NCBI RefSeq assembly: GCF_000429645.1
Contig: NZ_AUCG01000022.1
Coordinates: forward strand, 1-64,000
Origin: Niveispirillum irakense DSM 11586
Lineage (GTDB): Bacteria; Pseudomonadota; Alphaproteobacteria; Azospirillales; Azospirillaceae
Length of the DNA: 64,000 bases
Reading direction: 5' to 3'
In this document: one piece after another, positions 1 to 64,000 of the stretch
Position numbering within the stretch: position 1 is the stretch's first letter
Layout: every line of letters starts with the position of its first letter
Program-made: the position numbers and the translations under genes
Notes under the pieces: model-generated
Seen by the model: only the letters and a program-made list of their open reading frames with translations
Told to the model about the DNA's origin: nothing
The model's database searches: none

Positions 1-3000
1 TGCGCCGTGCCGCCATAGGCCAGCGTACCGCCGAGGACGGCGGCGGTTTCACCATTGACGAAACCAGTATAGGTAACGCCGTTGCCGCCGCTATAGGCCA
101 AGCTGTCATAGGTCTTGGTCGCGTTATTGACGGCAACGGTGAGCGCGGTGCGGTCGATGGTCAGTGTGCCACCAATGGCCTGGATGTCATATCCAAACTG
201 GGTCGAATAGAGCCCGACCAATGCCAGATTGGCCGCGTTATAGGTGCCGGCATTAGCGCTGTTCGCGATATAGCTGGCGGTGCCCAAGACCTGTGTGGCG
301 TCATACAGGGTCACACTATAGGTGAGGGTGCCGACACCACTGTTATTGGCAGAGCCGTCATAGCTTTTGCTGGCCGTTCCGCCTGTTATGGACAGTGCGG
401 TCATGAACCTGCGCAGCAGGGGAGCAGTATTGCCATCATAGATGCGCCAGGGTGAGGCGCTGCCGCCATTTGTCGCGACGGTCCAGCCCGCGGTGGTATA
501 GCTGCTTGCCTTTGTCATGTCGGCGGCAGTGAGGCCGGTCACATCCGGAGAAGAGGGGGTGCTGCCGATCCCCGTGGATTGCCCGGTCCCCGCCAGCGCC
601 CAGAAATTATTAGTGAGCAGACCGGAAACCTGATTGCCGAGCAAACCACCGATATTGGTACCGCCACCAGAAACCGTCCCGCTGGCATAGGTCTGAGAGA
701 CGGCACCCTCGTTCCAGCCGATCAACCCCCCGACATTATCGGCGGCGCCGGTCACGGTCCCGCTTGAATAGGCGTTCGTCACGGCGGCACTGCCACCCTG
801 ATTACGTCCCAGAAGCCCGCCGACCATATCGCCATCGCCGACGACAGTCGCGGTGCTAAAAGATTCGGTGACGCTACCCATATTGTCGCCGATCAACCCG
901 CCGGTGACAGTGCCGCGTCCCGTCACGCTGCCCGTGACAGCAACCCCGGCAATGGTTCCGGAATTGGTCCCAGCGGCACCGCCAACATGGGTCCGGCCGA
1001 TAATATTGGTATTGATCAGCCGAATGTCATTCAGACTGCCGCCCGCCGCCAGAACCCCGAACAGGCCGATATTATCCTGGGCCGGGCGATTGATGATAAG
1101 GCCGGTGATGCTGAAACTATTGCCGTTCAGGCCGCCGGAGAACGGGCTGGCATTCGTGCCGATGGGCTGGAAACCGGCCCCGCCATTCCAGGTGCCCGCG
1201 CCAGAGGCATCGATATCATTGGCCAGCTTGAATTGCGAAGTCAGCAAGCCAGCGGACCCCAGCCCCTGCAGCCCGGCCACATCATAGATAAGATAGGGGC
1301 TGATCGTGCTGCCCGCCCCGCTTGCGGCCCGCAGGAAGCTGGTGCCGGCATCCAGTACCAGATCGCTGATCTTGAAAACCGGACGGGCCGCATCCACCTG
1401 CTGCCAGGTTCCCGCCTTTAACTGGAACCGGTTCACCTCAATCATGCTGCTGCTGGTGGAGATATCGCCAGACAGGGTCAGGGTTCCGCCCGTCGCCGTA
1501 ATATTATTGTTGAGAGCAATATTCTTGTTCGCCGTGACAAGGTTAAGGCTGTGCGCGCCGTTCCAGGCCAGCGGCGCGTTGATGGTCATGACGCCGCCGC
1601 TGGCGGTCAATGTCCGGTCGGCGTTGATCGCCAGGGCAGCAGTGCTGTCCAGCACCATGCCCCCGCCTGAGGTAAGATTGGTATCCAGCATCATCCCGCC
1701 CGACCCGGTGGCGGTCAGCCGGACATCGAAGCTGCCCGTCGTCAGGGCATCAAACCCGGTTCGGGACAGGAAATTGATGTCGCCATCGGTATAGCTGCCA
1801 AGGGCTGCCAGATAATTTGTCTGCAAGCCCGTCAACGTGCTGCCAGCCGTCGTCAGGCGGATGACGGAACCGTTTATATCCAGGCCCTGCACACCGTTGA
1901 CACCAGCACTATCGCTGAAACTTGCCCCATCGGTAGCATTGTCATTGATATAGGCAATTGTGCCGCTTGCCGCGAGCGATCCGCCCGGTGCCAGGATATA
2001 GTAATAGCCATTGTCGCCGGTAATGGCGCTGCCCAACGTCACCCCGTTGGACAGGGCCGTGATGGTGACGTTCTGCAGCGCGCTGACGCCGGTTTGATTG
2101 CGGACGATGCCGCTGATCGCCACCGGCGTGGTGGCGTAATTCCAGGTAAAATAGGGATAGAGATTGGTGCCCGTTCCCCAGTTTGTGGAGGAGAAGCCGA
2201 CGGGCAGGGACCCTTGCAGCTGCGCCGTGGTCCGCCCCGTAATGCTGCCGGCAGCCCCGCCACCCTGGCCCAGCGACTGGCCGCTGGTCTGTGTGTCCCA
2301 ATAGGAACTGGTGATGGCGGAACCAACGGCATTGTTATAACCGAGAAACCCGCCAAAACTGGTACTGCCGGTTACCCGGCCGGTGGAATAGGCACTGGTG
2401 ATTGTGCCGTTGATAAAATTAACCCCGACGAGGCCGCCGATATTGGTGGCGGTGCCCGTTCCCGTGACAGAGCCTGTGGCATAGGCGTTGGTGATCGAAC
2501 CTTCATTATGGCCCACCAACCCCCCGACGGGGCCGCCGGCGCCCGTAACATTGCCTGTCGCATAAGAGAGAGAGATGGAGCCGCCATCGTTGCCGGTATA
2601 GCCATTGCCGCCAACCAGCCCGCCGACATAACCATTGCTGGAATTCGTGCCGGTGACATTACCGGTGGCATAGGAGCGAGTGATGGAACCGCCGCTGGCC
2701 AGATAGCCGACCAGCCCGCCGACCTGATATCCATCGCCCGTGACGGCGCCGCTGGCAGAAGAACCGCTGATCGCACCACCGGCGTTGGTCCCGACCAGCC
2801 CCCCGGCATTACTTTCCCCGGCGCTGGTGCTGTTGACGGTCGTACTGGCCGTGGACCCGGTGAGGGCGCCACCCAGCATATAACCGATCAGGGCGCCAAC
2901 ACTGCTGTTGGCACTCACGCTACCGCCGGACAGGTTGATATTGCTGACCGTCGCCCCGTTGGTATAGCCGAACAGGCCGATATAATTGCTGCCAGTGCGG

Positions 3001-5912
3001 TTGACGGTCAGTCCGGTAATCTTATGGTCTTGGCCATTGAAGGTGCCGGTGAACGGGGTGCTGTTATCCCCCAGGGACACGAAGCCGCCTGCTCCCCAGA
3101 TACTGGCATAATTGCCGCTGGCATCGGCAGTGAAGGCTGAAGTCAGGTCAATATCCGCGCCTAATCTGTAACTGGCCGCGAGGTTGAGCCGGGCCAGTTG
3201 CAGGGAGGTCGGGGTATAAATGACCTTGGCATATTCGTTGCGCAGGACCGGCCGGGTCTGGCCGGCGATCATCGTCCAGTAATTGGTGAAATCGAAGCCG
3301 GCATAGGTGGCCTGGGTACGGGCGTTGGCCGTGCTGATCCCCGTACCGCCGCTGGCACTGACCGTCTGACCGGTGGTGTCGATATCCCAATAGGAGTTGG
3401 TGACGGTAATCGCGGTGGCATCCACCGCGCCGATGAGGCCGCCGATCCCGGCCCCCGGCCCCGTGACTTTGCCGCTGGCATAGCTGGTCTGGACATCGCT
3501 GCCCTGTACCGTAGTGCCGATGAGACCACCGATCCCCGTACCCGTTCCCGTTACGGCGCCCGTAGCATAGGCATTGGCGATATTTGCAGCGCGATTGCGG
3601 CCGACCAGTCCGCCAACCTCGCTGCCCCCGCTGACCGCGGCGGTGGAGGAGGAAAGGACAATGTTGCCCTGGTCGCTCCACCCCACCAGTCCGCCGATCA
3701 GGCCACCGGTGGAAGAGACACGACCGGTAACATGGGTGTTGATCAAAGCGGCGCTACTACCGCTGAGACGGGCGACCAGACCGCCGACCGTGCCGAAACC
3801 GGTCACATTGACGTTGGCGACCGTCAGGTCGCGGATGGTCCCCGACATCAGGCCGAACAACCCCACCGTTGCCTCACCCGGACGGTTGATCGTCAGGCCA
3901 TTGATCGTATGGCCCATGCCGGCAAAGATGTTGCTGAACCCGTTGATGGGCGCAAAGCCTTGACCGCCGTTCCAGCCGGCCGTCGGCGCCGCGTCAATAT
4001 CCGCCATCAGCGCGTAATTGCCATTGCTGCTTGTTACAGCCTGAAGCTCTGTCAGATTGCGGACCAGAGTGTAGGCAAGACCATTGATGGTCAGCCCAGC
4101 GGCCGATCCGGTAACAGACAGCCGGGCACCATTGCGCAATTCATAATTCAGAATGGTGTTATAATTCAGTGCCAGTTTTGCATTGGCACCGGTCAGGGAG
4201 ATATCCTGGTTGATATTGATGCCAGCCGCCGCCAGCAGTTTGATATCGGCATTGGCGTTATTATCGACCAACGGTGCATCAATGGTTATGTAGCCGGATG
4301 TCGCGCGTAGCGTGGCGGCGCCATTGGTGGTCAGCGCCCCGGCCAGTGTCAGCGCCTTATTGCTGGTCAGCGCAAAGGAACCGGCCGCCGTGGATGCAGC
4401 CAGATTGCTGATGCTGTTGGTCGTGTTCGACAGGTCAACCGAACCGCCATTGCTCACCGTGGCCTTGATCGTCCCGACCGTGATGGCGGTGCCACCGGCC
4501 TGGGTGATACCACCGGCACCAGCCTCCAGCACCAGGCCGCTGCTCCCGTTGCTGCCGTTGATATCGGCATTGAAGATGATGCCGCCGGTCGTGGCATCTG
4601 CCTTCAATGTCAGCGTATTGGCTTGGTTCCAGCTTACAGCCGAATTGACGGTGATGTTGCCTGCCTCCGATCCGGCGCCAACGGTGGAGATGGTGACACT
4701 GGTGGAGTTCAGATAGGTGCTGATTTTGCTGCTGTCGATGGTGGCGCCAGTGCCGGTGGGGGTCAGAACAAAGGGATTGCCTGACGTATTCTCGCTTATG
4801 CCATTCTGCGTCGTGTTGGTGATGACCACATCATAAGGGTCGATCAGCCACTCACCAGACTTGCCACCGTCGACTGCCAGCGTCGACACTTCAAGGTCGT
4901 CCGCGAGGGTGACGGTGGCAGCCGAGGTCTCGATGAAGCCGCCATCGCCACCATTGGGGGCGGCAGCCGTCATGCTGCCACCGGCCTTCACCTGGCCGCC
5001 TTCCATGTCTGCCAGCAGCAGGATGCGGCCCGTCTCGGTGCCCATCGTGTTGGCTTCCAGCGTGCCGGTATTGGACACGACAGAGGAAATGGCGGCGTTC
5101 GCCGCTTCCGCCCGCAAGAGGATACGGCCGCCATCGGCGGCGATCAGGCCGCCATTTTCCACCAGGGTCGCGGTGGTTGCGCCATCGACCTCAATCTTCA
5201 GGTGACCATTGGCACCGGCATCCAGCAGCATTGTGGCGCCGGCTGCCAGGACGGCATCGCCGCCATCGGCGCGGATGCTGCCCTTGTTGGAAACGACCGT
5301 GCCGCCGATCAGCACGACGGCTCCACCATCCCGAGCCGTAATCTCCCCCTCGTTCACCACCAATCCGGTGGCGCCATCGCTGACGAAACGGTCGGTGCCG
5401 GCCAGGAAGTCCTGATCGGAAATCCCTGCGGTGGAGGCCACCAGCCCGCCGACGTCAACGCGGGCGCCCTTGCTGAAAAGGACGCCGTTGGGATTGATGA
5501 TATAGACTTTGCCATTGGCGTTGACCGTGCCGGCAATCGTGCTGCCATTACCCCCGGTGACCCGGTTCAGGGTGACGGATGCTGCATCAGGCTGGCGAAA
5601 GGTGACACTGGCATCACTCCCGACATCAAAACTCTGCCAATTCACGATGCCGCGGGCCGTTGCCTGATCAATCACCATGGCATTGCCGCTGGTCCCGATC
5701 GTGATCTGTCCGCTGGCGACCTGCCCCCCCGAAGGCAGCGCGCCAGGATCTGCCGCCTGCGCGGCCCCAAACGGTGCCAGCAGGGCAAGGGCCGATACGG
5801 CCGTTACAGCCATGCCGCGCCCGCGTGCCCGTTCGGGCGCCACTGTCCAGCGGCCCTTGGCCCGGTTCCAGATCAGACGATAGGCCCTGTTGGTGCCGCC
5901 ATGGTTGAACAT
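1..5912 (-). CDS. Two-partner secretion exoprotein (TpsA, filamentous haemagglutinin-like) with GLUG repeats, 3' end outside window
   Basis: The frame is open from ATG 5912 to the window edge, giving more than 1,970 residues without a stop, so the C-terminus is missing. It starts with an extended signal peptide region (AYRLIWNRAKGRWTVAPE, residues 10-27) and a hydrophobic segment ending AAQA near residue 53. A haemagglutination-activity (TPS) domain follows, with the diagnostic NPNG at residues 140-143 (IINPNGVLF). The rest is low-complexity beta-helix with many GLUG-type units (for example VGGLVGRN, IGGLVGVN, NIGLFG), a bacterial Ig-like segment and a YDG/MBG-type segment near the edge (KTYDSLAYSGG). 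It should be secreted by the TpsB encoded 14 bp upstream and act as a surface adhesin or matrix protein. An AGGGG ribosome site lies about 9 bases before the ATG. Family assignment is firm; the ligand is unknown. Confidence 0.9.
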   Translation of the reverse strand, partial: MFNHGGTNRAYRLIWNRAKGRWTVAPERARGRGMAVTAVSALALLAPFGAAQAADPGALPSGGQVASGQITIGTSGNAMVIDQATARGIVNWQSFDVGSDASVTFRQPDAASVTLNRVTGGNGSTIAGTVNANGKVYIINPNGVLFSKGARVDVGGLVASTAGISDQDFLAGTDRFVSDGATGLVVNEGEITARDGGAVVLIGGTVVSNKGSIRADGGDAVLAAGATMLLDAGANGHLKIEVDGATTATLVENGGLIAADGGRILLRAEAANAAISSVVSNTGTLEANTMGTETGRILLLADMEGGQVKAGGSMTAAAPNGGDGGFIETSAATVTLADDLEVSTLAVDGGKSGEWLIDPYDVVITNTTQNGISENTSGNPFVLTPTGTGATIDSSKISTYLNSTSVTISTVGAGSEAGNITVNSAVSWNQANTLTLKADATTGGIIFNADINGSNGSSGLVLEAGAGGITQAGGTAITVGTIKATVSNGGSVDLSNTTNSISNLAASTAAGSFALTSNKALTLAGALTTNGAATLRATSGYITIDAPLVDNNANADIKLLAAAGININQDISLTGANAKLALNYNTILNYELRNGARLSVTGSAAGLTINGLAYTLVRNLTELQAVTSSNGNYALMADIDAAPTAGWNGGQGFAPINGFSNIFAGMGHTINGLTINRPGEATVGLFGLMSGTIRDLTVANVNVTGFGTVGGLVARLSGSSAALINTHVTGRVSSTGGLIGGLVGWSDQGNIVLSSSTAAVSGGSEVGGLVGRNRAANIANAYATGAVTGTGTGIGGLIGTTVQGSDVQTSYASGKVTGPGAGIGGLIGAVDATAITVTNSYWDIDTTGQTVSASGGTGISTANARTQATYAGFDFTNYWTMIAGQTRPVLRNEYAKVIYTPTSLQLARLNLAASYRLGADIDLTSAFTADASGNYASIWGAGGFVSLGDNSTPFTGTFNGQDHKITGLTVNRTGSNYIGLFGYTNGATVSNINLSGGSVSANSSVGALIGYMLGGALTGSTASTTVNSTSAGESNAGGLVGTNAGGAISGSSASGAVTGDGYQVGGLVGYLASGGSITRSYATGNVTGTNSSNGYVGGLVGGNGYTGNDGGSISLSYATGNVTGAGGPVGGLVGHNEGSITNAYATGSVTGTGTATNIGGLVGVNFINGTITSAYSTGRVTGSTSFGGFLGYNNAVGSAITSSYWDTQTSGQSLGQGGGAAGSITGRTTAQLQGSLPVGFSSTNWGTGTNLYPYFTWNYATTPVAISGIVRNQTGVSALQNVTITALSNGVTLGSAITGDNGYYYILAPGGSLAASGTIAYINDNATDGASFSDSAGVNGVQGLDINGSVIRLTTAGSTLTGLQTNYLAALGSYTDGDINFLSRTGFDALTTGSFDVRLTATGSGGMMLDTNLTSGGGMVLDSTAALAINADRTLTASGGVMTINAPLAWNGAHSLNLVTANKNIALNNNITATGGTLTLSGDISTSSSMIEVNRFQLKAGTWQQVDAARPVFKISDLVLDAGTSFLRAASGAGSTISPYLIYDVAGLQGLGSAGLLTSQFKLANDIDASGAGTWNGGAGFQPIGTNASPFSGGLNGNSFSITGLIINRPAQDNIGLFGVLAAGGSLNDIRLINTNIIGRTHVGGAAGTNSGTIAGVAVTGSVTGRGTVTGGLIGDNMGSVTESFSTATVVGDGDMVGGLLGRNQGGSAAVTNAYSSGTVTGAADNVGGLIGWNEGAVSQTYASGTVSGGGTNIGGLLGNQVSGLLTNNFWALAGTGQSTGIGSTPSSPDVTGLTAADMTKASSYTTAGWTVATNGGSASPWRIYDGNTAPLLRRFMTALSITGGTASKSYDGSANNSGVGTLTYSVTLYDATQVLGTASYIANSANAGTYNAANLALVGLYSTQFGYDIQAIGGTLTIDRTALTVAVNNATKTYDSLAYSGGNGVTYTGFVNGETAAVLGGTLAYGGTA

Positions 5913-5926
5913 CGCCTAACCCCTGA

Positions 5927-7702
5927 TCAGAATTGCACGCTTGCGGAAAACCAGATCCGTGGATCGGACTTGCTGCCATCCTGGTTGAAACCGGACGGCG
6001 CGCCCTTGTTGGCCCCAAATGGGGCGGCCGCCACCAGACGGAGCCCCAGGCCATTCCCCATCACATAGCCGGCACCGACGCCGGCACCAAACAGGGGGTA
6101 ACTGTTGGTATCATTGCTGCGGGCATTCCACCCGGTCCAGGGAACGGCATGGCGCCGCACCAGACCGGCATCAACAAAGCCGAAAAGATCCAGCCCCTGC
6201 GCCCAGCCGGCAGCGACCGGATAATGCAGTTCCAGGTTGGCCAGCAGCCCGCTGTCGCCGGAAGCTTCATTGACCGGGTACGCGCGCACACCGGCAGGGC
6301 CGCCGAGGGAGAATTGCTCGGAACTGTCCAGGTTCCGCCGGCTCCATTGGCCGGCCAGTAAGGCACGCAGGAACAGGGCGCGACCGACCGCCTGATCACG
6401 CTGCAATTCCCCGTAAAGCTTGGCGAAGGGGCCGTCCGTGCGTGCCGTGGCAACATCAAAGGCCGCATCGACCGCCAGACCGGAGAGATCCAGTTTACCG
6501 GCTGTCATGGCGAAGCTGTACCGGAGCATGCCGCCGCCGCCCCAGCCATCACTGCGGTTGCCTTCCAGGCTGATCGTACCCTTGTCCAGGCTTTTACGAT
6601 GCAGTGCCTGTCCCAAGGCATCATCATCGTAGCGGCTATGTTCATAGGCCAGCCGGGTGCGGAGTGTATGCCGCTCCGCCCTCAGGATGGGATAGGAGAG
6701 ATCCGCCCGCTGGGTGATCGCCGTACCTTCGGCGTCCAGCGCCTTGAAAGCGCCGACCAGATCATAATTCAGTCCGGTCAGCGAAAGACTGGCACGCAGC
6801 CCATCAACGCCCAATGGGAAATCCAGGCCAACCTGCCCGTAATTCAACCCCTCCGAGGCCAGCCCAAGCAGGGAAAGACGGTCCCCATAGCCGGTCAGCC
6901 CGTTCAGGGACAGCCCCGCTGTGCCGCGATACCGGCCAGAGGCGCGGGAACCGCCATTATCCCCATTGGCAAAGGCGCTCAGTAAGGGCGTGTCGCGTAT
7001 TTCCAAAGCCAAGTCGCTGGTGCCGGTTTCATCACCCGCTTTCAGAATGCCGTCGACGGAAACACCGGGCAGATCATTTGCCAGCAACAGGCCACGTTCC
7101 AGATCATCAAGGGAGTAGGGGGCGCCGGGTCGCAGCCGCGATGACGCAACCCCGGTTACAAAATCACTATCAGCCCGGTTCGGGCCCGGCTGTTGGATCA
7201 CCTTGCCGAAACGTCCTTCCACGATCCGTATGCGAACGATGCCTTCGCTAGCATCCTGGGCAGGCAAATAAACCCGGGCGAAATAGCCGCGCTGGCGGTA
7301 GGCCTCGCTGATAGTCAGGGTCAGACGTTGAAGATCATTGATGTTCAGTTCCTGACCGACCTTTTCACGTAAAAGGCTCTGCAGTTCCGCTTCCGGTATC
7401 AAAGCGGCCCCGTCCAGGATGAAGCCCCTGACCAATACGCGCGGCCCCTGTTCCTGGGGGCGGACCTGTGGCTGCGATAGAGGCGGGCGCTGCTGTTCAA
7501 GCCGGAACTCCGGTATCCCTTCACGTAACTGTCGTTGCAGGCTACCGGCGTCAGGAACAACCTGTGCCATAGCGGGGAGGGACGTCAAAGCGGTTGCGGC
7601 CAAGGCCAAACCCAGTAAGCGCCGCGCCAGATGACCCTTTTCCTTGGACTGATGGTAACGGCCCCCACGCCCCGGACGCTGCCGAGCACACCCCATCGAC
7701 AT
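5927..7702 (-). CDS. TpsB outer-membrane transporter (ShlB/FhaC/HecB family)
   Basis: Outer-membrane beta-barrel that translocates its TpsA partner. A signal segment (RRLLGLALAATALTSLPAMA) is followed by a POTRA domain (about residues 80-160, starting VLVRGFILDGAALIPEAEL) and a long barrel. The barrel contains the L6-loop region LGGPAGVRAYPVNEASGD, with VRAYP where FhaC-type proteins have VRGY, and ends in a terminal aromatic (SASVQF). At about 590 residues it is normal for the family. ATG 7702 is chosen because GAGGGG lies 7 bases upstream; an in-frame GTG at 7741 is possible. It is followed after 14 bp by the TpsA gene, so the two are very likely cotranscribed. Confidence 0.93.
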   Translation of the reverse strand: MSMGCARQRPGRGGRYHQSKEKGHLARRLLGLALAATALTSLPAMAQVVPDAGSLQRQLREGIPEFRLEQQRPPLSQPQVRPQEQGPRVLVRGFILDGAALIPEAELQSLLREKVGQELNINDLQRLTLTISEAYRQRGYFARVYLPAQDASEGIVRIRIVEGRFGKVIQQPGPNRADSDFVTGVASSRLRPGAPYSLDDLERGLLLANDLPGVSVDGILKAGDETGTSDLALEIRDTPLLSAFANGDNGGSRASGRYRGTAGLSLNGLTGYGDRLSLLGLASEGLNYGQVGLDFPLGVDGLRASLSLTGLNYDLVGAFKALDAEGTAITQRADLSYPILRAERHTLRTRLAYEHSRYDDDALGQALHRKSLDKGTISLEGNRSDGWGGGGMLRYSFAMTAGKLDLSGLAVDAAFDVATARTDGPFAKLYGELQRDQAVGRALFLRALLAGQWSRRNLDSSEQFSLGGPAGVRAYPVNEASGDSGLLANLELHYPVAAGWAQGLDLFGFVDAGLVRRHAVPWTGWNARSNDTNSYPLFGAGVGAGYVMGNGLGLRLVAAAPFGANKGAPSGFNQDGSKSDPRIWFSASVQF

Positions 7703-8383
7703 CAAGAAACCCCTCATCCCGACACCCTGATACGGCTTCACGCCGTTTCCTGGCGGGAGAAATACAATACTGATAATATCTGGAACAGATTCTTTTGATC
7801 TGAGTCTGAGGTTTTTGGTAAAAAAATACTATGAATTTATATTCTATTGCCTATTTGGCCTGAAGAATTATGCCTTTCGTGTGTGTGCCAGTGGCGACAT
7901 TTTCCTCTTTATCTAATTATAAAACGCTGGGCTGATACATACCCTATTAGTATTTGCATTGATATAATTTCCATAACACATCTTCTCAATCTAAAATCTG
8001 TGGGGCGATGTGTAAATGCCATGATGTGTAAATGCCATATAGAAATGTCACGCCTCTGCCGGACAGAAATGTCACCCAGCGGCAGATCACGGAATCCAGG
8101 CCGACCGGTACGATCACGTCACATTACGACATGGCCGCATCGTTGGGGCAATCGCTGCGCGCCTTCTCCCCAGAACGTAACAGAATGCCCGCTCCCGTGT
8201 CTGATTACCCTACGTAAAACGTACTTTCGTGTGGTGCCCCCCTAACGTCCGAAGCTGCTTAATTTGGACAGAAAGTCTTTATTTCCCCCGCCTGAAACAG
8301 AAAACCTGTGTTCCTCAGGGGTTTTGCCGCCCGCCCTCAACCCTTTGACCGTCTTGGCAGGAGGATCGGGTAGCCTCCTCTCT
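7703..8383. other. Intergenic region, AT-rich then GC-rich, with short direct repeats
   Basis: I see no convincing gene here. Bases 7760-8010 are markedly AT-rich and probably contain the promoter of the TpsB/TpsA operon. Bases 8007-8075 hold tandem and direct repeats described separately. The open frame at 7847-8245 has no recognisable protein features and no good ribosome site. Nothing resembling a strong terminator was found behind the DCC gene, only a weak GGAGG/CCTCC pairing near 8360-8378. Confidence 0.5.
8007..8038. repeat. Perfect 16-bp tandem duplication
   Basis: The 16-mer GATGTGTAAATGCCAT occurs twice back to back (8007-8022 and 8023-8038). Just downstream AGAAATGTCAC occurs twice (8041-8051 and 8065-8075) with a 24-base period, and a partial third GGACAGAAA lies near 8266. 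The pattern could be a terminal-repeat remnant of an insertion sequence or binding sites for a regulator; neither can be proved from the sequence. Confidence 0.6.
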
Positions 8384-8830
8384 TCAACTGACAAAACGCT
8401 GCGACTGGCCAGGTGTTGGCACCAGGCACAACTCTCGCTTGCCGAACAGACGATAGCGATTGTCCGCAAGCCGATTATAAAGCCAATCCGTCAGCTTTGT
8501 CGGCAGAAGCTGGAACAGCCGCACCCACGACCAGGGCGCCCGTAATCGTCGGGCCAGACGGAATGCCGCCACCGAACGCAAGGAAGCCACACCCTCATCA
8601 ATATAGACGAAGCTATTGGTCAGATCCGGCATACCGATGGCCTCTAATACCCGCCTGCCCGTCGGCGATTGTACAGCCACAAAAAGGATTTCATGGTCTT
8701 CCTCCGTCGCCAGGATGAAGCGGACCGACCCGTTACATAGGTTGCACACCCCATCGAACAGGCAGGTCGGCCCGAGCAACAACCGCTCCAGAACGGCGGG
8801 ATCGGGCGTGTTATCATTCAGATCACTCAT
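8384..8830 (-). CDS. DCC-family thiol-disulfide oxidoreductase-like protein (DUF393)
   Basis: The 148-residue protein has the family signature LFDGVCNLCNG near its N-terminus, giving the DxxCxxC motif that names the DCC family. The rest (FVAVQSPTGRR, LRSVAAFRLARRL, LADNRYRLFGKR) also fits YuxK/DUF393 proteins, which have a thioredoxin-like fold and mostly unknown targets. Its ATG overlaps the stop of the sigma-54 activator by 4 bp, so it is the last gene of the kinase-regulator operon and probably translationally coupled. A role as accessory redox protein of that system is inference only. Confidence 0.85.
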   Translation of the reverse strand: MSDLNDNTPDPAVLERLLLGPTCLFDGVCNLCNGSVRFILATEEDHEILFVAVQSPTGRRVLEAIGMPDLTNSFVYIDEGVASLRSVAAFRLARRLRAPWSWVRLFQLLPTKLTDWLYNRLADNRYRLFGKRELCLVPTPGQSQRFVS

Positions 8831-10194
8831 CGCAGTCCCATCCTGTCCATCTTCTTCAAAAGTCCCACGCGGGAGAGGCCCAGGAGTCTGGCCGCATGGG
8901 TGTGGTTATGCCCAACCTCATCCAGAGCCTGGGTAATCAATCGATGTTCCAGTATTGCTACCTCCTGCTCCAGCGTTCGGCGGCCGGTCGCGGCGACGTC
9001 GATAGCCGGCACCGCCATCCCTTCACCCGCTGCAAAAGCCAAATCCGCCGTGTCGAGCAACCGTTCTCCCGCCTGCTCCGGCCCCGCCAGGGCAGCGGCG
9101 CATTCCACCAAGGCCCGCAACTCGCGGACATTACCGCGCCAGTCACGGCCGCCCAGCCAGTCCAGCGCGTCGGCGGTGAAACCGGCCCCCCCACCCGTTG
9201 CCCGGCGCAGGAACAAGGTGGCCAGCACAGGCACGTCTTCCGGCCGTTCCGACAGGGATGGGGTACGCAACACCATGCCCTTCAGCCGATAATAGAGATC
9301 CTCGCGGAAGGTGCCCTCCCCCACCATCGCTTCCAGATCACGATGGGTGGCCGCGACGGTGCGGACATCGGCCTTGCGCATCTCCCGCCCACCCACCGGC
9401 TGATAGGTGCCTTCCTGCAGGAAGCGCAGCAGCTTCACCTGCATGGGTGCAGGCATCTCCCCCACCTCATCCAGGAACAGGGTACCGCGATGGGCGGTTT
9501 CGACCAGACCCGGCCGGTCGGCGTGGGCACCGGTGAAGCTGCCTTTCAGGTGGCCGAACAGTTCGCTTTCCAGCAATTCAGCGGGAATGGCGCCGCAATG
9601 GACGGTGACAAAGGGCTGGTCGCGCCGCGGCCCGCCATCGTGCAGGGCGCGGGCCACCAGTTCCTTGCCGGTACCGCTGGGGCCCAACACCAGGACCGGG
9701 ATCTGCGTTGGCGCGATACGGCGCACCAGATCACGCAGGCGGGTCAGGGCAGGACTGGTCCCGACGATCCCCAGATCATCGGTCACCCCGGCCACCGCGC
9801 GCAGGCGCCGCAGTTCCGCCACTAATCTCCCGCGCTCCAGCCCCCGGGCGACCACGACGCGCAGCAGGTCGGGGTCCAACGGCTTGCCCAGAAAATCCCA
9901 GGCGCCGCGTTCCACCGCCTTCAGGGCAAGCGCATGGTCGGCATGGCCGGTGATCACCACCACGGGGGCCGGCGCGAAACCGGATATCAGCTCCAGTCCC
10001 GCCACGGGGTCATGGTGCGGCGGCATTGACAGGTCCAGCAGGACCAGATCGGCCGGCTGCCGACGGAACGCGGCTTGGGCCGCCTCCCCGTCACCCGCCA
10101 CCTCCACCTCATGGCCGGCAGCGCGCAGCCAGGCGGCGCCCAGGCGCTGGAACGCCGGCTCGTCATCGACCAGCAGGATGCGCGACGGGTTCAT
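8827..10194 (-). CDS. Sigma-54-dependent response regulator (NtrC family)
   Basis: Three domains are visible in 455 residues: an N-terminal receiver (LLVDDE, phosphoacceptor Asp in LVLLDLSMP near residue 55), a central AAA+ domain (Walker A GPSGTGKE, Walker B GTLFLDEVGE) and a C-terminal Fis-type helix-turn-helix (HNHTHAARLLGLSRVGLLKK). The sigma-54 contact loop reads GSFTGA instead of the usual GAFTGA, a conservative change known in other activators. The gene overlaps its kinase by 4 bp upstream and the DCC gene by 4 bp downstream. It is reminiscent of PrsR-type regulators, but no exosortase/PEP-CTERM genes are seen nearby. A candidate target is the sigma-54-like promoter at 12130-12145. Confidence 0.95.
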   Translation of the reverse strand: MNPSRILLVDDEPAFQRLGAAWLRAAGHEVEVAGDGEAAQAAFRRQPADLVLLDLSMPPHHDPVAGLELISGFAPAPVVVITGHADHALALKAVERGAWDFLGKPLDPDLLRVVVARGLERGRLVAELRRLRAVAGVTDDLGIVGTSPALTRLRDLVRRIAPTQIPVLVLGPSGTGKELVARALHDGGPRRDQPFVTVHCGAIPAELLESELFGHLKGSFTGAHADRPGLVETAHRGTLFLDEVGEMPAPMQVKLLRFLQEGTYQPVGGREMRKADVRTVAATHRDLEAMVGEGTFREDLYYRLKGMVLRTPSLSERPEDVPVLATLFLRRATGGGAGFTADALDWLGGRDWRGNVRELRALVECAAALAGPEQAGERLLDTADLAFAAGEGMAVPAIDVAATGRRTLEQEVAILEHRLITQALDEVGHNHTHAARLLGLSRVGLLKKMDRMGLR

Positions 10195-12035
10195 ATCCGG
10201 TTCTCCATACGATCAGGAAAGGTCAGGGTCAGGCAGGTGGACCAGCCCGACCGGTTGCCCAGGGCCACCGTTCCGCCATGGGCCTCCATGATGCGGGCAA
10301 CGATGGCCAGGCCAAGGCCCGTGCCGCTAGGACGGCGCGATACGAAGGGTTGAAACAGCCTGTCACGGATATCGGTGGGGACGCCCGGGCCGTCATCGCA
10401 GATATGGATGCGCACCGCATCTCCCACCTCTTCCGCCATCACAGCCAGACGCTGGCCATGGGCGGCGGCATTTTCCAGCAGATTGACCAGCACCTGACGC
10501 AGCCGGCGGGAGTCCGCCCGAATGGACAGTTCCGGATCGATATCGGTCTCCACCCGCAACCCCGGCAGTCCCGACATGGCCAGCGCCACAGCGTCCGCAA
10601 CCAACAGAGGGCTTAGTTCCAGCCGGGCAGTACCAGCATAATCCATGACATCGCGAACCAGCATTTCCATGCGGTTCACCTGCTCGGCGATCTCCGTCCG
10701 CACCTCCAGCGGAGCGCCCGTGGCGGCCATGGTGATGATATTCAGCGGGTTACGCAAATCGTGCGCCACGGTCGCTGCCAATTGGCCAAGCTCGGCCAGT
10801 CGCGCTTCCTGCTGGCGTTCCCGTTCTGCCCTGGCCAGCACTTCCGCCCGGTCCAACCGAGCGGCTGCCTCTGCCAGGCAACTGGCGAAAAGGCCAGCCG
10901 CGTAGCGGGGGCCGGGCGGGGCATCATCCCAGCCGACCAAATGGCAGCACCAACCCCGTACATCCCGCGACAGAACCAGGGCTGGCATCGGCCCCTCCGC
11001 CGCCTCCAGCCGCACATTGACCGGCAGCCCCAGACGCAAGCCGATCAGCGCGGAGGCCCGATCCAGCAACGCCGGCCAGTCGGCGGGCACTGCCAAATCC
11101 TCGCGCCAACGCTTCAGATCGGCCGCGGAAACCTCCCCGCCGGGAAAGACCAGACGATCGGCAATGAAACGCAAAGGCTTTAAAATAGCGAGCATGATGA
11201 AGGTCATGCCCATCATCAGCAGCCAGGTTTCCAGCCCGGCAAAGGGGGTGCCCGCCGCCAGCGGCCATGCCATCACCAGCGTCGCGGCAGCGGCCATCAA
11301 ACCCATCAGCAGCAGCCAGACCAGCATCCGCCGCACCCACAAGTTCACATCCATCAACTGGTAGCGCAGGATGCCATAGACCAACGCCACCGAATAAAAC
11401 GGCAGGCCCAGCACAGGCCAGGGATAGGCATCGATGCCCAGGGGCGGAAAGGCGAAACCCGTCAGGCTGATCAGACCGATCAGGCTGGAACAGCAGATGG
11501 CCGCCGCCTGCCGCCGCCGTAGCCCTGTCAGGTCCAGCCAGCCCTTGAACAGCCGCAGATGCCCGGCGACCGACAGCAATCCGCAGACGCCGATCACCAC
11601 CCAGCCGGCAGTGCTGGGGATGAAGACACCACGGAAGCCGCGCCACGCCACCACCTGACCAGGATCGACAACCATGCCCAATATCGTCGCCGCCACCGCC
11701 AGCCCATAGGCAACACCAACCAGTGGCCCCGTGGCACCACAGCGCACGAAGGCCAGCACCAGATGCACGAACACAGCCGAGGGCAGCGGCGCGAGCGCCA
11801 GCAAGGTGCCGACCGCCCCGTCGCTGACCGGTCCGAACAGGGGTGGCAGGGCTTGCCCACCGCTCCAGATCGCTACACCGGCCAGAAACAAGGCCAACAG
11901 CCGCGCACCCGGCACCGGCGCGGCCTTCAACAACAGCAGCAGGGCCAACGCGATGCCGGCCAGCGCCGACAGCACCAAAGCGCCGACATAGAACAAGGGG
12001 GGGATCATGGCTTCTGTAAACATCGTTGACAGCAT
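10191..12035 (-). CDS. Membrane sensor histidine kinase
   Basis: The N-terminal half contains about eight hydrophobic segments (residues about 10-300). A GAF-like linker region and a HisKA domain follow, with the phosphoacceptor His425 in ATVAHDLRNPLN. The ATPase domain has an N box (NLLENAAAHG), a G1 box (DDGPGVP) and a G2 box (GTGLGLAI). Layout and length (614 residues) are like PrsK-type kinases with a multi-spanning N-terminus. It overlaps the response regulator by 4 bp, which makes the pair secure. The start is uncertain: ATG codons at 12035, 12023 and 12008 are all possible and none has a strong ribosome site. The signal sensed is not evident. Confidence 0.92.
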   Translation of the reverse strand: MLSTMFTEAMIPPLFYVGALVLSALAGIALALLLLLKAAPVPGARLLALFLAGVAIWSGGQALPPLFGPVSDGAVGTLLALAPLPSAVFVHLVLAFVRCGATGPLVGVAYGLAVAATILGMVVDPGQVVAWRGFRGVFIPSTAGWVVIGVCGLLSVAGHLRLFKGWLDLTGLRRRQAAAICCSSLIGLISLTGFAFPPLGIDAYPWPVLGLPFYSVALVYGILRYQLMDVNLWVRRMLVWLLLMGLMAAAATLVMAWPLAAGTPFAGLETWLLMMGMTFIMLAILKPLRFIADRLVFPGGEVSAADLKRWREDLAVPADWPALLDRASALIGLRLGLPVNVRLEAAEGPMPALVLSRDVRGWCCHLVGWDDAPPGPRYAAGLFASCLAEAAARLDRAEVLARAERERQQEARLAELGQLAATVAHDLRNPLNIITMAATGAPLEVRTEIAEQVNRMEMLVRDVMDYAGTARLELSPLLVADAVALAMSGLPGLRVETDIDPELSIRADSRRLRQVLVNLLENAAAHGQRLAVMAEEVGDAVRIHICDDGPGVPTDIRDRLFQPFVSRRPSGTGLGLAIVARIMEAHGGTVALGNRSGWSTCLTLTFPDRMENRI

Positions 12036-12129
12036 CCTATCAGGAACTGTTCACGCCGTTAACGCCGCTACCGCCCTGGATAGGGCGATAAGCGCCGGAA
12101 ACCGGCCTGAACACTGCCGATACAGCACA

Positions 12130-12145
12130 TGGCATGCCAATCGCA
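12130..12145 (+). promoter_or_regulatory. Predicted sigma-54 (-24/-12) promoter for the operon starting at 12204
   Basis: TGGCATG-N4-TCGCA is present, with GG (12131-12132) and GC (12143-12144) separated by exactly 10 bases as sigma-54 requires. It lies 58 bases upstream of the start codon and points away from the adjacent sigma-54 activator operon. The core is the same (TGGCATG, TCGCA) as the element ahead of flgI in this window. Possible activator sites between 12036 and 12129 include the short palindrome GCCGGAAACCGGC near 12093. Confidence 0.5.
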
Positions 12146-12203
12146 ATGAAGGTCCCGGGCGCCCCGTTCGGTGGCGCTGATATGAACAGACAGGAGATTG
12201 GCC

Positions 12204-12548
12204 ATGGCCTCGCTTTCCCTGACCCTGATGGGCTGGTTTATTACGCTTGCCCTTTCCTCTATCGCAGCCGCGGCCTTATGGCGGCCCCTGCTGGTGTTGC
12301 TGGGTGACCTGTGCGGCACCGAACAACGGTCGCGCTTCTGGACCATCTGGTCTGTGGCGATGGTGATCCTGGTCCCGCTGCTGGCAGTCTCAGCCGTCAA
12401 TCTTAATGGCGACGTCGTGCAGGTACTGCGCGGCGTGGTGTTCTATGCCGTGGGTGGCATCGTTATGGCGTTATTGGGGATGGGGGGCGCCATCTGGACA
12501 CGCACGCCCCGTGGGGAGGATCTGCCGCCCCGGCGGGAGGTGATGTGA
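12204..12548 (+). CDS. Small membrane protein of unknown function
   Basis: A 114-residue protein with about three hydrophobic segments (LMGWFITLALSSIAAAALW, FWTIWSVAMVILVPLLAV and VVFYAVGGIVMALLGMGG) and a short charged C-terminal tail. I do not recognise the family. ATG 12204 is preferred over an in-frame TTG at 12198 because AGGAG lies 7 bases upstream of it. Its TGA overlaps the ATG of the SDR gene by 1 base (TGATG), so it is the first gene of a coupled three-gene operon under the predicted sigma-54 promoter. Confidence 0.7.
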   Translation: MASLSLTLMGWFITLALSSIAAAALWRPLLVLLGDLCGTEQRSRFWTIWSVAMVILVPLLAVSAVNLNGDVVQVLRGVVFYAVGGIVMALLGMGGAIWTRTPRGEDLPPRREVM

Positions 12549-13846
12549 TGCGCATTCTGATCGTCGGTGCCGGCGGCTTCGTTGGCCGGCACCTGCTGGC
12601 AAGGTTGGCCGGTGGTGATGATGGGGTGATCGCGGCGGGCCGCAATTCCAACCGGTTGCGCCGCTTGTTTGCGGATCTCCCTGTCATGGAATGCGATCTG
12701 GTCCGCGACACGGCAGCCGAATGGCATCCAAGGCTGGCTGGCATTGATGCCGTTATCAACCTGGCGGGCTTGATCCGCGACGGGGCCGGCGGCTTCCATG
12801 CCGTGCATGAGCAGGGCGCCAACGCCCTGTTCGATGCCTGCCTAGCCACCGGCGTCCGCCGTGTCATCCAGTTGTCAGCCTTGGGTGCCGACGAAACGGG
12901 AACCAGCAGCTATCATCGCAGCAAGAAAGCAGCCGACGATCACTTGGCGGCTCTGGACCCCACGGGCCAGCGCCTGGATTGGGCCATCCTGCGCCCCTCG
13001 CTGATCATCGGGCGCGGCGGGGTCAGTACGGAGATGTTTGCAGCGCTCGCCGCCACCCCCCTGCCCCTGCGGTTGGGTCCCGGTAACTGGCAGGTACAAC
13101 CAATCCATGTTGACGATGTCATTGACGTGATCCTGGGCCTGCTTCACCGCGCGGAGCCCTTCGCCCGACGGCTGAATCTGATGGGGCCGGCACCGATGAC
13201 AACGGATGAGGTCACCTTGACTTTGCGCCGTTGGCTGGGCCTGCACTCCGCCCCCTTCATTGCCCTGCCCGCCGCATTCCTGACACTGGGTGCGTTGTTG
13301 GGGGACCGGTTCGGGCTGGGGCCGGCATCGCGTGACAGTCTGGTCATGCTGAAGGCCGGAAATGTCGGCGATGCCGGCCCGATGCGCGAAGTCCTGGGCC
13401 GGCCGGCGCGGGCCTTGCCTGTGGCGCTGGCCCGGCACCCGGCAATGGCGGCGGACCGCTGGCGGGCGAGGTTGCTGCCACTGGCAATGCCGCTGCGCCT
13501 GCTACTGGCCGCAATCTGGATCTGGACAGGCATCGTCTCGCTGGGGCTCTACCCCGTGGCGGACAGTTACGCGCTGCTGGCACCACTGGGGCTGACAGGA
13601 CTGTCGGCTGGCATAGCACTCTACACGGGAGCGGTGCTGGACCTGGCGCTGGGGCTGGCCCTGCTTTGCCGATGGCGCCCGGTGGTGGTGGGGACCATGC
13701 AACTGGCCCTGATGGCCGGTTACACCGTCCTGATCAGCCTGTACCTGCCTGAATTGTGGCTGCATCCGTTCGGAGCGATCACCAAAAATCTGGCTGTCGC
13801 CGGCGCCACGCTGGTCATGATGGCGATGGAGACCGAAAATGGATGA
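12548..13846 (+). CDS. NAD(P)-binding SDR/epimerase fused to DoxX-like membrane domain
   Basis: The N-terminal part is an atypical short-chain dehydrogenase (Rossmann motif GAGGFVG at residues 7-13, a YHRSKKAADDHL segment supplying Y-x3-K, residues about 1-290). The C-terminal part (about 300-432) has four hydrophobic segments of the DoxX-like type (LLLAAIWIWTGIVSLGLYP onward). This fusion is known as an SDR family oxidoreductase with a DoxX-like domain; its substrate is undefined. It overlaps the next gene, a DUF2269 protein, by 8 bp. ATG 12548 is used; a GTG lies 3 bases upstream. Confidence 0.85.
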   Translation: MRILIVGAGGFVGRHLLARLAGGDDGVIAAGRNSNRLRRLFADLPVMECDLVRDTAAEWHPRLAGIDAVINLAGLIRDGAGGFHAVHEQGANALFDACLATGVRRVIQLSALGADETGTSSYHRSKKAADDHLAALDPTGQRLDWAILRPSLIIGRGGVSTEMFAALAATPLPLRLGPGNWQVQPIHVDDVIDVILGLLHRAEPFARRLNLMGPAPMTTDEVTLTLRRWLGLHSAPFIALPAAFLTLGALLGDRFGLGPASRDSLVMLKAGNVGDAGPMREVLGRPARALPVALARHPAMAADRWRARLLPLAMPLRLLLAAIWIWTGIVSLGLYPVADSYALLAPLGLTGLSAGIALYTGAVLDLALGLALLCRWRPVVVGTMQLALMAGYTVLISLYLPELWLHPFGAITKNLAVAGATLVMMAMETENG

Positions 13847-14306
13847 GTATATCCTGCTGAAATATGTCCATATCCTCAGTTCGACGCTTCTGTTCGGCAC
13901 GGGCCTGGGCACGGCCTTCCATGGCTGGATGGCCAACCGGTCGGGCAACCTCTCAGCGGCGGCTGTGGTCAACCGCAATGTCGTCTGGGCCGACTGGTTG
14001 TTCACAACGCCAGCCGTCATCGTGCAGCCGATAACGGGCATCTGGCTCGCCCGCATCACAGGATATCCGATGGATAGCGGCTGGCTGCTGGCAGCCATCC
14101 TGCTCTACCTGCTGGTAGGGGCCTGCTGGCTGCCCGTGGTCTGGCTGCAGATCCGGATGCGACGCCTGGCCGAGACCGCCCTGGCCGCCGGCACGGGCCT
14201 GCCGCCGCTCTACCACCGCTATGCCGCCATCTGGTTTGCCCTGGGATGGCCCGCCTTCATCGGCGTACTCGCCATTTTCTATCTGATGATCGCCAAGCCG
14301 GATTAG
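13839..14306 (+). CDS. DUF2269 family integral membrane protein
   Basis: The 155-residue protein has four hydrophobic segments. The opening YILLKYVHILSSTLLFGTG and the inner WADWLFTTPAVIVQPITG are typical of DUF2269 (predicted integral membrane protein). These often sit beside SDR-DoxX fusion genes, as here. Function is unknown; a membrane redox or carrier role together with the preceding gene is inference. The 220 bases that follow hold no gene and only a short imperfect direct repeat (ATTGAAATTGC/ATTGAAGTTGC near 14412-14433). Confidence 0.85.
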   Translation: MDEYILLKYVHILSSTLLFGTGLGTAFHGWMANRSGNLSAAAVVNRNVVWADWLFTTPAVIVQPITGIWLARITGYPMDSGWLLAAILLYLLVGACWLPVVWLQIRMRRLAETALAAGTGLPPLYHRYAAIWFALGWPAFIGVLAIFYLMIAKPD

Positions 14307-14528
14307 ATGTCAGCGCAAACCGCAACAGTCGCCTTGAACCTTTTCTGAAACTTGCTGGCGACGGGGAAACCTGAGCGGCCTGCACCACCTTGGGTCAAAA
14401 CTGGCGCATGCTATTGAAATTGCATTGAAGTTGCGTTGAGAGGGCGATTCCAAGGTGTTGACTTCTGACTTGAAGGATTAACTGCAACCAATCCAGACGG
14501 TCAGGACAGATGCGATGGCCGGCTGAAC

Positions 14529-17201
14529 TTATAGTGCTTCCACCTCTACGGCCGATACGATGGCTTGGCCTTTGACCGGGACGAATTGCAGTGTCAGATT
14601 TCCGTCCTTGACCTTCACCTTGAATTCCCGCTTCACCATCGTCATGGGCGCCCCGGCAAGGGCGGCGACGTCCAGAGAACGGAGCTTCTTCTCACCATTG
14701 GCAATGACGTCGAACTGCCGTTCCCCCGCTGCGGCGGACGGTTCCACAAAGGACAGGGTGACGCGATAGGTGCCATCCGCCACTGGCAGGCGATAGGTAA
14801 AGTCGCCTTCGCGATAGGTGGAGATCAGGTTCGTGTCGGCTGTCCCATGCACCTCCTTGCGCGGACGCGGCGGACCATAGCCGCTGGGCGGCTGGACGCT
14901 GCCAGCGGTCCCACCGATGAAGAAGGCATCCGACCCGAACCGCCCACCAGCACTTTCCGCCGCCACCAGCGCGCCGCTATCGATCCGGAAGGCACGCGCG
15001 GAACCGGCCTCCAGGGTCCAGTTTACGCCATCTTTGACCGGCCCTTCTGCGAACAACCCGACGGCGGTCAGCGCATTGTTACCCTGGTCCAACTGCACAT
15101 TCTCCCAGATGCAGATCTTCTGGGGGCAGTCCTTACGCATGCCCAGCGCACGCCCGTTCAACTGAAGCTCCGTCGCGGGCGCGTTGCTGTAGACGCGAAT
15201 ATGGGTGACCGGGTAGGCCCGGTTCACATAGCGGCGACCGGTAATATGCACGGTCGGGGCCGGGTTCCAGTTGGCCTTGTAGAAGAAGAACGCATCCTTC
15301 TTGACCTTCCGGTCATAGGTGACGAGGCCCTTGGTATTGATATCCTGCGCATCACCCTCCTTGCGGACCAGCGTCGCAAAGTCAAACGCATTCCACAGCC
15401 AGGTCGCCCAAAGGTCCGTGCGTGCACCCAGGATGGCCCAGCTTTCTTCATGAAAATAGCTGAGATATTCCTCCGGCTGGTCACGGCCACGGGCATCCAC
15501 GGGGCCACCCATCACATCGTCCGTATGGATCGTCACCGCCCCGCCGGCCCCATATTCCGTGATGGAAAGCGGCTGGTCAGGCCGGGCGGCACGAAGGGCG
15601 GCAATGTTTGACCCCAGATCGGAGGGCTTGCCGTAATACCAGCCGAAATAGCGGTTGGCTCCGCCCAGATCGGCCTCCGTCGCGACGATGGGGATCTCCG
15701 CATCACCAAACATGCCGCCTTCACAGCAGGTGGCCAACACCGTGGGACGGCTTGGGTCGGTCGCGGTACTCAACGCGCGCAGTTCCCGCAACAAGGGTGC
15801 AGGGTCGGAACCGGACGTGATGCCAATGAAGGGCGCCACAGGCGTGGACCCGAAATCCACCTCATTGGCGATGCCCCAGGTGACGACGGCGGCATGGTTA
15901 TGGTTCTGCCTGATCAATTCCTGCAATTGCTGGCGCGCGTTGGCAATCAGGCCGTCGGTCGCCACCATCTTGCCAGGCGGGGTCCAGGCGGACACCAGCG
16001 GGATTTCATCCCAAAGGATCAGCCCATATTTATCGGCCAGTTCATGGATGGTGGGACCATGCTGATAATGGGTCAACCGGATGGTATTCGCCCCCATCTC
16101 CCGGATGATCTCGACATCTTTTGCGATGTCCGCCTCATCCATGGCCCAGCCCTTGCCTTCCATATCCTGGTGCAGGCCGACACCATGCAGGCGAACCGGT
16201 TTGCCGTTCAGGATCAGGCCCTGGGCGGCATCGATGCGAACTTCACGAATACCGAATTTCTGTGTCACGCGGTCCAGGACGCGGCCCTGCGCGTCCTGAA
16301 ACTCGACCACCAGATCATGCAGATAAGGATCGGCGGTGCCTTGCCATAGCCGGGCATTCTTCACCGATAGGGGCTGTTCCAGTGTAACGGTACTGCCAGG
16401 CGCGAGATTGGCGCTCTGCGTCCCCTCCGCCACCACCTGACCGTCTGCGTCAACCAGCTTCGTGACGATCTGGACCTTGGTCTTGCGGGCACCGCTGTTG
16501 CGCGCATGAATGGCGACCTGCACCTGGGCGCTGGTCCCATCTACGGCCCTGGTGGTCGCATAAATGCCGGGCCCGCCATGGTCCATCATCTCCGCATGGA
16601 TATCACCGGTCGCGATCAGGGCCACCTTGCGATAGATACCGCCATGGACGAAGAAGTCACCAGCCAGGGGCAAAATGTCTGCGGTCGTGCTGCCGGGCGC
16701 CGGCTTGCTGTTATCGGCCTTCACGACCAGCAGGTTGACGGCACCCGGCTTCAAGGCCGCCGTCGCGTCCAGTCGGAAACGGGAGAAGCCCCCCTCATGG
16801 CGGCCAATATACTGGCCATTCAGCCAAATCTCCGCCCGCCGGCTGACCGCATCAAATTGCAACCATGCCCGCTTGCCCTTGAAATCACCCGAAGGCGTGA
16901 AGGACAGCCGATACCAGCCCGTCCCCTGGGTCTTGTTGATCGTGTCTGGCGTGTTCACACGATCGGGCGAGGGTGTCGTATAATAGCCGACCCTATTCCA
17001 TGTATGGGGTACCGCGACCTGGGCCCAATCGCCGTCCGGGAAATCCACCCGTTCAGCGGACGGCGCCTCCCCCAGATGAAAGCGCCACCCATCCTTCAGA
17101 TCCATCGTGATCCGCGGTTCCACCCCCTGGGCGAACGCCCCAGCTTGGGTGCCCAGGGCAAGGGACATGGCGACAGCAGTGGCGAGCAGGTGACGCTTCA
17201 T
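14529..17201 (-). CDS. Secreted glycoside hydrolase family 2 protein (beta-galactosidase-like)
   Basis: A signal peptide (cleavage after GAFA, residue about 24) suggests a periplasmic enzyme. It is followed by a GH2 sugar-binding jelly-roll (about 30-210), an Ig-like domain and a TIM barrel. The acid/base candidate is Glu447 (WGIANEV) and the nucleophile candidate Glu549 (SITEYGAGG). A C-terminal DUF4982/malectin-like region (about 660-890) ends the protein. At 890 residues it matches the larger GH2 beta-galactosidase/beta-glucuronidase class; the exact sugar cannot be read. It lies 48 bp downstream of a TonB-dependent receptor on the same strand, suggesting a small uptake-and-cleavage unit. 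Confidence 0.9.
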   Translation of the reverse strand: MKRHLLATAVAMSLALGTQAGAFAQGVEPRITMDLKDGWRFHLGEAPSAERVDFPDGDWAQVAVPHTWNRVGYYTTPSPDRVNTPDTINKTQGTGWYRLSFTPSGDFKGKRAWLQFDAVSRRAEIWLNGQYIGRHEGGFSRFRLDATAALKPGAVNLLVVKADNSKPAPGSTTADILPLAGDFFVHGGIYRKVALIATGDIHAEMMDHGGPGIYATTRAVDGTSAQVQVAIHARNSGARKTKVQIVTKLVDADGQVVAEGTQSANLAPGSTVTLEQPLSVKNARLWQGTADPYLHDLVVEFQDAQGRVLDRVTQKFGIREVRIDAAQGLILNGKPVRLHGVGLHQDMEGKGWAMDEADIAKDVEIIREMGANTIRLTHYQHGPTIHELADKYGLILWDEIPLVSAWTPPGKMVATDGLIANARQQLQELIRQNHNHAAVVTWGIANEVDFGSTPVAPFIGITSGSDPAPLLRELRALSTATDPSRPTVLATCCEGGMFGDAEIPIVATEADLGGANRYFGWYYGKPSDLGSNIAALRAARPDQPLSITEYGAGGAVTIHTDDVMGGPVDARGRDQPEEYLSYFHEESWAILGARTDLWATWLWNAFDFATLVRKEGDAQDINTKGLVTYDRKVKKDAFFFYKANWNPAPTVHITGRRYVNRAYPVTHIRVYSNAPATELQLNGRALGMRKDCPQKICIWENVQLDQGNNALTAVGLFAEGPVKDGVNWTLEAGSARAFRIDSGALVAAESAGGRFGSDAFFIGGTAGSVQPPSGYGPPRPRKEVHGTADTNLISTYREGDFTYRLPVADGTYRVTLSFVEPSAAAGERQFDVIANGEKKLRSLDVAALAGAPMTMVKREFKVKVKDGNLTLQFVPVKGQAIVSAVEVEAL

Positions 17202-17249
17202 GAGGAGAGCTTTCGTCAGTTTGGGTCCAGTCGCGGGAGACGGTACGGG

Positions 17250-19529
17250 TCAGTATTTCACGGAGAAACGGGCCCCCATATAGCGGCTGGCGTCCCGCGC
17301 TCGACGCCCGCGCAGATCAATCACCGTTGACGGGTTCGGATAGGGATTGGCGATCAATCCGTTGGTCAGGTCGTTCACACTGGAAAAATAGTGTTTGTCG
17401 AACAGGTTGCGGACAAACAGCGTCAGACGGTAGCGGCCCTGCTCCTTATCCTCGAAAGCCACGCTGACATTGGTGATGCCATAGGCATCCTGCACCGTGT
17501 TGGGATTGCCCCTGAGGTCGAAATTGACCTTGCTTTGCCAGCTATAACTAGCATTGACGAAACTGGTCACGGGCAGATCGCCCAACGGCACCTCCAGATC
17601 GGCGCCAACATTGAATTTCCATTCCGGCGAATTGGCCAGACGGTGGCCGGCGAGATCCTGGGCGCGGCCCCCCGTGGTGCGGAGCGTGCAGCCCAGTGCC
17701 GCCGTCTGCCCGAAATAGCATTCAGCATTGGGGAAGGAACGGATCGTTGCATCGGTATAGGCTACGCTGCCATTCAGGGTCAGCGTCTCGGTAGCCAGCA
17801 AGGAACCCTCGGCTTCCACACCCTTGGTCCGCAGTTTGCCGACATTGGCCAGGAACAGGCTGCCGCCGAACTCCGCTACCTGTGACTGCGCCTGGAAATC
17901 ATCATAATCGGTCAGGAAGCCGGTCAGGCTCAGGCTGGCGCGGCGATCCAGAAACCGGCCCTTGAGACCCAGTTCGTAGCTGTTGGAGGTCTCCGGACGG
18001 ACCGGATTGCGCGCCGGATTGGTGGGCGTGGAGAAGGAGGATGTCAGGTCGTAGGCCTGCCCCTTATACCCACGGGCATAGGTGGCGAACGCCATCACAT
18101 CGTCAGCCAGTTCCTGCTGGATACCGGCCTTGCCCGTGACCACTGTATCGCTGGCAGATCCACTCGTATTGAAGGGCGGGTTGCCGCCGGCATTGTTATA
18201 GCGGTCATAGACGAAGCTGATATTCTCCCGGCCCCAGCGCAGCCCCCCGATGAGCTTGGTGCCCGGTACGATGGTGTAATCGGCCTGGCCGAACATGGCA
18301 TAGGCTTCCGACCCAGCCTCGCCCCGCCAGTCACCGGGCTGCGCCGGACCGGTGCGGGTGAAGCGCCGGGTGAAGGTATTATCGGCATAGTAGAGGCCGG
18401 CAACATATTGCAGATCCCCCGATCCCGGCGAGGTCAGGCGCAGTTCATTGCTGAACGTATCGCCACGGAAGAACCCGAACTGCATCAGGCCGTTCGGCTG
18501 GCCGAGCAACGGACCCGTGGCACCATCGAAATCCGAACTGTCGGTCGCGAAATAATGGTTGCGGGCGGTGATGTTAGTGAGGGTGTGTTCCCCCAGGTAA
18601 ACATTGACCTTCAGGCTGCCACCATAATCCTTGGCGTCCGACACAGGTTCAGGATCAACACGTGCAGTGAAATTATGGGTGCCGGGGGTAATGCCCTCCA
18701 ACTGGGTATTGGTGGAAACGCCGAACAGGTTGCGGATACCGGGCGTTCTGCTGATCGCGACATACTCGCAGCAGTCAGCCTCAGTCTTCGCATAATGGCC
18801 TGACAGGGTCACATCAAAGCGGTCAGACGGTTCCCACAGGAATTTTGCCCGATAGTTCTCACTGTCGCGGCCATTGATCATGCGGCCAGTGGTCAGGTTG
18901 CGGATATTGCCGTCGTACCGGCCGATGGCGGCACTGGCCCGGAAACTCAACCCCTCGGCCAGCGGGCCGGACAGGCCGGCGGAATAACGCTGCTCATCAT
19001 CATCGGTGACCATAACCTCCGCAGAACCGGTGAACCTGTCCGTCGGCGCCTTGGTGGTGATGTTGATAACGCCCGCCGACGCCGCCTTGCCAAACAAGGT
19101 GCTTTGCGGACCCCGCAGGATTTCGATCTGCTCGATATCCTGCAAATCGTTGAAACCCTGGCCAGGCAGACCGGCCGCCACATCATCAATGACAACCAGC
19201 ACGCTGGCCTCAACCCCGATGGAGAAGGCGGACGTGCCGATACCGCGAAGGATGACGGCATTATTGTTCTGATCCGCCCCTTGCGTCACGGTCAGGCTCG
19301 GCGAAAGCTGTGTCAGGTCCTGCAGCCTGCTGCCGCCGACAGCGGCAAGGGCATCCGCGCCGATCACTGTCATCGCCACCGGCACATCCTGTGCGCTCTG
19401 CGCCCGTTTTTGGGCGGTAACGACAATCTCATCCAACACGAGTGCGGAACCAACCGTTGCTTCTTGCGCCACTACCGGTGTTGCAAACCCCAGAATGGCC
19501 AGCGCAGAGCACGTCATCGAACGGATCAT
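17250..19529 (-). CDS. TonB-dependent outer-membrane receptor
   Basis: The 759-residue protein has a signal peptide (ending PVVAQ), a TonB-box-like segment DEIVVTAQKR, a plug domain (VPVAMTVIGADAL to about residue 160, including IEILRGPQSTLFGK) and a 22-strand-type barrel. It belongs to the CirA/Fiu/proteobacterial receptor group with the typical AQKR start. The adjacent GH2 enzyme suggests a glycan or glycoside ligand, but many receptors of this group take siderophores, so the ligand is open. No sensor or regulator gene lies beside it. Confidence 0.93.
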   Translation of the reverse strand: MIRSMTCSALAILGFATPVVAQEATVGSALVLDEIVVTAQKRAQSAQDVPVAMTVIGADALAAVGGSRLQDLTQLSPSLTVTQGADQNNNAVILRGIGTSAFSIGVEASVLVVIDDVAAGLPGQGFNDLQDIEQIEILRGPQSTLFGKAASAGVINITTKAPTDRFTGSAEVMVTDDDEQRYSAGLSGPLAEGLSFRASAAIGRYDGNIRNLTTGRMINGRDSENYRAKFLWEPSDRFDVTLSGHYAKTEADCCEYVAISRTPGIRNLFGVSTNTQLEGITPGTHNFTARVDPEPVSDAKDYGGSLKVNVYLGEHTLTNITARNHYFATDSSDFDGATGPLLGQPNGLMQFGFFRGDTFSNELRLTSPGSGDLQYVAGLYYADNTFTRRFTRTGPAQPGDWRGEAGSEAYAMFGQADYTIVPGTKLIGGLRWGRENISFVYDRYNNAGGNPPFNTSGSASDTVVTGKAGIQQELADDVMAFATYARGYKGQAYDLTSSFSTPTNPARNPVRPETSNSYELGLKGRFLDRRASLSLTGFLTDYDDFQAQSQVAEFGGSLFLANVGKLRTKGVEAEGSLLATETLTLNGSVAYTDATIRSFPNAECYFGQTAALGCTLRTTGGRAQDLAGHRLANSPEWKFNVGADLEVPLGDLPVTSFVNASYSWQSKVNFDLRGNPNTVQDAYGITNVSVAFEDKEQGRYRLTLFVRNLFDKHYFSSVNDLTNGLIANPYPNPSTVIDLRGRRARDASRYMGARFSVKY

Positions 19530-20179
19530 CTTTTCACTCCCTAAGGTCTTTATTGTTGGAGGATGGCGATTGCATCCACGTTAGACACAGCACAGCCTTT
19601 GCATGCGCGTGACAGGGCAATGCGCCATTGACGACACGCCCACCCGCGCAAACATTGAATTTTTTGTGTGCGACTTTACGGCTGATCAGCCTGCAACGAG
19701 CATCCTTACTTCATCGCAGTGTTCTTGGAAACCATTAACTGGCATTACCAATAAGGCGCAAGACCCCTCAGCGTCAAGGATGTGAGATGAGCGGGAAGCA
19801 GCACCGGCGGTGCAAAATCATAAGTACGGAGCGATCGCTAAAAGCACGATAACTTATTGATACAAATCGATTTTTGCACAAAAATTTTTAAAATCACGGC
19901 TAATATCATTTTTACCGATAGAACGTATCAGAAATTAGGCGACATCAAAAGGTCTGACCTTTCTCAAGACTCCACTGTGGGAGGGCGCAAGAAGGGCTAC
20001 AAGATGTTGGGATTTTGCTTCTGTGCCAGCCACTTCCGTAAAATTCTTATTTTCAGCAAAGTGGCCTTACCATTTAGGCTGATGGTTTGCCAAGATGGCA
20101 ACTGAGATCATCAGGCGTCTCTTCCTCTGCCTGCTTCAGGATGCACGCGAGTTGCGACACTGTGAATTTCGACGTCTGC
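19530..20179. other. AT-rich gene-free region upstream of the TonB receptor
   Basis: This stretch has lower GC than the flanks, scattered stops and no recognisable protein. It must contain the receptor promoter. Short open frames (for example 19857-20105) lack ribosome sites and family features. Confidence 0.5.
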
Positions 20180-20450
20180 ATGGGACTGTCCTTGCCCACC
20201 CTAGCCCCCCATCGCAACAGTACCTTTGACTGGGGCGCAGAGTTTGTGGGTCCCTGGCGCTCAGTTGGCTCTGCGATCCGTACAGCCCTGGCAGAAGAGC
20301 GTCATTGAGAATGCCAAAGAACGGGTTCGCTGCCGGTTACCGCTCATCAGTCCGGCAATGGTCGCGCAGATGAGCGCAGCACCCCGCAAGGGCTTAGGCT
20401 GGCAGAAGGAAGCGGCGCCAGTCCTGTCGAAGGAGGTTTGGCCTGGAAGA
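20180..20450 (+). pseudogene. IS30-family transposase remnant, frameshifted
   Basis: Two frames together resemble the C-terminal end of IS30 transposases. At 20222-20251 one frame reads STFDWGAEFV, comparable with the family's TFDNGTEFA around the second catalytic Asp (here Asn is Trp). A different frame at about 20283-20420 reads QPWQKSVIENAKERVRCRLP and then APRKGLGW, comparable with SPWQKG.VEN..GR.R..LP and TPRKCLGY of the family. The frame shift, the changed residues and the missing N-terminus mark it as dead. Motif comparison is from memory of the family. Confidence 0.6.
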
Positions 20451-20484
20451 AATCTTCACCCCTTCATTTATATGAATATCAAGA

Positions 20485-20513
20485 AAGGGGAGCGGAACGA
20501 AGAAGCTTCCCTT
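20485..20513 (-). terminator. Possible weak terminator after the SGNH gene
   Basis: An imperfect inverted repeat (arms 20485-20493 and 20505-20513, one mismatch) lies just after the stop of the minus-strand SGNH gene at 20517. The following bases are only moderately T-rich on that strand. Confidence 0.3.
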
Positions 20514-20516
20514 CTT

Positions 20517-21557
20517 TTATTCCTTATTTTCCTTCAGCATTTCTGTCTTCCCCGCTCCAGGAACACCGTAGGACATGATCAGCGGGCCCAATTGATCAGC
20601 AATGGCACGGTGGGCGGCCGGGGAGAAATGAGATAACTCGTCAATAAAAGGCTTATCAACCGCATCCAGCGCGTTAGTGAGGTCAATAATACGATTTTCA
20701 CCTCCCTCCGCGATCAGGCGGCGGAGAGCATCGTAAATAGGCCGGAAGGCCAAATAATGACTATCGCTGAACTGATCAATCGCCGATTGTTCCGCTGTAA
20801 GCTGCCGGCTGAACAGGGTTGGTGAAAGAACGACACGCGCCGGCAGATTGAGGCGGTCGGCGGTCGCCAGGGCGGCCAGCATCTCATCATATATAGCGTG
20901 AACAAGTGCGTTGGCGCGCTCTGGTTCTGTACAGGCGGCAATTCCCTCCAAATCCGCCGTTTCCGAGGTGGTGACTCGCCGTCCGATGGCCTCAAAAAGC
21001 CGCTCAAGTGCGGTTGTGGCTCTTGGCTTGGGGGCCGGTGGCGGTGTCATGCAACGGTCCGCAATTTCCAATATGCTGGCCATAATCAATACTTGGTCGG
21101 GAGCAAGACCGCGCGCCGTCAGAAAGGAAAGGCGGATGCGGTTGTTGAACAGAGTCTCACCCGGTACCGCATAATTCATGACCTCCCACTCCGGGTGATC
21201 GTGTTCTATCAAGGTTGACAGAATCTGATCATCTGTCACTCCCATCCCGAAAGTCTGCGAAGCACCAAGCAGAAGAATCCGACGATTTGCAGGTGGGTTT
21301 GTTGCCTGCCGTGGGGCGCGGCGACCATCCTGCGCGATGGTAAAATTCGGTAATGTGGTTGCAATGGGGGTTTTTCCCATCCCAGGTTCGAAGGCCATTT
21401 TGAGATTTGGCCTCACCAGCCCCTCTTGGTTCAACTGCAATTCAACGATTGAATTCCGTATCCATCGCTGGGCGAACAGAGCACCATCAACCATCCCATT
21501 CAGCAATGCCAGCAAGATCAAGGTCTTGAGCAAAAAGTCAAAGGCTCTGGCGATCAT
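20517..21557 (-). CDS. SGNH/GDSL hydrolase-like protein with N-terminal membrane anchor
   Basis: A hydrophobic N-terminal segment (FLLKTLILLALLNGMVDG) precedes an SGNH-type domain with block I LLLGASQTFGMGV (nucleophile Ser) and the Asp-x2-His block DELSHFSPAAHR near the C-terminus. Such proteins accompany MBOAT acyltransferases and take part in O-acylation or deacylation of exported glycans. ATG 21557 is chosen because GGAAAG lies upstream and it avoids a 44-bp overlap with the MBOAT gene that the longer frame from 21632 would give. It is the last gene of the minus-strand arm of the carbamoyltransferase cassette. Confidence 0.8.
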   Translation of the reverse strand: MIARAFDFLLKTLILLALLNGMVDGALFAQRWIRNSIVELQLNQEGLVRPNLKMAFEPGMGKTPIATTLPNFTIAQDGRRAPRQATNPPANRRILLLGASQTFGMGVTDDQILSTLIEHDHPEWEVMNYAVPGETLFNNRIRLSFLTARGLAPDQVLIMASILEIADRCMTPPPAPKPRATTALERLFEAIGRRVTTSETADLEGIAACTEPERANALVHAIYDEMLAALATADRLNLPARVVLSPTLFSRQLTAEQSAIDQFSDSHYLAFRPIYDALRRLIAEGGENRIIDLTNALDAVDKPFIDELSHFSPAAHRAIADQLGPLIMSYGVPGAGKTEMLKENKE

Positions 21558-21588
21558 TGCGGGTCTTTCCGATACGGGAGTGTAAGGA

Positions 21589-22953
21589 TCAAAAATCGAA
21601 ATAATAGAAAGATGCGGGTTGACTTGAGGCAACTAGGGAGCAAGTTGCAATAATTGACAAGCAAATAGGTGCAGCAATCCAGGCCGGGATTATAGCTGCC
21701 AGACCGGTGATCCTGTCGCGTGTGTCCAATCCGTGAAGTATCAATGCTGTTGCGCACAAACCGAGCAGCAAAGGCCAGCCAGCCGGCGCCAGGCCCCAGC
21801 CATTTTTTCCAAAAAAAGCGAGCACCATGTCCCCGGCGATGCCCATTGTCGGCGCCCTGAACATAGTCGCTGTCAGGGCAAAAAAGATACACGTATAAAG
21901 AACGCCAGATATTCGTAGCCATAGGCGTCCATTTTGGGCTGATCGACTGAAGCCTGTCCAATGTTCAATTACCAAAACTGCACCGTGGGCCGCCCCCCAA
22001 AGAATGAAATGCCATGCGGCTCCATGCCAAATGCCTGACACCACCATTGTAAGGAAAATTGCCATGCTGGGCAGGCTTCCGCGCAGCCGGCGAAACAAAG
22101 GCATGAAAACATAGTCACGTAACCATAACGTGAGAGTGATATGCCACCGTCGCCATAACTCGGTCAATGATGTCGCCAGATAAGGTGAACGGAAATTTTC
22201 TGGGAAAGTGACACCAAACAGCATAGCCAAGGCAATAGCCATATCTGAATAAGCACTAAAATCACAATAAATCTGCACCATGAAGGCCAGTACTGCCAAC
22301 ATAGCCTCAGCGGTCCCCAATATATCTGCTTTCAAATAAGCGGCATCTACATAAACAGCAAGCGGATCAGCGATGACAACTTTCTTCACTATTCCGGCTG
22401 TGAATAGGTACAGGGCTGGTATCACGGCAGTACGATCTATGCGCATGCCCGATAATTGGGGGAACATCTGATGGCCGCGCAAAATGGGGCCAGCGATCAG
22501 GTGAGGAAAGAAAGTCACATAAACTGAAATTGCCAGGAGAGATGGTGGTTGAGCGGCCTTATCGCGCCGTGAATCCAGGATCAGGCTGACGATGGTAAAC
22601 GTGACGAATGAGACCCCTAACGGCAATGTCCAAGGAGGCAATGTCCATTCAGTGCCAAGTAACCCATCAACCACAGACAGGAGGAAATGCGTATATTTAA
22701 ACGCAGCCAGCGGGAGAAGCGTTATGATGATGATGGCGGGGAGCAAACTTGGCCACCGTCGTACGGCGCGTACGCCCGCCCACGCCATCAATACAAAAAC
22801 AACGATCAGCAGGGCATAAGGGGGATACCACCAAGCATAGAAAAAAAGGCTGGCAAGCGTTGTCCATCCAAGACGAACATTTCCCCTGGTCAGCGCAAAA
22901 ATAGGGGTAAAGGCAGCCAGAAAAATGAAAAATTCATAATGGTGAAATAGCAT
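21589..22953 (-). CDS. MBOAT family O-acyltransferase (AlgI-like)
   Basis: The 454-residue polytopic membrane protein has the AlgI-type hallmarks: FPHLIAGPILR, QIYCDFSAYSDMAIALA, the ELWRRWHITLTLWLRDYVF block and the catalytic-His segment SGIWHGAAWHFILWG. It would transfer acyl groups across the membrane to an exported sugar or polymer. It starts 11 bp after the upstream SGNH gene, in one operon with SGNH genes on both sides. The acceptor is unknown. Confidence 0.92.
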   Translation of the reverse strand: MLFHHYEFFIFLAAFTPIFALTRGNVRLGWTTLASLFFYAWWYPPYALLIVVFVLMAWAGVRAVRRWPSLLPAIIIITLLPLAAFKYTHFLLSVVDGLLGTEWTLPPWTLPLGVSFVTFTIVSLILDSRRDKAAQPPSLLAISVYVTFFPHLIAGPILRGHQMFPQLSGMRIDRTAVIPALYLFTAGIVKKVVIADPLAVYVDAAYLKADILGTAEAMLAVLAFMVQIYCDFSAYSDMAIALAMLFGVTFPENFRSPYLATSLTELWRRWHITLTLWLRDYVFMPLFRRLRGSLPSMAIFLTMVVSGIWHGAAWHFILWGAAHGAVLVIEHWTGFSRSAQNGRLWLRISGVLYTCIFFALTATMFRAPTMGIAGDMVLAFFGKNGWGLAPAGWPLLLGLCATALILHGLDTRDRITGLAAIIPAWIAAPICLSIIATCSLVASSQPASFYYFDF

Positions 22954-22964
22954 CGTTTATACCC

Positions 22965-23963
22965 TCAATTGCCACCCTGTGAGAGCATACTGAGGATCTT
23001 TTCTGCAACAGGCTCTTTTATTTTTGTGAATGCAGCACCATTCAGATGGATGTCATGTCCTGATACCCAGTATTTTTGTGACTCCTCCCCTTTAAAAAGA
23101 GGGAAAAGATCGACAAATTCCCAGCCATATGATTCCGTACGGCGTTGGATAATTTCAGTTGCAAAATTGTAAGGATAATTAACAAAGTCATTCGTTTCAG
23201 GCAGCATGGCGAAGAGTACTTTATATTTTCCGGCTTTTTGTTCGGATGCGATAGTGATGAATGCACGATCTAATGATGCCGTCATTTTTTCACCGGTCCA
23301 ATTACGCCGGTAATAAGTAACGAGATCTTCGTGTCCACTTGTCCCACCGGCGACCCGTGTAAAGAAGGCCGAGGCCAGAGCCGCCAGCTGGCTTTTGCGA
23401 ACCAGCAGGGAGGCGCGGCCCTCTTGCTGAGGATCGGTTGCGCGCATCGTGGGTAGAACGACCAGCAGGTCAGGAGAAAGCCGAGCATTCAGATCATGCC
23501 AGCGGGCGGCAAGCTGCTCGAGATTCATATTGCCAATGCCGGCATTCAAAATGACAAAATCCGAACCCAATCGTTCCTGTAGCTGGCCAGCCAGGGTCTC
23601 CGCCTCCGGCACACCCCAGCCGAACGTTATTGAATCACCCAGCAAGACGACGACTTTTTTGTCCTTCAGCATGTCTGCGTCAATATCCGGCCCACGTAAG
23701 CCCAGATTATTGATGCGGATATTGACATGCTGCAGATCAGCCGATGTTCCTGGGCGATGTTCATGCCCAGGCAAAAACTCAGGTGTCGTTTGTTGCAAAA
23801 GATTGGCGTAACGCCACATCTCAATGACGTAATGATCCTGAGATGATGTCGCGACCCGAACCAACATCTCCCCCGCTGCAAAGGCGAGCGCAAAGCTTAA
23901 AAACAGCTTAACTGCCTGGAGACCGATAGATTTGACCGCAGTCCCGCCATTGCCCGAAGACAT
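22965..23963 (-). CDS. SGNH/GDSL hydrolase-like membrane-anchored protein
   Basis: A 332-residue protein with one N-terminal transmembrane segment (AVKLFLSFALAFAAGEMLV) and an SGNH domain: block I VVLLGDSITFGWGVP, an Asn-containing block (ILNAGIGNMNLEQ) and the terminal Asp-x-x-His region GHDIHLNGAAF. It fits the esterase or O-acetyl-handling proteins encoded beside AlgI-like acyltransferases. It lies between the 50-residue DUF5989 gene (92 bp upstream) and the MBOAT gene on the same strand. Confidence 0.85.
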   Translation of the reverse strand: MSSGNGGTAVKSIGLQAVKLFLSFALAFAAGEMLVRVATSSQDHYVIEMWRYANLLQQTTPEFLPGHEHRPGTSADLQHVNIRINNLGLRGPDIDADMLKDKKVVVLLGDSITFGWGVPEAETLAGQLQERLGSDFVILNAGIGNMNLEQLAARWHDLNARLSPDLLVVLPTMRATDPQQEGRASLLVRKSQLAALASAFFTRVAGGTSGHEDLVTYYRRNWTGEKMTASLDRAFITIASEQKAGKYKVLFAMLPETNDFVNYPYNFATEIIQRRTESYGWEFVDLFPLFKGEESQKYWVSGHDIHLNGAAFTKIKEPVAEKILSMLSQGGN

Positions 23964-24055
23964 TATTTACCCCCCTCCGCGCAAACGGTTCTCAACCATT
24001 CGCGCCTGCCCGAAATGGCAATACTTTGCCTTCATCTGCTGCAAAAGTTCTGAAA

Positions 24056-24208
24056 TTAAAAAACGGTATATATAAACGGCGCCCACGCCGTACCCTGACT
24101 TGCACCAAGCAGAATAGATGCGATAAGGAGGACGATGATTGCGGGTATGAATATTATACGTGTTTTTTTGCTAAACAAAAAACGGAATATTTCAAAAAAA
24201 TTATTCAT
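24056..24208 (-). CDS. DUF5989 family small membrane protein (50 residues)
   Basis: This gene is easy to miss because of its size. ATG 24208 to TAA 24056 encodes 50 residues: a short polar start with two Phe-rich stretches (FFEIFRFLFSKK), one transmembrane helix (IIFIPAIIVLLIASILLG) and the ending QGTAWAPFIYTVF. The QGxAxAPFIYTxF tail is the hallmark of DUF5989 proteins, which occur with SxtJ proteins and NodU-type carbamoyltransferases. A GAGAGA ribosome-like site precedes it. Here it heads the minus-strand arm and is divergent from its usual partner SxtJ. Function unknown. Confidence 0.8.
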   Translation of the reverse strand: MNNFFEIFRFLFSKKTRIIFIPAIIVLLIASILLGASQGTAWAPFIYTVF

Positions 24209-24346
24209 TTCATCTCTCTCATTTTTATTACGTTAACATCGGATTTTTAGATGCTTAAGATAGAACATTTTTCAGCTTTATGTTTACAAGGGTTTTGGGA
24301 TTGGATCAAGATAAGTTTGGTTTCTGTGCGATATGCGGGGTGCGCG

Positions 24347-24760
24347 ATGATTGATCCGGTGTCGGCTCGACCAAAGGTGACGATGGGTTCCAATCGGTCG
24401 TTTGGGCTGGTTTTTACGGTCGTATTCGCGGTCATTGGGCTTTGGCCGCTGATTGGTGGGAGTGAGCCCAAATGGTCAGCGCTTTATGTGGCTGGTGCGA
24501 TATTGGCCCTGGCGCTTCTGGTCCCCCGCATCCTTTATTGGCCCAATCGTATCTGGTTCCTGTTTGGCAACCTCCTGCACCGCGTCATGTCTCCGGTGAC
24601 GATGGGTGTTGTGTACGTTTTTTCGGTGTTGCCGCTGGGTATCCTTTTTCGGTTACTCCGCAAAGATCCACTTCGGCTGCGTTGGGATGCGAACGCGGAT
24701 AGTTATTGGGTTCCCCGTGATCCGCCATCGGCTTATGGCTCAATGCGGGATCAGTTCTGA
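24347..24760 (+). CDS. SxtJ family membrane protein
   Basis: The 137-residue protein carries the SxtJ-type opening SNRSFGLVFTVVFAVIGLWP, then two or three membrane segments and a C-terminal polar tail. SxtJ is a conserved but uncharacterised partner of carbamoyltransferases, named from saxitoxin clusters. The start is uncertain: ATG 24347 is preferred with a GGGG upstream, while an in-frame ATG at 24251 would add 32 residues of non-family sequence. The carbamoyltransferase gene follows after 39 bp. Confidence 0.8.
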   Translation: MIDPVSARPKVTMGSNRSFGLVFTVVFAVIGLWPLIGGSEPKWSALYVAGAILALALLVPRILYWPNRIWFLFGNLLHRVMSPVTMGVVYVFSVLPLGILFRLLRKDPLRLRWDANADSYWVPRDPPSAYGSMRDQF

Positions 24761-24799
24761 CAATTCAACGCACTTGTAAGAAAGAACAGGCGGCATATT

Positions 24800-26653
24800 G
24801 TGCGGATATTGGGGATTTCGGCTTTTTACCACGACAGTGCGGCAGCACTGGTCGAGGATGGACGAGTGGTGGCAGCCGCGCAGGAAGAACGGTTTTCGCG
24901 CATCCGGCACGATGCCGCTTATCCCGCCCGGGCCATTGATTATTGTTTGGCCGAGGCGGGATGCAAGCTCGCGGCGATTGATCATGTCGTGTTTTTCGAC
25001 AAGCCGTTTTTGAAGTTCGAGAGACTGTTCGTCACCGCCGTTGCCACGGCGCCGCGTGGCTTTGAGATGTTTCGCACCGCGATGCCGGTCTGGTTGAAGG
25101 ATAAATTGTTCCAAAAGGACCGGCTCCGCCGTGAACTTGCCGAGCGGGAACCGGAGGTCGATTGGGCATCGCGCCTACTTTTTGCGGAACATCACCAAAG
25201 CCATGCCGCGGCCGCCTTCTACCCGTCACCGTTTGAGGAAGCGGCGATCCTGACATTGGACGGGGTGGGCGAATGGGCTACTACATCCATCGCCATTGGC
25301 CGGGGCAACCGCATTGAGCCGCTGAACGAGATCCATTTTCCCCATTCGCTGGGCCTGCTCTATTCAGCCGTAACCTATCATCTGGGGTTTAAAGTTAATT
25401 CCGGTGAATACAAGGTTATGGGCCTGGCTCCCTATGGGCAGCCCCGGTTCAAGAACCTGCTGATGGAGAAGGTCATTGATGTGAAGGCGGATGGCTCATT
25501 CCGCCTTAACCTGGCCTATTTCAGCTATTGCACGGGCCTGCGCATGACCAATGCCAAGTTCGATGCGCTTTTCGGGCGGGCACCCCGGGCAGGTGGCGAC
25601 GAGCCGTTGGAGCCGTTCCATATGGATCTGGCCGCCAGCGTTCAGGCGGTGACCGAGGAGGTGGTACTGCGCCTGACCCGGTCGCTGGCACGGCAGACGG
25701 GGCTGCCCAATCTGTGTCTGGCTGGTGGCGTGGCCTTGAACTGCGTTGCCAATGGCAAGGTGCTGCGCGACGGTGCCTTCCGGAATGTCTGGGTACAGCC
25801 GGCAGCAGGTGATGCTGGCGGCGCACTTGGCGCGGCCCTGGCCGCCTGGCACCATCATCTTGACCGGCCCCGGATCGTCGATGCGTCGGCGCAGGACGGG
25901 ATGGCCGGCGCCTATCTGGGGCCGTCCTTCGATGATGAGGAATGTGCCAAACGGTTGACCCTTGCCGGTGCCCGGTTCGAACGCGCGGTTGATGAAGCCA
26001 CGTTGATGGCCCGTACCGCTGACGCTCTGGCCGAGGGGCAGGCGGTTGGCTGGTTCCAGGGTCGGATGGAGTTCGGACCCCGCGCCTTGGGCAACAGGTC
26101 CATTTTGGGCGATCCGCGCTCCCCAACAATGCGGCGTGATCTCAATCTGAAAATCAAATTCCGGGAAGGATTTCGCCCCTTCGCTCCCGCGGTGCTGCGG
26201 GAGGCAGCGGGAGATTGGTTCCAGCTGGAGGGGGACAGCCCCTATATGCTGATCACCACCCCTGTGCTGGAGCGTCACCGGCGTTCGCTGTCCGCTGAAC
26301 AGGAAGCACGGAAAGGCTTTGATGCGCTATCGGTTGAACGTTCAACCGTGCCGGCCGTGACCCATGTGGATTATTCGGCACGGGTTCAGACGGTTGATGC
26401 GCGCACGAATCCCCGGTTCGCTGCCTTGCTGCGCGCTTTCGCGGACCGAACCGGTTGTCCGATGGTTATCAATACCAGTTTCAATGTGCGGGGCGAACCC
26501 ATCGTCCACACGCCGGAGGAAGCCTTCGCCTGCTTCATGGGCAGTGGCCTTGATATATTGGTGGTTGGGGATTGTATCCTGCGCAAATCCGACCAGGACC
26601 CAGACCAACTCAGTAAATATGCTGATCACAAGACACGCTTCGAAGCGGATTGA
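24800..26653 (+). CDS. Carbamoyltransferase (NodU/CmcH family)
   Basis: A 617-residue enzyme that transfers a carbamoyl group from carbamoyl phosphate, via carbamoyl-AMP, to a hydroxyl of a sugar or small molecule. The Kae1-like N-terminal domain is clear (ILGISAFYHDSAAALVEDG, the metal-binding EHHQSHAAAAFYPSPF region, LTLDGVGEW). The C-terminal carbamoyl-transfer domain is also clear (GWFQGRMEFGPRALGNRSIL, GFRPFAPAVL, INTSFNVRGEPIVHTPEEAF). GTG 24800 is the start that gives the family N-terminus. It is convergent with the end of the lipopeptide operon (12-bp gap). The target may be an exported glycan; decoration of the lipopeptide is possible but unproven. Confidence 0.95.
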   Translation: MRILGISAFYHDSAAALVEDGRVVAAAQEERFSRIRHDAAYPARAIDYCLAEAGCKLAAIDHVVFFDKPFLKFERLFVTAVATAPRGFEMFRTAMPVWLKDKLFQKDRLRRELAEREPEVDWASRLLFAEHHQSHAAAAFYPSPFEEAAILTLDGVGEWATTSIAIGRGNRIEPLNEIHFPHSLGLLYSAVTYHLGFKVNSGEYKVMGLAPYGQPRFKNLLMEKVIDVKADGSFRLNLAYFSYCTGLRMTNAKFDALFGRAPRAGGDEPLEPFHMDLAASVQAVTEEVVLRLTRSLARQTGLPNLCLAGGVALNCVANGKVLRDGAFRNVWVQPAAGDAGGALGAALAAWHHHLDRPRIVDASAQDGMAGAYLGPSFDDEECAKRLTLAGARFERAVDEATLMARTADALAEGQAVGWFQGRMEFGPRALGNRSILGDPRSPTMRRDLNLKIKFREGFRPFAPAVLREAAGDWFQLEGDSPYMLITTPVLERHRRSLSAEQEARKGFDALSVERSTVPAVTHVDYSARVQTVDARTNPRFAALLRAFADRTGCPMVINTSFNVRGEPIVHTPEEAFACFMGSGLDILVVGDCILRKSDQDPDQLSKYADHKTRFEAD

Positions 26654-26665
26654 CACATCCACCCT

Positions 26666-27403
26666 TCACAGCCCCGCTACGATATCGGCGATCAGGCGGG
26701 GCCGGTGATCGGACAGGTAGAAATGCCCGCCCGGATAGATCAGCCGGCGGAACGGCCCTGTCGTATGGTCGGCCCAGCCGGCCAGTTCCGCAGCGCTGAC
26801 CAGCCCATCCTCCTGCCCGCCCAGGGCTGTCAGTGGGCAATTCAGCGGCGGGGCGTTATCGTGCTGATACCCTTCCGCCAGGGCAAGGTCGTCCCGCAAC
26901 ACGGGAAGGATGAGGGACAGGAGTTCCTCATGCGCCCGCACGGCAGCAGGGATGCCGCCATGGCGATCCAGTTCCTCCAGCAGATCGGCCTGCGCCAGAC
27001 CGGACAGGGGGGCACGGGACAGGGGCAGGTGCGGCGCCCGGAAGGCAGAACAGAAAAGATGGGTCGGCGCCCCTGCCCCCTCCGCCACCAGGGAAAGCGC
27101 TGTGCGATAGGCAAGCAGCGCGCCCAGACTGTGCCCAAACAGGGCGAAGGGCCGATCCAGCAGCGGCGCCATGGCCGCCCGCACCCCGTCCACCACCTGC
27201 GCGGGATCGGCGCAGCGGGGCGCGCCATAGGCCGCCTCCCGCCCGGGCAAGCGGATGGCAATCAGTTCCACATGGCGCGGCAGCTCCGCCGCCCAGGGCA
27301 CGAAGAAAGCAGCACCACCGCCGGCATGGTGGAAGCAGAACAGCCTGATATCCGCCTCTGGCCGGGGCTGCGGGCGGACCAGCCACAAGGGCGTCGGTGT
27401 CAC
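26666..27403 (-). CDS. Type II thioesterase of the NRPS/PKS operon
   Basis: An alpha/beta-hydrolase of about 245 residues that removes wrong or stalled acyl groups from carrier proteins. The nucleophile elbow is FGHSLGALLAYR, the acid is probably in GGQEDGLVS, and the catalytic His is in YPGGHFYLSDHR. The start is GTG 27403, which overlaps the STAS stop by 4 bp; the open frame extends further upstream but without family sequence. It is the last gene of the lipopeptide operon. Confidence 0.92.
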   Translation of the reverse strand: MTPTPLWLVRPQPRPEADIRLFCFHHAGGGAAFFVPWAAELPRHVELIAIRLPGREAAYGAPRCADPAQVVDGVRAAMAPLLDRPFALFGHSLGALLAYRTALSLVAEGAGAPTHLFCSAFRAPHLPLSRAPLSGLAQADLLEELDRHGGIPAAVRAHEELLSLILPVLRDDLALAEGYQHDNAPPLNCPLTALGGQEDGLVSAAELAGWADHTTGPFRRLIYPGGHFYLSDHRPRLIADIVAGL

Positions 27404-27735
27404 TTCAGCACATCGACCGCGGCCGCGCGGTCGGGCCGGATGGTGAACAACGCCAGAAACCCGCTGACCCGGAACACCTCCATCACCGGTGCGGCAAGGC
27501 CGGCAAGGCACAGCTTGGCCTCCGCCGCCTTCATGCGTTTGGCGGCGATCAGCAGCACCCGCAGTCCGGCGGAGGAAACATAATCAAGGCCGGTGCAGTC
27601 GATCACCAGGCCTCCCTGGCTGCCATCGGTCAGCCGCAGCACGGCCTGTTCCGCCAGGGGAGCGGTATTGCTGTCCAGGCGGCCGATGAGTGTCAGGATC
27701 GTCACGCCGTCGATCCTCTCTTCGCTAAGGTTCAT
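27400..27735 (-). CDS. STAS-domain anti-sigma-factor-antagonist-like protein
   Basis: The 111-residue protein is a single STAS domain, with the conserved phosphorylatable Ser in DCTGLDYVSSAGLRVLL. Proteins like SpoIIAA bind a partner kinase/anti-sigma factor when the Ser is unphosphorylated. No cognate kinase (RsbW/SpoIIAB) or SpoIIE phosphatase is seen in the window. It sits between the exporter gene and the thioesterase gene, so a role in controlling export or the pathway is suggested. ATG 27735 is chosen because the residues upstream are not family-like. Confidence 0.88.
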   Translation of the reverse strand: MNLSEERIDGVTILTLIGRLDSNTAPLAEQAVLRLTDGSQGGLVIDCTGLDYVSSAGLRVLLIAAKRMKAAEAKLCLAGLAAPVMEVFRVSGFLALFTIRPDRAAAVDVLK

Positions 27736-27783
27736 GTCTCCATATCCGTCATGGCAAGGGGATGCGCGGCCCACCAGCCTGCT

Positions 27784-29988
27784 TCATATCTCGATACTGT
27801 CAAGGATCGCCTCCTTCAGGGCCGCCATCCGGCCATAGGCGGTTGCCTCCACCGTTTCGCGCAGCTTAGGCGTGCTGTCCAGCAGGGCCAGGAAATGTTT
27901 GCGGTCAAGGGTCAGACACACCGTATCGGTGATGGTGCGCACGCACCAGGTGCGGGGTACGGGCTCAATCAGGGCCAGTTCGCCGAACCAGTCGCCATCC
28001 TCCATCACGCCCAGCACATGTTCCCGCCCTTCACCCCACTGGACATAATTTTCCAGGCGGCCCCGGGCGATGATGTAGAATTTATTGCCGGGATCGCCTT
28101 CCTGAAAGACGATGCGGCCGGCGGGAAAGGTTTCCGTCACCAGTTGGCCGGAAAGGGTCCGCAGCACCCCCTCGTCGCAGGCCGCCAGGAACGGGATGTT
28201 GCGCAGGCGGTCGGGGGTGATGCTGGCGGTGCCGTCCTGGATGGTGAAGCCGCTCTGCTTGGCCCAGAGGGCGGCGTAAAGGCCATCCTTTTCCAACAAC
28301 TCATCATGGGTGCCAAGCTCGGCCAGCCGGCCCTTATCCATTACCAGGATCAGATCATAATCGGTGATGTGTTGCAGGCGGTGGGTGACTGACACAACGG
28401 TCCAGCCTCCCATCACCTGTTTCAAAGTAGCGTTGATTTCCGTCTCCGTCACCGCATCCAGGGCCGATGTCGCCTCATCCAGGAACAGGACATTGGACCG
28501 GCGCAGCAGGGCGCGGGCGATGGCCACGCGCTGGCGCTGCCCGCCCGACAACAGCCCCCCTTGCGAGCCGACGCGCGTCTCGTACCCGGCCGGCAGGTCC
28601 AGGATGATATCATGCAGGTTCGCCGCCCTGGCCGCCGCCTCTACTTCCTCATCAGTGGCATCCAGCCGGCCCATGCGGATATTCTCACGGATGCTGGTGT
28701 CAAACAGGGCGGTGTTCTGCAAGACGATGCTGGTCTGCTGGCGGAAGGATTCCTCCAGCGTTGTGCGCAGGTCGGTGCCGTCATAGGCGACGATGCCCTT
28801 GACCGGGTCATACAGGCGCACCAGCAGCGACAGGACCGTGGATTTGCCGGAACCGGAACTGCCGACAATGGCCACCGTCTTGCCGGCGGGGATGGACAGG
28901 GTCACCCCGCGCAGGATCAGATTGTCCGGCGTATAGCCGAATTCCACATCCCGCAGGGTCATTTCCCGGTTAAGCGGGGCCAGCGGCTGCGCATCGGGCG
29001 GGTCCACCAGATCCGGCTTGTGGGACAGCACGCCCCGGATACGGTTAAGGCCGCCGGCCCCGTTCATCAGCAGCGGGATGGCCTGGGTCAGTTGGTCCGT
29101 CGCCCCGCCGATATTCAACAGCAGGCCGATAAAGGCGATCAGCAGCCCGGTGGTCATATAGCCGCTGGTGGCCAGCCATGCGCCCACCCCCAGCACGATG
29201 ATCTGCAGCAGGCCTGCCGCCAGCACCGCTGCCCGGCCGACCAGCGATGTCATGTAATGCGCCCGGAATCCCACCCGCCGCAATGTGTCCAGCCGGTCCA
29301 TAAGCTGGCGCATCCGCTCCCCCCGCAGGTTGAAAGTCCGGATGGCGAGATGGGTCAGGATATTTTCCTGCACGAAGGCGGCCACCTGGGCCTGCTGGTC
29401 ATCCCGTTGGCGCCCCATTGCCCGCGCGGCGGGTGAAAAGGGGCGCGGCGCCAGGAACAGCAGTGGCATCAGGCCAAGGGCGACCAGAGCCAGCCGCCAT
29501 TCAATGGCGAACAGCACGATGGTGCTGAGCGTGATGGTCATGAAGCGCATGACAAAGCTGGGAAAAGCCCGGACCAGGGCGGTTTCCACCGCCGCCACAT
29601 CGGGGCCGAAGCCGGCCACCACATCCCCCTCCGGCACCCTGGCATAAAAGCCCGGCCCCTGGGCCTGGATATGCCGGAACAGCCGTTCCCGCAGGGTGGC
29701 GGCATGGTTGGCGCCGATCCGGGCGGTGGTATAATCCTGCACCAGCCCGGCCGCACCATTCAGCGCGTAAAGCCCGCCCAGCAGCAGCAGCAATTCCACC
29801 AGAAACGCCATGTCATTCCGGGCAATGGCCCCGTCGAAGATGAATTTGTAAGTCACCGGCAGGGCCAGGTTGAACCCGACCTGGATCACCAGCCCCAGCC
29901 CCAGCAGCAGGCCCAGATGCGGCTTGGCAAAGGCGATACGGACCGCCTCCCCCAGGAACGGCACCATGGTGACCTCAGTCTTGCTCAT
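27784..29988 (-). CDS. ABC exporter (fused membrane and ATPase domains) with C-terminal cyclic-nucleotide-binding domain
   Basis: The 734-residue half-transporter has a six-helix membrane domain (about 1-310) and an ATPase (Walker A VGSSGSGKST, signature LLSGGQRQRVAIARALL, Walker B VLFLDEATSALD, His in SVTHRLQHI). A cNMP-binding-like tail (about 595-734) contains FPAGRIVFQEGDPGNKFYII and GDWFGELALIE. No peptidase C39 domain is present. It starts 33 bp after the ACP gene with a GGAGGAA ribosome site. It most probably exports the lipopeptide; similar exporters occur with NHLP-type peptide systems, which fits the small protein at 54729-54956. Confidence 0.93.
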   Translation of the reverse strand: MSKTEVTMVPFLGEAVRIAFAKPHLGLLLGLGLVIQVGFNLALPVTYKFIFDGAIARNDMAFLVELLLLLGGLYALNGAAGLVQDYTTARIGANHAATLRERLFRHIQAQGPGFYARVPEGDVVAGFGPDVAAVETALVRAFPSFVMRFMTITLSTIVLFAIEWRLALVALGLMPLLFLAPRPFSPAARAMGRQRDDQQAQVAAFVQENILTHLAIRTFNLRGERMRQLMDRLDTLRRVGFRAHYMTSLVGRAAVLAAGLLQIIVLGVGAWLATSGYMTTGLLIAFIGLLLNIGGATDQLTQAIPLLMNGAGGLNRIRGVLSHKPDLVDPPDAQPLAPLNREMTLRDVEFGYTPDNLILRGVTLSIPAGKTVAIVGSSGSGKSTVLSLLVRLYDPVKGIVAYDGTDLRTTLEESFRQQTSIVLQNTALFDTSIRENIRMGRLDATDEEVEAAARAANLHDIILDLPAGYETRVGSQGGLLSGGQRQRVAIARALLRRSNVLFLDEATSALDAVTETEINATLKQVMGGWTVVSVTHRLQHITDYDLILVMDKGRLAELGTHDELLEKDGLYAALWAKQSGFTIQDGTASITPDRLRNIPFLAACDEGVLRTLSGQLVTETFPAGRIVFQEGDPGNKFYIIARGRLENYVQWGEGREHVLGVMEDGDWFGELALIEPVPRTWCVRTITDTVCLTLDRKHFLALLDSTPKLRETVEATAYGRMAALKEAILDSIEI

Positions 29989-30021
29989 CGGTTTGGTTCC
30001 TCCGGGAGGGGCAGGGTTACG

Positions 30022-30291
30022 TTACCGCTGGGGCAGCGCCATCGCCAGATATGCTGCCAGCCCGGCAATGGTGGGATGGTCCCAGACGATGGTCGCCTCC
30101 ACCGGGATATGCAACCAATCCTCCAGCTCCGCACTCAACCCCACCGCCATGACGGAGGTGAGGCCGTAGCCGTCCATGGGCTGGTCGGGGTCGATCATAT
30201 ACGCCGGACAGCCGGTCAGGGCGGCGATCCGGTCGATCAGCCGCTGTTCGATCACCAGGGCATCGGGCGGGGCTGTGGGTGCCATATTCAT
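30022..30291 (-). CDS. Stand-alone acyl carrier protein
   Basis: An 89-residue carrier protein. The phosphopantetheine Ser lies in YGLTSVMAVGLSAELE, at the start of helix II as expected. Its ATG overlaps the stop of the fatty acyl-AMP ligase gene by 4 bp, so it should receive the acyl chain activated by that ligase and pass it to the ketosynthase of the hybrid megasynthase. No phosphopantetheinyl transferase gene is in the window. Confidence 0.9.
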   Translation of the reverse strand: MNMAPTAPPDALVIEQRLIDRIAALTGCPAYMIDPDQPMDGYGLTSVMAVGLSAELEDWLHIPVEATIVWDHPTIAGLAAYLAMALPQR

Positions 30292-32120
30292 GCTTCCTCC
30301 TGGCGGGGGCGTCGTTCCCCCACCGATAGCGGGCTTTTACCGATCATGTCGCCCAGCAGCCGCATCTGTGCCCGTAATTCGCCATAGCGGGTCTTGCCGC
30401 TGGTGGTTTTCAGGATCGCACCCGGCAGGGCGATGCGGACATGGTCCAGCGGCAATTCACAGGATTGGGCGGCAACCGTGCGGGCCGCACGCGCCAGGGC
30501 CTGAAGGCTGGATTCTGTTTCCCCATCGGGCTGCAGGATCAGCTTGCGGTGGCTGCTGGCAAGTTCCAGCACCGCCACACAACGCTCCCGCCCCTCTCCC
30601 GCCCCCTCTGGCATGACCATGGCAAAGACGGCGGCATCGCGGATTTCCGCCAGGGCGGCGCGCAATGCGTCTTCCACATCATGAGGATAGAGGTTGCGGC
30701 CATTAACAATCATCATTTCCTTCAGCCGGCCGGTGACCTGGATGCCGCCATCCAGCAGATAGCCCAGATCGCCGGTACGCAGCCACGGACCGGGATCGGC
30801 CTGTGGGCCGGCAATGCGGGCGCCGAAGGCGGCGGCCGTGGCGCCGGGATCATTATGGTAGCCATCGGCAACATGCGGCCCCACCACCCAGATTTCCCCC
30901 ACCGTGCCGTCGGGGCAACGGTGTTGCGTTGCAGGGTCCACCACGGCCAGCCGTGCCCCTGTGGGGGCCCAGCCGCTGCACACGGCGGTCAATGATGGCT
31001 GGCCCGGTGCCGGTGGTATGGCCCGGCCCTGGGCCAGGGCGTCGGCGGCAATGGTGCGCAGTGTCGCCCCCTGCCCGGCCCGGCTACCACCGGCCAGCAA
31101 GGTCACCTCCGCCATGCCATAGCAGGGATACATGGCGTGCGGCTGGAACCCGGCCACCGCGAAATGGTCGCAGAAGCCCTGAATGGTGGTGGCGCGCACC
31201 GGCTCCGCCCCGTTGAAGGCGATCTTCCAGCAGGAAAGGTCCAGGCCCGCCGCATCCTCGGCGCTGGTCCGCTCCACACAAAGCCGATAGGCGAAATCCG
31301 GCCCGCCGGCCAGCACGGCGCGGGCATCGCTGATGGCCCGCAGCCAGCGGATGGGCCGCTTCAAAAAGGTGGTGGGCGCCATGGTGAGGGCAGTCCCGCC
31401 GACATGCAGCGGCTGAAGCAGGTTACCGATCAGGCCCATATCATGATAATGCGGCATCCAGTTGACGCCGATCAGGTGCCGGTCCATCGCCATTGCCTCG
31501 GCGATCATCAACCCGTTGGCGCGCAGGTTGCGGTGCCGCACGACCACGCCCTTGGGCCGGCTGGTGGAACCGGACGTATATTGCAGAAAGGCAATATCCT
31601 CCCCCACCGGCGCTGCCGGCACCGGGCGGCCCGTCCCCTGGGCCACCAGTTCATCCACGCTTAACAGATCCAGCCCGGCCAGGGCGGGGGTGGCTGCCAT
31701 CAACCGGCCGATGGCCTCCCCCTGCCCGGCGGCGGTCAGGATCAACCCTACGCCGGCATTGTCGGCCAGGGCGCCCAGGGTGGTTGCCGGGCGGCCCGGC
31801 CGGGGCATGGCGGCGGGAATGGCGATGACCCGCCCGGCCAGACACCCCCAGAAGGCGACCAGGAAATCCAGCCCCGCCGGGAACAGCAGCAGCGCCATGC
31901 GCGGCTGGTCCGGGCGGGTGGCGAAATGGCGGTCCAGGGCGGCGGCTACGGCATCGGCACGGCCCATCAGCCCGGCATAATCCAGCCGCTCCACCACACC
32001 CGTTTCCAGTTCCGGCAGATAGGCATAGGCGGGGTGGTCAGGCTGCAGCCCGGCATGGGCGCGCACAATATCCAGCATGGTGCCGTCATGATGGGGGTGT
32101 GGCGACAAGGCGGGGATCAT
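30288..32120 (-). CDS. Fatty acyl-AMP ligase (FAAL)
   Basis: A 610-residue adenylate-forming enzyme. The core motif is LQYTSGSTSRPKGVVV, followed by the FAAL-typical NWMPHYHDMGLIG, the YGMAEVTLL motif and the late motif RTGDLGYLLDGG with NLYPHDVEDALR. FAALs load a fatty acid directly onto a carrier protein without CoA release; the ACP encoded next is the obvious acceptor. It overlaps both neighbours by 4 bp. In the scheme proposed here it starts the assembly line, although it lies near the 3' end of the operon. Confidence 0.93.
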   Translation of the reverse strand: MIPALSPHPHHDGTMLDIVRAHAGLQPDHPAYAYLPELETGVVERLDYAGLMGRADAVAAALDRHFATRPDQPRMALLLFPAGLDFLVAFWGCLAGRVIAIPAAMPRPGRPATTLGALADNAGVGLILTAAGQGEAIGRLMAATPALAGLDLLSVDELVAQGTGRPVPAAPVGEDIAFLQYTSGSTSRPKGVVVRHRNLRANGLMIAEAMAMDRHLIGVNWMPHYHDMGLIGNLLQPLHVGGTALTMAPTTFLKRPIRWLRAISDARAVLAGGPDFAYRLCVERTSAEDAAGLDLSCWKIAFNGAEPVRATTIQGFCDHFAVAGFQPHAMYPCYGMAEVTLLAGGSRAGQGATLRTIAADALAQGRAIPPAPGQPSLTAVCSGWAPTGARLAVVDPATQHRCPDGTVGEIWVVGPHVADGYHNDPGATAAAFGARIAGPQADPGPWLRTGDLGYLLDGGIQVTGRLKEMMIVNGRNLYPHDVEDALRAALAEIRDAAVFAMVMPEGAGEGRERCVAVLELASSHRKLILQPDGETESSLQALARAARTVAAQSCELPLDHVRIALPGAILKTTSGKTRYGELRAQMRLLGDMIGKSPLSVGERRPRQEEA

Positions 32121-33115
32121 GCGGGCACCGGCAGGGCTATGGGATGGATCAGGGATGCCATGGCCTCCACCGCAGCAATCCGGCGGGCATGGTCGTGCCA
32201 GAGATGGAGCAGGATCACCTCATCAGCCTGGAAGCGGGCCGCCAGGTCCAGCACCTGGGCGCGGCATTCATCCGGGGTGCCGGAAATCACGACGCGCATA
32301 TCCTCCTTCAACCAGCCTTCGACCAGATGGCGCTGTGCCGCCGCACCCTCTTCTGTGGGCGCGCAGATGCAACTGGCGGCGATGGCCACGCGGCCGCCAG
32401 TCTGCCGGGCGCGGAAGGCGGCAGGCACCGAAGGGTCCAGCCGGCTGCCACGGTGGAACAGGGAATAGGCGTAATGGGCGCCCTGATCGGCAGCGGCTGC
32501 CGCACTGCCGGGGCCGGACCCCATCACCCAGACCGGCGGGGGTGCTGCGAAAAGCGGGGTGGCAGCATTCGCAAACCGGTGGCCCGGCGGGAAGCGCCCG
32601 TGCAGATAATCCACCAGCCGCGCCAGCCGGGGGGCAAACCCGGCCATCAGGCCGGCAATGTCGGGCGCCTCGCCCTCCCCTTGCTGCCCTTCCGTCCCTG
32701 CCAGGGCGGCCAGCGCCATATTATCGGCCGGCACGCCGGCGCAGACACCCAGGTCGATCCGGCCCGGTGTCAGTGCCGACAGGGTGCGGAAGGTTTCCGC
32801 CACCAGCAACGGGTTGCGGATGGGCAGCAGCAGGGCGGCAGTGCCGATACGCAAACGCCGCGTGCGCTGCGCCAGGGCGGCCACCATTACCTCAGGTGCT
32901 GTCCAGCAGAAATGCGCTTCATGATGTTCAGACAACCAGAGCCGGTGATAGCCCAGCCTGTCCAGCCGGTCGGCCAGATCCAGACTGTCGGCAAGCACCT
33001 GCGGCCCCGACTGGCCAGGGGCGACAATGCCGAAATCCAGCACGGATTGCAGCAGCGGCGCCGGGGGTGATGGGGGGGATGATGCGTGTGGCACTGGGGG
33101 AGATGATGCGGTCAC
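32117..33115 (-). CDS. Luciferase-like flavin-dependent monooxygenase (MsnO8-type LLM class)
   Basis: The 332-residue TIM-barrel protein shows the LLM signature: LDFGIVAPG at the first strand, YHRLWLSEHHEAHF, LRIGTAALLLPIRNPLLVAETF and RIDLGVCAGVP. It needs reduced FMN and O2 and usually hydroxylates a carbon substrate. Related MO domains are fused to beta-amino fatty acid synthases of microginin type, where they hydroxylate the alpha carbon. Here it is a separate protein in the same operon. That role is inference; a different oxidation of the acyl chain is equally possible. Confidence 0.88.
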   Translation of the reverse strand: MTASSPPVPHASSPPSPPAPLLQSVLDFGIVAPGQSGPQVLADSLDLADRLDRLGYHRLWLSEHHEAHFCWTAPEVMVAALAQRTRRLRIGTAALLLPIRNPLLVAETFRTLSALTPGRIDLGVCAGVPADNMALAALAGTEGQQGEGEAPDIAGLMAGFAPRLARLVDYLHGRFPPGHRFANAATPLFAAPPPVWVMGSGPGSAAAAADQGAHYAYSLFHRGSRLDPSVPAAFRARQTGGRVAIAASCICAPTEEGAAAQRHLVEGWLKEDMRVVISGTPDECRAQVLDLAARFQADEVILLHLWHDHARRIAAVEAMASLIHPIALPVPA

Positions 33116-34164
33116 GCCGTTACCTCTTCCAGGCTGCGGGCTTGCATGGCGGTGGATTGCAGGATGCGGTCAAGGTCAGGCTCCACGGCGCTGAACGTGT
33201 TCCAGAACAGGACGCGCCGGTTGGTCAGCCCGCCATCGGCCAGCATCGCCAGGGTCTTGGCGGTATAAGTGGTTTCAGTGCGAAAGGCGCCCAGACCGGC
33301 CACGTCTTCGGCGGCCCTGTCCGCCACCGGGCCGGCCAGCCCGTAACCGGGGCCGGCGAAATCATCCACCCAGAGCAACTCCCCCCAGCGGGGCGGGGCG
33401 GTCAGCCCATGGCGGCGCAGCAGCCGGTCGGTCTCGTGGGCCATGCGCACCATCTTGCGCGGGCCGGTGACGATCATCGGCACCATGCGCACCGCCACCA
33501 TCCGCACCGGCACCCCGGCCAGGGCAAAGCCCAGATAGACGCCAGCCGCCGTGGCGCAGGTGCCGGTCGGGACCACCACATCATGGGGTAAGGGCAGCCT
33601 TCCGGCCTGGATGTCGGCCGCCACCTCCAGCGCGCCCTCCACCACCCCCATCACGCCCAGCGGGTGGTTGGACCCTGGCGGTATCCAATAGGGGCGGTTG
33701 TGGCCCAGCCGACCCAGCCGCGCCCGCAGCATCGCCAGCGGCACGGCGGGAAAGCTGGCACAGCGCAGCACCTCCATCCCCAGGGCCGGCAACAGCCGCC
33801 GGTTCAGCGCGATTTCCGCCACGTCCGGCTGGGGCGTCAGCACAGCGCGGGTGCGGAACCCGGCCTGCCGGCCAAAAACCGCCGTGGCCAGCACCTGATG
33901 GCTGCCATAGGGCCCCATGGTGGCGACCCCGTCGGCACCTTCGCCCTGCGCCTGCCCCAGGAAAAATTCCAGGTTGCGCACCTTGCTGCCGCCATAGACG
34001 GGATTGGTCAGGTCGTCTCGCTTGACCCAGAGCGCGCTCTGCCCCCAGCGGCGGGCCAGGGCCGGCTCCTCCGTCACCGGGGTGGCGCTGGCCAGCAGGT
34101 CCAGGGGGCGGACGAAACCGTCCAGATCCGGCACAAGGCGGGGCAGATGGCGGGTGCGGCTCAC
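33112..34164 (-). CDS. PLP-dependent enzyme, D-cysteine desulfhydrase / ACC deaminase-like (fold type II)
   Basis: A 350-residue protein with the PLP-binding Lys in GGSKVRNLEFFLGQA and a phosphate-binding loop PTGTCATAAGVYLG, as in D-cysteine desulfhydrase and 1-aminocyclopropane-1-carboxylate deaminase relatives. The start is GTG 34164, which overlaps the preceding stop by 4 bp. In the pathway it could make or remove an unusual amino acid for the Cys-like NRPS module, or act in resistance; the sequence does not decide. The family assignment is firm, the substrate is not. Confidence 0.85.
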   Translation of the reverse strand: MSRTRHLPRLVPDLDGFVRPLDLLASATPVTEEPALARRWGQSALWVKRDDLTNPVYGGSKVRNLEFFLGQAQGEGADGVATMGPYGSHQVLATAVFGRQAGFRTRAVLTPQPDVAEIALNRRLLPALGMEVLRCASFPAVPLAMLRARLGRLGHNRPYWIPPGSNHPLGVMGVVEGALEVAADIQAGRLPLPHDVVVPTGTCATAAGVYLGFALAGVPVRMVAVRMVPMIVTGPRKMVRMAHETDRLLRRHGLTAPPRWGELLWVDDFAGPGYGLAGPVADRAAEDVAGLGAFRTETTYTAKTLAMLADGGLTNRRVLFWNTFSAVEPDLDRILQSTAMQARSLEEVTA

Positions 34165-35345
34165 CGGTGGCCCCCCGTCGCCAGGGTGCCCAGCCCCGCC
34201 AGGCGCGCCAGTTCCCCCGGCAAGGCAGGGGCGGCGGGGCGGGCGCGCAGCACGGCCAGGATACGCGGATCGGCCCCGCCCAGCCCTTCCACCCGGGCGG
34301 CCAGATCGGGCAGCAGCCGGTGCAGCAGCAGGACCATGACCAGCGACGGGTTGCGATATTCCGCCTCCACATCCGGGCTGTCACCCAGCAGAAACTGGCG
34401 GCAGGTTTTGGCAAGATCGGCCAGGGCTACCATCAATGTCTCCAGGAAGATGCGGTCTTCGGCCACCGTCTCCACCCGGCAGATGGACCCCATATCCACC
34501 AGCCCGCCATCAATCACGGCATTTTTCATCTCCAGGCAATGGCCCACACCGATGCTTTCCACACTGCCCGGCAGGAAGCCCAGCACCAGCAGCCGGGCCA
34601 GCAGATCCAGCCAGCCTTCCAATGCGGCTTCCACCCCGGTCAGGCCGGACAGCCGGGCCTGCCAGCCGTTACCGGGTCGCCCTGCCAGCAATTCAGGCAG
34701 ATGGGCCACCCGCAGCGGTACGGCCGGGTAATGATAGATCACGCAGCCCAGCCCATCGGCGGCCACCCGCTCCACCGTGCGGCGGGCACGGCCCGACAGA
34801 AGCGGGCTCAGACGGCGCAGATAGGCATCCATCACCGCATCGGGCCAGCGCAGCGCCAGCAGGGGCAGGGGCACGCGGGCCAGGGTGCCGAAACGGGCCA
34901 GATGGGCCTGCTGCACGGCGGCGGCGGCGTGGACATCCTCCAAAGCCTCCTCCACCGGCAAAGCCAGCGGCACCTTCTGTTCATTCAGCGGGAAATGTTC
35001 CAGGGCGGAGAAGAGGGACCGGCCGCGGCCCGGAAACTCAATCCGGTAGCTGCCCAGCATCCGCAGATGCGTATCTACATCGCCGGCCATGATCTCGCTG
35101 CCCTTGACCGCAATCACCCCATCCGGGCGGCGCAGATAAAAGGCGCGCAGATGGCGATAGGGCCGCACCGCCCCGACCCCGTCGAAGGGGGAAATGCTGT
35201 GCGCCACCGGCACCGCCGCCCGCAAGGGGGCAATGGCATTGGCCAGTGCCGGCATGGCGGCCAGCAGGTCGGGAGCGGCGGCCGCCACATCCCACAATAC
35301 CGCCCCGACCGGGTGGGGCGTGGTATCCGGATCGGCCATCATCAT
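34161..35345 (-). CDS. Unknown 394-residue protein with kinase-like (H...N...D) motif
   Basis: I do not recognise this family with certainty. The middle has a possible nucleotide-binding Lys segment (GVIAVKGSEIMAGD, about residues 75-88), and the later segment GHCLEMKNAVIDGGLVDMGS resembles the catalytic and metal-binding loop of aminoglycoside-phosphotransferase or SelO-like kinase folds (H-x-N ... DxG). The rest is helical and Leu/Ala-rich with no signal peptide. ATG 35345 overlaps the stop of the second NRPS by 4 bp, and its own stop overlaps the PLP gene by 4 bp. A phosphorylating or AMPylating tailoring or self-protection enzyme is a hypothesis only. Confidence 0.75.
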   Translation of the reverse strand: MMMADPDTTPHPVGAVLWDVAAAAPDLLAAMPALANAIAPLRAAVPVAHSISPFDGVGAVRPYRHLRAFYLRRPDGVIAVKGSEIMAGDVDTHLRMLGSYRIEFPGRGRSLFSALEHFPLNEQKVPLALPVEEALEDVHAAAAVQQAHLARFGTLARVPLPLLALRWPDAVMDAYLRRLSPLLSGRARRTVERVAADGLGCVIYHYPAVPLRVAHLPELLAGRPGNGWQARLSGLTGVEAALEGWLDLLARLLVLGFLPGSVESIGVGHCLEMKNAVIDGGLVDMGSICRVETVAEDRIFLETLMVALADLAKTCRQFLLGDSPDVEAEYRNPSLVMVLLLHRLLPDLAARVEGLGGADPRILAVLRARPAAPALPGELARLAGLGTLATGGHR

Positions 35346-38300
35346 GCCTCACCCCCTGGCCGGCGAAGCTGGCGCAACCGGTCCAGCCCGGCGCGGCGCA
35401 GGGTCTGGCGGCCCAGTTCCGCCCGCTGCGCCTGCCCCGCTGCCAGCAGGGCAGCAAGGTCGGTGCTGGTCACGGTCGGGCTGCGCGATACCAGCGCCAG
35501 CACGGCCTGCATGTCAGCCACGATCCCGTCCGCTGTAGCAGGGGTGAACAGGTCGGTCGCATATTCCAGCGTCCCGGTCAGCCCGTCGCGCTCCGTCAGG
35601 GTCATCAGCAGGTCATATTTGGCCGTCCCCGTTTCCACCTCCACCGGGTCGATGCGCAGATGCCGGCTGTCCAGCGCCGCAAACGGCGTGTTCTGCAGCA
35701 CGAATTTGACCTGGAACAGGGGCATGCGTCCCGGATCGCGCGGCGGGTTCAGGGTGCGCACCAGCGTGTCGAACGGCACATCCTGGTGGAAAAACCCGTC
35801 CAGCACCCGTCGCCGCACCGCGCGCAGCATGTCGCGGAAACTGGCGGTGCCGGCCAGATCGACCCGCAGCACCAGTTGGTTGACAAAGAAGCCGATCATC
35901 CGTTCGGCCGCCGGATGGGTGCGCCCGGCAAGGTCGGTCCCGACCACCAGATCATCCTGCCCGCTGCGTTGCCGCAGCACGGTCAGGAAGGCGGCCAGGG
36001 TGACCATGAACAGGGTACATCCCTCCTGCCGGGCCAGCAGCGCCAGATCGCCGGCAATGGCGGCCGGCACCTGAAAGCGGGTGAGCGCGCCGGTAAAGCG
36101 CTGCTGCGCCGGGCGGGGCCGGTCGGTGGGCAGGGCCAGGGTGGGCAGGCAGGCCAGGGTTTCGCGCCAATAGGCCAGTTGGCGTTCCATCTCCCCGCCC
36201 GCCAGCCGTGTGGCCTGCCACGCGCCCAGATCGGCATATTGCACCGCCAGCGGCACCGGATCGGGCAGCATCCCTTCAACGCCAGCATCATAGGCGGCCA
36301 GCAGTTCAGCCGCAAAAATGCCGATCGACCAGCCATCGGCCGCCGCATGGTCCATCAGTACCAGCACCAGGGCGCGGTCAGGCCCCGTCAGCGCCAGCAG
36401 CACCCGGAAGGGCAGTTCCCGCGCCAGATCGAAGGGCTGGCGCGTTTGTGCCGCCGCCAGGGCCAGCGCCTCCCCATCCGGGTCGGCACTGGCGGTCAGG
36501 TCCACCACCTGCACGGGCGGCGGGGTTGCGGGGTCGGCGGGGACCAGCATGGGCCGACCCTCTTCCTCCACAATAAGGCTGCGCAGGATCTCATGCCGGG
36601 CCATGACATGGGCCACCGCCCCTTCCAGGGCCGCCACATCCACATGGCCCGCCAGCCTTGCCGCCAGCACGATGGTATAGAACGGGCTGTCCGGTTCCAG
36701 CCGGTGCAGGAACCATAACCGTTCCTGCGCCGGGGATAGCGGCAAGGGCCGGTCACGGCGCAGACAGGGGATTTCCCCGTCCAGGCAAGCCGTACCGGGT
36801 GCGCCGTTCCCGCCCCCTTGGGCACGGATGGCAGCACTGAGTGACCGGACATTGGGATGCTGGAACAGCAGCGCCAGCGGCAGGTCCAGCCCCAGGGCCA
36901 GGCGCAGCCGGGCAATAACGGCGGTGGCGCGCAGCGAATGGCCGCCCAGGGCGAAGAAATCCCCGTCCAGCGGCACCGTTTCCAGCCCCAGCACATCGGC
37001 CCAGATGCCGGAAACCAGTTCCTGCACCGGGTCGGTGACGATGTCTTTTTCCGCCTGCGCCCGCCGGGGGGCGGGCAGGGCCTTGCGGTCCACCTTACCA
37101 TTGGCACTGACCGGCAGCCCGTCCAGCAGCAGCAGATGCGCCGGCACCATCGGCGGTGGCAGCAATGCCCGCAAATGGCTGGTCAGGTCGGATACAGACG
37201 GGGCCGTACCGGGGCGCGGCACGGCATAGGCCACGATCTCCCGTTCCTCCTGCCCGCCGGCGGGGCCGCCGCTGCCGGTAATGTGCAGGGCGGCCACGGC
37301 ATCCTGCACATCGGGATGGCGGGCCAAGGCGGCCTCGATTTCCCCCAACTCAATCCGGAAGCCCCTTATCTTGACCTGATGATCGTCGCGGCCCAGGAAC
37401 TCCATCGTCCCGTCGCCATCAAACCGGGCGCGGTCACCGGTGCGGTACATCCGGGCGCCGGGACGGTCGCTATAGGGATCGGGGATGAACCGTTCTGCCG
37501 TCAGTGCCGGCTGGCCGGCATAGCCGTCGCACAGACATTCGCCGCCAATATACAGATCCCCCGGCACACCGGGGGGGACGGGGGCCAGGGCCTTGTCCAG
37601 AATGTAATAACGGGCATTCTGGATCGGTCTTCCATAAGGGATGCTGCGCCAGTCCGGATCGACCCGATCCACGATATGGTAATTGGACCAGATCGTTGCC
37701 TCCGTCGCGCCCCCCAGGGCAACGACGGTGACACCCGGAAAGCAGGCCCGCATCCGGTCCGGCAAGGGCAGCGGCACCCAGTCGCCGCTGCAGAAGATCA
37801 GGCGCAGGCGGCTATCGGCCACGCGCTCGGGCAAGAGCGGGTGCAACTGCCACAGGGCCGCCGGTGCGCTGTCCCAGAAGGTCACCGGTTCGGTCGCCAG
37901 GATGTGGGCCAGACGGTCGGGGTCTTCCACCTCTCCATCATCGGCGATGCGGATCGACCCGCCGGCCGCCAGGATGCCGAATATATCATAGACGGAGAGA
38001 TCGAAGGCGGGTGAGGTGACGAACAGCATCCGGTCGGCCGGGCCGACGGCGAAGGTGCTGTTCACCCATTCGATCAGGTTGATGGCGGGCCGGTGCCGAA
38101 CCATCACCCCCTTGGGCCGGCCGGTGGAACCGGACGTGAAGATCACATAGGCCAGATCGCCCGATGCCCCCCGGTCGGCCTCCGCCGGCACCTCCTGCCC
38201 CGATAGGGCCGCCATTTCCGCCACCAGCAGGGTGACCGGCCGTCCCGGCGGGCTGCTGGCCGCATCGGCTTGCAGCGATACGGAAGTCACGATACAGCCG

Positions 38301-40057
38301 ATATCCAGCGTATCCAGGATATCCCGCACCCGCGCCGGTGGCAGGCCAAGGGTTAGCGGCACATAGGCCCGGCCGCTGCGCAGGATGCCCAGCAGGGCTG
38401 CCACCAGATAGCGATCCCGCAGCATCCGCACGGCGATGGGTGCCCCCGCCGGCACGCCGGCCGCATTGATCCGCGCGGCGATGGCCCGGCTCAACCGGTC
38501 CAGTTCGGCATAGGTGACGGGACCGTCCCGATCGCTCAGCGCCTCGGCGGCGGGGGTGCGGGCGGCTTGTTTCAGGAACAGGCCATGCAGCGTGGCATCC
38601 TGGTCATAAGGGATGGCCGTATCATTCCAGGTGTGAAGGATCAGGTCGCGTTCCGGTGCTGTCAGCAGCGCCAGTTCTGACAGGTCGCCCGCCGGATCGG
38701 TCCCGGCTACGCCGGCCATCCCGTCCAGCAGAACCTGAAACTGCGCCAGGATGCGCTGCCCTTCCGCCATATTGATGCGGGTGCGATCCACGATCAGCCG
38801 CAGGGCCAGCCCATCGGGGCCAGGTTCTACCAATAGGGTCAGGGGATAATTCGCCCGCTCCTCCACCCGCGCGGCGGCAAGGCGCAGGGGGGCATCGGCG
38901 GGGGCGGCATCCACCGGATAATTCTCATAAACCAGGATACTGTCGAACAGGGGTACACCCGCCGGCAGGCCGGATACGGCCTGGATATCGGACAGGGCCG
39001 CCTGTTCGTGCGGGCGGGTCCGGGCCAGCCGGTCCTGGACCAGACGCAGCCAGTCCCCCAGATTGCCCGCCGCCGGGACGGCCACGCGCAGCGGCACCGT
39101 GTTGATGCACAGGCCAACCAGACGGTCAGCGCCGGCCAGATCGGCCGGCCGGCCCGCCACAGTGATACCGAAAACCACCTCCCCCACCGATGCCCGGCGG
39201 GCCAGCAGCAAGGCCCAGGCGGCAAATAGCGGCACGCCGGGCGACACGCCATGGCGCCTTGCCAAACGCTCCAGCCCCGCCCGCAGATCGGTGCCAAGCT
39301 GCCGGTCCAGGGGCACATAATCGCCCCCTACGGTCCCGCTTTCACGCCGCCGGTCACCCACCAGCGGGGTCGGCTGGTCGATCCCGGCCAGTTCTGCCCG
39401 CCAGAAATCCAGATCACCCTGCCGGTCCCCCCTTCCCAGACGCGCCACCAGATCGGCATAGGTCGGCGCCGGGGCCAGGGTGGGCGGCTGCCCGGCACAG
39501 CAGGCGGCATACAGGGCCACCAGTTCATTCAGCAGGATGCCCGTGGACCAGCCATCCAGGATCAGGTGATGGTGGCTCAACAACAGCAGATGCCGGTCGG
39601 GACCGCGCCGCACCATCGTCAACCGCAGCAGCGGCGCCTTGGCGGGATTGAAGGGCTGCGCCCGGTCCTGGACCAGATGCGCTTCCAGCCGCTGCGCCGC
39701 TGCCGCCTCGTCCAGCCCGGACCAGTCTTCCCATGTTACGGGCGCGGTGATGGTGCGTAAAATGACCTGACGCGGATCTTCCCGCCGTTCCCACAGAAAA
39801 GCGGCGCGCAGGGCCTGATGCCGGGCGATCAGATCAGCCCAGGCAGCAGCAAACGGGTCTGGCCGCACGTCCCCTTCCAGTTCCGCCACAAGCTGCTGAA
39901 AGAAGACGGCCGATGCCGGGTCCAGCAGGCTATGGAACAGCATGCCCTGCTGCATCGGCGTCAAGGGCAGCACCTGTTCGATCCCCGGCGGGGTGGGGCT
40001 GGGGCCGAGGGGAATGGTGGGGGTGAGTGTGGTCATGGTCATTTCCGGTGGCCTCAC
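35342..40057 (-). CDS. Nonribosomal peptide synthetase, C-A-T-C
   Basis: A 1,571-residue NRPS. The first C domain begins LPLTPMQQGMLFHSLL, typical of domains that accept a D-configured upstream residue, with an intact HHLILDG (about 163). The A domain has FTSGSTGRPKG (about 643). Its ten-residue code, aligned by eye to GrsA, reads D-L-Y-D-F-S-L-I-W-K, nearest to the Cys code DLYNLSLIWK. The T domain Ser1041 is in LGGHSLRA. A second C domain ends the protein; its motif is DHAAADG, so the catalytic His is kept but the first His is Asp. The start is GTG 40057 (4-bp overlap) or ATG 40036-40042. The trailing C domain suggests it serves the A-T-TE protein in trans. Confidence 0.95.
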   Translation of the reverse strand: MRPPEMTMTTLTPTIPLGPSPTPPGIEQVLPLTPMQQGMLFHSLLDPASAVFFQQLVAELEGDVRPDPFAAAWADLIARHQALRAAFLWERREDPRQVILRTITAPVTWEDWSGLDEAAAAQRLEAHLVQDRAQPFNPAKAPLLRLTMVRRGPDRHLLLLSHHHLILDGWSTGILLNELVALYAACCAGQPPTLAPAPTYADLVARLGRGDRQGDLDFWRAELAGIDQPTPLVGDRRRESGTVGGDYVPLDRQLGTDLRAGLERLARRHGVSPGVPLFAAWALLLARRASVGEVVFGITVAGRPADLAGADRLVGLCINTVPLRVAVPAAGNLGDWLRLVQDRLARTRPHEQAALSDIQAVSGLPAGVPLFDSILVYENYPVDAAPADAPLRLAAARVEERANYPLTLLVEPGPDGLALRLIVDRTRINMAEGQRILAQFQVLLDGMAGVAGTDPAGDLSELALLTAPERDLILHTWNDTAIPYDQDATLHGLFLKQAARTPAAEALSDRDGPVTYAELDRLSRAIAARINAAGVPAGAPIAVRMLRDRYLVAALLGILRSGRAYVPLTLGLPPARVRDILDTLDIGCIVTSVSLQADAASSPPGRPVTLLVAEMAALSGQEVPAEADRGASGDLAYVIFTSGSTGRPKGVMVRHRPAINLIEWVNSTFAVGPADRMLFVTSPAFDLSVYDIFGILAAGGSIRIADDGEVEDPDRLAHILATEPVTFWDSAPAALWQLHPLLPERVADSRLRLIFCSGDWVPLPLPDRMRACFPGVTVVALGGATEATIWSNYHIVDRVDPDWRSIPYGRPIQNARYYILDKALAPVPPGVPGDLYIGGECLCDGYAGQPALTAERFIPDPYSDRPGARMYRTGDRARFDGDGTMEFLGRDDHQVKIRGFRIELGEIEAALARHPDVQDAVAALHITGSGGPAGGQEEREIVAYAVPRPGTAPSVSDLTSHLRALLPPPMVPAHLLLLDGLPVSANGKVDRKALPAPRRAQAEKDIVTDPVQELVSGIWADVLGLETVPLDGDFFALGGHSLRATAVIARLRLALGLDLPLALLFQHPNVRSLSAAIRAQGGGNGAPGTACLDGEIPCLRRDRPLPLSPAQERLWFLHRLEPDSPFYTIVLAARLAGHVDVAALEGAVAHVMARHEILRSLIVEEEGRPMLVPADPATPPPVQVVDLTASADPDGEALALAAAQTRQPFDLARELPFRVLLALTGPDRALVLVLMDHAAADGWSIGIFAAELLAAYDAGVEGMLPDPVPLAVQYADLGAWQATRLAGGEMERQLAYWRETLACLPTLALPTDRPRPAQQRFTGALTRFQVPAAIAGDLALLARQEGCTLFMVTLAAFLTVLRQRSGQDDLVVGTDLAGRTHPAAERMIGFFVNQLVLRVDLAGTASFRDMLRAVRRRVLDGFFHQDVPFDTLVRTLNPPRDPGRMPLFQVKFVLQNTPFAALDSRHLRIDPVEVETGTAKYDLLMTLTERDGLTGTLEYATDLFTPATADGIVADMQAVLALVSRSPTVTSTDLAALLAAGQAQRAELGRQTLRRAGLDRLRQLRRPGGEA

Positions 40058-43000
40058 TGTCCCAACAGGGTGAAGAAGACGCGCTCGCTCATCTGCTGAA
40101 GCCGGTCGGCCTCCAGCAGGGCGTGGCGCATCTCGGCACCGACCAGGGCTGCGGCCGGTTCCTGCACAATGGAAAGATGATGGGCGGGGATGTCGCGGCG
40201 GCTGACCATCGCCACGGCACCCCAGCCCAGGTCGGGATCATCGCTGCGCTGCATCGCGGCGGCATCGCGCACCGCATCGGGCAGGGGTGTGGTGGCCCGC
40301 AGCAGCAGCACGCGGCGCGGATAGGCCCCTGGCCGATAGCGGCGGATCACATCGGCATTGCGACGGAAGACGGCGAACAGCCGGTGGATGCGCGTGGCCG
40401 GCGCGTCCGGCGGCAGGATGCCGGCGGTCACAGCCAGTTCGTGCAGGCGCCCCATCCCCGCATCAGCATCCAGGCCCGACAGGTCGGGCATATCCAGCCC
40501 CGCCTCGAACGCCAGCAGGCGGGCGACCGCGCCGATCAGATCGGTATCGGGGCGCGGTTCAGGCTCGGGTCCGCTGGCGGCCACGCTGTCAATCATGGCC
40601 AGCAGCCCCACCTCCTCCCCCCGCGCCAGAAGCTGGCGCGCCATTTCAAACGCGATCACCCCGCCGGAAGACCAGCCGGCCAAATAATAAGGCCCGCCCG
40701 TCGCCAGGGGCCGGATGCGGGCAATATAAAGGGCGGCCAGTTCTTCCACGCTGGTATAATCAGCACTTCCTTCCAGCCCTGGGTCCTGAAGGGCATAGAC
40801 AGGCCGGGTTGTGCCCAGGCGGCGCGCCAGATCGCGGTAGCACAGCACGCTGCCACCGGTGGGATGCACCAGAAAGACCGGCCTTTCCCCTTCCAGCCCC
40901 CGGTTGATGGGCACCATCACCGGATCGGCGCTGACCTGCCGGCGGATCAGGTCGGCCTGGGCTGCCACGGTGGGCGCCTGGAACAGGGAAACCAGCGGCA
41001 GGTCGCAGCCAAATTCCAGCTTCACCTCTGCCATCAGCCGCACCGCCAGCAGCGAATGACCCCCGAGGTCGAAGAAGCTGCGGTCCACCCCCACCGGGTG
41101 GATATCCAGCACGGTTTCCCAAACCCGTTCCAGCCGCAATTCCACCGGATCGCGGGGGGCGAGGCCATCGCCCGTCTCGGCGCTGCTGATGCTGGCAACA
41201 TGGGCGGCCACGGCGGCGCGGTCGATCTTGCCGCTGGCATTGACCGGCAGCGCCTCCAGCCGGTGGCAGAGGCCGGGCACCATATAGTCGGCCAGCGTTC
41301 CGGACAGCCAGTCGCGCAGGGCCGCCGGTTCCACCGCGCGCTGTGGCCGGCAGGCATAGGCGCAGACAAGCCGGTCAATGCCATTGGCATCCCGGTCAAC
41401 CCAGACGATGGCATGGGCGACATCGCCATGCCGGCCCGCCGCTGCCTCCACCTCCCCCAGTTCCACCCGGTATCCGCGCAGCTTCACCTGATGGTCGGTG
41501 CGGCCAAAGAAATCCAGGCGGCCATCAAACCGCCACGCCCCCTGGTCGCCGCTGCGATAGACCCGGCCCGCGGCCGGATCGACGGGATCGGGCACGAAAC
41601 GTTCCGCCGTAAGGTCGGGCCGGTTCAGGTAACCGCGCGCCGGGGCCGCCCCGCCGATCAGGATTTCCCCCCGCATGCCCACGGGCACCGGGCGGTCGTG
41701 ATCATCGACCACATACAGGCGCACATTGTCGATCGGGCGGCCGATCGACACGGGATCGTCGGCCGGGTCCACCGGTTCGGCACAGATCTGAATGGTGGTT
41801 TCTGTCGGGCCGTAAAGATTGACAAGACCCGCCCCATGCACCGCGTGCAGTCGCCGCGCCAGCGATGGCGTCAACGCCTCCCCGCCGCAAAAGATCAGGC
41901 GCAGGGTCTGGGTCTGGGCAAAGGCCGGTTGATCCACCAGTACCCGCAGCAGGCTGGGCACAAGCTGCAGGATGGTGATCCCGCCTTCCACCAGCATCCG
42001 CAGCAAGGCAGGGATATCCCGTTCCAACCCCGTCGGGGCCATGACCAGCCGTGCGCCCTGCATTAATGGCAGGAAAAATTCCCAGACCGAGGCGTCAAAG
42101 CCGGTCGCGGTCTTTTGCAGCACCCTGTCATCTTGTGTCAGCGGGAAGGCCCGGCCCATCCAGGCCATATGGTTGGCCAGCGACCCATGGGTCACAACCA
42201 CGCCCTTGGGCCGCCCGGTGGAACCGGATGTGTACAGGATATAGGCCGCCTGACCGGGACCGGGCACGGGGAAAGCATCGGCCAGCGGTGGGGCGGCGGC
42301 ACCGGGCGGGGTATCCAGCAGGATGGTGACCAGGGCGGGATCATCCGGCAGGTTCACGGCCAGCGCAGCATGGGTCAGCACCGTGCCGGCCCCGCTATCG
42401 CCCAGGATGAAATGCAGCCGCTCGGCCGGCAAATCCGGCGGCAAGGGCAGATAGGCCCCGCCCGCCCGCAACACCGCCAGCATGGCGACCACATGGTCGG
42501 CCCCCCGCGGCAGGTGCAGGGCAACCACGGATTCCGCCGTCACGCCGGCCTGGGCCAGCCGTTGGGCCAGCGCCTGCACGCGCGCCTCCAGCACGGCATT
42601 GGTCAGGACAAGGGTGCCATCCTGCACACAAGCCCGGTCGGGATGGGCCAGCGCCTGGGCGGCGACAGCCAGATGCACCGGCTGCCACGGGCCAGGGGGC
42701 ACCATGCGGCCCTGGAAACCCACCGTCACAAGCTGGCGTTCCGCAGGCCCCAGTATATCCGGTTCCCCCAGCAGGGCATCGGGCTGGTCCAGCATTGCCG
42801 CCAACAGGGTTGCCACCTGGTCGGCCAGAAATGGCAAGGCACCGTCCTGGACCGCATCACCATGATGGTCCAGATCCAGGCGCAGCAGGGTGCCGGGGCC
42901 GGTCAGTGCCGTCAGCTTCAGCAGATAGGGGGCTGTATCGGCGATCACCTCCACCGGGTATAGAAGGGTACCGGGCGCGTCCGGCGCCGTCAGCACCTCC

Positions 43001-43965
43001 ACCGGGAAGGGGACGAACAGCTCCTCCCCTGGCGGGGTCAGATGGTGGCACATCTCCGACGCAGAGCCGCGTGCCGCCGCAACTGCGCGCACCAGATCGG
43101 AAAAGCGGGTGCCGGGGGCCGCCAATATCGCGAACAGGGCCAGCGGCACAACACTGGCCAGCGGGCCGGTCGCGCCAGCAAGCTCGTCGTAAGGGCGCCC
43201 GTCGGCCACCAGACTGACGGGAAGCGCCATGCCCCCCGACAGGCGCCAGAGCAAGGCCGCCCACAAGCCGGTCAACAGGTCCGCCGGTTCCACCCCCAGC
43301 GCCGCACAGCAGGCGTGAAGCCGCGCATCCGTGCCCGGCGGCAGCGGACAGGGCTGGCGGGTGGGTCGGAAGGGACCGGGTGCGGCTGCGCGCAGGGCCG
43401 GCAGGGTTGGCGGTGCCGTATCCACTGCCCAGAGATCGCCCGCCGGCCAAGTGCTATCGCCGCCGCCTTCCTCGGCCAGCAAATCATGCTGCCACTGGGC
43501 CAGATCGAAAAACTGCAGCGGCTCCTCCTCCGCCCCCGCCCCGTCCCCATTCCCGGCCAGCAACCCGGCCAGGGCTGATCCCAGATGCAGCAGCGTGGGG
43601 CCATCGGCGCATAGGGCGGAGAGGGAGAGGACAAGCGTTTCCCCCTCCATCCAGGCGTGAAGGCCGGGGGCATCCGGATCGGCGGGCACAGGGCCTTGGG
43701 CCAGGGCGAAGGGCGGCGGATCGCATGCGGCCTGCAGGGGCAGGCGCATTTCCGGCAGGCTGAGGAAACGGGTGCGCAAAATCTCGTATCGCCGGACCAG
43801 CCGGTCAAGCGCGGCGGCGATGGCAGCCGGGGCCGGCGGGGTGCCTGTCCAGGCGAAGCGGGCGCACACCCGCAGGTCGCGGGGCACGGTGCCCTGCATC
43901 ATCTGCGACCAGAGCCGCTGCTGTCCGGGGGACAGGCGAAAGCCGTTGACCGCGTCCGCCATCAT
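40054..43965 (-). CDS. Terminal NRPS: degenerate C, A, T, TE
   Basis: A 1,303-residue NRPS. The N-terminal region (about 1-400) is C-like (GFRLSPGQQRLW), but the HHxxxDG motif reads SALCADG, so both His are missing and it is probably not a working condensation domain. The A domain has LYTSGSTGRPKG; its code read by eye is D-A-W-Q-F-G-L-I-Q-K, one residue from the Gln code DAWQFGLIDK. The T domain Ser971 is in LGGHSLLA. The thioesterase has nucleophile Ser1099 in AGWSSGGVIAFEMA and probable His in DIPAHHLSIV. It overlaps both neighbours by 4 bp. It should take the last residue and release the product, linear or cyclic. Confidence 0.95.
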   Translation of the reverse strand: MMADAVNGFRLSPGQQRLWSQMMQGTVPRDLRVCARFAWTGTPPAPAAIAAALDRLVRRYEILRTRFLSLPEMRLPLQAACDPPPFALAQGPVPADPDAPGLHAWMEGETLVLSLSALCADGPTLLHLGSALAGLLAGNGDGAGAEEEPLQFFDLAQWQHDLLAEEGGGDSTWPAGDLWAVDTAPPTLPALRAAAPGPFRPTRQPCPLPPGTDARLHACCAALGVEPADLLTGLWAALLWRLSGGMALPVSLVADGRPYDELAGATGPLASVVPLALFAILAAPGTRFSDLVRAVAAARGSASEMCHHLTPPGEELFVPFPVEVLTAPDAPGTLLYPVEVIADTAPYLLKLTALTGPGTLLRLDLDHHGDAVQDGALPFLADQVATLLAAMLDQPDALLGEPDILGPAERQLVTVGFQGRMVPPGPWQPVHLAVAAQALAHPDRACVQDGTLVLTNAVLEARVQALAQRLAQAGVTAESVVALHLPRGADHVVAMLAVLRAGGAYLPLPPDLPAERLHFILGDSGAGTVLTHAALAVNLPDDPALVTILLDTPPGAAAPPLADAFPVPGPGQAAYILYTSGSTGRPKGVVVTHGSLANHMAWMGRAFPLTQDDRVLQKTATGFDASVWEFFLPLMQGARLVMAPTGLERDIPALLRMLVEGGITILQLVPSLLRVLVDQPAFAQTQTLRLIFCGGEALTPSLARRLHAVHGAGLVNLYGPTETTIQICAEPVDPADDPVSIGRPIDNVRLYVVDDHDRPVPVGMRGEILIGGAAPARGYLNRPDLTAERFVPDPVDPAAGRVYRSGDQGAWRFDGRLDFFGRTDHQVKLRGYRVELGEVEAAAGRHGDVAHAIVWVDRDANGIDRLVCAYACRPQRAVEPAALRDWLSGTLADYMVPGLCHRLEALPVNASGKIDRAAVAAHVASISSAETGDGLAPRDPVELRLERVWETVLDIHPVGVDRSFFDLGGHSLLAVRLMAEVKLEFGCDLPLVSLFQAPTVAAQADLIRRQVSADPVMVPINRGLEGERPVFLVHPTGGSVLCYRDLARRLGTTRPVYALQDPGLEGSADYTSVEELAALYIARIRPLATGGPYYLAGWSSGGVIAFEMARQLLARGEEVGLLAMIDSVAASGPEPEPRPDTDLIGAVARLLAFEAGLDMPDLSGLDADAGMGRLHELAVTAGILPPDAPATRIHRLFAVFRRNADVIRRYRPGAYPRRVLLLRATTPLPDAVRDAAAMQRSDDPDLGWGAVAMVSRRDIPAHHLSIVQEPAAALVGAEMRHALLEADRLQQMSERVFFTLLGQ

Positions 43966-45053
43966 GCCAGCCGCTCCTTCAAGGCGGCCATCGCCGCTGC
44001 ATCCAGGTTGACCGCATCGCCCATGGCGGCCAGCACCCGGCGTTCCCCCGTGAAGGGCGCGCGGCCATGGGCCACCAGCATATTGTCGGCCATCAGGAAA
44101 TCCCCCGCCTGCCAGGGAAAGGCCACGGTTTCCTGGTCATAGGCATCGCGCAGATGGGCCGCGACATCATCGGGGATGATGCCGCCATCGCCGTAATAGG
44201 TGTTGTAGGGCAGGTTTTCCGTGCCGAAATCTGCCTGAAACCGGGTGCGTACCGGTTCATGCAGGCTGGAACTGTGCCAGAAGGCGATATGGTTGAACCA
44301 TAGCTCATCCCCGGTGCCGGGATGGGTATGGATGGCGGGCCGCACCTGACGGGTGCGTAGCCAGCCATTGGGCAGCCATTGCCACGACACCTCCATCGCG
44401 CAGAGATAGCGCTCCAGCTCGGCCACCGTCTCCACAGCATAGGCATGCTGCCAGCTTGGCCCCATGCCGGAACCGAAACTGCGCACAAGCTGCCAGCCCC
44501 GGCGACGGAACTCCTCCCGCACTGTGGGATCAATACGGGCCAGCACCCGGCGGACATCGGCCAGCGGCGTTTCCCCCTGCGTGGCCGAAGGCACCATGCA
44601 GCCAAAGAAGATGCGCCCCGGCCACGCCTTCACATAGGACAATTCATTATGCAGGGCGATGGCATATTCCGGCGGGAAATAGGTGGATGTGTAGATGCCC
44701 TGCCCCAGATCCTGCCGGGGGGTGGCCTTTTCAATATAGTTCATCAGCACAACGCCGGTGGCGGCCACCACGCGCTGAAAAGCGGCATCATCGCCAAAAT
44801 CAAACCCCCGGAACAGGATGGCGCCATGGCGGGGCAGCAGGCCGGCCAGCATCTCCCGGTGCCGTTCAATCCAGGCGGCACCATCCAGGCCGGTGACCGC
44901 CGGCTCCACCAGCAGCGGCAACGGCCCGTCGGCAAACAGGGGCCGGGTCCGGACCATGCTGTCCGCCGTCACCTGGATCGCCTGCCGGCGGGCCAGCTTC
45001 AAGGTCGGGGGCAAAGGGGCCATGGCGGTGATCCTTCGATCCGTTGGTTTCAC
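43962..45053 (-). CDS. TauD/SyrP-like Fe(II)/2-oxoglutarate dioxygenase
   Basis: A 363-residue TauD-family protein. The iron ligands are HNE in IALHNELSY and the distal His in NMLVAHGRAPFTGERRVL, with the 2-oxoglutarate-binding Arg following it. The HxE form of the facial triad is found in SyrP, which hydroxylates an Asp bound to an NRPS carrier. The gene lies directly after the megasynthase whose A domain has an Asp code, so hydroxylation of carrier-bound Asp is a reasonable prediction. The start is either GTG 45053, giving the 4-bp overlap seen throughout the operon, or ATG 45023, preceded by AAGGA. Confidence 0.9.
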   Translation of the reverse strand: MKPTDRRITAMAPLPPTLKLARRQAIQVTADSMVRTRPLFADGPLPLLVEPAVTGLDGAAWIERHREMLAGLLPRHGAILFRGFDFGDDAAFQRVVAATGVVLMNYIEKATPRQDLGQGIYTSTYFPPEYAIALHNELSYVKAWPGRIFFGCMVPSATQGETPLADVRRVLARIDPTVREEFRRRGWQLVRSFGSGMGPSWQHAYAVETVAELERYLCAMEVSWQWLPNGWLRTRQVRPAIHTHPGTGDELWFNHIAFWHSSSLHEPVRTRFQADFGTENLPYNTYYGDGGIIPDDVAAHLRDAYDQETVAFPWQAGDFLMADNMLVAHGRAPFTGERRVLAAMGDAVNLDAAAMAALKERLA

Positions 45054-48000
45054 AGGCTGGCAGCCAGGGCTGCCAGATCATCGGCATCCAGTGCCAGGGG
45101 GGAGGATGGGGCCGAAAGCGGTGGAGCGGTTTGTGTCGGGGCCATGGCAGCCGGGGCCAGACTGGCCAGCCGCAGCAGCGTTGCCGCCATGTCGGCCACC
45201 AGCTTTTCCATCACCGCCGGATCAAACCGGGCACTGTCATGGAACAGGTCCAGCCGCAGCCGACCTTCCACCAGCATCACTTCCACCGCCAGGGCGTGGG
45301 GCCGGGGCAGGTCGGCCGCCCGTTCCGCCCCGCGCAGGGGGCAGCCGGGCCGCCATGATACCAGGGTGAAGGGCGCATCGGTCACCGCCGGCATCCGCCC
45401 CAGCCAGTTCAGGCCAACAGCCGGGTGATGCCCTGCCGCCAGGGTCTGGCGCAGGGGTGCCGGCCCCAGCCAGCGCAGCAACCCGTAATCCTGTCCCCGG
45501 TTGGGGATCGACAGGCGCTGGTCGCGCACCGCCATTGCCGCCTCCCCCTCCTCAACCCCGGTCAGGTCAAACCAGGCGGGGTGGCGGGCGGTGAACCAGC
45601 CCACCGTGCGCGCCGGGTCCGGCATGCCATCGGGCGGGGTGCGGCCATGGCCTTCCAGTTCCACAAACAGCAGCGCTTCCCCCGTCAGCCGGCCCATCGC
45701 CAGGGTCAGGGCGGCCAGCAGCAGATCCTCCATCTCCAGCCCGGCCTGGATGGCGGGGCCAGACAGGACATCGCTCGTCTGGGCCATTGTCAGGGCGGTG
45801 CCGGTCACACGCTCCATCCCCTGCCCGTCCGATGCCGTTCCTGGCCGTTCCGGCAGGGCTGGCGGCGGCAGGTCGGTACATAAGGCCCAGTAATCCATCT
45901 GGTCGCGCACCGGGGCGGTATCGGCATAAGCCGCCAGCCCCTGCCCCCATTGGCGCAGGGACAGGGTTTTGGCGCCCAGGGATGCGGCCGGGTCGCGCAG
46001 CAGCCGGGCCAGATCCTCCAGCAGCAGGGCGCAGGACACGGCATCAACCAGCCAGTGATGCAGCACGATCAGCAATTGGCCCCGCCCGCCCTCCAGCCAG
46101 CCCAGCACCAGCGGGGTTTCAGTCGGATCGGCCAGGGCCTGCAGCCGGTCCAGGGATGCACTACGGTCGGGACCGTCGGGAATGGGGTGCAAGGGCGGCG
46201 GTGCCGGGGGCGCGTAAAACTGGACGATACCGGCCCCTTCAGCCCCATCAACGCGTGCCCGCAGGCGCAACCCGTCATGATGGGCGATCAGCCGGTCAAA
46301 GGCCGCCAGCACCCGGTCAGGCGTGATATCTGCCGCCAGGTCCAGCAACAGCGACAGGTTGGCATGCGGGCGCAAAGCCCCCCCCAGCGAAAGCCAGCGC
46401 TGCTGGCTGGGCAGCAGGGGGACGGGGCCGGTCAACAGCCCTTGTTCGGCCTCCAGCCCGGCGGGGCGGATCAGGGGGGCCAGGGCGGCCACCGTCGGGT
46501 GGCGATACAGATCGGCGGCTTTCAGCAGCAACCCATCCTGATGCAGCCGGGCCACCATCCGGATGCCCAGGATACTGTCCCCGCCCAGGGCGAAGAAATC
46601 ATCATGCCGGCCGATGCCGGGCCGCGCGAACAAGGCCCGCCAGACGCACAGCAGCCGGTTCTCCATGTCCGTGGCGGCCGGATCGGCGTCCGTTTGCCCC
46701 CATGTCGGGGCCGCCCAATCGGGCACCGGCAATGCTGCCCGGTCCAGCTTGCCATTGGCTGTCAGCGGCAGGGCTTGGCAGATCATGATCCGCGCTGGCA
46801 GCATAGGCTCAGGCAGCCGCCCGCGCAGGGCCGCCAGCAGGCTATCGGGGTCGATCACCCTTTCCGGTGCCGCTGGCACGACATGGGCCACCAGGACTGG
46901 CCCCAGGGTTGGGTGTGGCACCGCCACCACAGCCGCCGCACCGACACCTTGCAGGGTGCGCAGGCTGGCCGCCACCTCCCCCGGCTCCACACGGTGGCCC
47001 CGGATTTTGACCTGATCGTCACCGCGCCCCACGATCTCCAGCCGCCCCTGCGCATCCAGCCGCGCCAGATCGCCCGTATCATAAAGCGGACCGTCAATAC
47101 CGCTCTGGGCAACGGGCTGGAACCGGGCCCCCGTTTCCGCCGCAAGCCCGATATAGCCAAGGGCAAGCTGGGCGCCGCCAATATAAAGCCGCCCTGTCGT
47201 GCCGGGGGGCACGGGTTCCCCCTCTTCCCCCAGCAATGCCAGCCGCGCACCGGGCAAGGGGGCATCCAGGGTCAGGTGATCCGCCCCCCGCTGCCAATCG
47301 CCCATGGCCACGCCGATGGTTGTTTCCGTCGGGCCATAATGGTTCATGACCCGCAGGCTGGCCGGCATCATCCCGTCCAGCCGCCGCAATAAGGCCGGGC
47401 TTGCCCGTTCCCCACCCAGCACCAGCAGGCGGCGCGGCAGCAAGGCCGGGTCGGCCTCACCGGATAGCAGTGCGTCCAGATGCGATGGCACGATCTTCAA
47501 CAGATCGACCGGCCAGCGCCGCAACGCTTCCAGCATCAGGCCGGGGTCGCGGGCTGCCGCTTCCGACAGGATGCACAGGCTGCCGCCATGGAACAGGGCC
47601 GGCAGCGTGGCCGTCAGCCCAAGATCGGCCGCCAGGGCGGAGACCAACCCATAGGACAGGCCGGCAGGCAGGGCCGTGCGGGCCAGCAATCCTTCCAGAT
47701 ACCATTCCACCGCCCGGTGCGGCACCGCCACTGGCTTGGGCTGGCCGGTGGAGCCGGAGGTGAACAGGATATAGGCAATGGCATCGGGTGCCGGAACAGC
47801 CCAGTCCACACCTAGGGCCTGCCCGCCTTCTGCTGGTGGACAGGGTGGCACGGGAAGGATGGGGCAGGCATCCGCCGCCGTCCCCTGCCCCTCAGCCGCA
47901 AGCGCCAGGGTGCAGCCGGCATGGCGCAGCAGCAGGGCCGCCCGGGCCGGGGGCGTGCCCGGCTCCACCATCATCCAGGCGCGCCCGGCTTTCCAGCAGC

Positions 48001-51000
48001 CCAGCAGCACGGGGGCCAGCAACTCTGTCCGGGGCAGCAGCAGGCCCACCGGGCCGGGGGGCACCTCGGCTGCCAGGATAAGGGCGGCTATGGCATCGGA
48101 CCAGCGGTCCAGCATTGCCCGGTCCAACCGCTGCTGCCCATCCAGAATGACGGCGGGGCCGACAGGATCAGCCCGCAGATGGGCCTGCCAGCGCGCCACC
48201 AGTGGCAGCGCCCGCCGTCCCCCGGTCCCGTCCAGGGCCCAGCGGGCGGCGGCATCGCCCTGCCCATGGCGCAGGGACAGGTCGCCGCCCGCTGCCAGCA
48301 GCGACAGCAGGTCCAGATAATCAGCCATCAATCGTTCGGCCCGACCCCCGCCAAACAGGGCGGCATCGTAATCAAGCTCCACCGTCAGGCTGCCGCCACG
48401 GTCCACCACATTGCAGGCAAGGTCAAAACGACCGCTGCCGGCATCGGGACCGGCGGTGGGCGGGCGCAGCCGGGCCGTCACCCCCGTGCCAAATGGCAGT
48501 TCAGGCGGCACCCGATCCAGGTTGAAAGTGACGGGCACCAAAGGCGGCCGGGCCGGATCGCGCCGCACGGCCAGATCATCCAGCAGATGGGCAAACGGAT
48601 AATCGGCATGGTCCAGCGCGTCCAGCAGGGTGCCGCGCACCCTGTCCAGCAGGGCATCGGTCCCCTTGGTCGCGTCGGGGCGCAAGCGCAGCGGCAGCAG
48701 ATGGGTGCAATAGCCCACCACCTGTCCCATCCCCGGCCCCGCGACTGCACGCCCGGTATAAGGCACACCGATCACCATATCGGCAGCGCCATGGCGGTGC
48801 AGCAGCCAGACGAAACCGGCCAGCAGCACCGACAATAGCGACCCCCGCCCGGCCAGGGCGCGGCGATGCAGCCCTGATGTCACCCCTTCCCCTACCGGGC
48901 AGACCAGCCGCCCGCCGGTAAAGCCGCGCACCGGCGGGCGTGGGGCGGCGATATCCAGGTCCAGCCCGGCCGGCGCATCGCGCAAATCCTGCATCCACCG
49001 GTCACGCGCGTTCTTCCAGCGCCCCTCCGCCAGGGCGGCCCGGTGCCCGTCCAGAAGGGTGCGCAGCGATGGGGCGGGTGGCAAGGGCTGCCCGGCATAG
49101 GCTGCCGCGATCTCCCCCGCCAGAATCTGGAGCGACAGCCCGTCCAATGCCGCATGATGGCCCAGCAGCAGCAAAACCCGGTCCTCACCCCCCAGATGGA
49201 ACAAGGTGGCGCGCAGCAGCGGCGGGCGGGCGGGATCAAAGGGCACGGCCAGCCGTTCTGCCACCGCCGGGGCCAAACCGTCCGCCGCGATGGTTGCCTG
49301 CTCCAGCGGCAAAAGGCCGGCCGGGGCGGGAGACAGGGTGCCGGCCAGGGGGTCGGGCACGGCCCACAGCCCGTCATGCCGGGCGGCCACCGTCGCCACG
49401 GAAGCCGCCAGCCTTTCGCCGTCCAGGGGGCCGGTCAGGTCCAGCAGCAGCGGAAGGGTATAAGCAACGGCACCGGCCGGGTCCAGTGTCGCCAGCGTCA
49501 GCAACTGACGCTGCGCCAGGGTCATGGGCAGGCTATCTTTGGGCGCCGGTTCGGCAGGCGCCGCATCCAGGATGCCGCCCTCGCGCAGGGCCGCCACCGT
49601 CTGCGCCACGGCATCGACCAGCCGGTCGCAATCGGCGTCTGTATGGGCACTGGACAGGAAACAGGTCCGCCCCTCCCACACATAGATGCCGCGCAGCAGC
49701 AGATGGTAGAAGAACAGGTCCAGATTGCGGGTGAAGACGAAGCGGAAGACGGAGCCGAACCGCGCAACCCGGATGGGTGTTCCGGCCAGCACTGCGTCCA
49801 GCCGGTCCTGCAGACGGGCGGCGCGCGCGTTCAGGTCGGTGTAAAGCGCATCACCCCGCCGCTCAATCTCCGCCAACACGGCCAGACAGGCCTCAATGGT
49901 CAGCGGGTTCTTGTTGAAGGTGCCGGCGAACAGCGTGGTCTGGGCCGTGGGCGCGCTGTCATCGCCATAGTGCCAGACGCCGCCATCCACCGCCGCCATC
50001 ACATCGGCCCGGCCGGCCAGCGCCCCGATGGGCAAGCCGCCCCCCAGGATTTTGCCATAGGCAACCAGATCCGCCCGCACGCCGAAATAGGCCTGTGCCC
50101 CACCTGCGGCGATGCGGAAGCCGGTGATCAGTTCATCAAATACCAGCAACGTGCCCGCCGCCTGGGTCAATCCCCGCAGGCGGCGCAAAAAATCATCCGG
50201 CTGTAGATCGGGCCGCCGGCTCTGCACCGGTTCCACCAGCACGGCGGCGACTTGCCCCAGCAGGGGGGCGAGTGCCGCCAGACTGTCCGCCGTGCCATAA
50301 TCAAGCACCAGCGTATCAGCAACGGCCCCCGGCGCCACGCCGGCAACCAGCGGCACGGCGCCGGCCTCAACATTCCCGTCCGCTGCTGCTTCGGCCAGGA
50401 TACCGTCGAAATGGCCGTGATAGGCGCCGCGGAAGATCACCACCTTGGTCCGGCCGGTGACGGTGCGGGCCAGACGCAGCGCCACCATAACGGCTTCTGT
50501 CCCGGAATTGAGGAACGCTACCCGGTCCTGGCCGGACAGGCGGGCGATCCGCTCCGCCGCCTCCCCCGCCCTGTCGGATTGCGGCCCCAGGCGCAGGCCC
50601 CGCGACAGGCTCTCCTGCAGGGCCATATTCAGAAAGTCGGGCATATGCCCGAACAGATGGACGCCGAACCCCATGGAAATATCGAGATAGTCGTTACCGT
50701 CCACATCCTCCATCCGCGTGCCGGCGGCTGACCGGCAGGCAATGGGATACAGCATCTCCTTGATCGAGGGGCGGAAGCCGGCACTGGCCCGGCTATCGGC
50801 CAGAACAGTGCGATAACGGTCGGCCAGCGCCCGGGACCCGGCGGTACGGCGCGTATAGGCCGCGACCAGGGCCGCGATATGCTGGCGCTGGCGCGGGCCG
50901 GCGGGATCGTCGACCACCGCACGGGGGACCGGCAGGGGGCGCAGAGGAACGGCCGGCGCCAGCATGGGCGGGGCCGGTGTGGGCGGGGCCGCCTGCGGGG

Positions 51001-53938
51001 CGCATCGGCTGGCCAGATATCCGGCCAGGGCATCCAGGGTGGACAGTTCCTCAAAAAAGGCGCGGATCGGGATCTTCACCCCGAAGGCCGCTTCGATCCG
51101 CTGCGCGGCGGTCACCAGGACCAGGCTATCGGCGCCCATTTCCAGGAAGGGGGTGGCCGGGTCCACGCGCGGGGCCGTCGTTTCCAGGATATCCGCGACG
51201 ATGGTGCGCAACCGATGCGAAATATCCGCCCCCTCCCGCACCGCCGGCGCCACGCTTGCAGCGGCAGGGATCGCCGTTGACGCGGCTGGCGGGGGGACAG
51301 GGGCGGGGACGGTGCCGACTGTCACCGTGCCATCGGCCAGCAGGGGGAAGGATGTTTCCTCAAACGGGTAGAGCGGCAGGGGCGACCGGCTGTTTCCCGG
51401 CCCGTCCACCCCGTTCCAGTCCGGCACCAGCCCGGCGGTCCAGACCGCACCCAGGGCCGAAAGCAGGGCCTGCGCATCCTCGCGCCCCCGTATCAGGCTG
51501 GGTACAACCGGCAGATCGGGGACGGTCAGGGGCACCAGCCGGGACAAAACCGCCGCCGGCCCGATCTCCAATCCCAGCTTCACGCCCGCAGCCGCCAGGG
51601 CGGCCACCCCATCGCCAAACCGGACGGGATCGCGCAGATGGCGCACCCAACTTTCCCCCGTCAGCACCGTGCCCACGGGCAGGATGGTGCCGGTGCGGTT
51701 ACACAGCAGGGGCAGGCGCAGCGGGTCGAAATGGAAGCTGGCAAGCACATCGCGGAACGGGTCCAGAACCGGGTCCATGGCCGGGGAATGGAAAGCGGCG
51801 GAGACAGGCAGCCTTCGTGCGGTGATCCCGGCATCGGCAAGGCGCCGCAGCGTCTCCTCCAGCGCGTCGGCGGCGCCGGCAATGGTCAGGCTGCCAGGAC
51901 CATTTTCCACCGCGATGACGATATCGGGGCTAAGCAGGGGGGGCACCGCCGCCGGCAGGCCGGTCACCGCCGCCATGCCGCCAGGCACGGCACGTTCCGC
52001 CATCAGCCGGCCGCGCGCAGCCACCAGCTCCATCGCCCGCTCAAACGGCAGCGCACCGGCCACCACGGCGGCCGCGTAATCACCCAGACTATGGCCGATC
52101 ACAATGTCAGGCGTGATCCCCCATGCCGCCCAATGGCGGGCCAAACCGACCTGCAGCGCCAGCATCAGCGGCTGGGTCAGCTCCGTCCGGTCAATCTCCG
52201 CCCCCGTGGTCAGCAGGTCCAGCAGCGGCAGGCCGGTGACCTGCGCCGCCCTTGTCAGCGTCTCGCGGATGGCGGGGGACATCTGCACCAGCCCGCGCGC
52301 CATGCCGGCAAACTGCGCCCCCTGGCCGGAAAAAAGGAAGGCCGTCATCGGCCGGCGGCGGGGGGCTTGGCCTAACGCCACCTCTGGCGGGCGTTCCCCT
52401 TGGGCCACCCGTTCCAGTGCTGACGCCATATGCTCTGCATCAGTAGCGGCGATGGAAAGCCGATGACGCAGGGGGCTACGCGACCGGTGGCTGGCCCGCG
52501 CCAGCGTAGCGCCGGCATCCGGTTGCCGGCGCACCTGTGCCGCCGTGGCAGCCGCCAGATGCATAAGCGCGTCCGGCCCAGCGGCTGACAGGACCAGCAA
52601 TTGCGGCCAGGCGGGTGCCGGGATCATATGACTAGCCGGGGGGCTGGCCGCGATCAGATGGCAATTGGCGCCGCCAAAGCCAAAGGAACTGACGGCCCCC
52701 ACCGCTGGCCGCCCCTGGTCGGGCAGGCTTTGGGGCGCGGTGGGAACGGTAAGGTTCAGGCCAGCGAAATCAATATGCGGGTTGGGTGCCGCAAAACCCA
52801 GGCTGGCCGGCACCTGCCGATGGTGCAGCACCAGGGCCAGCTTGATCAGCCCGGCAATGCCGGCCGCTGCTTCCAGATGGCCGATATTGGTCTTGACCGA
52901 TCCAACCGGCAGCGGCCCGGTGCGGCCCGGTGCCTGCCCCAACGCCCGGCCGATGGCCTTGGCCTCGATCGGATCACCCAGCAGAGTGCCGGTGCCGTGG
53001 GCCTCCACATAATCGACGGTGGCGGGCTTTATCCCGGCTGTCGCCAGCGCCTGCCCGATCAGGGCTTCCTGCGCCGGGGTGCTGGGTGCGGTGATGCCGT
53101 TGGACTGGCCATTATGGTTAAGCGCGGACCCCAGGATCACTGCCAGCACCCGGTCGCCGTCGCGCTGTGCATCCGACAGGCGCTTCAGCACCACGGTTCC
53201 AGCCCCTTCCCCCCGCCCATACCCGTCGGCAGCGGCGGAGAAGGTCTTGCAGCGCCCATCTGCCGCCAGCATCCGCGCGCGGGAAAAGGCGACCGACGGG
53301 TCGGGCCGCAGCATCAGCGAGACGCCGCCGGCCAGCGCCAGCCCACATTCCCCCGCCCGCAGCGCGGCACAGGCCAGATGCACCGCGATCAGCGCAGACG
53401 AACAGGCCGTATCCACCACCAGACTGGGGCCGGTGAAACCCAGCAGATAGGAAATGCGGTTGGCCAGGACGGCCGTGGAATGGCCGGTCGCGGTTGCAGG
53501 GCCTATGGCAGAAAGATCGGCATGGGCGCCGCCAAACTCGCCGTTGCTGGCGCCCATGTAAACGCCGACCGGCTGGCCCTTCAACTCCCAACCAGGGATG
53601 CCGGCATCCTCCAGCGCCCACCATGCAACCTTCAGCGCCAGACGCTGGCGCGGGTCCATGCCGCGTGCCTCCCGCGCGGACAGGCCAAAAAAGGCGGGAT
53701 CAAACAGGTCCGCCCCATCGATGAAACCGGCATGGCGGGTGATTATGCGACCGGCGGCGGCGGGATCAGGGTCATGCAAGGCGGCACCGTCCCAACGGTC
53801 GGGCGGCACATCGCGCAGCGCAAATTCACCCGCGCATAACAGCGACCAGAACGCATCCGGCCCCACAGCCCCCGGGAAGACGCACCCTATCCCGATAATG
53901 GCGATCGGTTCCTGGGGATGATGCGTCGGTCCGTCCAT
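45050..53938 (-). CDS. Hybrid PKS-NRPS megasynthase: KS-AT-ACP-aminotransferase-C-A-T-E
   Basis: The largest gene of the operon, 2,962 residues. KS: Cys179 in DTACSSAL, His in EAHGTGT and NIGHLEA. AT: Ser617 in GHSLGDY; AAFHSP in place of HAFH fits malonyl-CoA. There is no reductive domain. ACP: Ser938 in MGADSLVL. A class III aminotransferase follows with PLP Lys1296 in AYGKILGGGLPIG, converting the beta-keto group to an amine as in iturin/mycosubtilin enzymes. The C domain has HHAALDG (about 1595). The A domain has FTSGSTGQPKP; its code by eye is D-L-T-K-V-G-H-I-G-K, identical to the published Asp code. The T Ser is about 2455. The last domain is epimerisation type (HHWLVDAVSCALLLEDL, ELEGHGR, TVGWFT). 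Start ATG 53938; a TTG at 53959 overlaps the previous stop. Confidence 0.96.
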   Translation of the reverse strand: MDGPTHHPQEPIAIIGIGCVFPGAVGPDAFWSLLCAGEFALRDVPPDRWDGAALHDPDPAAAGRIITRHAGFIDGADLFDPAFFGLSAREARGMDPRQRLALKVAWWALEDAGIPGWELKGQPVGVYMGASNGEFGGAHADLSAIGPATATGHSTAVLANRISYLLGFTGPSLVVDTACSSALIAVHLACAALRAGECGLALAGGVSLMLRPDPSVAFSRARMLAADGRCKTFSAAADGYGRGEGAGTVVLKRLSDAQRDGDRVLAVILGSALNHNGQSNGITAPSTPAQEALIGQALATAGIKPATVDYVEAHGTGTLLGDPIEAKAIGRALGQAPGRTGPLPVGSVKTNIGHLEAAAGIAGLIKLALVLHHRQVPASLGFAAPNPHIDFAGLNLTVPTAPQSLPDQGRPAVGAVSSFGFGGANCHLIAASPPASHMIPAPAWPQLLVLSAAGPDALMHLAAATAAQVRRQPDAGATLARASHRSRSPLRHRLSIAATDAEHMASALERVAQGERPPEVALGQAPRRRPMTAFLFSGQGAQFAGMARGLVQMSPAIRETLTRAAQVTGLPLLDLLTTGAEIDRTELTQPLMLALQVGLARHWAAWGITPDIVIGHSLGDYAAAVVAGALPFERAMELVAARGRLMAERAVPGGMAAVTGLPAAVPPLLSPDIVIAVENGPGSLTIAGAADALEETLRRLADAGITARRLPVSAAFHSPAMDPVLDPFRDVLASFHFDPLRLPLLCNRTGTILPVGTVLTGESWVRHLRDPVRFGDGVAALAAAGVKLGLEIGPAAVLSRLVPLTVPDLPVVPSLIRGREDAQALLSALGAVWTAGLVPDWNGVDGPGNSRSPLPLYPFEETSFPLLADGTVTVGTVPAPVPPPAASTAIPAAASVAPAVREGADISHRLRTIVADILETTAPRVDPATPFLEMGADSLVLVTAAQRIEAAFGVKIPIRAFFEELSTLDALAGYLASRCAPQAAPPTPAPPMLAPAVPLRPLPVPRAVVDDPAGPRQRQHIAALVAAYTRRTAGSRALADRYRTVLADSRASAGFRPSIKEMLYPIACRSAAGTRMEDVDGNDYLDISMGFGVHLFGHMPDFLNMALQESLSRGLRLGPQSDRAGEAAERIARLSGQDRVAFLNSGTEAVMVALRLARTVTGRTKVVIFRGAYHGHFDGILAEAAADGNVEAGAVPLVAGVAPGAVADTLVLDYGTADSLAALAPLLGQVAAVLVEPVQSRRPDLQPDDFLRRLRGLTQAAGTLLVFDELITGFRIAAGGAQAYFGVRADLVAYGKILGGGLPIGALAGRADVMAAVDGGVWHYGDDSAPTAQTTLFAGTFNKNPLTIEACLAVLAEIERRGDALYTDLNARAARLQDRLDAVLAGTPIRVARFGSVFRFVFTRNLDLFFYHLLLRGIYVWEGRTCFLSSAHTDADCDRLVDAVAQTVAALREGGILDAAPAEPAPKDSLPMTLAQRQLLTLATLDPAGAVAYTLPLLLDLTGPLDGERLAASVATVAARHDGLWAVPDPLAGTLSPAPAGLLPLEQATIAADGLAPAVAERLAVPFDPARPPLLRATLFHLGGEDRVLLLLGHHAALDGLSLQILAGEIAAAYAGQPLPPAPSLRTLLDGHRAALAEGRWKNARDRWMQDLRDAPAGLDLDIAAPRPPVRGFTGGRLVCPVGEGVTSGLHRRALAGRGSLLSVLLAGFVWLLHRHGAADMVIGVPYTGRAVAGPGMGQVVGYCTHLLPLRLRPDATKGTDALLDRVRGTLLDALDHADYPFAHLLDDLAVRRDPARPPLVPVTFNLDRVPPELPFGTGVTARLRPPTAGPDAGSGRFDLACNVVDRGGSLTVELDYDAALFGGGRAERLMADYLDLLSLLAAGGDLSLRHGQGDAAARWALDGTGGRRALPLVARWQAHLRADPVGPAVILDGQQRLDRAMLDRWSDAIAALILAAEVPPGPVGLLLPRTELLAPVLLGCWKAGRAWMMVEPGTPPARAALLLRHAGCTLALAAEGQGTAADACPILPVPPCPPAEGGQALGVDWAVPAPDAIAYILFTSGSTGQPKPVAVPHRAVEWYLEGLLARTALPAGLSYGLVSALAADLGLTATLPALFHGGSLCILSEAAARDPGLMLEALRRWPVDLLKIVPSHLDALLSGEADPALLPRRLLVLGGERASPALLRRLDGMMPASLRVMNHYGPTETTIGVAMGDWQRGADHLTLDAPLPGARLALLGEEGEPVPPGTTGRLYIGGAQLALGYIGLAAETGARFQPVAQSGIDGPLYDTGDLARLDAQGRLEIVGRGDDQVKIRGHRVEPGEVAASLRTLQGVGAAAVVAVPHPTLGPVLVAHVVPAAPERVIDPDSLLAALRGRLPEPMLPARIMICQALPLTANGKLDRAALPVPDWAAPTWGQTDADPAATDMENRLLCVWRALFARPGIGRHDDFFALGGDSILGIRMVARLHQDGLLLKAADLYRHPTVAALAPLIRPAGLEAEQGLLTGPVPLLPSQQRWLSLGGALRPHANLSLLLDLAADITPDRVLAAFDRLIAHHDGLRLRARVDGAEGAGIVQFYAPPAPPPLHPIPDGPDRSASLDRLQALADPTETPLVLGWLEGGRGQLLIVLHHWLVDAVSCALLLEDLARLLRDPAASLGAKTLSLRQWGQGLAAYADTAPVRDQMDYWALCTDLPPPALPERPGTASDGQGMERVTGTALTMAQTSDVLSGPAIQAGLEMEDLLLAALTLAMGRLTGEALLFVELEGHGRTPPDGMPDPARTVGWFTARHPAWFDLTGVEEGEAAMAVRDQRLSIPNRGQDYGLLRWLGPAPLRQTLAAGHHPAVGLNWLGRMPAVTDAPFTLVSWRPGCPLRGAERAADLPRPHALAVEVMLVEGRLRLDLFHDSARFDPAVMEKLVADMAATLLRLASLAPAAMAPTQTAPPLSAPSSPLALDADDLAALAASL

Positions 53939-53955
53939 CGGCGCCCCGTCAGCGA

Positions 53956-54639
53956 TCAAGGCTTCTGGTGTCCGATATGGCGCAGGATGGATGTTTCCGT
54001 CTCCAGCAGCGCATCATGGATGCCGGCCCAAATCTGTTCCCCCTCCTCCGCGCCATAGCCAGAGACGATACGGCTTTGCAGATTGCCCACCAGTTCCAGA
54101 TCGGCAATCTGGTCGCCCATGGCGAACCCATGCACACGGGTGGCACCCGCAAAGGTGCCGTAAAGGGTGAAAGGGCCGCCTGGCATCACAGCAGCGACAC
54201 GGCGCACACCGTTTAAAAACTGCCCCGCCCCGCTGGGCGCGACCTTGAGATCGACATAATAGAGATACTCGGCCGGCTGCTCACGCGAGGGCGGCATCGA
54301 CAGGCCAAGATCGATCCGGTTCAGGACGGATGTATTCATATCCAGGACACAGCCCTGGAAATCCCGGAGCTTCACCACCCCATCGCTGCCATAGACATCC
54401 GTCATGACGCGGTCGAGCGACAGCATCTGGTCCATGGCGCCCAGCCGGTCGAGCGGAATGATGATATAGACACCCAAGGACGGGCCGGCGACCGTGGCAT
54501 AGGCGCTCCATTCCATCCGCGACGGATGTTGCTGGTAAGCAAAAGCGACCTGACGCGCCAGATCCTTGAAGTCTGAATATTTCTCACGCCGTATGGTGGC
54601 CCGCACAAAGACACAGAGCGGCGCCGGAAACGTCCACAT
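53956..54639 (-). CDS. Unknown 227-residue protein in the lipopeptide operon
   Basis: I do not recognise this protein. It has no signal peptide or membrane segment. Two alternating strand/helix halves (starting CVFVRATIRREKYSDFKDLA and YLYYVDLKVAPSGAGQFLNG) suggest two ferredoxin-like or dimeric alpha/beta-barrel-type repeats, and the C-terminus is acidic and helical. It is the second gene of the operon, separated from the 75-residue protein gene by a strong hairpin, and its stop overlaps a TTG of the megasynthase frame. The position suggests a pathway-specific accessory, possibly a partner of the small protein. The ribosome site is weak. Confidence 0.75.
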   Translation of the reverse strand: MWTFPAPLCVFVRATIRREKYSDFKDLARQVAFAYQQHPSRMEWSAYATVAGPSLGVYIIIPLDRLGAMDQMLSLDRVMTDVYGSDGVVKLRDFQGCVLDMNTSVLNRIDLGLSMPPSREQPAEYLYYVDLKVAPSGAGQFLNGVRRVAAVMPGGPFTLYGTFAGATRVHGFAMGDQIADLELVGNLQSRIVSGYGAEEGEQIWAGIHDALLETETSILRHIGHQKP

Positions 54640-54685
54640 CGATTATTCGTCCGTTGAATATTGGACCCATGATTCTGAACCAACC

Positions 54686-54722
54686 GCGGAAGGGCGCACG
54701 ACACCGCCGTGCGCCCTTCCGC
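54686..54722 (-). promoter_or_regulatory. Perfect 15-bp hairpin between the small leader-like gene and the rest of the operon
   Basis: The arms 54686-54700 and 54708-54722 are perfect 15-bp complements rich in G+C, with a 7-base loop. The hairpin begins 7 bases past the stop of the 75-residue gene. Downstream on the transcript is GGTTGGTTC rather than a T-run, so it is more likely a partial terminator, processing site or 3'-end stabiliser than a full terminator. Confidence 0.75.
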
Positions 54723-54728
54723 AGAGGC

Positions 54729-54956
54729 TTACTTCTCAAGCTTGAGAAGGATGGCGCCGCTCCAGTCTGCACCGGCATTGGCAACATGCACGTTCAGGCA
54801 GTTGGTCGACTCAACCCACTCCAGGCTGACAACGGCATTGCCGATGTCAGTCCCATCCGCCTTCAGGGTGGCGCTCGGGTCTGCGAGCAATTTTGCCCGG
54901 TAGGAGGGATCCTTAATCGCACGCCCCAGCGCCGCCAGAATGGCATCGTACAACAT
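54729..54956 (-). CDS. Small nitrile-hydratase-leader-like (NHLP-type) protein, 75 residues
   Basis: The protein contains AIKDPSYRAKLLADPSATLK, which matches the leader motif DPxFRxxLLxDPxAAL of NHLP-type peptide precursors. VSLEWVESTNCLNVHVANAG follows, comparable with the V-x-V-VEN/D-T-x-x-x-H-L-V stretch of nitrile hydratase alpha subunit and NHLP leaders. No Gly-Gly cleavage site is seen and the tail after this region is only about 13 residues, with one Cys in the whole protein. It may therefore be a leader-like carrier or regulator, not a classical precursor. GAGGTG stands 4 bases before ATG 54956. It is the first gene of the lipopeptide operon, and a 15-bp hairpin follows it. Confidence 0.85.
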   Translation of the reverse strand: MLYDAILAALGRAIKDPSYRAKLLADPSATLKADGTDIGNAVVSLEWVESTNCLNVHVANAGADWSGAILLKLEK

Positions 54957-55120
54957 GTTTCACCTCTTGTTTGAAGATCTGTGGACCAAACGCAACCCAA
55001 AATAACCGAACAGAGACACACTCGCAACGGGATTCACGAAAAGTTAACTCAACTACATAAATTTTCATAATTTATATGGAATCAAAAAAATCACTCATGG
55101 AGAAATATACTAGAATAATA
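54957..55120 (-). promoter_or_regulatory. AT-rich leader and likely promoter region of the lipopeptide operon
   Basis: These 164 bases between the binding-protein gene and the first operon gene are strikingly AT-rich compared with the 28 kb that follow. They hold an inverted repeat ATAAATT-N5-AATTTAT (55057-55075) that could be an operator. No GC-rich terminator is seen after the binding-protein gene, so read-through from it is possible. No exact promoter can be fixed. Confidence 0.45.
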
Positions 55121-56698
55121 TCATCGCCATTTAATATATTTGAATATGTGAGTGTCACGGATGTTTCCGTTCCAGCCGGAAACGCTCGGACTCACAAGAC
55201 GCATCGTGGCACCAAACAAAATAGGGATCAGCGCGCCTTGGTTGCATAAATAGGTGTCCAATTTTGACAGGGCGACCTGCTGTGCTTCCACGGTCACGGC
55301 GCCATCCAGCGCTGTGACCAAGGCAACCAGTTCCGGATCATCGTACCGCAGGCCACCGGCCCCACCGGGACGAAGGATCTCCGCCGCATACATGAGCGTC
55401 GGGGACACCCATGACCGCACCACCATATCGCCGAAGGCACCGGTCCGGACCCGGTCGGCCAGGACGCGGGCCTCCTGCACCTCGATGGTGGTTTCAACCC
55501 CCAGCTTTTTCTTCCACATCGCGGAAGCTGCAATGACGGCATGGCGCGTCGTTTCATTGCGCGTGTGCAGGATGGTCAGCCGCAGGGGGGTCTGCGGACC
55601 ATACCCGGCAGCGGCCATCAGGGCCTGGGCCTCCGCATCGCGCTGCTGCTGCGGGGGATCAGGTAGGACCGGCGGCGTATAACCGGCAAGGCCGATCGGG
55701 ATCAGGGACAAGGCCGGGCGTGGAACATTGCCCAGCAGCCCGGCAATCGCCGACCGGTCAAGCGCCAAAGCCAGTGCCCGTCGCAGATCGCCGCGTCCGG
55801 CCAGCGGACCCGCCGCCATATTGATCTGGATATAGCTGAGCCCTGCAGCCGGATCGATACGAAGGCTCTCTGGCATTTCCCGGGCGGCAAAGGCGAGCTG
55901 CGACGCAGGAAGCGTATAGGTGACATCAAGATCACCAGCGCGGAACCGCTTCAGTTCAGCGTCCGCATCCTCCGTCACATGCAGGTGGATGTGGGAGATG
56001 CCCAAAGTGCGGGCAACTGGATGATGGTCATTTGGCTCCAGGAAATAAGCTTCCTGCAGACGATGTTCGGCCAGCCGGTAAGGGCCGTTGCAGATAAGGG
56101 CACCGGCGCGGGGAAAATGGACCCTGGCCGCCGGATGCAGCGGCAAGGCGAAGGGCAGCGCCAGTAGGTCCGGAAGGTCCGGTGCGGGCCGCCATAGCCG
56201 GACATGCAGGGTCCGGGCATCCGCCGCCTGCACCCCAAGGGCCTGTGTGCCCATCTCTCCCCGAAGGATGGCAGGCACGTTCTCCACCGCCGACAGCAGG
56301 TTGGCAAAGCTGGCAGCGGTTGCGGGATCAACCAGACGGCGCCAGCTTTCAACAAAATCAGATGCAGCTACCGATGTGCCATCAGCCCAGCGGGCATCAG
56401 GCCGCAGATGGAATGTCCAGAACAGTCCGTCATCGGTGACCGTCCAGCGCTCTGCCACCCCTGGTCCAGCCACCCCGTCAGGCCCATAGGCGGTCAGCCC
56501 TTCGCAGATATTAAGCAGAATCCAGGAGGCGGATAGGCGGGTACTGCGATGGGGATCAAGGGTATCAAGCTCCGCCCCCATACCAATATTCAAAATACGG
56601 TCAGGACCGCGGACAGGTTGCCCTTCCACTTGCACCGTCGCGAAGGCAGCCGTCAGGGATGCCAGAAGCGCGACTATCGTCAACAGCCTGACTTTCAT
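55121..56698 (-). CDS. ABC-type peptide substrate-binding protein (SBP family 5, OppA/DppA-like)
   Basis: The 525-residue protein has a signal peptide (MKVRLLTIVALLASLTAAFA) and the family-5 start (LNIGMGAELDTLDPHRSTR), then WTFHLRPDARWADGTSVAASDFV and the ICNGPYRLAEH region. It would bind peptides or similar compounds in the periplasm. No permease or ATPase genes of an Opp/Dpp system are adjacent, so it is an orphan. It lies upstream of the lipopeptide operon on the same strand. ATG 56698 is chosen over 56728 because the signal peptide begins there. A possible promoter TTGATT-N17-TTAAAA on the minus strand lies around 56765-56800. Confidence 0.88.
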   Translation of the reverse strand: MKVRLLTIVALLASLTAAFATVQVEGQPVRGPDRILNIGMGAELDTLDPHRSTRLSASWILLNICEGLTAYGPDGVAGPGVAERWTVTDDGLFWTFHLRPDARWADGTSVAASDFVESWRRLVDPATAASFANLLSAVENVPAILRGEMGTQALGVQAADARTLHVRLWRPAPDLPDLLALPFALPLHPAARVHFPRAGALICNGPYRLAEHRLQEAYFLEPNDHHPVARTLGISHIHLHVTEDADAELKRFRAGDLDVTYTLPASQLAFAAREMPESLRIDPAAGLSYIQINMAAGPLAGRGDLRRALALALDRSAIAGLLGNVPRPALSLIPIGLAGYTPPVLPDPPQQQRDAEAQALMAAAGYGPQTPLRLTILHTRNETTRHAVIAASAMWKKKLGVETTIEVQEARVLADRVRTGAFGDMVVRSWVSPTLMYAAEILRPGGAGGLRYDDPELVALVTALDGAVTVEAQQVALSKLDTYLCNQGALIPILFGATMRLVSPSVSGWNGNIRDTHIFKYIKWR

Positions 56699-57018
56699 CC
56701 GACACCATTTTGCTGACCCACGCGCCAAAGCATGCGGGCAGCAAAGAGAGTAGCTTTAAACGTAAGAGTTTTAAAGAGGTGATTTTTAAACAATCAAGAA
56801 TAGCGTTGTCCATTCCGACGACAAAATGCATAAGGGCGCAGGCTTTTCAGATCACCAAATTTCAACGGAATCATACCAAGGTCGAGAAATCTTGGGCTCG
56901 GTATCCGCGCCGGTCGGCGCGGCGGCGGCCCATCACGCCGAAGTCAGTAAATGCTGGCAGGTCAGAATTTACGGACACGTGTATCACCTGTCGCTTCGGA
57001 TGGCGCTGTTGGAAAAGA
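56699..57018. other. Intergenic region upstream of the binding-protein gene
   Basis: I see no gene here. The first 130 bases are AT-rich and likely carry the promoter of the minus-strand binding-protein gene. Open frames on the plus strand run into the antisense of dksA and are not credible. Confidence 0.5.
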
Positions 57019-57062
57019 AAAAGCCCTGGATAATGGCCAGGAGGCCAATATCCAGGGCTTTT
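57019..57062 (-). terminator. Strong rho-independent terminator for dksA (possibly bidirectional)
   Basis: Perfect 14-bp arms (57019-57032 and 57049-57062; AAAAGCCCTGGATA and its complement) enclose a 16-base loop that itself holds a TGGCC/GGCCA stem. The arms end in A/T runs on both sides, and the hairpin lies 75 bases beyond the dksA stop. Confidence 0.85.
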
Positions 57063-57137
57063 CCTGACTTAACCGTCAGGCATGCGTCTCAACTCCGTCC
57101 GGTGACCTTAACCGATCACCGGACATTGAACGCCGTA

Positions 57138-57569
57138 TCAATCGTCGCGATGGGTGCGCTCCATCCGCTCGTGCCGTTCCTGGGCTTCCAGGCTCAGCGT
57201 CGCGATGGGGCGGGCCTCCAGCCGGCGGACGCCGATAGGCTCCCCGGTTTCCTCGCAATAGCCATATTCATCATTGGCAATGCGTTCCAGGGCGCTGTCG
57301 ATCTTGGAGATCAGCTTACGTTCCCGGTCACGGGTACGCAGTTCCAGCGCGCGGTCCGTTTCCAATGTGGCACGGTCAGCGATATCAGGCTCTTGCAGGC
57401 CGCCATCATCATGGAGGCTTTGCAAAGTCTCGGTGGATTCCCGAAGCAGCTCAGCACGCCACTGCAACAGTTTCTGGCGGAAATACTGCTTCATCACCGG
57501 GTTCATATATTCTTCGTCTTCCGAAGGACGATAACCGGTGGGCAGCAGAGGCAACGATGATGACGACAT
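57138..57569 (-). CDS. dksA: RNA polymerase-binding transcription factor DksA
   Basis: The 143-residue protein has the DksA layout: a long coiled coil (from about residue 25, with the DxxDxA-type tip in EPDIADRATLETDRA) and a C-terminal zinc-finger-like region. That region keeps one Cys only (YGYCEETGEPIG, then LEARPIATLSLEAQERHE), as in many alphaproteobacterial DksA proteins, so zinc binding by four Cys is lost. DksA adjusts rRNA and other promoters together with ppGpp. ATG 57569 gives the family N-terminus (MSSSSLPLLP); the open frame extends to 57638. Confidence 0.93.
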   Translation of the reverse strand: MSSSSLPLLPTGYRPSEDEEYMNPVMKQYFRQKLLQWRAELLRESTETLQSLHDDGGLQEPDIADRATLETDRALELRTRDRERKLISKIDSALERIANDEYGYCEETGEPIGVRRLEARPIATLSLEAQERHERMERTHRDD

Positions 57570-57777
57570 CTTCAGCGGTCCGATCCTGGGCCTCGAAACG
57601 CGGCGGAGTATATGGAGACGCAAAGGCGCCCGCAACATTCCTGCGCACAGCTTTTAAATTCTCTCAGGGTCCAAAAAACAAGGGCTTATGTCCGATGGCC
57701 GCACGGCTAAGACGAATGGCCGCAAAGGCGCGGTAGAAACATCCCGCACCGCTGCATGATTTTGTTCTGGGGACCGG

Positions 57778-58197
57778 TCAGGGGCCCGGCGTGAGCTTCG
57801 CGATTTCCACCTGCGCCCGCAGGTCGATTTCATCCAGCAATTCCTGAAGGCGGGGATCTTCGACATTTTCCCGCCGTGCCTGGATGGTGCGCACGAGTTC
57901 ATGCAGCTTTTCCACAGGGAAGCTGCCGGTCAGCAGGCCGAGGCGCAATTCCTCGAGCCGGTCCAGGATATCTTCCGCCCGGGCCGTGGCACGACGGCGC
58001 TTGCCGGAAAGTGCATCATCCACCTCCTGCAAGGCGAATAACGGGTTGATCCCGCCGGCCGTCTGGGAGCCGGAGACACGGGCGCCGCCCTCTTCCTCAC
58101 CATCCTGCAGGTGGCGCATGAATTCGCCGCTGCCGCTACGCTGCGTCGTCTTGCGTACCTGTCCGGGGCGGGTGGAACCTGGACCCTCAATCTTCAT
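57778..58197 (-). CDS. fliX: Flagellar assembly regulator FliX
   Basis: The 139-residue protein begins MKIEGPGSTRPGQVRKT and has the FliX core INPLFALQEVDDALSGKRRR followed by AEDILDRLEELRLGLLTG. FliX works with the sigma-54 activator FlbD in coupling flagellar gene expression to basal-body assembly, as known from Caulobacter. It is divergent from flgI, the same arrangement as in Caulobacter. The same frame stays open for 468 codons upstream, opposite flgI; that extension is antisense and not real. Confidence 0.9.
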   Translation of the reverse strand: MKIEGPGSTRPGQVRKTTQRSGSGEFMRHLQDGEEEGGARVSGSQTAGGINPLFALQEVDDALSGKRRRATARAEDILDRLEELRLGLLTGSFPVEKLHELVRTIQARRENVEDPRLQELLDEIDLRAQVEIAKLTPGP

Positions 58198-58389
58198 GGC
58201 CGTGGCAACAATCCCATCACGGAAAACATGCCTTTCCAACCGATAAGGAAAGGCTGACATGCTGCCATCATTGGTACCATCCGCCAGAGCCCGATACCTA
58301 GGGCAATTTTTGCCCCTATCCGCTCGCACCGGGTAAAAGGCGGCGTTCCCTGCCCTGCCCTGCCAGGCCAACTGGCGGAAAAGCGCCAT

Positions 58390-58405
58390 TGGCATGAAAC
58401 TCGCA
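58390..58405 (+). promoter_or_regulatory. Predicted sigma-54 promoter of the flgI operon
   Basis: TGGCATG-N4-TCGCA, with GG (58391-58392) and GC (58403-58404) 10 bases apart. It lies 75 bases before the flgI start. Sigma-54 control of this class of flagellar genes is established in Caulobacter. Confidence 0.6.
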
Positions 58406-58479
58406 TACCATAATTCCGCATAAAGGGCGCAAAATGCCCGTTGAACCGGAAGACTTGTTGTAGAATCGGATCGACCGCC

Positions 58480-59622
58480 ATGGTGACGACTCCCGCCCCC
58501 CGCCTTATCCGTTCCGTCCGCCTTCTGGCGCTGCTGCTGGCCGCTTTGCTGATGCTGGCACCACAGGCCGCCCAGGCCCAAAGCCGGATCAAGGACATCG
58601 CCGATGTCGAAGGGGTGCGAGACAATATGCTGATCGGCTACGGTCTTGTGGTCGGCTTGAACGGCACGGGCGATACGATCAACAATTCGCCTTTCACCGA
58701 ACAGAGCCTGATCGGCATGCTGGAGCGGCTGGGCGTCAATATCCGTGGGCAGACCCTTCGTACCAAGAATGTGGCGGCTGTCATGGTCACGGCCACCCTT
58801 CCGCCGTTCAGCGCCCAGGGCACCCGGATTGATGTGAGCGTCGCCGCCATGGCCGACGCCAAGAACCTGTTGGGCGGCACCTTGCTGGTGACACCGCTGC
58901 TGGGTGCGGACGGGGAGGTTTATGCCGTTGCCCAGGGTGCGGTTGCGGTCGGTGGCTTCTCTGCTCAGGGTGCGGCGGCCTCTGTCACGCGGGGTGTTCC
59001 CACCAATGGCCGTATCGCCGGTGGGGCCATCGTTGAACGGGAAATAGATTTCCGGCTGGCCGACATGCCCTATCTGCGGCTTGCCCTGCGCAACCCGGAC
59101 TTCACAACGGCCATGCGTATGGCGGAAGCCATCAACAAGCAATTCGGTGCCCGTGCCGCCCGTGCCATCGATCCGGCAGCGGTGATGATTGATGTTCCCG
59201 CCGCTCGCAAGGCCGATCTGGTCAGTTTCATCCGGGACGTGGAGCAGCTTCCCGTCGTGCCCGACCAGCCGGCGCGCGTGGTGATCGACGAGGCGTCCGG
59301 CGTCATTGTGATGGGTGAGAATGTGCGGATCAGCACCGTCGCCATTGCCCAGGGCAACCTGACCATCCGCATCACTGAAACCCCGCAAGTTTCCCAGCCC
59401 GGCCCGCTGAGCCAGGGTGGACAGACTGCTGTAGTGCCGCGTACCGACATCCAGGTTGATGAAGGGGCTGATCGTAAGCTGGCCGTCATGCCCTCCGGCG
59501 TGTCCCTTCAGGAACTGGTGCATAACCTGAATGCCCTGGGTATCGGGCCGCGTGATATGATCTCCATCCTGCAATCCATCAAGGCCGCAGGCGCCCTGCA
59601 AGCCGAGATCGAGGTGATGTGA
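58480..59622 (+). CDS. flgI: Flagellar P-ring protein FlgI
   Basis: The 380-residue protein has a signal peptide (LLALLLAALLMLAPQAAQA) and then the highly conserved FlgI start SRIKDIADVEGVRDNMLIGYGLVVGLNGTGD. It continues with GMLERLGVN and ends with the typical LVHNLNALGIGPRDMISILQ segment. FlgI builds the P ring around the rod in the peptidoglycan layer. ATG 58480 is chosen; a TTG at 58441 lacks support. Its TGA overlaps the ATG of the next gene by 1 base. Confidence 0.97.
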   Translation: MVTTPAPRLIRSVRLLALLLAALLMLAPQAAQAQSRIKDIADVEGVRDNMLIGYGLVVGLNGTGDTINNSPFTEQSLIGMLERLGVNIRGQTLRTKNVAAVMVTATLPPFSAQGTRIDVSVAAMADAKNLLGGTLLVTPLLGADGEVYAVAQGAVAVGGFSAQGAAASVTRGVPTNGRIAGGAIVEREIDFRLADMPYLRLALRNPDFTTAMRMAEAINKQFGARAARAIDPAAVMIDVPAARKADLVSFIRDVEQLPVVPDQPARVVIDEASGVIVMGENVRISTVAIAQGNLTIRITETPQVSQPGPLSQGGQTAVVPRTDIQVDEGADRKLAVMPSGVSLQELVHNLNALGIGPRDMISILQSIKAAGALQAEIEVM

Positions 59623-59972
59623 TGAGCGATTTCAAGCTGCCCCCTCCCGGCTTTGACACCCAGGCCCTGGCCCAGGCCGGTGGCTTCCCCCGCCGCAATG
59701 CCAGCGGGGGCAATGTTGACCCCCACCAGTTGGACAAATCCGCCCAGGATTTCGAGGCTGTCTTCATCTCCCAGATGCTGTCCCATATGTGGCAGGGCGT
59801 GGAGACGGACAGCACGTTTGGCGGTGGCCAGGCGGAAGATACTTGGCGTGGGATGATGGTCGAAGAATATGGCAAGCAGGTCGCCCGTGCGGGCGGGCTG
59901 GGCATTGCCGACGAAATCAAGCGCGAGATGCTGCGTATGCAGGAAGATGCGCAGAAAAAGGAGGGGGCATGA
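59622..59972 (+). CDS. Rod-binding protein (FlgJ N-terminal-like)
   Basis: The 116-residue protein matches the rod-binding domain only: LDKSAQDFEAVFISQMLSHMW and then FGGGQAEDTWRGMMVEEYGKQVARAGGLGIAD. It lacks the muramidase domain of enterobacterial FlgJ, as usual in alphaproteobacteria. It should act as rod cap or scaffold in the periplasm. It overlaps flgI by 1 base and the next gene by 4 bases. Confidence 0.9.
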   Translation: MSDFKLPPPGFDTQALAQAGGFPRRNASGGNVDPHQLDKSAQDFEAVFISQMLSHMWQGVETDSTFGGGQAEDTWRGMMVEEYGKQVARAGGLGIADEIKREMLRMQEDAQKKEGA

Positions 59973-60412
59973 CAGCAGAAAACCGGACGGATGCGCTGAT
60001 CGAAGCCATGGAACGCCTGACCAGTCTCTATGAGGTGGAGAACAAGGCGATCCTGGACCATAACATCCCGGCCTTGGGACATGTGGCGGAACAGAAGCCC
60101 CTTCTCGTGCGCACTTACGAGGATTGTGTAAGATCGATACGCGCCGACCCCACCGCCCTGACGGCGCTGGATGAGGCAGGGCGACAGCGCCTGCGTGAAC
60201 GGTCAGATGCTTTTGTCGACGCCACCCTTGTCCATGCCCGGCTGGTCCGCGCTGCGACCCAGGTTACCCAATCCATGGTCAACACCATGGTCGGGGCGGT
60301 GAACCGGGCCAGGGCCGAGGATGGAGCTTATACAAGACGCGGCGGTACAGTGATGCCCGCCGCCTATGCCCGCAAGACAGCGCCCAGCACATCTGTGAAT
60401 TACAAGCTCTAA
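59969..60412 (+). CDS. FlgN-like flagellar export chaperone
   Basis: A 147-residue, largely helical protein (DALIEAMERLTSLYEVENKAIL near the start) whose size and position after flgI and the rod-binding gene fit FlgN-type chaperones for hook-filament junction proteins. Sequence conservation in this family is low, so the call rests on context and on the N-terminal helix pattern. ATG 59969 overlaps the previous stop by 4 bases and has AAGGAGGGGG upstream. A terminator hairpin follows at 60433. Confidence 0.65.
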   Translation: MTAENRTDALIEAMERLTSLYEVENKAILDHNIPALGHVAEQKPLLVRTYEDCVRSIRADPTALTALDEAGRQRLRERSDAFVDATLVHARLVRAATQVTQSMVNTMVGAVNRARAEDGAYTRRGGTVMPAAYARKTAPSTSVNYKL

Positions 60413-60432
60413 CGGGCCCTAGCGGTCCTGTG

Positions 60433-60462
60433 AAAAGGCGCGGCCTGTTGGTCGCGCCTTTT
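60433..60462 (+). terminator. Rho-independent terminator of the flgI operon
   Basis: Arms 60433-60445 and 60450-60462 (AAAAGGCGCGGCC with one mismatch to its partner) enclose a 4-base loop and end in TTTT. It lies 20 bases past the stop codon. Confidence 0.8.
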
Positions 60463-60476
60463 GCTTTCCGCCCCTT

Positions 60477-60515
60477 CTGCCGTCACCCCGGCAAGGCTTG
60501 CCGGGGTGACGGCAG
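60477..60515. repeat. REP-like perfect palindrome
   Basis: Arms of 19 bp (60477-60495 and 60497-60515) are exact complements separated by one base; the core reads CACCCCGGCAAG and its complement. This sequence style is common as dispersed intergenic repeats in alphaproteobacteria. It lies between the flgI-operon terminator and the fliK promoter. Confidence 0.7.
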
Positions 60516-60585
60516 GAACTGCCAGGGGGCAGGAACTGCAACAGGGCCAATGGACAGAAATCCCCGGAAAATCATGCGCTTTTCT

Positions 60586-60601
60586 TGGCACGGACGATGC
60601 A
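60586..60601 (+). promoter_or_regulatory. Predicted sigma-54 promoter of fliK-flgD
   Basis: TGGCACG-N4-ATGCA is nearly the full consensus, with GG (60587-60588) and GC (60599-60600) 10 bases apart. It lies 37 bases before the fliK start at 60638. Confidence 0.7.
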
Positions 60602-60637
60602 TCAGCCGGACAGGCTTCAAGTGCAGGATTTCCCGCC

Positions 60638-62953
60638 ATGGACATTGCAAACCTCCTCTCCCAGCGAAATGGGGCGACACAGGCCGGTAACGGTGCGACC
60701 AAGGGTTTGCCTCTCCTGGCGGAGATGGAGGGAGGCGAGGCCGGCGAGAAATTCGACCGGCTGCTGACCAATTTCCTGACCCTGGATGCTGGCCGCACCG
60801 CTGCCAAGGCCGGCGGGGATGGTGCCCGACAGGACAAGGCACAGATGGGCGGGCGGGAACAGCGTTGGGGCCTGATGGGCATCAATCTGCTGCCGCAGAC
60901 AGAACAGGCGGGAACACCGGCCCTGACCTCTGAAGTCGCTGCCTTTCTCGACGAATTATCGACCATGATGGGCCAGACGGGCAATCTGGCCGGAGCTCTG
61001 AGTGATGATGGCGAAGGGAACGCCGAAGGCGCGACCGGTGAAGCGGCGGGTCCGGACAGTGATGATGCGGCCATAGTCGCCGCTCCCCTCCCTGAAGCCG
61101 TTGCCATGCCCGTTGAAGCCGCACCCCTGACGCGGTTCGGGCTTCCTTCGGGTGGGGATGCGACGGAGGCATCCTCCTTGGCGATGTCCCTGGGCATGAA
61201 TGAAGATCTGCCCACAGCCGGAACAATGGCTACGCCGTCTACCCCGACGATGGCACCCAGCCGGCCCGCCCCGGTGATCCCCCTTGCCCTCCCCCTGGCG
61301 GGAGAAGGGCCGCAAGGGGGGCAGGCCGGCAGCATGATGCCGCCAATGCCGATTATCCGCGATTTTCCCGGAAGCAGTGGCCGGACAGCCGGGGAAACGC
61401 CAGCCGCTGAGTGGAACGGTGCCACAGGACGCGGACAACCGGGTGCCATAACCTTGCCTGCGGGCATGGTGCCGGTCAGTGATGTCAAGGCGCAGGCGAT
61501 GCAGGCCGTCTCCACCCTGGCTTTGAATGCGCAGGCGGGTACGGATATAGCGTCGGATGCTGTTGCCGTTACCAAGTCTGACACCCTTATGACCGCCGCG
61601 ACCATGGCGGCCGATGTGTCCGCCAAACAAGGTGGAGCGACAGCCGTGACGGTGGAAACTCCGCCGCGCCAGACAATGGTTGCGGCCGGGGACGCCGTAA
61701 AAGTGGACGGGACCGCGCAGATAGCCGACCATCCGGCTGCTAAAGGAGCGCCTGTTGAAAAGCAGAACGCTAATGGTCCCATGGCCAACGTGGCGACACC
61801 AGCCGCTCCCTCTCCTGCTCCCCAGCCGCAAGCGGGCCTTGCCCCCCAGGTGGCAGTGGAAAAAAAGGCCGGGACTGGAACCGTGCCTTCAAAAGGCATT
61901 GAAATGGTATCGGCTGGAATTGGAACCGTGCCGTCGGAAAGCACTGAAGTGGCGCCGCCAGACGATCCGACAGCCCCCGCTGCCTCTACTACGCCATCGG
62001 AAATGCCGGTCAAACCAGCCCCCCTTCCCGGTCATGGGCCGGCTGCCAGGGCCGCGAATGTGCCAAGCACAGCTGCCAAAGCGGATGATAGTGCTGCTGA
62101 CAGCGTAGCCGCGGCTGAAGATTTCTCAGCCCAGGACGCAGTCCAGCCGAGTGAGGATGAAACCAACAAGCGGATGCTGGCCCCCAAACATATAGGCCGT
62201 GAGGCCACAAATGCCGAGGATGGAGCGGCACAAATTGCCGGGCAGATGGTGACCCCGTTCCAGGCGCCGCGTCCTGCCCCTGACATGGTGTCTATGGTCC
62301 GCACGCCGTCGGTTGCCGACAATCTTCTCTCCCGCGCGGTGGCCGCCACTTCGGGTGGCTCTGGCAGTGAATTGTCCGCCGACAGCCATCCCGACGCCGC
62401 GCTGACGACCGGCAATGGCGGTGATCTGGCCGCAACCAGCGGACAGGCGCTGGGGGATACCAAGGTACAGGGGACGGATTTCGCCCAGCATCTGCGCCAG
62501 AGTACTGGCACAGGGCGAGCTGGCGCCCCACCTCCGCCGCCGCATCAGATAGCGGTCCAGGTGCAGCGCGCCGTCCAGGAAGGACAAGACCGGCTTTCCA
62601 TCCAACTTCGCCCGCTGGATCTGGGGCGGATTGACGTTCAGCTTGATTTTGGGTCGGAAGGCAAGCTCCGGGCCAAGGTAACTGCCGATAGCGCCCAGAC
62701 ACTAGAGCTTCTGCAAAAAGATTCGAAGTCGCTGGAGCGGTCCTTGCAGGAAGCCGGATTGGAAATGGATCAGGGCGGTTTGTCCTTCTCTCTGCGCGAT
62801 CCGGGCGACCAGGCCCAGCGCGGCAATGATCGCCAGCAGGAAGAAGGTCGCTCTGGCACGAAAACTGCTTCTGTTCAGCCAGAAGATGAGACCCCGGCAA
62901 GTGCTGCCTATAGACCGGTTCTGGAACCGGGACGGGTGGATGTTCGGATCTGA
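60638..62953 (+). CDS. fliK: Flagellar hook-length control protein FliK
   Basis: The 771-residue protein has a long, Ala/Pro/Thr-rich, apparently disordered body. Its compact C-terminal Flg_hook domain contains RLSIQLRPLDLGRIDVQLDF, LRAKVTADSAQTLELLQKD and LERSLQEAGLEM. It measures hook length and switches export specificity through FlhB. ATG 60638 is chosen because the sigma-54 promoter and the REP-like palindrome lie upstream of it; the frame is open back to 60461 through those elements. The body is much longer than in enterobacteria but not unusual for alphaproteobacteria. Confidence 0.93.
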   Translation: MDIANLLSQRNGATQAGNGATKGLPLLAEMEGGEAGEKFDRLLTNFLTLDAGRTAAKAGGDGARQDKAQMGGREQRWGLMGINLLPQTEQAGTPALTSEVAAFLDELSTMMGQTGNLAGALSDDGEGNAEGATGEAAGPDSDDAAIVAAPLPEAVAMPVEAAPLTRFGLPSGGDATEASSLAMSLGMNEDLPTAGTMATPSTPTMAPSRPAPVIPLALPLAGEGPQGGQAGSMMPPMPIIRDFPGSSGRTAGETPAAEWNGATGRGQPGAITLPAGMVPVSDVKAQAMQAVSTLALNAQAGTDIASDAVAVTKSDTLMTAATMAADVSAKQGGATAVTVETPPRQTMVAAGDAVKVDGTAQIADHPAAKGAPVEKQNANGPMANVATPAAPSPAPQPQAGLAPQVAVEKKAGTGTVPSKGIEMVSAGIGTVPSESTEVAPPDDPTAPAASTTPSEMPVKPAPLPGHGPAARAANVPSTAAKADDSAADSVAAAEDFSAQDAVQPSEDETNKRMLAPKHIGREATNAEDGAAQIAGQMVTPFQAPRPAPDMVSMVRTPSVADNLLSRAVAATSGGSGSELSADSHPDAALTTGNGGDLAATSGQALGDTKVQGTDFAQHLRQSTGTGRAGAPPPPPHQIAVQVQRAVQEGQDRLSIQLRPLDLGRIDVQLDFGSEGKLRAKVTADSAQTLELLQKDSKSLERSLQEAGLEMDQGGLSFSLRDPGDQAQRGNDRQQEEGRSGTKTASVQPEDETPASAAYRPVLEPGRVDVRI

Positions 62954-62982
62954 TCAGGCGTATAACAGGGAAGGTCACAGCC

Positions 62983-63651
62983 ATGTCTGTTTCCGGTATC
63001 TCCAACACCAGCAATACCCAGACGGGCAGCGGCACCGGGTCTATCAATTCCCTTGCTGATCTGTCGCAGAATTACGAAACCTTCCTGCGGCTGCTGACGG
63101 CCCAGTTGAAGAACCAGGACCCTCTCCAGCCGCAGGATTCGGCGGAGTTCACCAATCAGCTCGTCCAGTTCTCCCAGGTCGAACAGCAGATATCATCCAA
63201 CAAGAAGCTGGATGACCTGATTGCGTCGGTGAATAACGGGCAGCCCAACCAGGCGCTGGGTTACCTGGGCAAAACAGTGGAAATTCAAAGCAACGGTATC
63301 CCGCTTCAGGATGGCAGTGCCGAGATGACCGTGTCGCTGGACATGGCACCAACCGAAGCTGTGGTGGAAATCACCGATGCCAAAACCAACAAGGTTATCC
63401 GCACTCTGGCCCTGCCAAAGTCAGCCGGGACGCATGAATTGAAATGGGACGGGACGGACGACGCCGGCAAGAAGGTGGAGGACGGCACTTATGTTGCCAA
63501 CGTCAAGGCGACCGATGCGAATGGTGAAAAGCTGAACAGCGTTGTGCTGGCTTTCGGCAAGGTGACGGGCGTCGATCTGACGGCAAGCGAGCCCTACCTC
63601 ATGATCGGCAATCTTCCCATCACCATGGGGAATGTGTTGTCGATCAAATGA
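62983..63651 (+). CDS. flgD: Flagellar hook assembly scaffold FlgD
   Basis: The 222-residue protein has the FlgD N-terminal signature YETFLRLLTAQLKNQDPLQP, then FTNQLVQFSQVEQQ, and a C-terminal FlgD Ig-like/tudor region (THELKWDGTDDAGKKVEDGTY). FlgD caps the growing hook and is exported without a cleaved signal. GGAAGG precedes the ATG, and the gene follows fliK by 29 bp, so the two are cotranscribed. Confidence 0.97.
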   Translation: MSVSGISNTSNTQTGSGTGSINSLADLSQNYETFLRLLTAQLKNQDPLQPQDSAEFTNQLVQFSQVEQQISSNKKLDDLIASVNNGQPNQALGYLGKTVEIQSNGIPLQDGSAEMTVSLDMAPTEAVVEITDAKTNKVIRTLALPKSAGTHELKWDGTDDAGKKVEDGTYVANVKATDANGEKLNSVVLAFGKVTGVDLTASEPYLMIGNLPITMGNVLSIK

Positions 63652-63731
63652 CCGGTTGGTCCTTCATCACTTTTTAACGGCAGGCCCTTAACGATAGAGG
63701 TAATCTTATCGTATGGGAGCGCCTTCCGATC

Positions 63732-64000
63732 ATGACGTCCTTTCCTGCCAGCGCGAGCCGCCAGCCGGAACCCACCACAGGCCGCAACCGCCCAAAGCCG
63801 GCAAAGATGACCCTGGCCGACCTTCCGCCTGCTGATACCCAGCGCTGGGTTATGCGCCGCAAGGCAGAGGTGGTGGCAGGCGTCCGTGCTGGCCTGTTGA
63901 GTGCCGAGGAAGCCTGCCGACGGTATAACCTGTCACAGGAGGAATTTTCCTCCTGGCAGAACATGGTGGAACGTCACGGGGTACGCGGCCTGCGGGTAAC
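63732..64000 (+). CDS. sciP: CtrA inhibitor SciP (DUF1153), 3' end outside window
   Basis: Ninety codons are visible before the edge. After a variable N-terminus comes LADLPPADTQRWVMRRKAEVV and then AGLLSAEEACRRYNLSQEEF, a trp-repressor-like helix-turn-helix that is highly conserved in SciP. In Caulobacter SciP binds CtrA and blocks transcription of flagellar and other cell-cycle genes. Its position after flgD fits. ATG 63732 is used; the ATG at 63713 is out of frame. Confidence 0.93.
   Translation, partial: MTSFPASASRQPEPTTGRNRPKPAKMTLADLPPADTQRWVMRRKAEVVAGVRAGLLSAEEACRRYNLSQEEFSSWQNMVERHGVRGLRV

Follow-up and report, generated by a model that had tools for sequence, protein, structure and literature searches.

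A candidate β-amino lipopeptide operon in Niveispirillum irakense whose TauD-family dioxygenase probably pairs with a Gln-like module

β-Amino lipopeptides as such are a known kind of compound. In the iturin and mycosubtilin synthetases, the acyl ligase, the PKS, the aminotransferase and the first NRPS module lie within one protein. Microginin-type clusters comprise a fatty acyl-AMP ligase (FAAL), an acyl carrier protein (ACP) and a KS-AT-ACP-aminotransferase-C-A-T line with few modules, and in the microginin subtype the aminotransferase is followed by a fused oxygenase domain. The interface-type β-hydroxylase pairs of β-hydroxy-Asp siderophores were reportedly described by Reitz et al. in 2019. 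In the sections of two reports that cover such pairs, a TauD enzyme precedes a condensation-like domain that lacks HHxxxDG and stands before the A domain, as in the locus analyzed here (PMC12971057; PMC12230676). The puwainaphycin synthetase likewise resembles this locus in its separate FAAL and ACP and in one PKS module with an aminotransferase leading into an NRPS module, but according to the relevant passages it has an additional reducing PKS module, carries an oxygenase domain fused downstream of the aminotransferase and makes a longer cyclic peptide (PMC4219810).

The window, a stretch of 64,000 nucleotides from N. irakense, contains a 28-kb operon of 14 genes, all encoded on the minus strand from 54956 down to 26666. 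In the order of transcription, these genes are:

P0004, 54729..54956, minus strand: first gene, 75 aa; distant NHLP-clan (nitrile-hydratase-leader-like) protein
P0005, 53956..54639, minus strand: 227 aa, without family; possibly a tandem dimeric alpha/beta-barrel (ABM-like)
P0001, 45050..53959, minus strand: 2969 aa PKS-NRPS megasynthase, KS-AT-ACP-AMT-C-A(Asp)-T-E (Pfam, motifs, A code, E clade)
P0008, 43962..45053, minus strand: TauD-family Fe(II)/2OG dioxygenase, predicted β-hydroxylase (TauD 1.4e-45)
P0002, 40054..43965, minus strand: 1303 aa NRPS, I-A(Gln-like)-T-TE with interface-type N-terminal domain (Pfam, motifs, trees, A code)
P0003, 35342..40057, minus strand: 1571 aa NRPS, C-A(Cys-like)-T-C (Pfam, A code)
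P0006, 34161..35345, minus strand: 394 aa, rare unnamed family accompanying FAAL genes
P0007, 33112..34164, minus strand: PLP-dependent enzyme of the D-cysteine desulfhydrase/ACC deaminase type (PALP 1.5e-24)
P0009, 32117..33115, minus strand: luciferase-like monooxygenase (LLM), MsnO8 family (TIGR03558)
P0010, 30288..32120, minus strand: fatty acyl-AMP ligase (FAAL; PRK05850)
P0011, 30022..30291, minus strand: acyl carrier protein (PP-binding 5.4e-15, GLTS motif)
P0012, 27784..29988, minus strand: ABC exporter with C-terminal cNMP-binding domain (Pfam)
P0014, 27400..27774, minus strand: STAS-domain (anti-anti-sigma type) protein, 14th gene (STAS 4.5e-19)
P0013, 26666..27403, minus strand: type II thioesterase (Thioesterase 7.7e-47); likely start GTG at 27403

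The original prediction had given this extent and fourteen same-strand genes mostly joined by 4-bp stop/start overlaps. Its coordinates were correct, and such overlaps occur at 10 of the 13 junctions, one of them between the STAS stop codon and P0013 read from its GTG. The three remaining junctions are spaced 9, 33 and 89 bp, the first becoming 48 bp if the STAS protein starts at its first ATG. The exporter and the tailoring enzymes of the earlier gene list were found, but the STAS-domain gene had been overlooked. All reading frames of the operon are unbroken.

According to Pfam, the synthetases follow the order FAAL plus ACP; KS-AT-ACP-aminotransferase-C-A(Asp)-T-E; C-A(Cys-like)-T-C; and X-A(Gln-like)-T-TE, and all catalytic motifs sought in the KS, AT, ACP, aminotransferase, T, E, TE, TauD, PALP and ABC domains were found. 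P0010 matches the fatty-acid--AMP ligase model PRK05850 (3.6e-112; 375.6 bits, under its cut-off of 775), and fatty acyl-AMP ligase structures are among the 15 PDB matches listed. A FAAL-type starter with an ACP, as expected of β-amino lipopeptide synthetases of the iturin/puwainaphycin kind, is present. In P0001, the PKS module runs into the C domain within one protein (the aminotransferase match ends at 1458 and the C domain begins near 1471); the Pfam table shows no KR, DH or ER domain in this module and no luciferase-family match in the protein, and no oxygenase domain is fused behind the aminotransferase. The domain tree places this C domain next to a Planktothrix C domain located after an aminotransferase (90/94). 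These domains agree with the lipoinitiation and single malonyl extension with β-amination claimed earlier: P0010 would load a fatty acid on the ACP P0011, and P0001 would perform one malonyl extension, its built-in aminotransferase converting the 3-keto to a 3-amino group. As far as the relevant passages go, the iturin and mycosubtilin synthetases share the acyl ligase and the KS-AT-ACP-aminotransferase-C logic (PMC4219810); the window differs from them in its separate FAAL and ACP, three residues and TauD tailoring, and from puwainaphycin in its three residues, an LLM of the MsnO8 type encoded as a separate protein, an interface domain and orphan genes. A Planktothrix plasmid locus (L009) has the general build of the window and of microginin-type clusters, but its A codes are different and it has no counterpart of P0005, P0006, PALP or TauD at E 1e-3.

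The A-domain codes are DLTKVGHIGK in P0001, DLYDFSLIWK in P0003 and DAWQFGLIQK in P0002, which we take to read Asp, Cys-like and Gln-like, respectively, the Gln-like code presumably lying one position off the Gln code and the Cys-like code two positions off the Cys code. Codes and domain order support the three amino-acid modules claimed before, in the order Asp - Cys-like - Gln-like. The terminal E domain of P0001 falls inside the E clade (100/100), and the first C domain of P0003 belongs to an eight-row clade (100/99) with C domains directly following E domains in L. boryana and M. ishizawai, so that a D-configured Asp residue, also part of the original prediction, is supported at the level of domain phylogeny. 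The C domains of P0003 carry HHLILDG and DHAAADG; for the last one, which lacks the first His, we predict a partnership with the T domain of P0002. P0001 would thus incorporate Asp and epimerize it to D, P0003 would contribute the Cys-like residue (Cys or 2,3-diaminopropionate), its last C domain would couple the chain with the Gln-like residue carried by P0002, whose TE would release the product.

Counterparts of all 14 genes occur together and nearly collinear, at 31-63% identity, in four Undibacterium-type genomes: U. pigrum (L012/L030-L032), U. sp. TS12 (L011/L033/L034/L040), U. umbellatum (L014/L035/L036) and a Burkholderiales MAG (L013/L037/L038). Because the whole set sits together in four other genomes, the gene grouping is not due to chance, and the original prediction had missed this sharing with Undibacterium. 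A fifth genome holds part of the set. The A codes are the same or nearly the same in U. pigrum and U. sp. TS12, the only two clusters read, with 9/10 (Asp), 10/10 (Cys-like) and 8/10 (Gln-like) positions identical to the window. In contrast to the window, the Undibacterium-type clusters have P0004 behind the exporter gene and the STAS gene on the other strand; U. pigrum additionally has a PPTase gene and SpoIIE/HATPase regulators, and TS12 has RND-like pump genes (judged by eye). The cluster is rare: of 43 genomes from the genus Undibacterium, 7 have the marker gene P0006, whereas among 385 genomes sampled from the window's class it turned up only in the window's own genome, which is also the only one of 11 genomes of its genus in which the cluster was found. 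Such a distribution, together with one dead C domain and the missing His in P0003, could indicate a silent or degenerate cluster without product, but the other sought motifs are intact and the frames unbroken, and the entire set, dead domain included, is conserved in distant bacteria, which makes this most improbable. No product names were found for the Undibacterium-type clusters. The claim that the cluster is probably undescribed also stands, as our literature searches named no such cluster among the matches listed.

The N-terminal condensation-like domain of P0002, the X before the Gln-like A domain, is a dead condensation domain: it lacks HHxxxDG in all three clusters read (window, U. pigrum and TS12). 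In a tree of 51 domains it forms one clade with four domains that follow TauD enzymes (96/99), and among the domains compared this clade contains only such post-TauD domains. It persists with five rows (100/98) after removal of the motif columns and of four long-branched rows, two of them post-TauD comparators. Outside the P0002 cluster family, a small comparator set, picked by TauD similarity and position behind TauD, gave six post-TauD dead domains; five have readable A codes, Asp (3) and Asn-type (2), whereas the A domain in P0002 reads Gln-like. In the sixth (T. variabilis) a methyltransferase gene lies in between and the code is unreadable. P0008, the only TauD enzyme of the operon, has the HxD/E...H triad (HNE at 135, DNMLVAH at 323) and orthologues that are 54-56% identical. 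By domain phylogeny its partner is probably the Gln-like module. Since the dead domain of P0002 groups with post-TauD domains and its A domain reads Gln-like, a β-hydroxy-Gln residue is predicted: the domain would not catalyze condensation but would dock P0008 as an interface-type domain, and P0008 would hydroxylate the β-carbon of the T-bound Gln-like residue.

The original prediction had placed this hydroxyl on Asp. P0008 would then act on P0001 and yield D-β-hydroxy-Asp, leaving the P0002 domain as a structural leftover and the rest of the assembly line unchanged. In the passages concerned, TauD domains of siderophore synthetases are described as always adjacent to Asp-selective A domains and the enzymes act on T-bound Asp (PMC8949500), as does the syringomycin-pathway TauD enzyme (PMC7100376). 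The P0008 gene lies between the Asp (P0001) and Gln-like (P0002) synthetase genes and overlaps both, and A. oryzae and M. ishizawai have stand-alone TauD genes beside Asp modules that lack an interface domain. In the TauD tree, interface-paired enzymes do not come out apart from the others (3 label changes, 40 of 500 shuffles as low), and the window and Undibacterium enzymes group with a stand-alone L. boryana enzyme at just 88/89. However, the Asp A domain is preceded by an ordinary catalytic C domain (HHAALDG), retention of the dead domain in all three clusters would be unexpected for a leftover, and its clade holds post-TauD domains exclusively, so that we regard Asp as an unlikely target.

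Our preferred reading, with a probability of roughly 0.62 as judged from sequence, is that the operon directs the synthesis and export of a short β-amino lipopeptide in which P0008 hydroxylates the P0002-bound Gln-like residue. The outline of the product proposed earlier is retained, with the hydroxyl on Asp probably wrong: 3-amino-acyl (perhaps 2-hydroxy) - D-Asp - Cys/Dap - β-hydroxy-Gln, linear or cyclized, would be expected. The β-hydroxy-Gln residue itself is not new since it is found in a bacterial lipopeptide of Streptomyces sp. XY006, which differs from our prediction in being larger, with other residues and, in the passage concerned, the fatty acid on Thr; neither "hydroxylase" nor "TauD" appears in the text of that paper (PMC10172682). 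The product, the hydroxylation target and the accessory set are apparently new.

Interface domains and β-hydroxylases are described as siderophore-associated, at least in the relevant part of PMC12230676, and the Cys-like residue could bind metal, so that a lipopeptide metallophore binding metal through hydroxy acid, amine, carboxylate and thiol/amine groups was considered. Unlike the interface-type siderophore systems, the window has an A domain that we assume to be Gln-like instead of Asp/His, a preceding C domain on a separate protein and no siderophore genes: neither uptake and export genes nor, by Pfam and NCBIfam, receptor, reductase or metal transporter genes are among the 14. None of them appeared among 9 scanned proteins next to the U. 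pigrum cluster either; the window's TonB receptor (17250-19529) adjoins a family-2 glycosidase, and only a single hydroxy-acid site is predicted. A metallophore is accordingly very unlikely.

Microginins use a zinc-binding 2-hydroxy-3-amino-acyl head as a peptidase-inhibiting warhead. A short assembly that begins with a 3-amino acyl unit, together with a luciferase-like enzyme in the operon that is weakly akin to the PuwE oxygenase domain (6ket, 7.6e-8) could suggest a similar microginin/bestatin-like inhibitor, a short linear peptide with a 2-hydroxyl added by P0009. However, P0009 passes the MsnO8 model TIGR03558 (191.3 bits, cut-off 166.95), matches PDB 4us5 far better (4.6e-26) and is a stand-alone protein instead of being fused behind the aminotransferase as in the puwainaphycin synthetase. 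From its sequence, P0009 perhaps adds the 2-hydroxyl, and the inhibitor role is rather doubtful; being a matter of function, it could go together with the β-hydroxy-Gln lipopeptide pathway.

P0004, P0005 and P0006 are conserved without a convincing family. P0004, with orthologues 50-53% identical in 4 of 7 genomes searched, was considered as an NHLP-type RiPP precursor and rejected: the leader models Frankia_peptide (1.7e-6, 28.6 bits, cut-off 48) and NH_RiPP_Os17 (4.4e-6, 26.7 bits, cut-off 40) score below their curated cut-offs, and conservation extends over the entire protein (20/37 and 18/37 in its two halves) with no variable core. P0005 may be related to ABM or dimeric alpha/beta-barrel oxygenases, with a tandem ferredoxin-like fold. 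P0006 gave nothing in Pfam/NCBIfam at E<=10 and its profile no PDB match; hhalign against the pseudokinase SelO reached a probability of 1.4% (E 0.036) across 47 columns surrounding an N...DG...D motif. Its relatives are 51-53% identical in Undibacterium-type genomes and 31-35% beside FAAL-PKS genes in Burkholderia. P0007 (PDB 4d8t, 1.6e-28) is the best conserved operon gene (61-63%).

A wider and more tentative proposal, which we think somewhat unlikely, is a new lipopeptide family across two proteobacterial classes in which the interface-domain/TauD pair has switched from Asp to a Gln-like residue, and the NHLP-clan small protein, the P0006 family and a protein resembling a tandem alpha/beta-barrel do a tailoring or carrier step unknown in other non-ribosomal pathways. 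If the preferred reading is right, a compact and genetically approachable β-amino lipopeptide pathway would be gained and P0004, P0005 and P0006 would be tied to lipopeptide biosynthesis; an interface-domain/TauD module of the type found with Asp (and His) in siderophores could serve a Gln-like residue, which would change genome-based prediction of hydroxylation sites.

Of the remaining proteins, P0012 would export the product, P0013 would edit and P0014 may regulate. P0012 has orthologues of 58-59% identity and best NCBIfam models that are MsbA-like, with scores under their cut-offs, and P0013 orthologues are 31-36% identical over part of their length. The P0014 counterpart (41-43%) lies beside the ABC gene, on the opposite strand, in four Undibacterium-type loci.

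The 14 minus-strand genes claimed in the original prediction are present, running from 54956 down to 26666, and the 4-bp overlaps that it placed at most junctions occur at 10 of 13. The cluster has a G+C content of 68.2%, against 59.6% in the left and 60.6% in the right flank. A promoter scan upstream of P0004, the gene transcribed first, gave nothing useful (two promoter-like sites versus a mean of 0.8 in shuffled sequences), and Rfam gave no match there. In four relatives, the 18.0-18.5 kb downstream of fliX contained a TonB-receptor match in two only (29% identical), while no solute-binding-protein, carbamoyltransferase, thioesterase, exporter, P0006 or P0005 gene was found at E 1e-10. Since this region lacks cluster matches in the relatives, the cluster sits in a variable region.

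Genes of the cluster in order of transcription (all on the minus strand), with identity to the counterparts in Undibacterium pigrum, U. sp. TS12, U. umbellatum and one MAG
P0004: 75 aa; 50-53%
P0005: 227 aa; 51-52%
P0001: megasynthase KS-AT-ACP-aminotransferase-C-A-T-E, 2969 aa; 44-45%
P0008: TauD dioxygenase; 54-56%
P0002: NRPS (C-like)-A-T-TE, 1303 aa; 42-43%
P0003: NRPS C-A-T-C, 1571 aa; 48-49%
P0006: 394 aa; 51-53%
P0007: PLP enzyme of the D-cysteine desulfhydrase type; 61-63%
P0009: luciferase-like monooxygenase; 50-52%
P0010: FAAL; 41%
P0011: ACP; 40-50%
P0012: predicted ABC exporter with a cNMP-binding domain; 58-59%
P0014: STAS protein; 41-43%
P0013: thioesterase; 31-36% over part of the length

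The predicted domain build was likewise recovered, with KS-AT-ACP-aminotransferase-C-A-T-E on P0001 and three amino-acid modules in all (P0001, P0003 and P0002). Catalytic motifs are present in the KS (Cys and two His), AT (Ser) and aminotransferase (Lys) domains as well as in the carrier proteins, E, TE and TauD, and the AT of P0001 carries AFHS, which we take to indicate the malonyl type. The A-domain codes, extracted with PheA as the verified yardstick, are DLTKVGHIGK (P0001), DLYDFSLIWK (P0003) and DAWQFGLIQK (P0002), which by the usual code tables would be Asp, Cys-like and Gln-like, respectively; those of U. pigrum and U. sp. TS12 are DLTKIGHIGK, DLYDFSLIWK and DAWQCGLVQK. The Cys-like code has Asp where Asn is usual, and since the operon also encodes a PLP enzyme of the beta-replacement type, the P0003 residue may be 2,3-diaminopropionate instead of Cys. 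The first C domain of P0003 carries HHLILDG, not the heterocyclisation-domain pattern, so that a thiazoline would not be expected in the product.

Assembly would proceed in the order P0001, P0003, P0002. P0002 would come last because of its TE, and the E domain of P0001 would have to be followed by a C domain accepting a D-residue. In the domain tree, the first C domain of P0003 falls into an 8-row clade (branch supports 100/99) with C domains located directly after E in L. boryana and M. ishizawai. The last C domain of P0003 (DHAAADG in the window, HHIATDG in Undibacterium) could serve P0002, as the C-like domain of P0002 itself is dead. The predicted product is 3-amino-acyl - D-Asp - Cys/Dap - (beta-hydroxy)Gln.

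The N-terminal C-like domain of P0002 reads SALCADG at the HHxxxDG position, and the two Undibacterium clusters read have SALC(A/G)DA there. As comparators we took from the plasmid collection NRPS clusters that surround TauD relatives (among the matches listed, 40 of 86 records), examining six plasmids and H28, which was added later. HHxxxDG is missing from the first C-like domain of the NRPS directly behind TauD in L. boryana (two places), A. oryzae (behind a fused TauD), B. japonicum and, by pattern search only, Leptolyngbya NIES-3755. An unannotated NRPS stretch of T. variabilis (L072:13866-16868, two open pieces in one frame), located behind a fused C-TauD gene and one methyltransferase gene, holds an interface-type domain with PALCADS that likewise lacks HHxxxDG. 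There are counterexamples: in A. oryzae and M. ishizawai, the NRPS after the stand-alone TauD gene has C domains that keep both His, and the fused TauD of T. variabilis has an ordinary C domain in front.

The label "dead" was restricted to seven rows that have lost both His in another pattern. In a tree of 51 domains, a branch with supports of 96/99 separates these seven (window, two Undibacterium and four comparators) from the rest. Two of the four comparators are long-branched, and the remaining five dead domains group at 100/98 when four long-branched rows, including those two, and the motif columns are left out. Two B. japonicum rows with D....D in place of HHxxxDG, which we take to be of the heterocyclisation type, are not in the dead group and stand apart at 100/100. 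Four rows with one of the two His lost also lie outside it (B. japonicum 40-496, T. variabilis 1794-2256, J. lividum 6-482 and the last C domain of P0003). Among the five comparators with a readable A code behind the dead domain, three have Asp codes (DLTKIGHIGK and, twice, DLTKIGHVGK) and two Asn-type codes (DLTKVGEVGK and DATKVGEVGK). Reitz et al. 2019 is reportedly the defining paper for interface domains. By their sequences, the dead domains of P0002 and the comparators fit interface domains of the siderophore beta-hydroxylase kind. antiSMASH 8 lists interface domains together with siderophore beta-hydroxylases (PMC12230676).

The original prediction had put the hydroxyl group on Asp. As the interface domain precedes the Gln-like A domain, we predict it instead on the Gln-like residue of P0002. 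Beta-hydroxy-Gln is already known from a Streptomyces lipopeptide (PMC10172682). In the TauD tree, support is only 88/89 for the grouping of the window enzyme (P0008) and four of the Undibacterium type with a stand-alone enzyme of L. boryana, and the interface label has to change three times; this tree speaks neither clearly for nor against a hydroxyl on the Gln-like residue. A siderophore locus, as suggested by TauD, is not our main reading, since there is no uptake gene among the 14 genes.

P0009 scores above the MsnO8 cut-off, and its likeness to the PuwE oxygenase is only distant, so that 2-hydroxylation by this enzyme is a guess. P0004 has a match to the NHLP clan below the cut-off. Its conservation is even over the length with no variable core, and it is therefore not a typical RiPP precursor. 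The predicted model of P0005 is poor and appears to contain two ferredoxin-like units; weak likeness to ABM-type oxygenases and cyclases is at a level compatible with chance. P0006 shares an N...DG...D motif with SelO-like kinases; the profile comparison prompted by this motif was not significant. Its predicted model (pLDDT 50.7) is too poor for use, with a best Foldseek E of 0.76, and a sequence comparison with solved structures found no relative.

The cluster shares the build of beta-amino lipopeptide synthetases such as the puwainaphycin synthetase (PMC4219810). The fused oxygenase of the puwainaphycin subtype is absent here. In addition to the unnamed genes, the cluster has a siderophore-type interface/TauD module whose A domain is untypical. 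Among the matches listed in the open-licence literature (titles and abstract starts), no paper names such a cluster. Judged from sequence, the beta-amino lipopeptide kind is known, and the predicted product, the site of hydroxylation and the accessory genes are apparently new.

A search of the genome collection for the P0006 family, a marker that lets clusters without P0006 escape, gave 71 stretches matching the pattern (own-genome records possibly excluded) and 10 loci, five of the Undibacterium type and five from Burkholderia. Counterparts of all 14 genes are found in the four genomes of the table. The fifth Undibacterium-type locus, in a cut MAG, has P0003, P0006, P0007, P0009, P0010 and P0011, with the P0005 counterpart on another contig. 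The Undibacterium-type clusters differ from that of the window in having P0004 behind the exporter gene and the STAS gene in the opposite orientation. U. pigrum additionally has genes for a phosphopantetheinyl transferase, a SpoIIE phosphatase and an HATPase, the last two (L030:5556-8186) being divergent from P0005, while its STAS gene lies inside the cluster; none of the three extra genes has a counterpart in the window. SpoIIE and HATPase would be a partner-switching set fitting the STAS gene, possibly controlling the lipopeptide cluster.

The own genome is the one hit for P0006 among 59 relatives, among 82 genomes of the order and among 385 of the class. Among 399 genomes of the Burkholderia order, the one hit is the centre genome, and in the genus Undibacterium P0006 is present in 7 of 43. 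In the plasmid collection, P0005 had no match, and the relative from Burkholderia stagnalis was the only one for P0006. Such a scattered occurrence in distant groups may reflect horizontal transfer.

In the Burkholderia loci, only P0006, FAAL, ACP and PKS parts match. On the B. stagnalis plasmid (L007:15006-33698), the cluster around the P0006 relative is different from that of the window: it encodes a FAAL-PKS-thioesterase protein and has genes for an asparagine synthetase, an HMGL-like protein, an amidohydrolase and an aconitase; L016-L020 have at least P0006, FAAL, ACP and PKS parts in common with it. These loci are an unnamed lipid pathway with the orphan family of P0006. Two other genomes of the window's genus (G004 and G006; L061 and L062) have different PKS genes, whose aminotransferase domain is about 51-52% like the one in P0001. 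A Janthinobacterium plasmid (L076:10167-30933) carries SbnA/SbnB, two TauD genes, FAAL, ACP and a large NRPS/PKS, and is another lipopeptide locus with diaminopropionate genes. A microginin-like FAAL-ACP-PKS-aminotransferase-NRPS cluster lies near DISARM genes on a Planktothrix plasmid (L009:3152-31979).

Next to the cluster, 21589-26653 holds MBOAT and GDSL genes on the minus strand and SxtJ-like and carbamoyltransferase genes on the plus strand, the last ending 12 bp from the end of P0013, tail to tail. At 14529-19529, a TonB-dependent receptor gene adjoins a family-2 glycosidase with a malectin domain, a pair that looks like sugar rather than siderophore uptake. On the other side, a 607-aa frame (57778-59601) has FliX at residues 469-603; FliX points to an alphaproteobacterium, in line with the original prediction. 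In five relatives, stops interrupt the sequence matching the first 400 residues of the frame. The FliX part (from about residue 464) is free of stops in seven; in three of these, a longer match holds a stop. The first part of the frame may be antisense to a plus-strand gene (58441-59622), and the true fliX start is likely further downstream.
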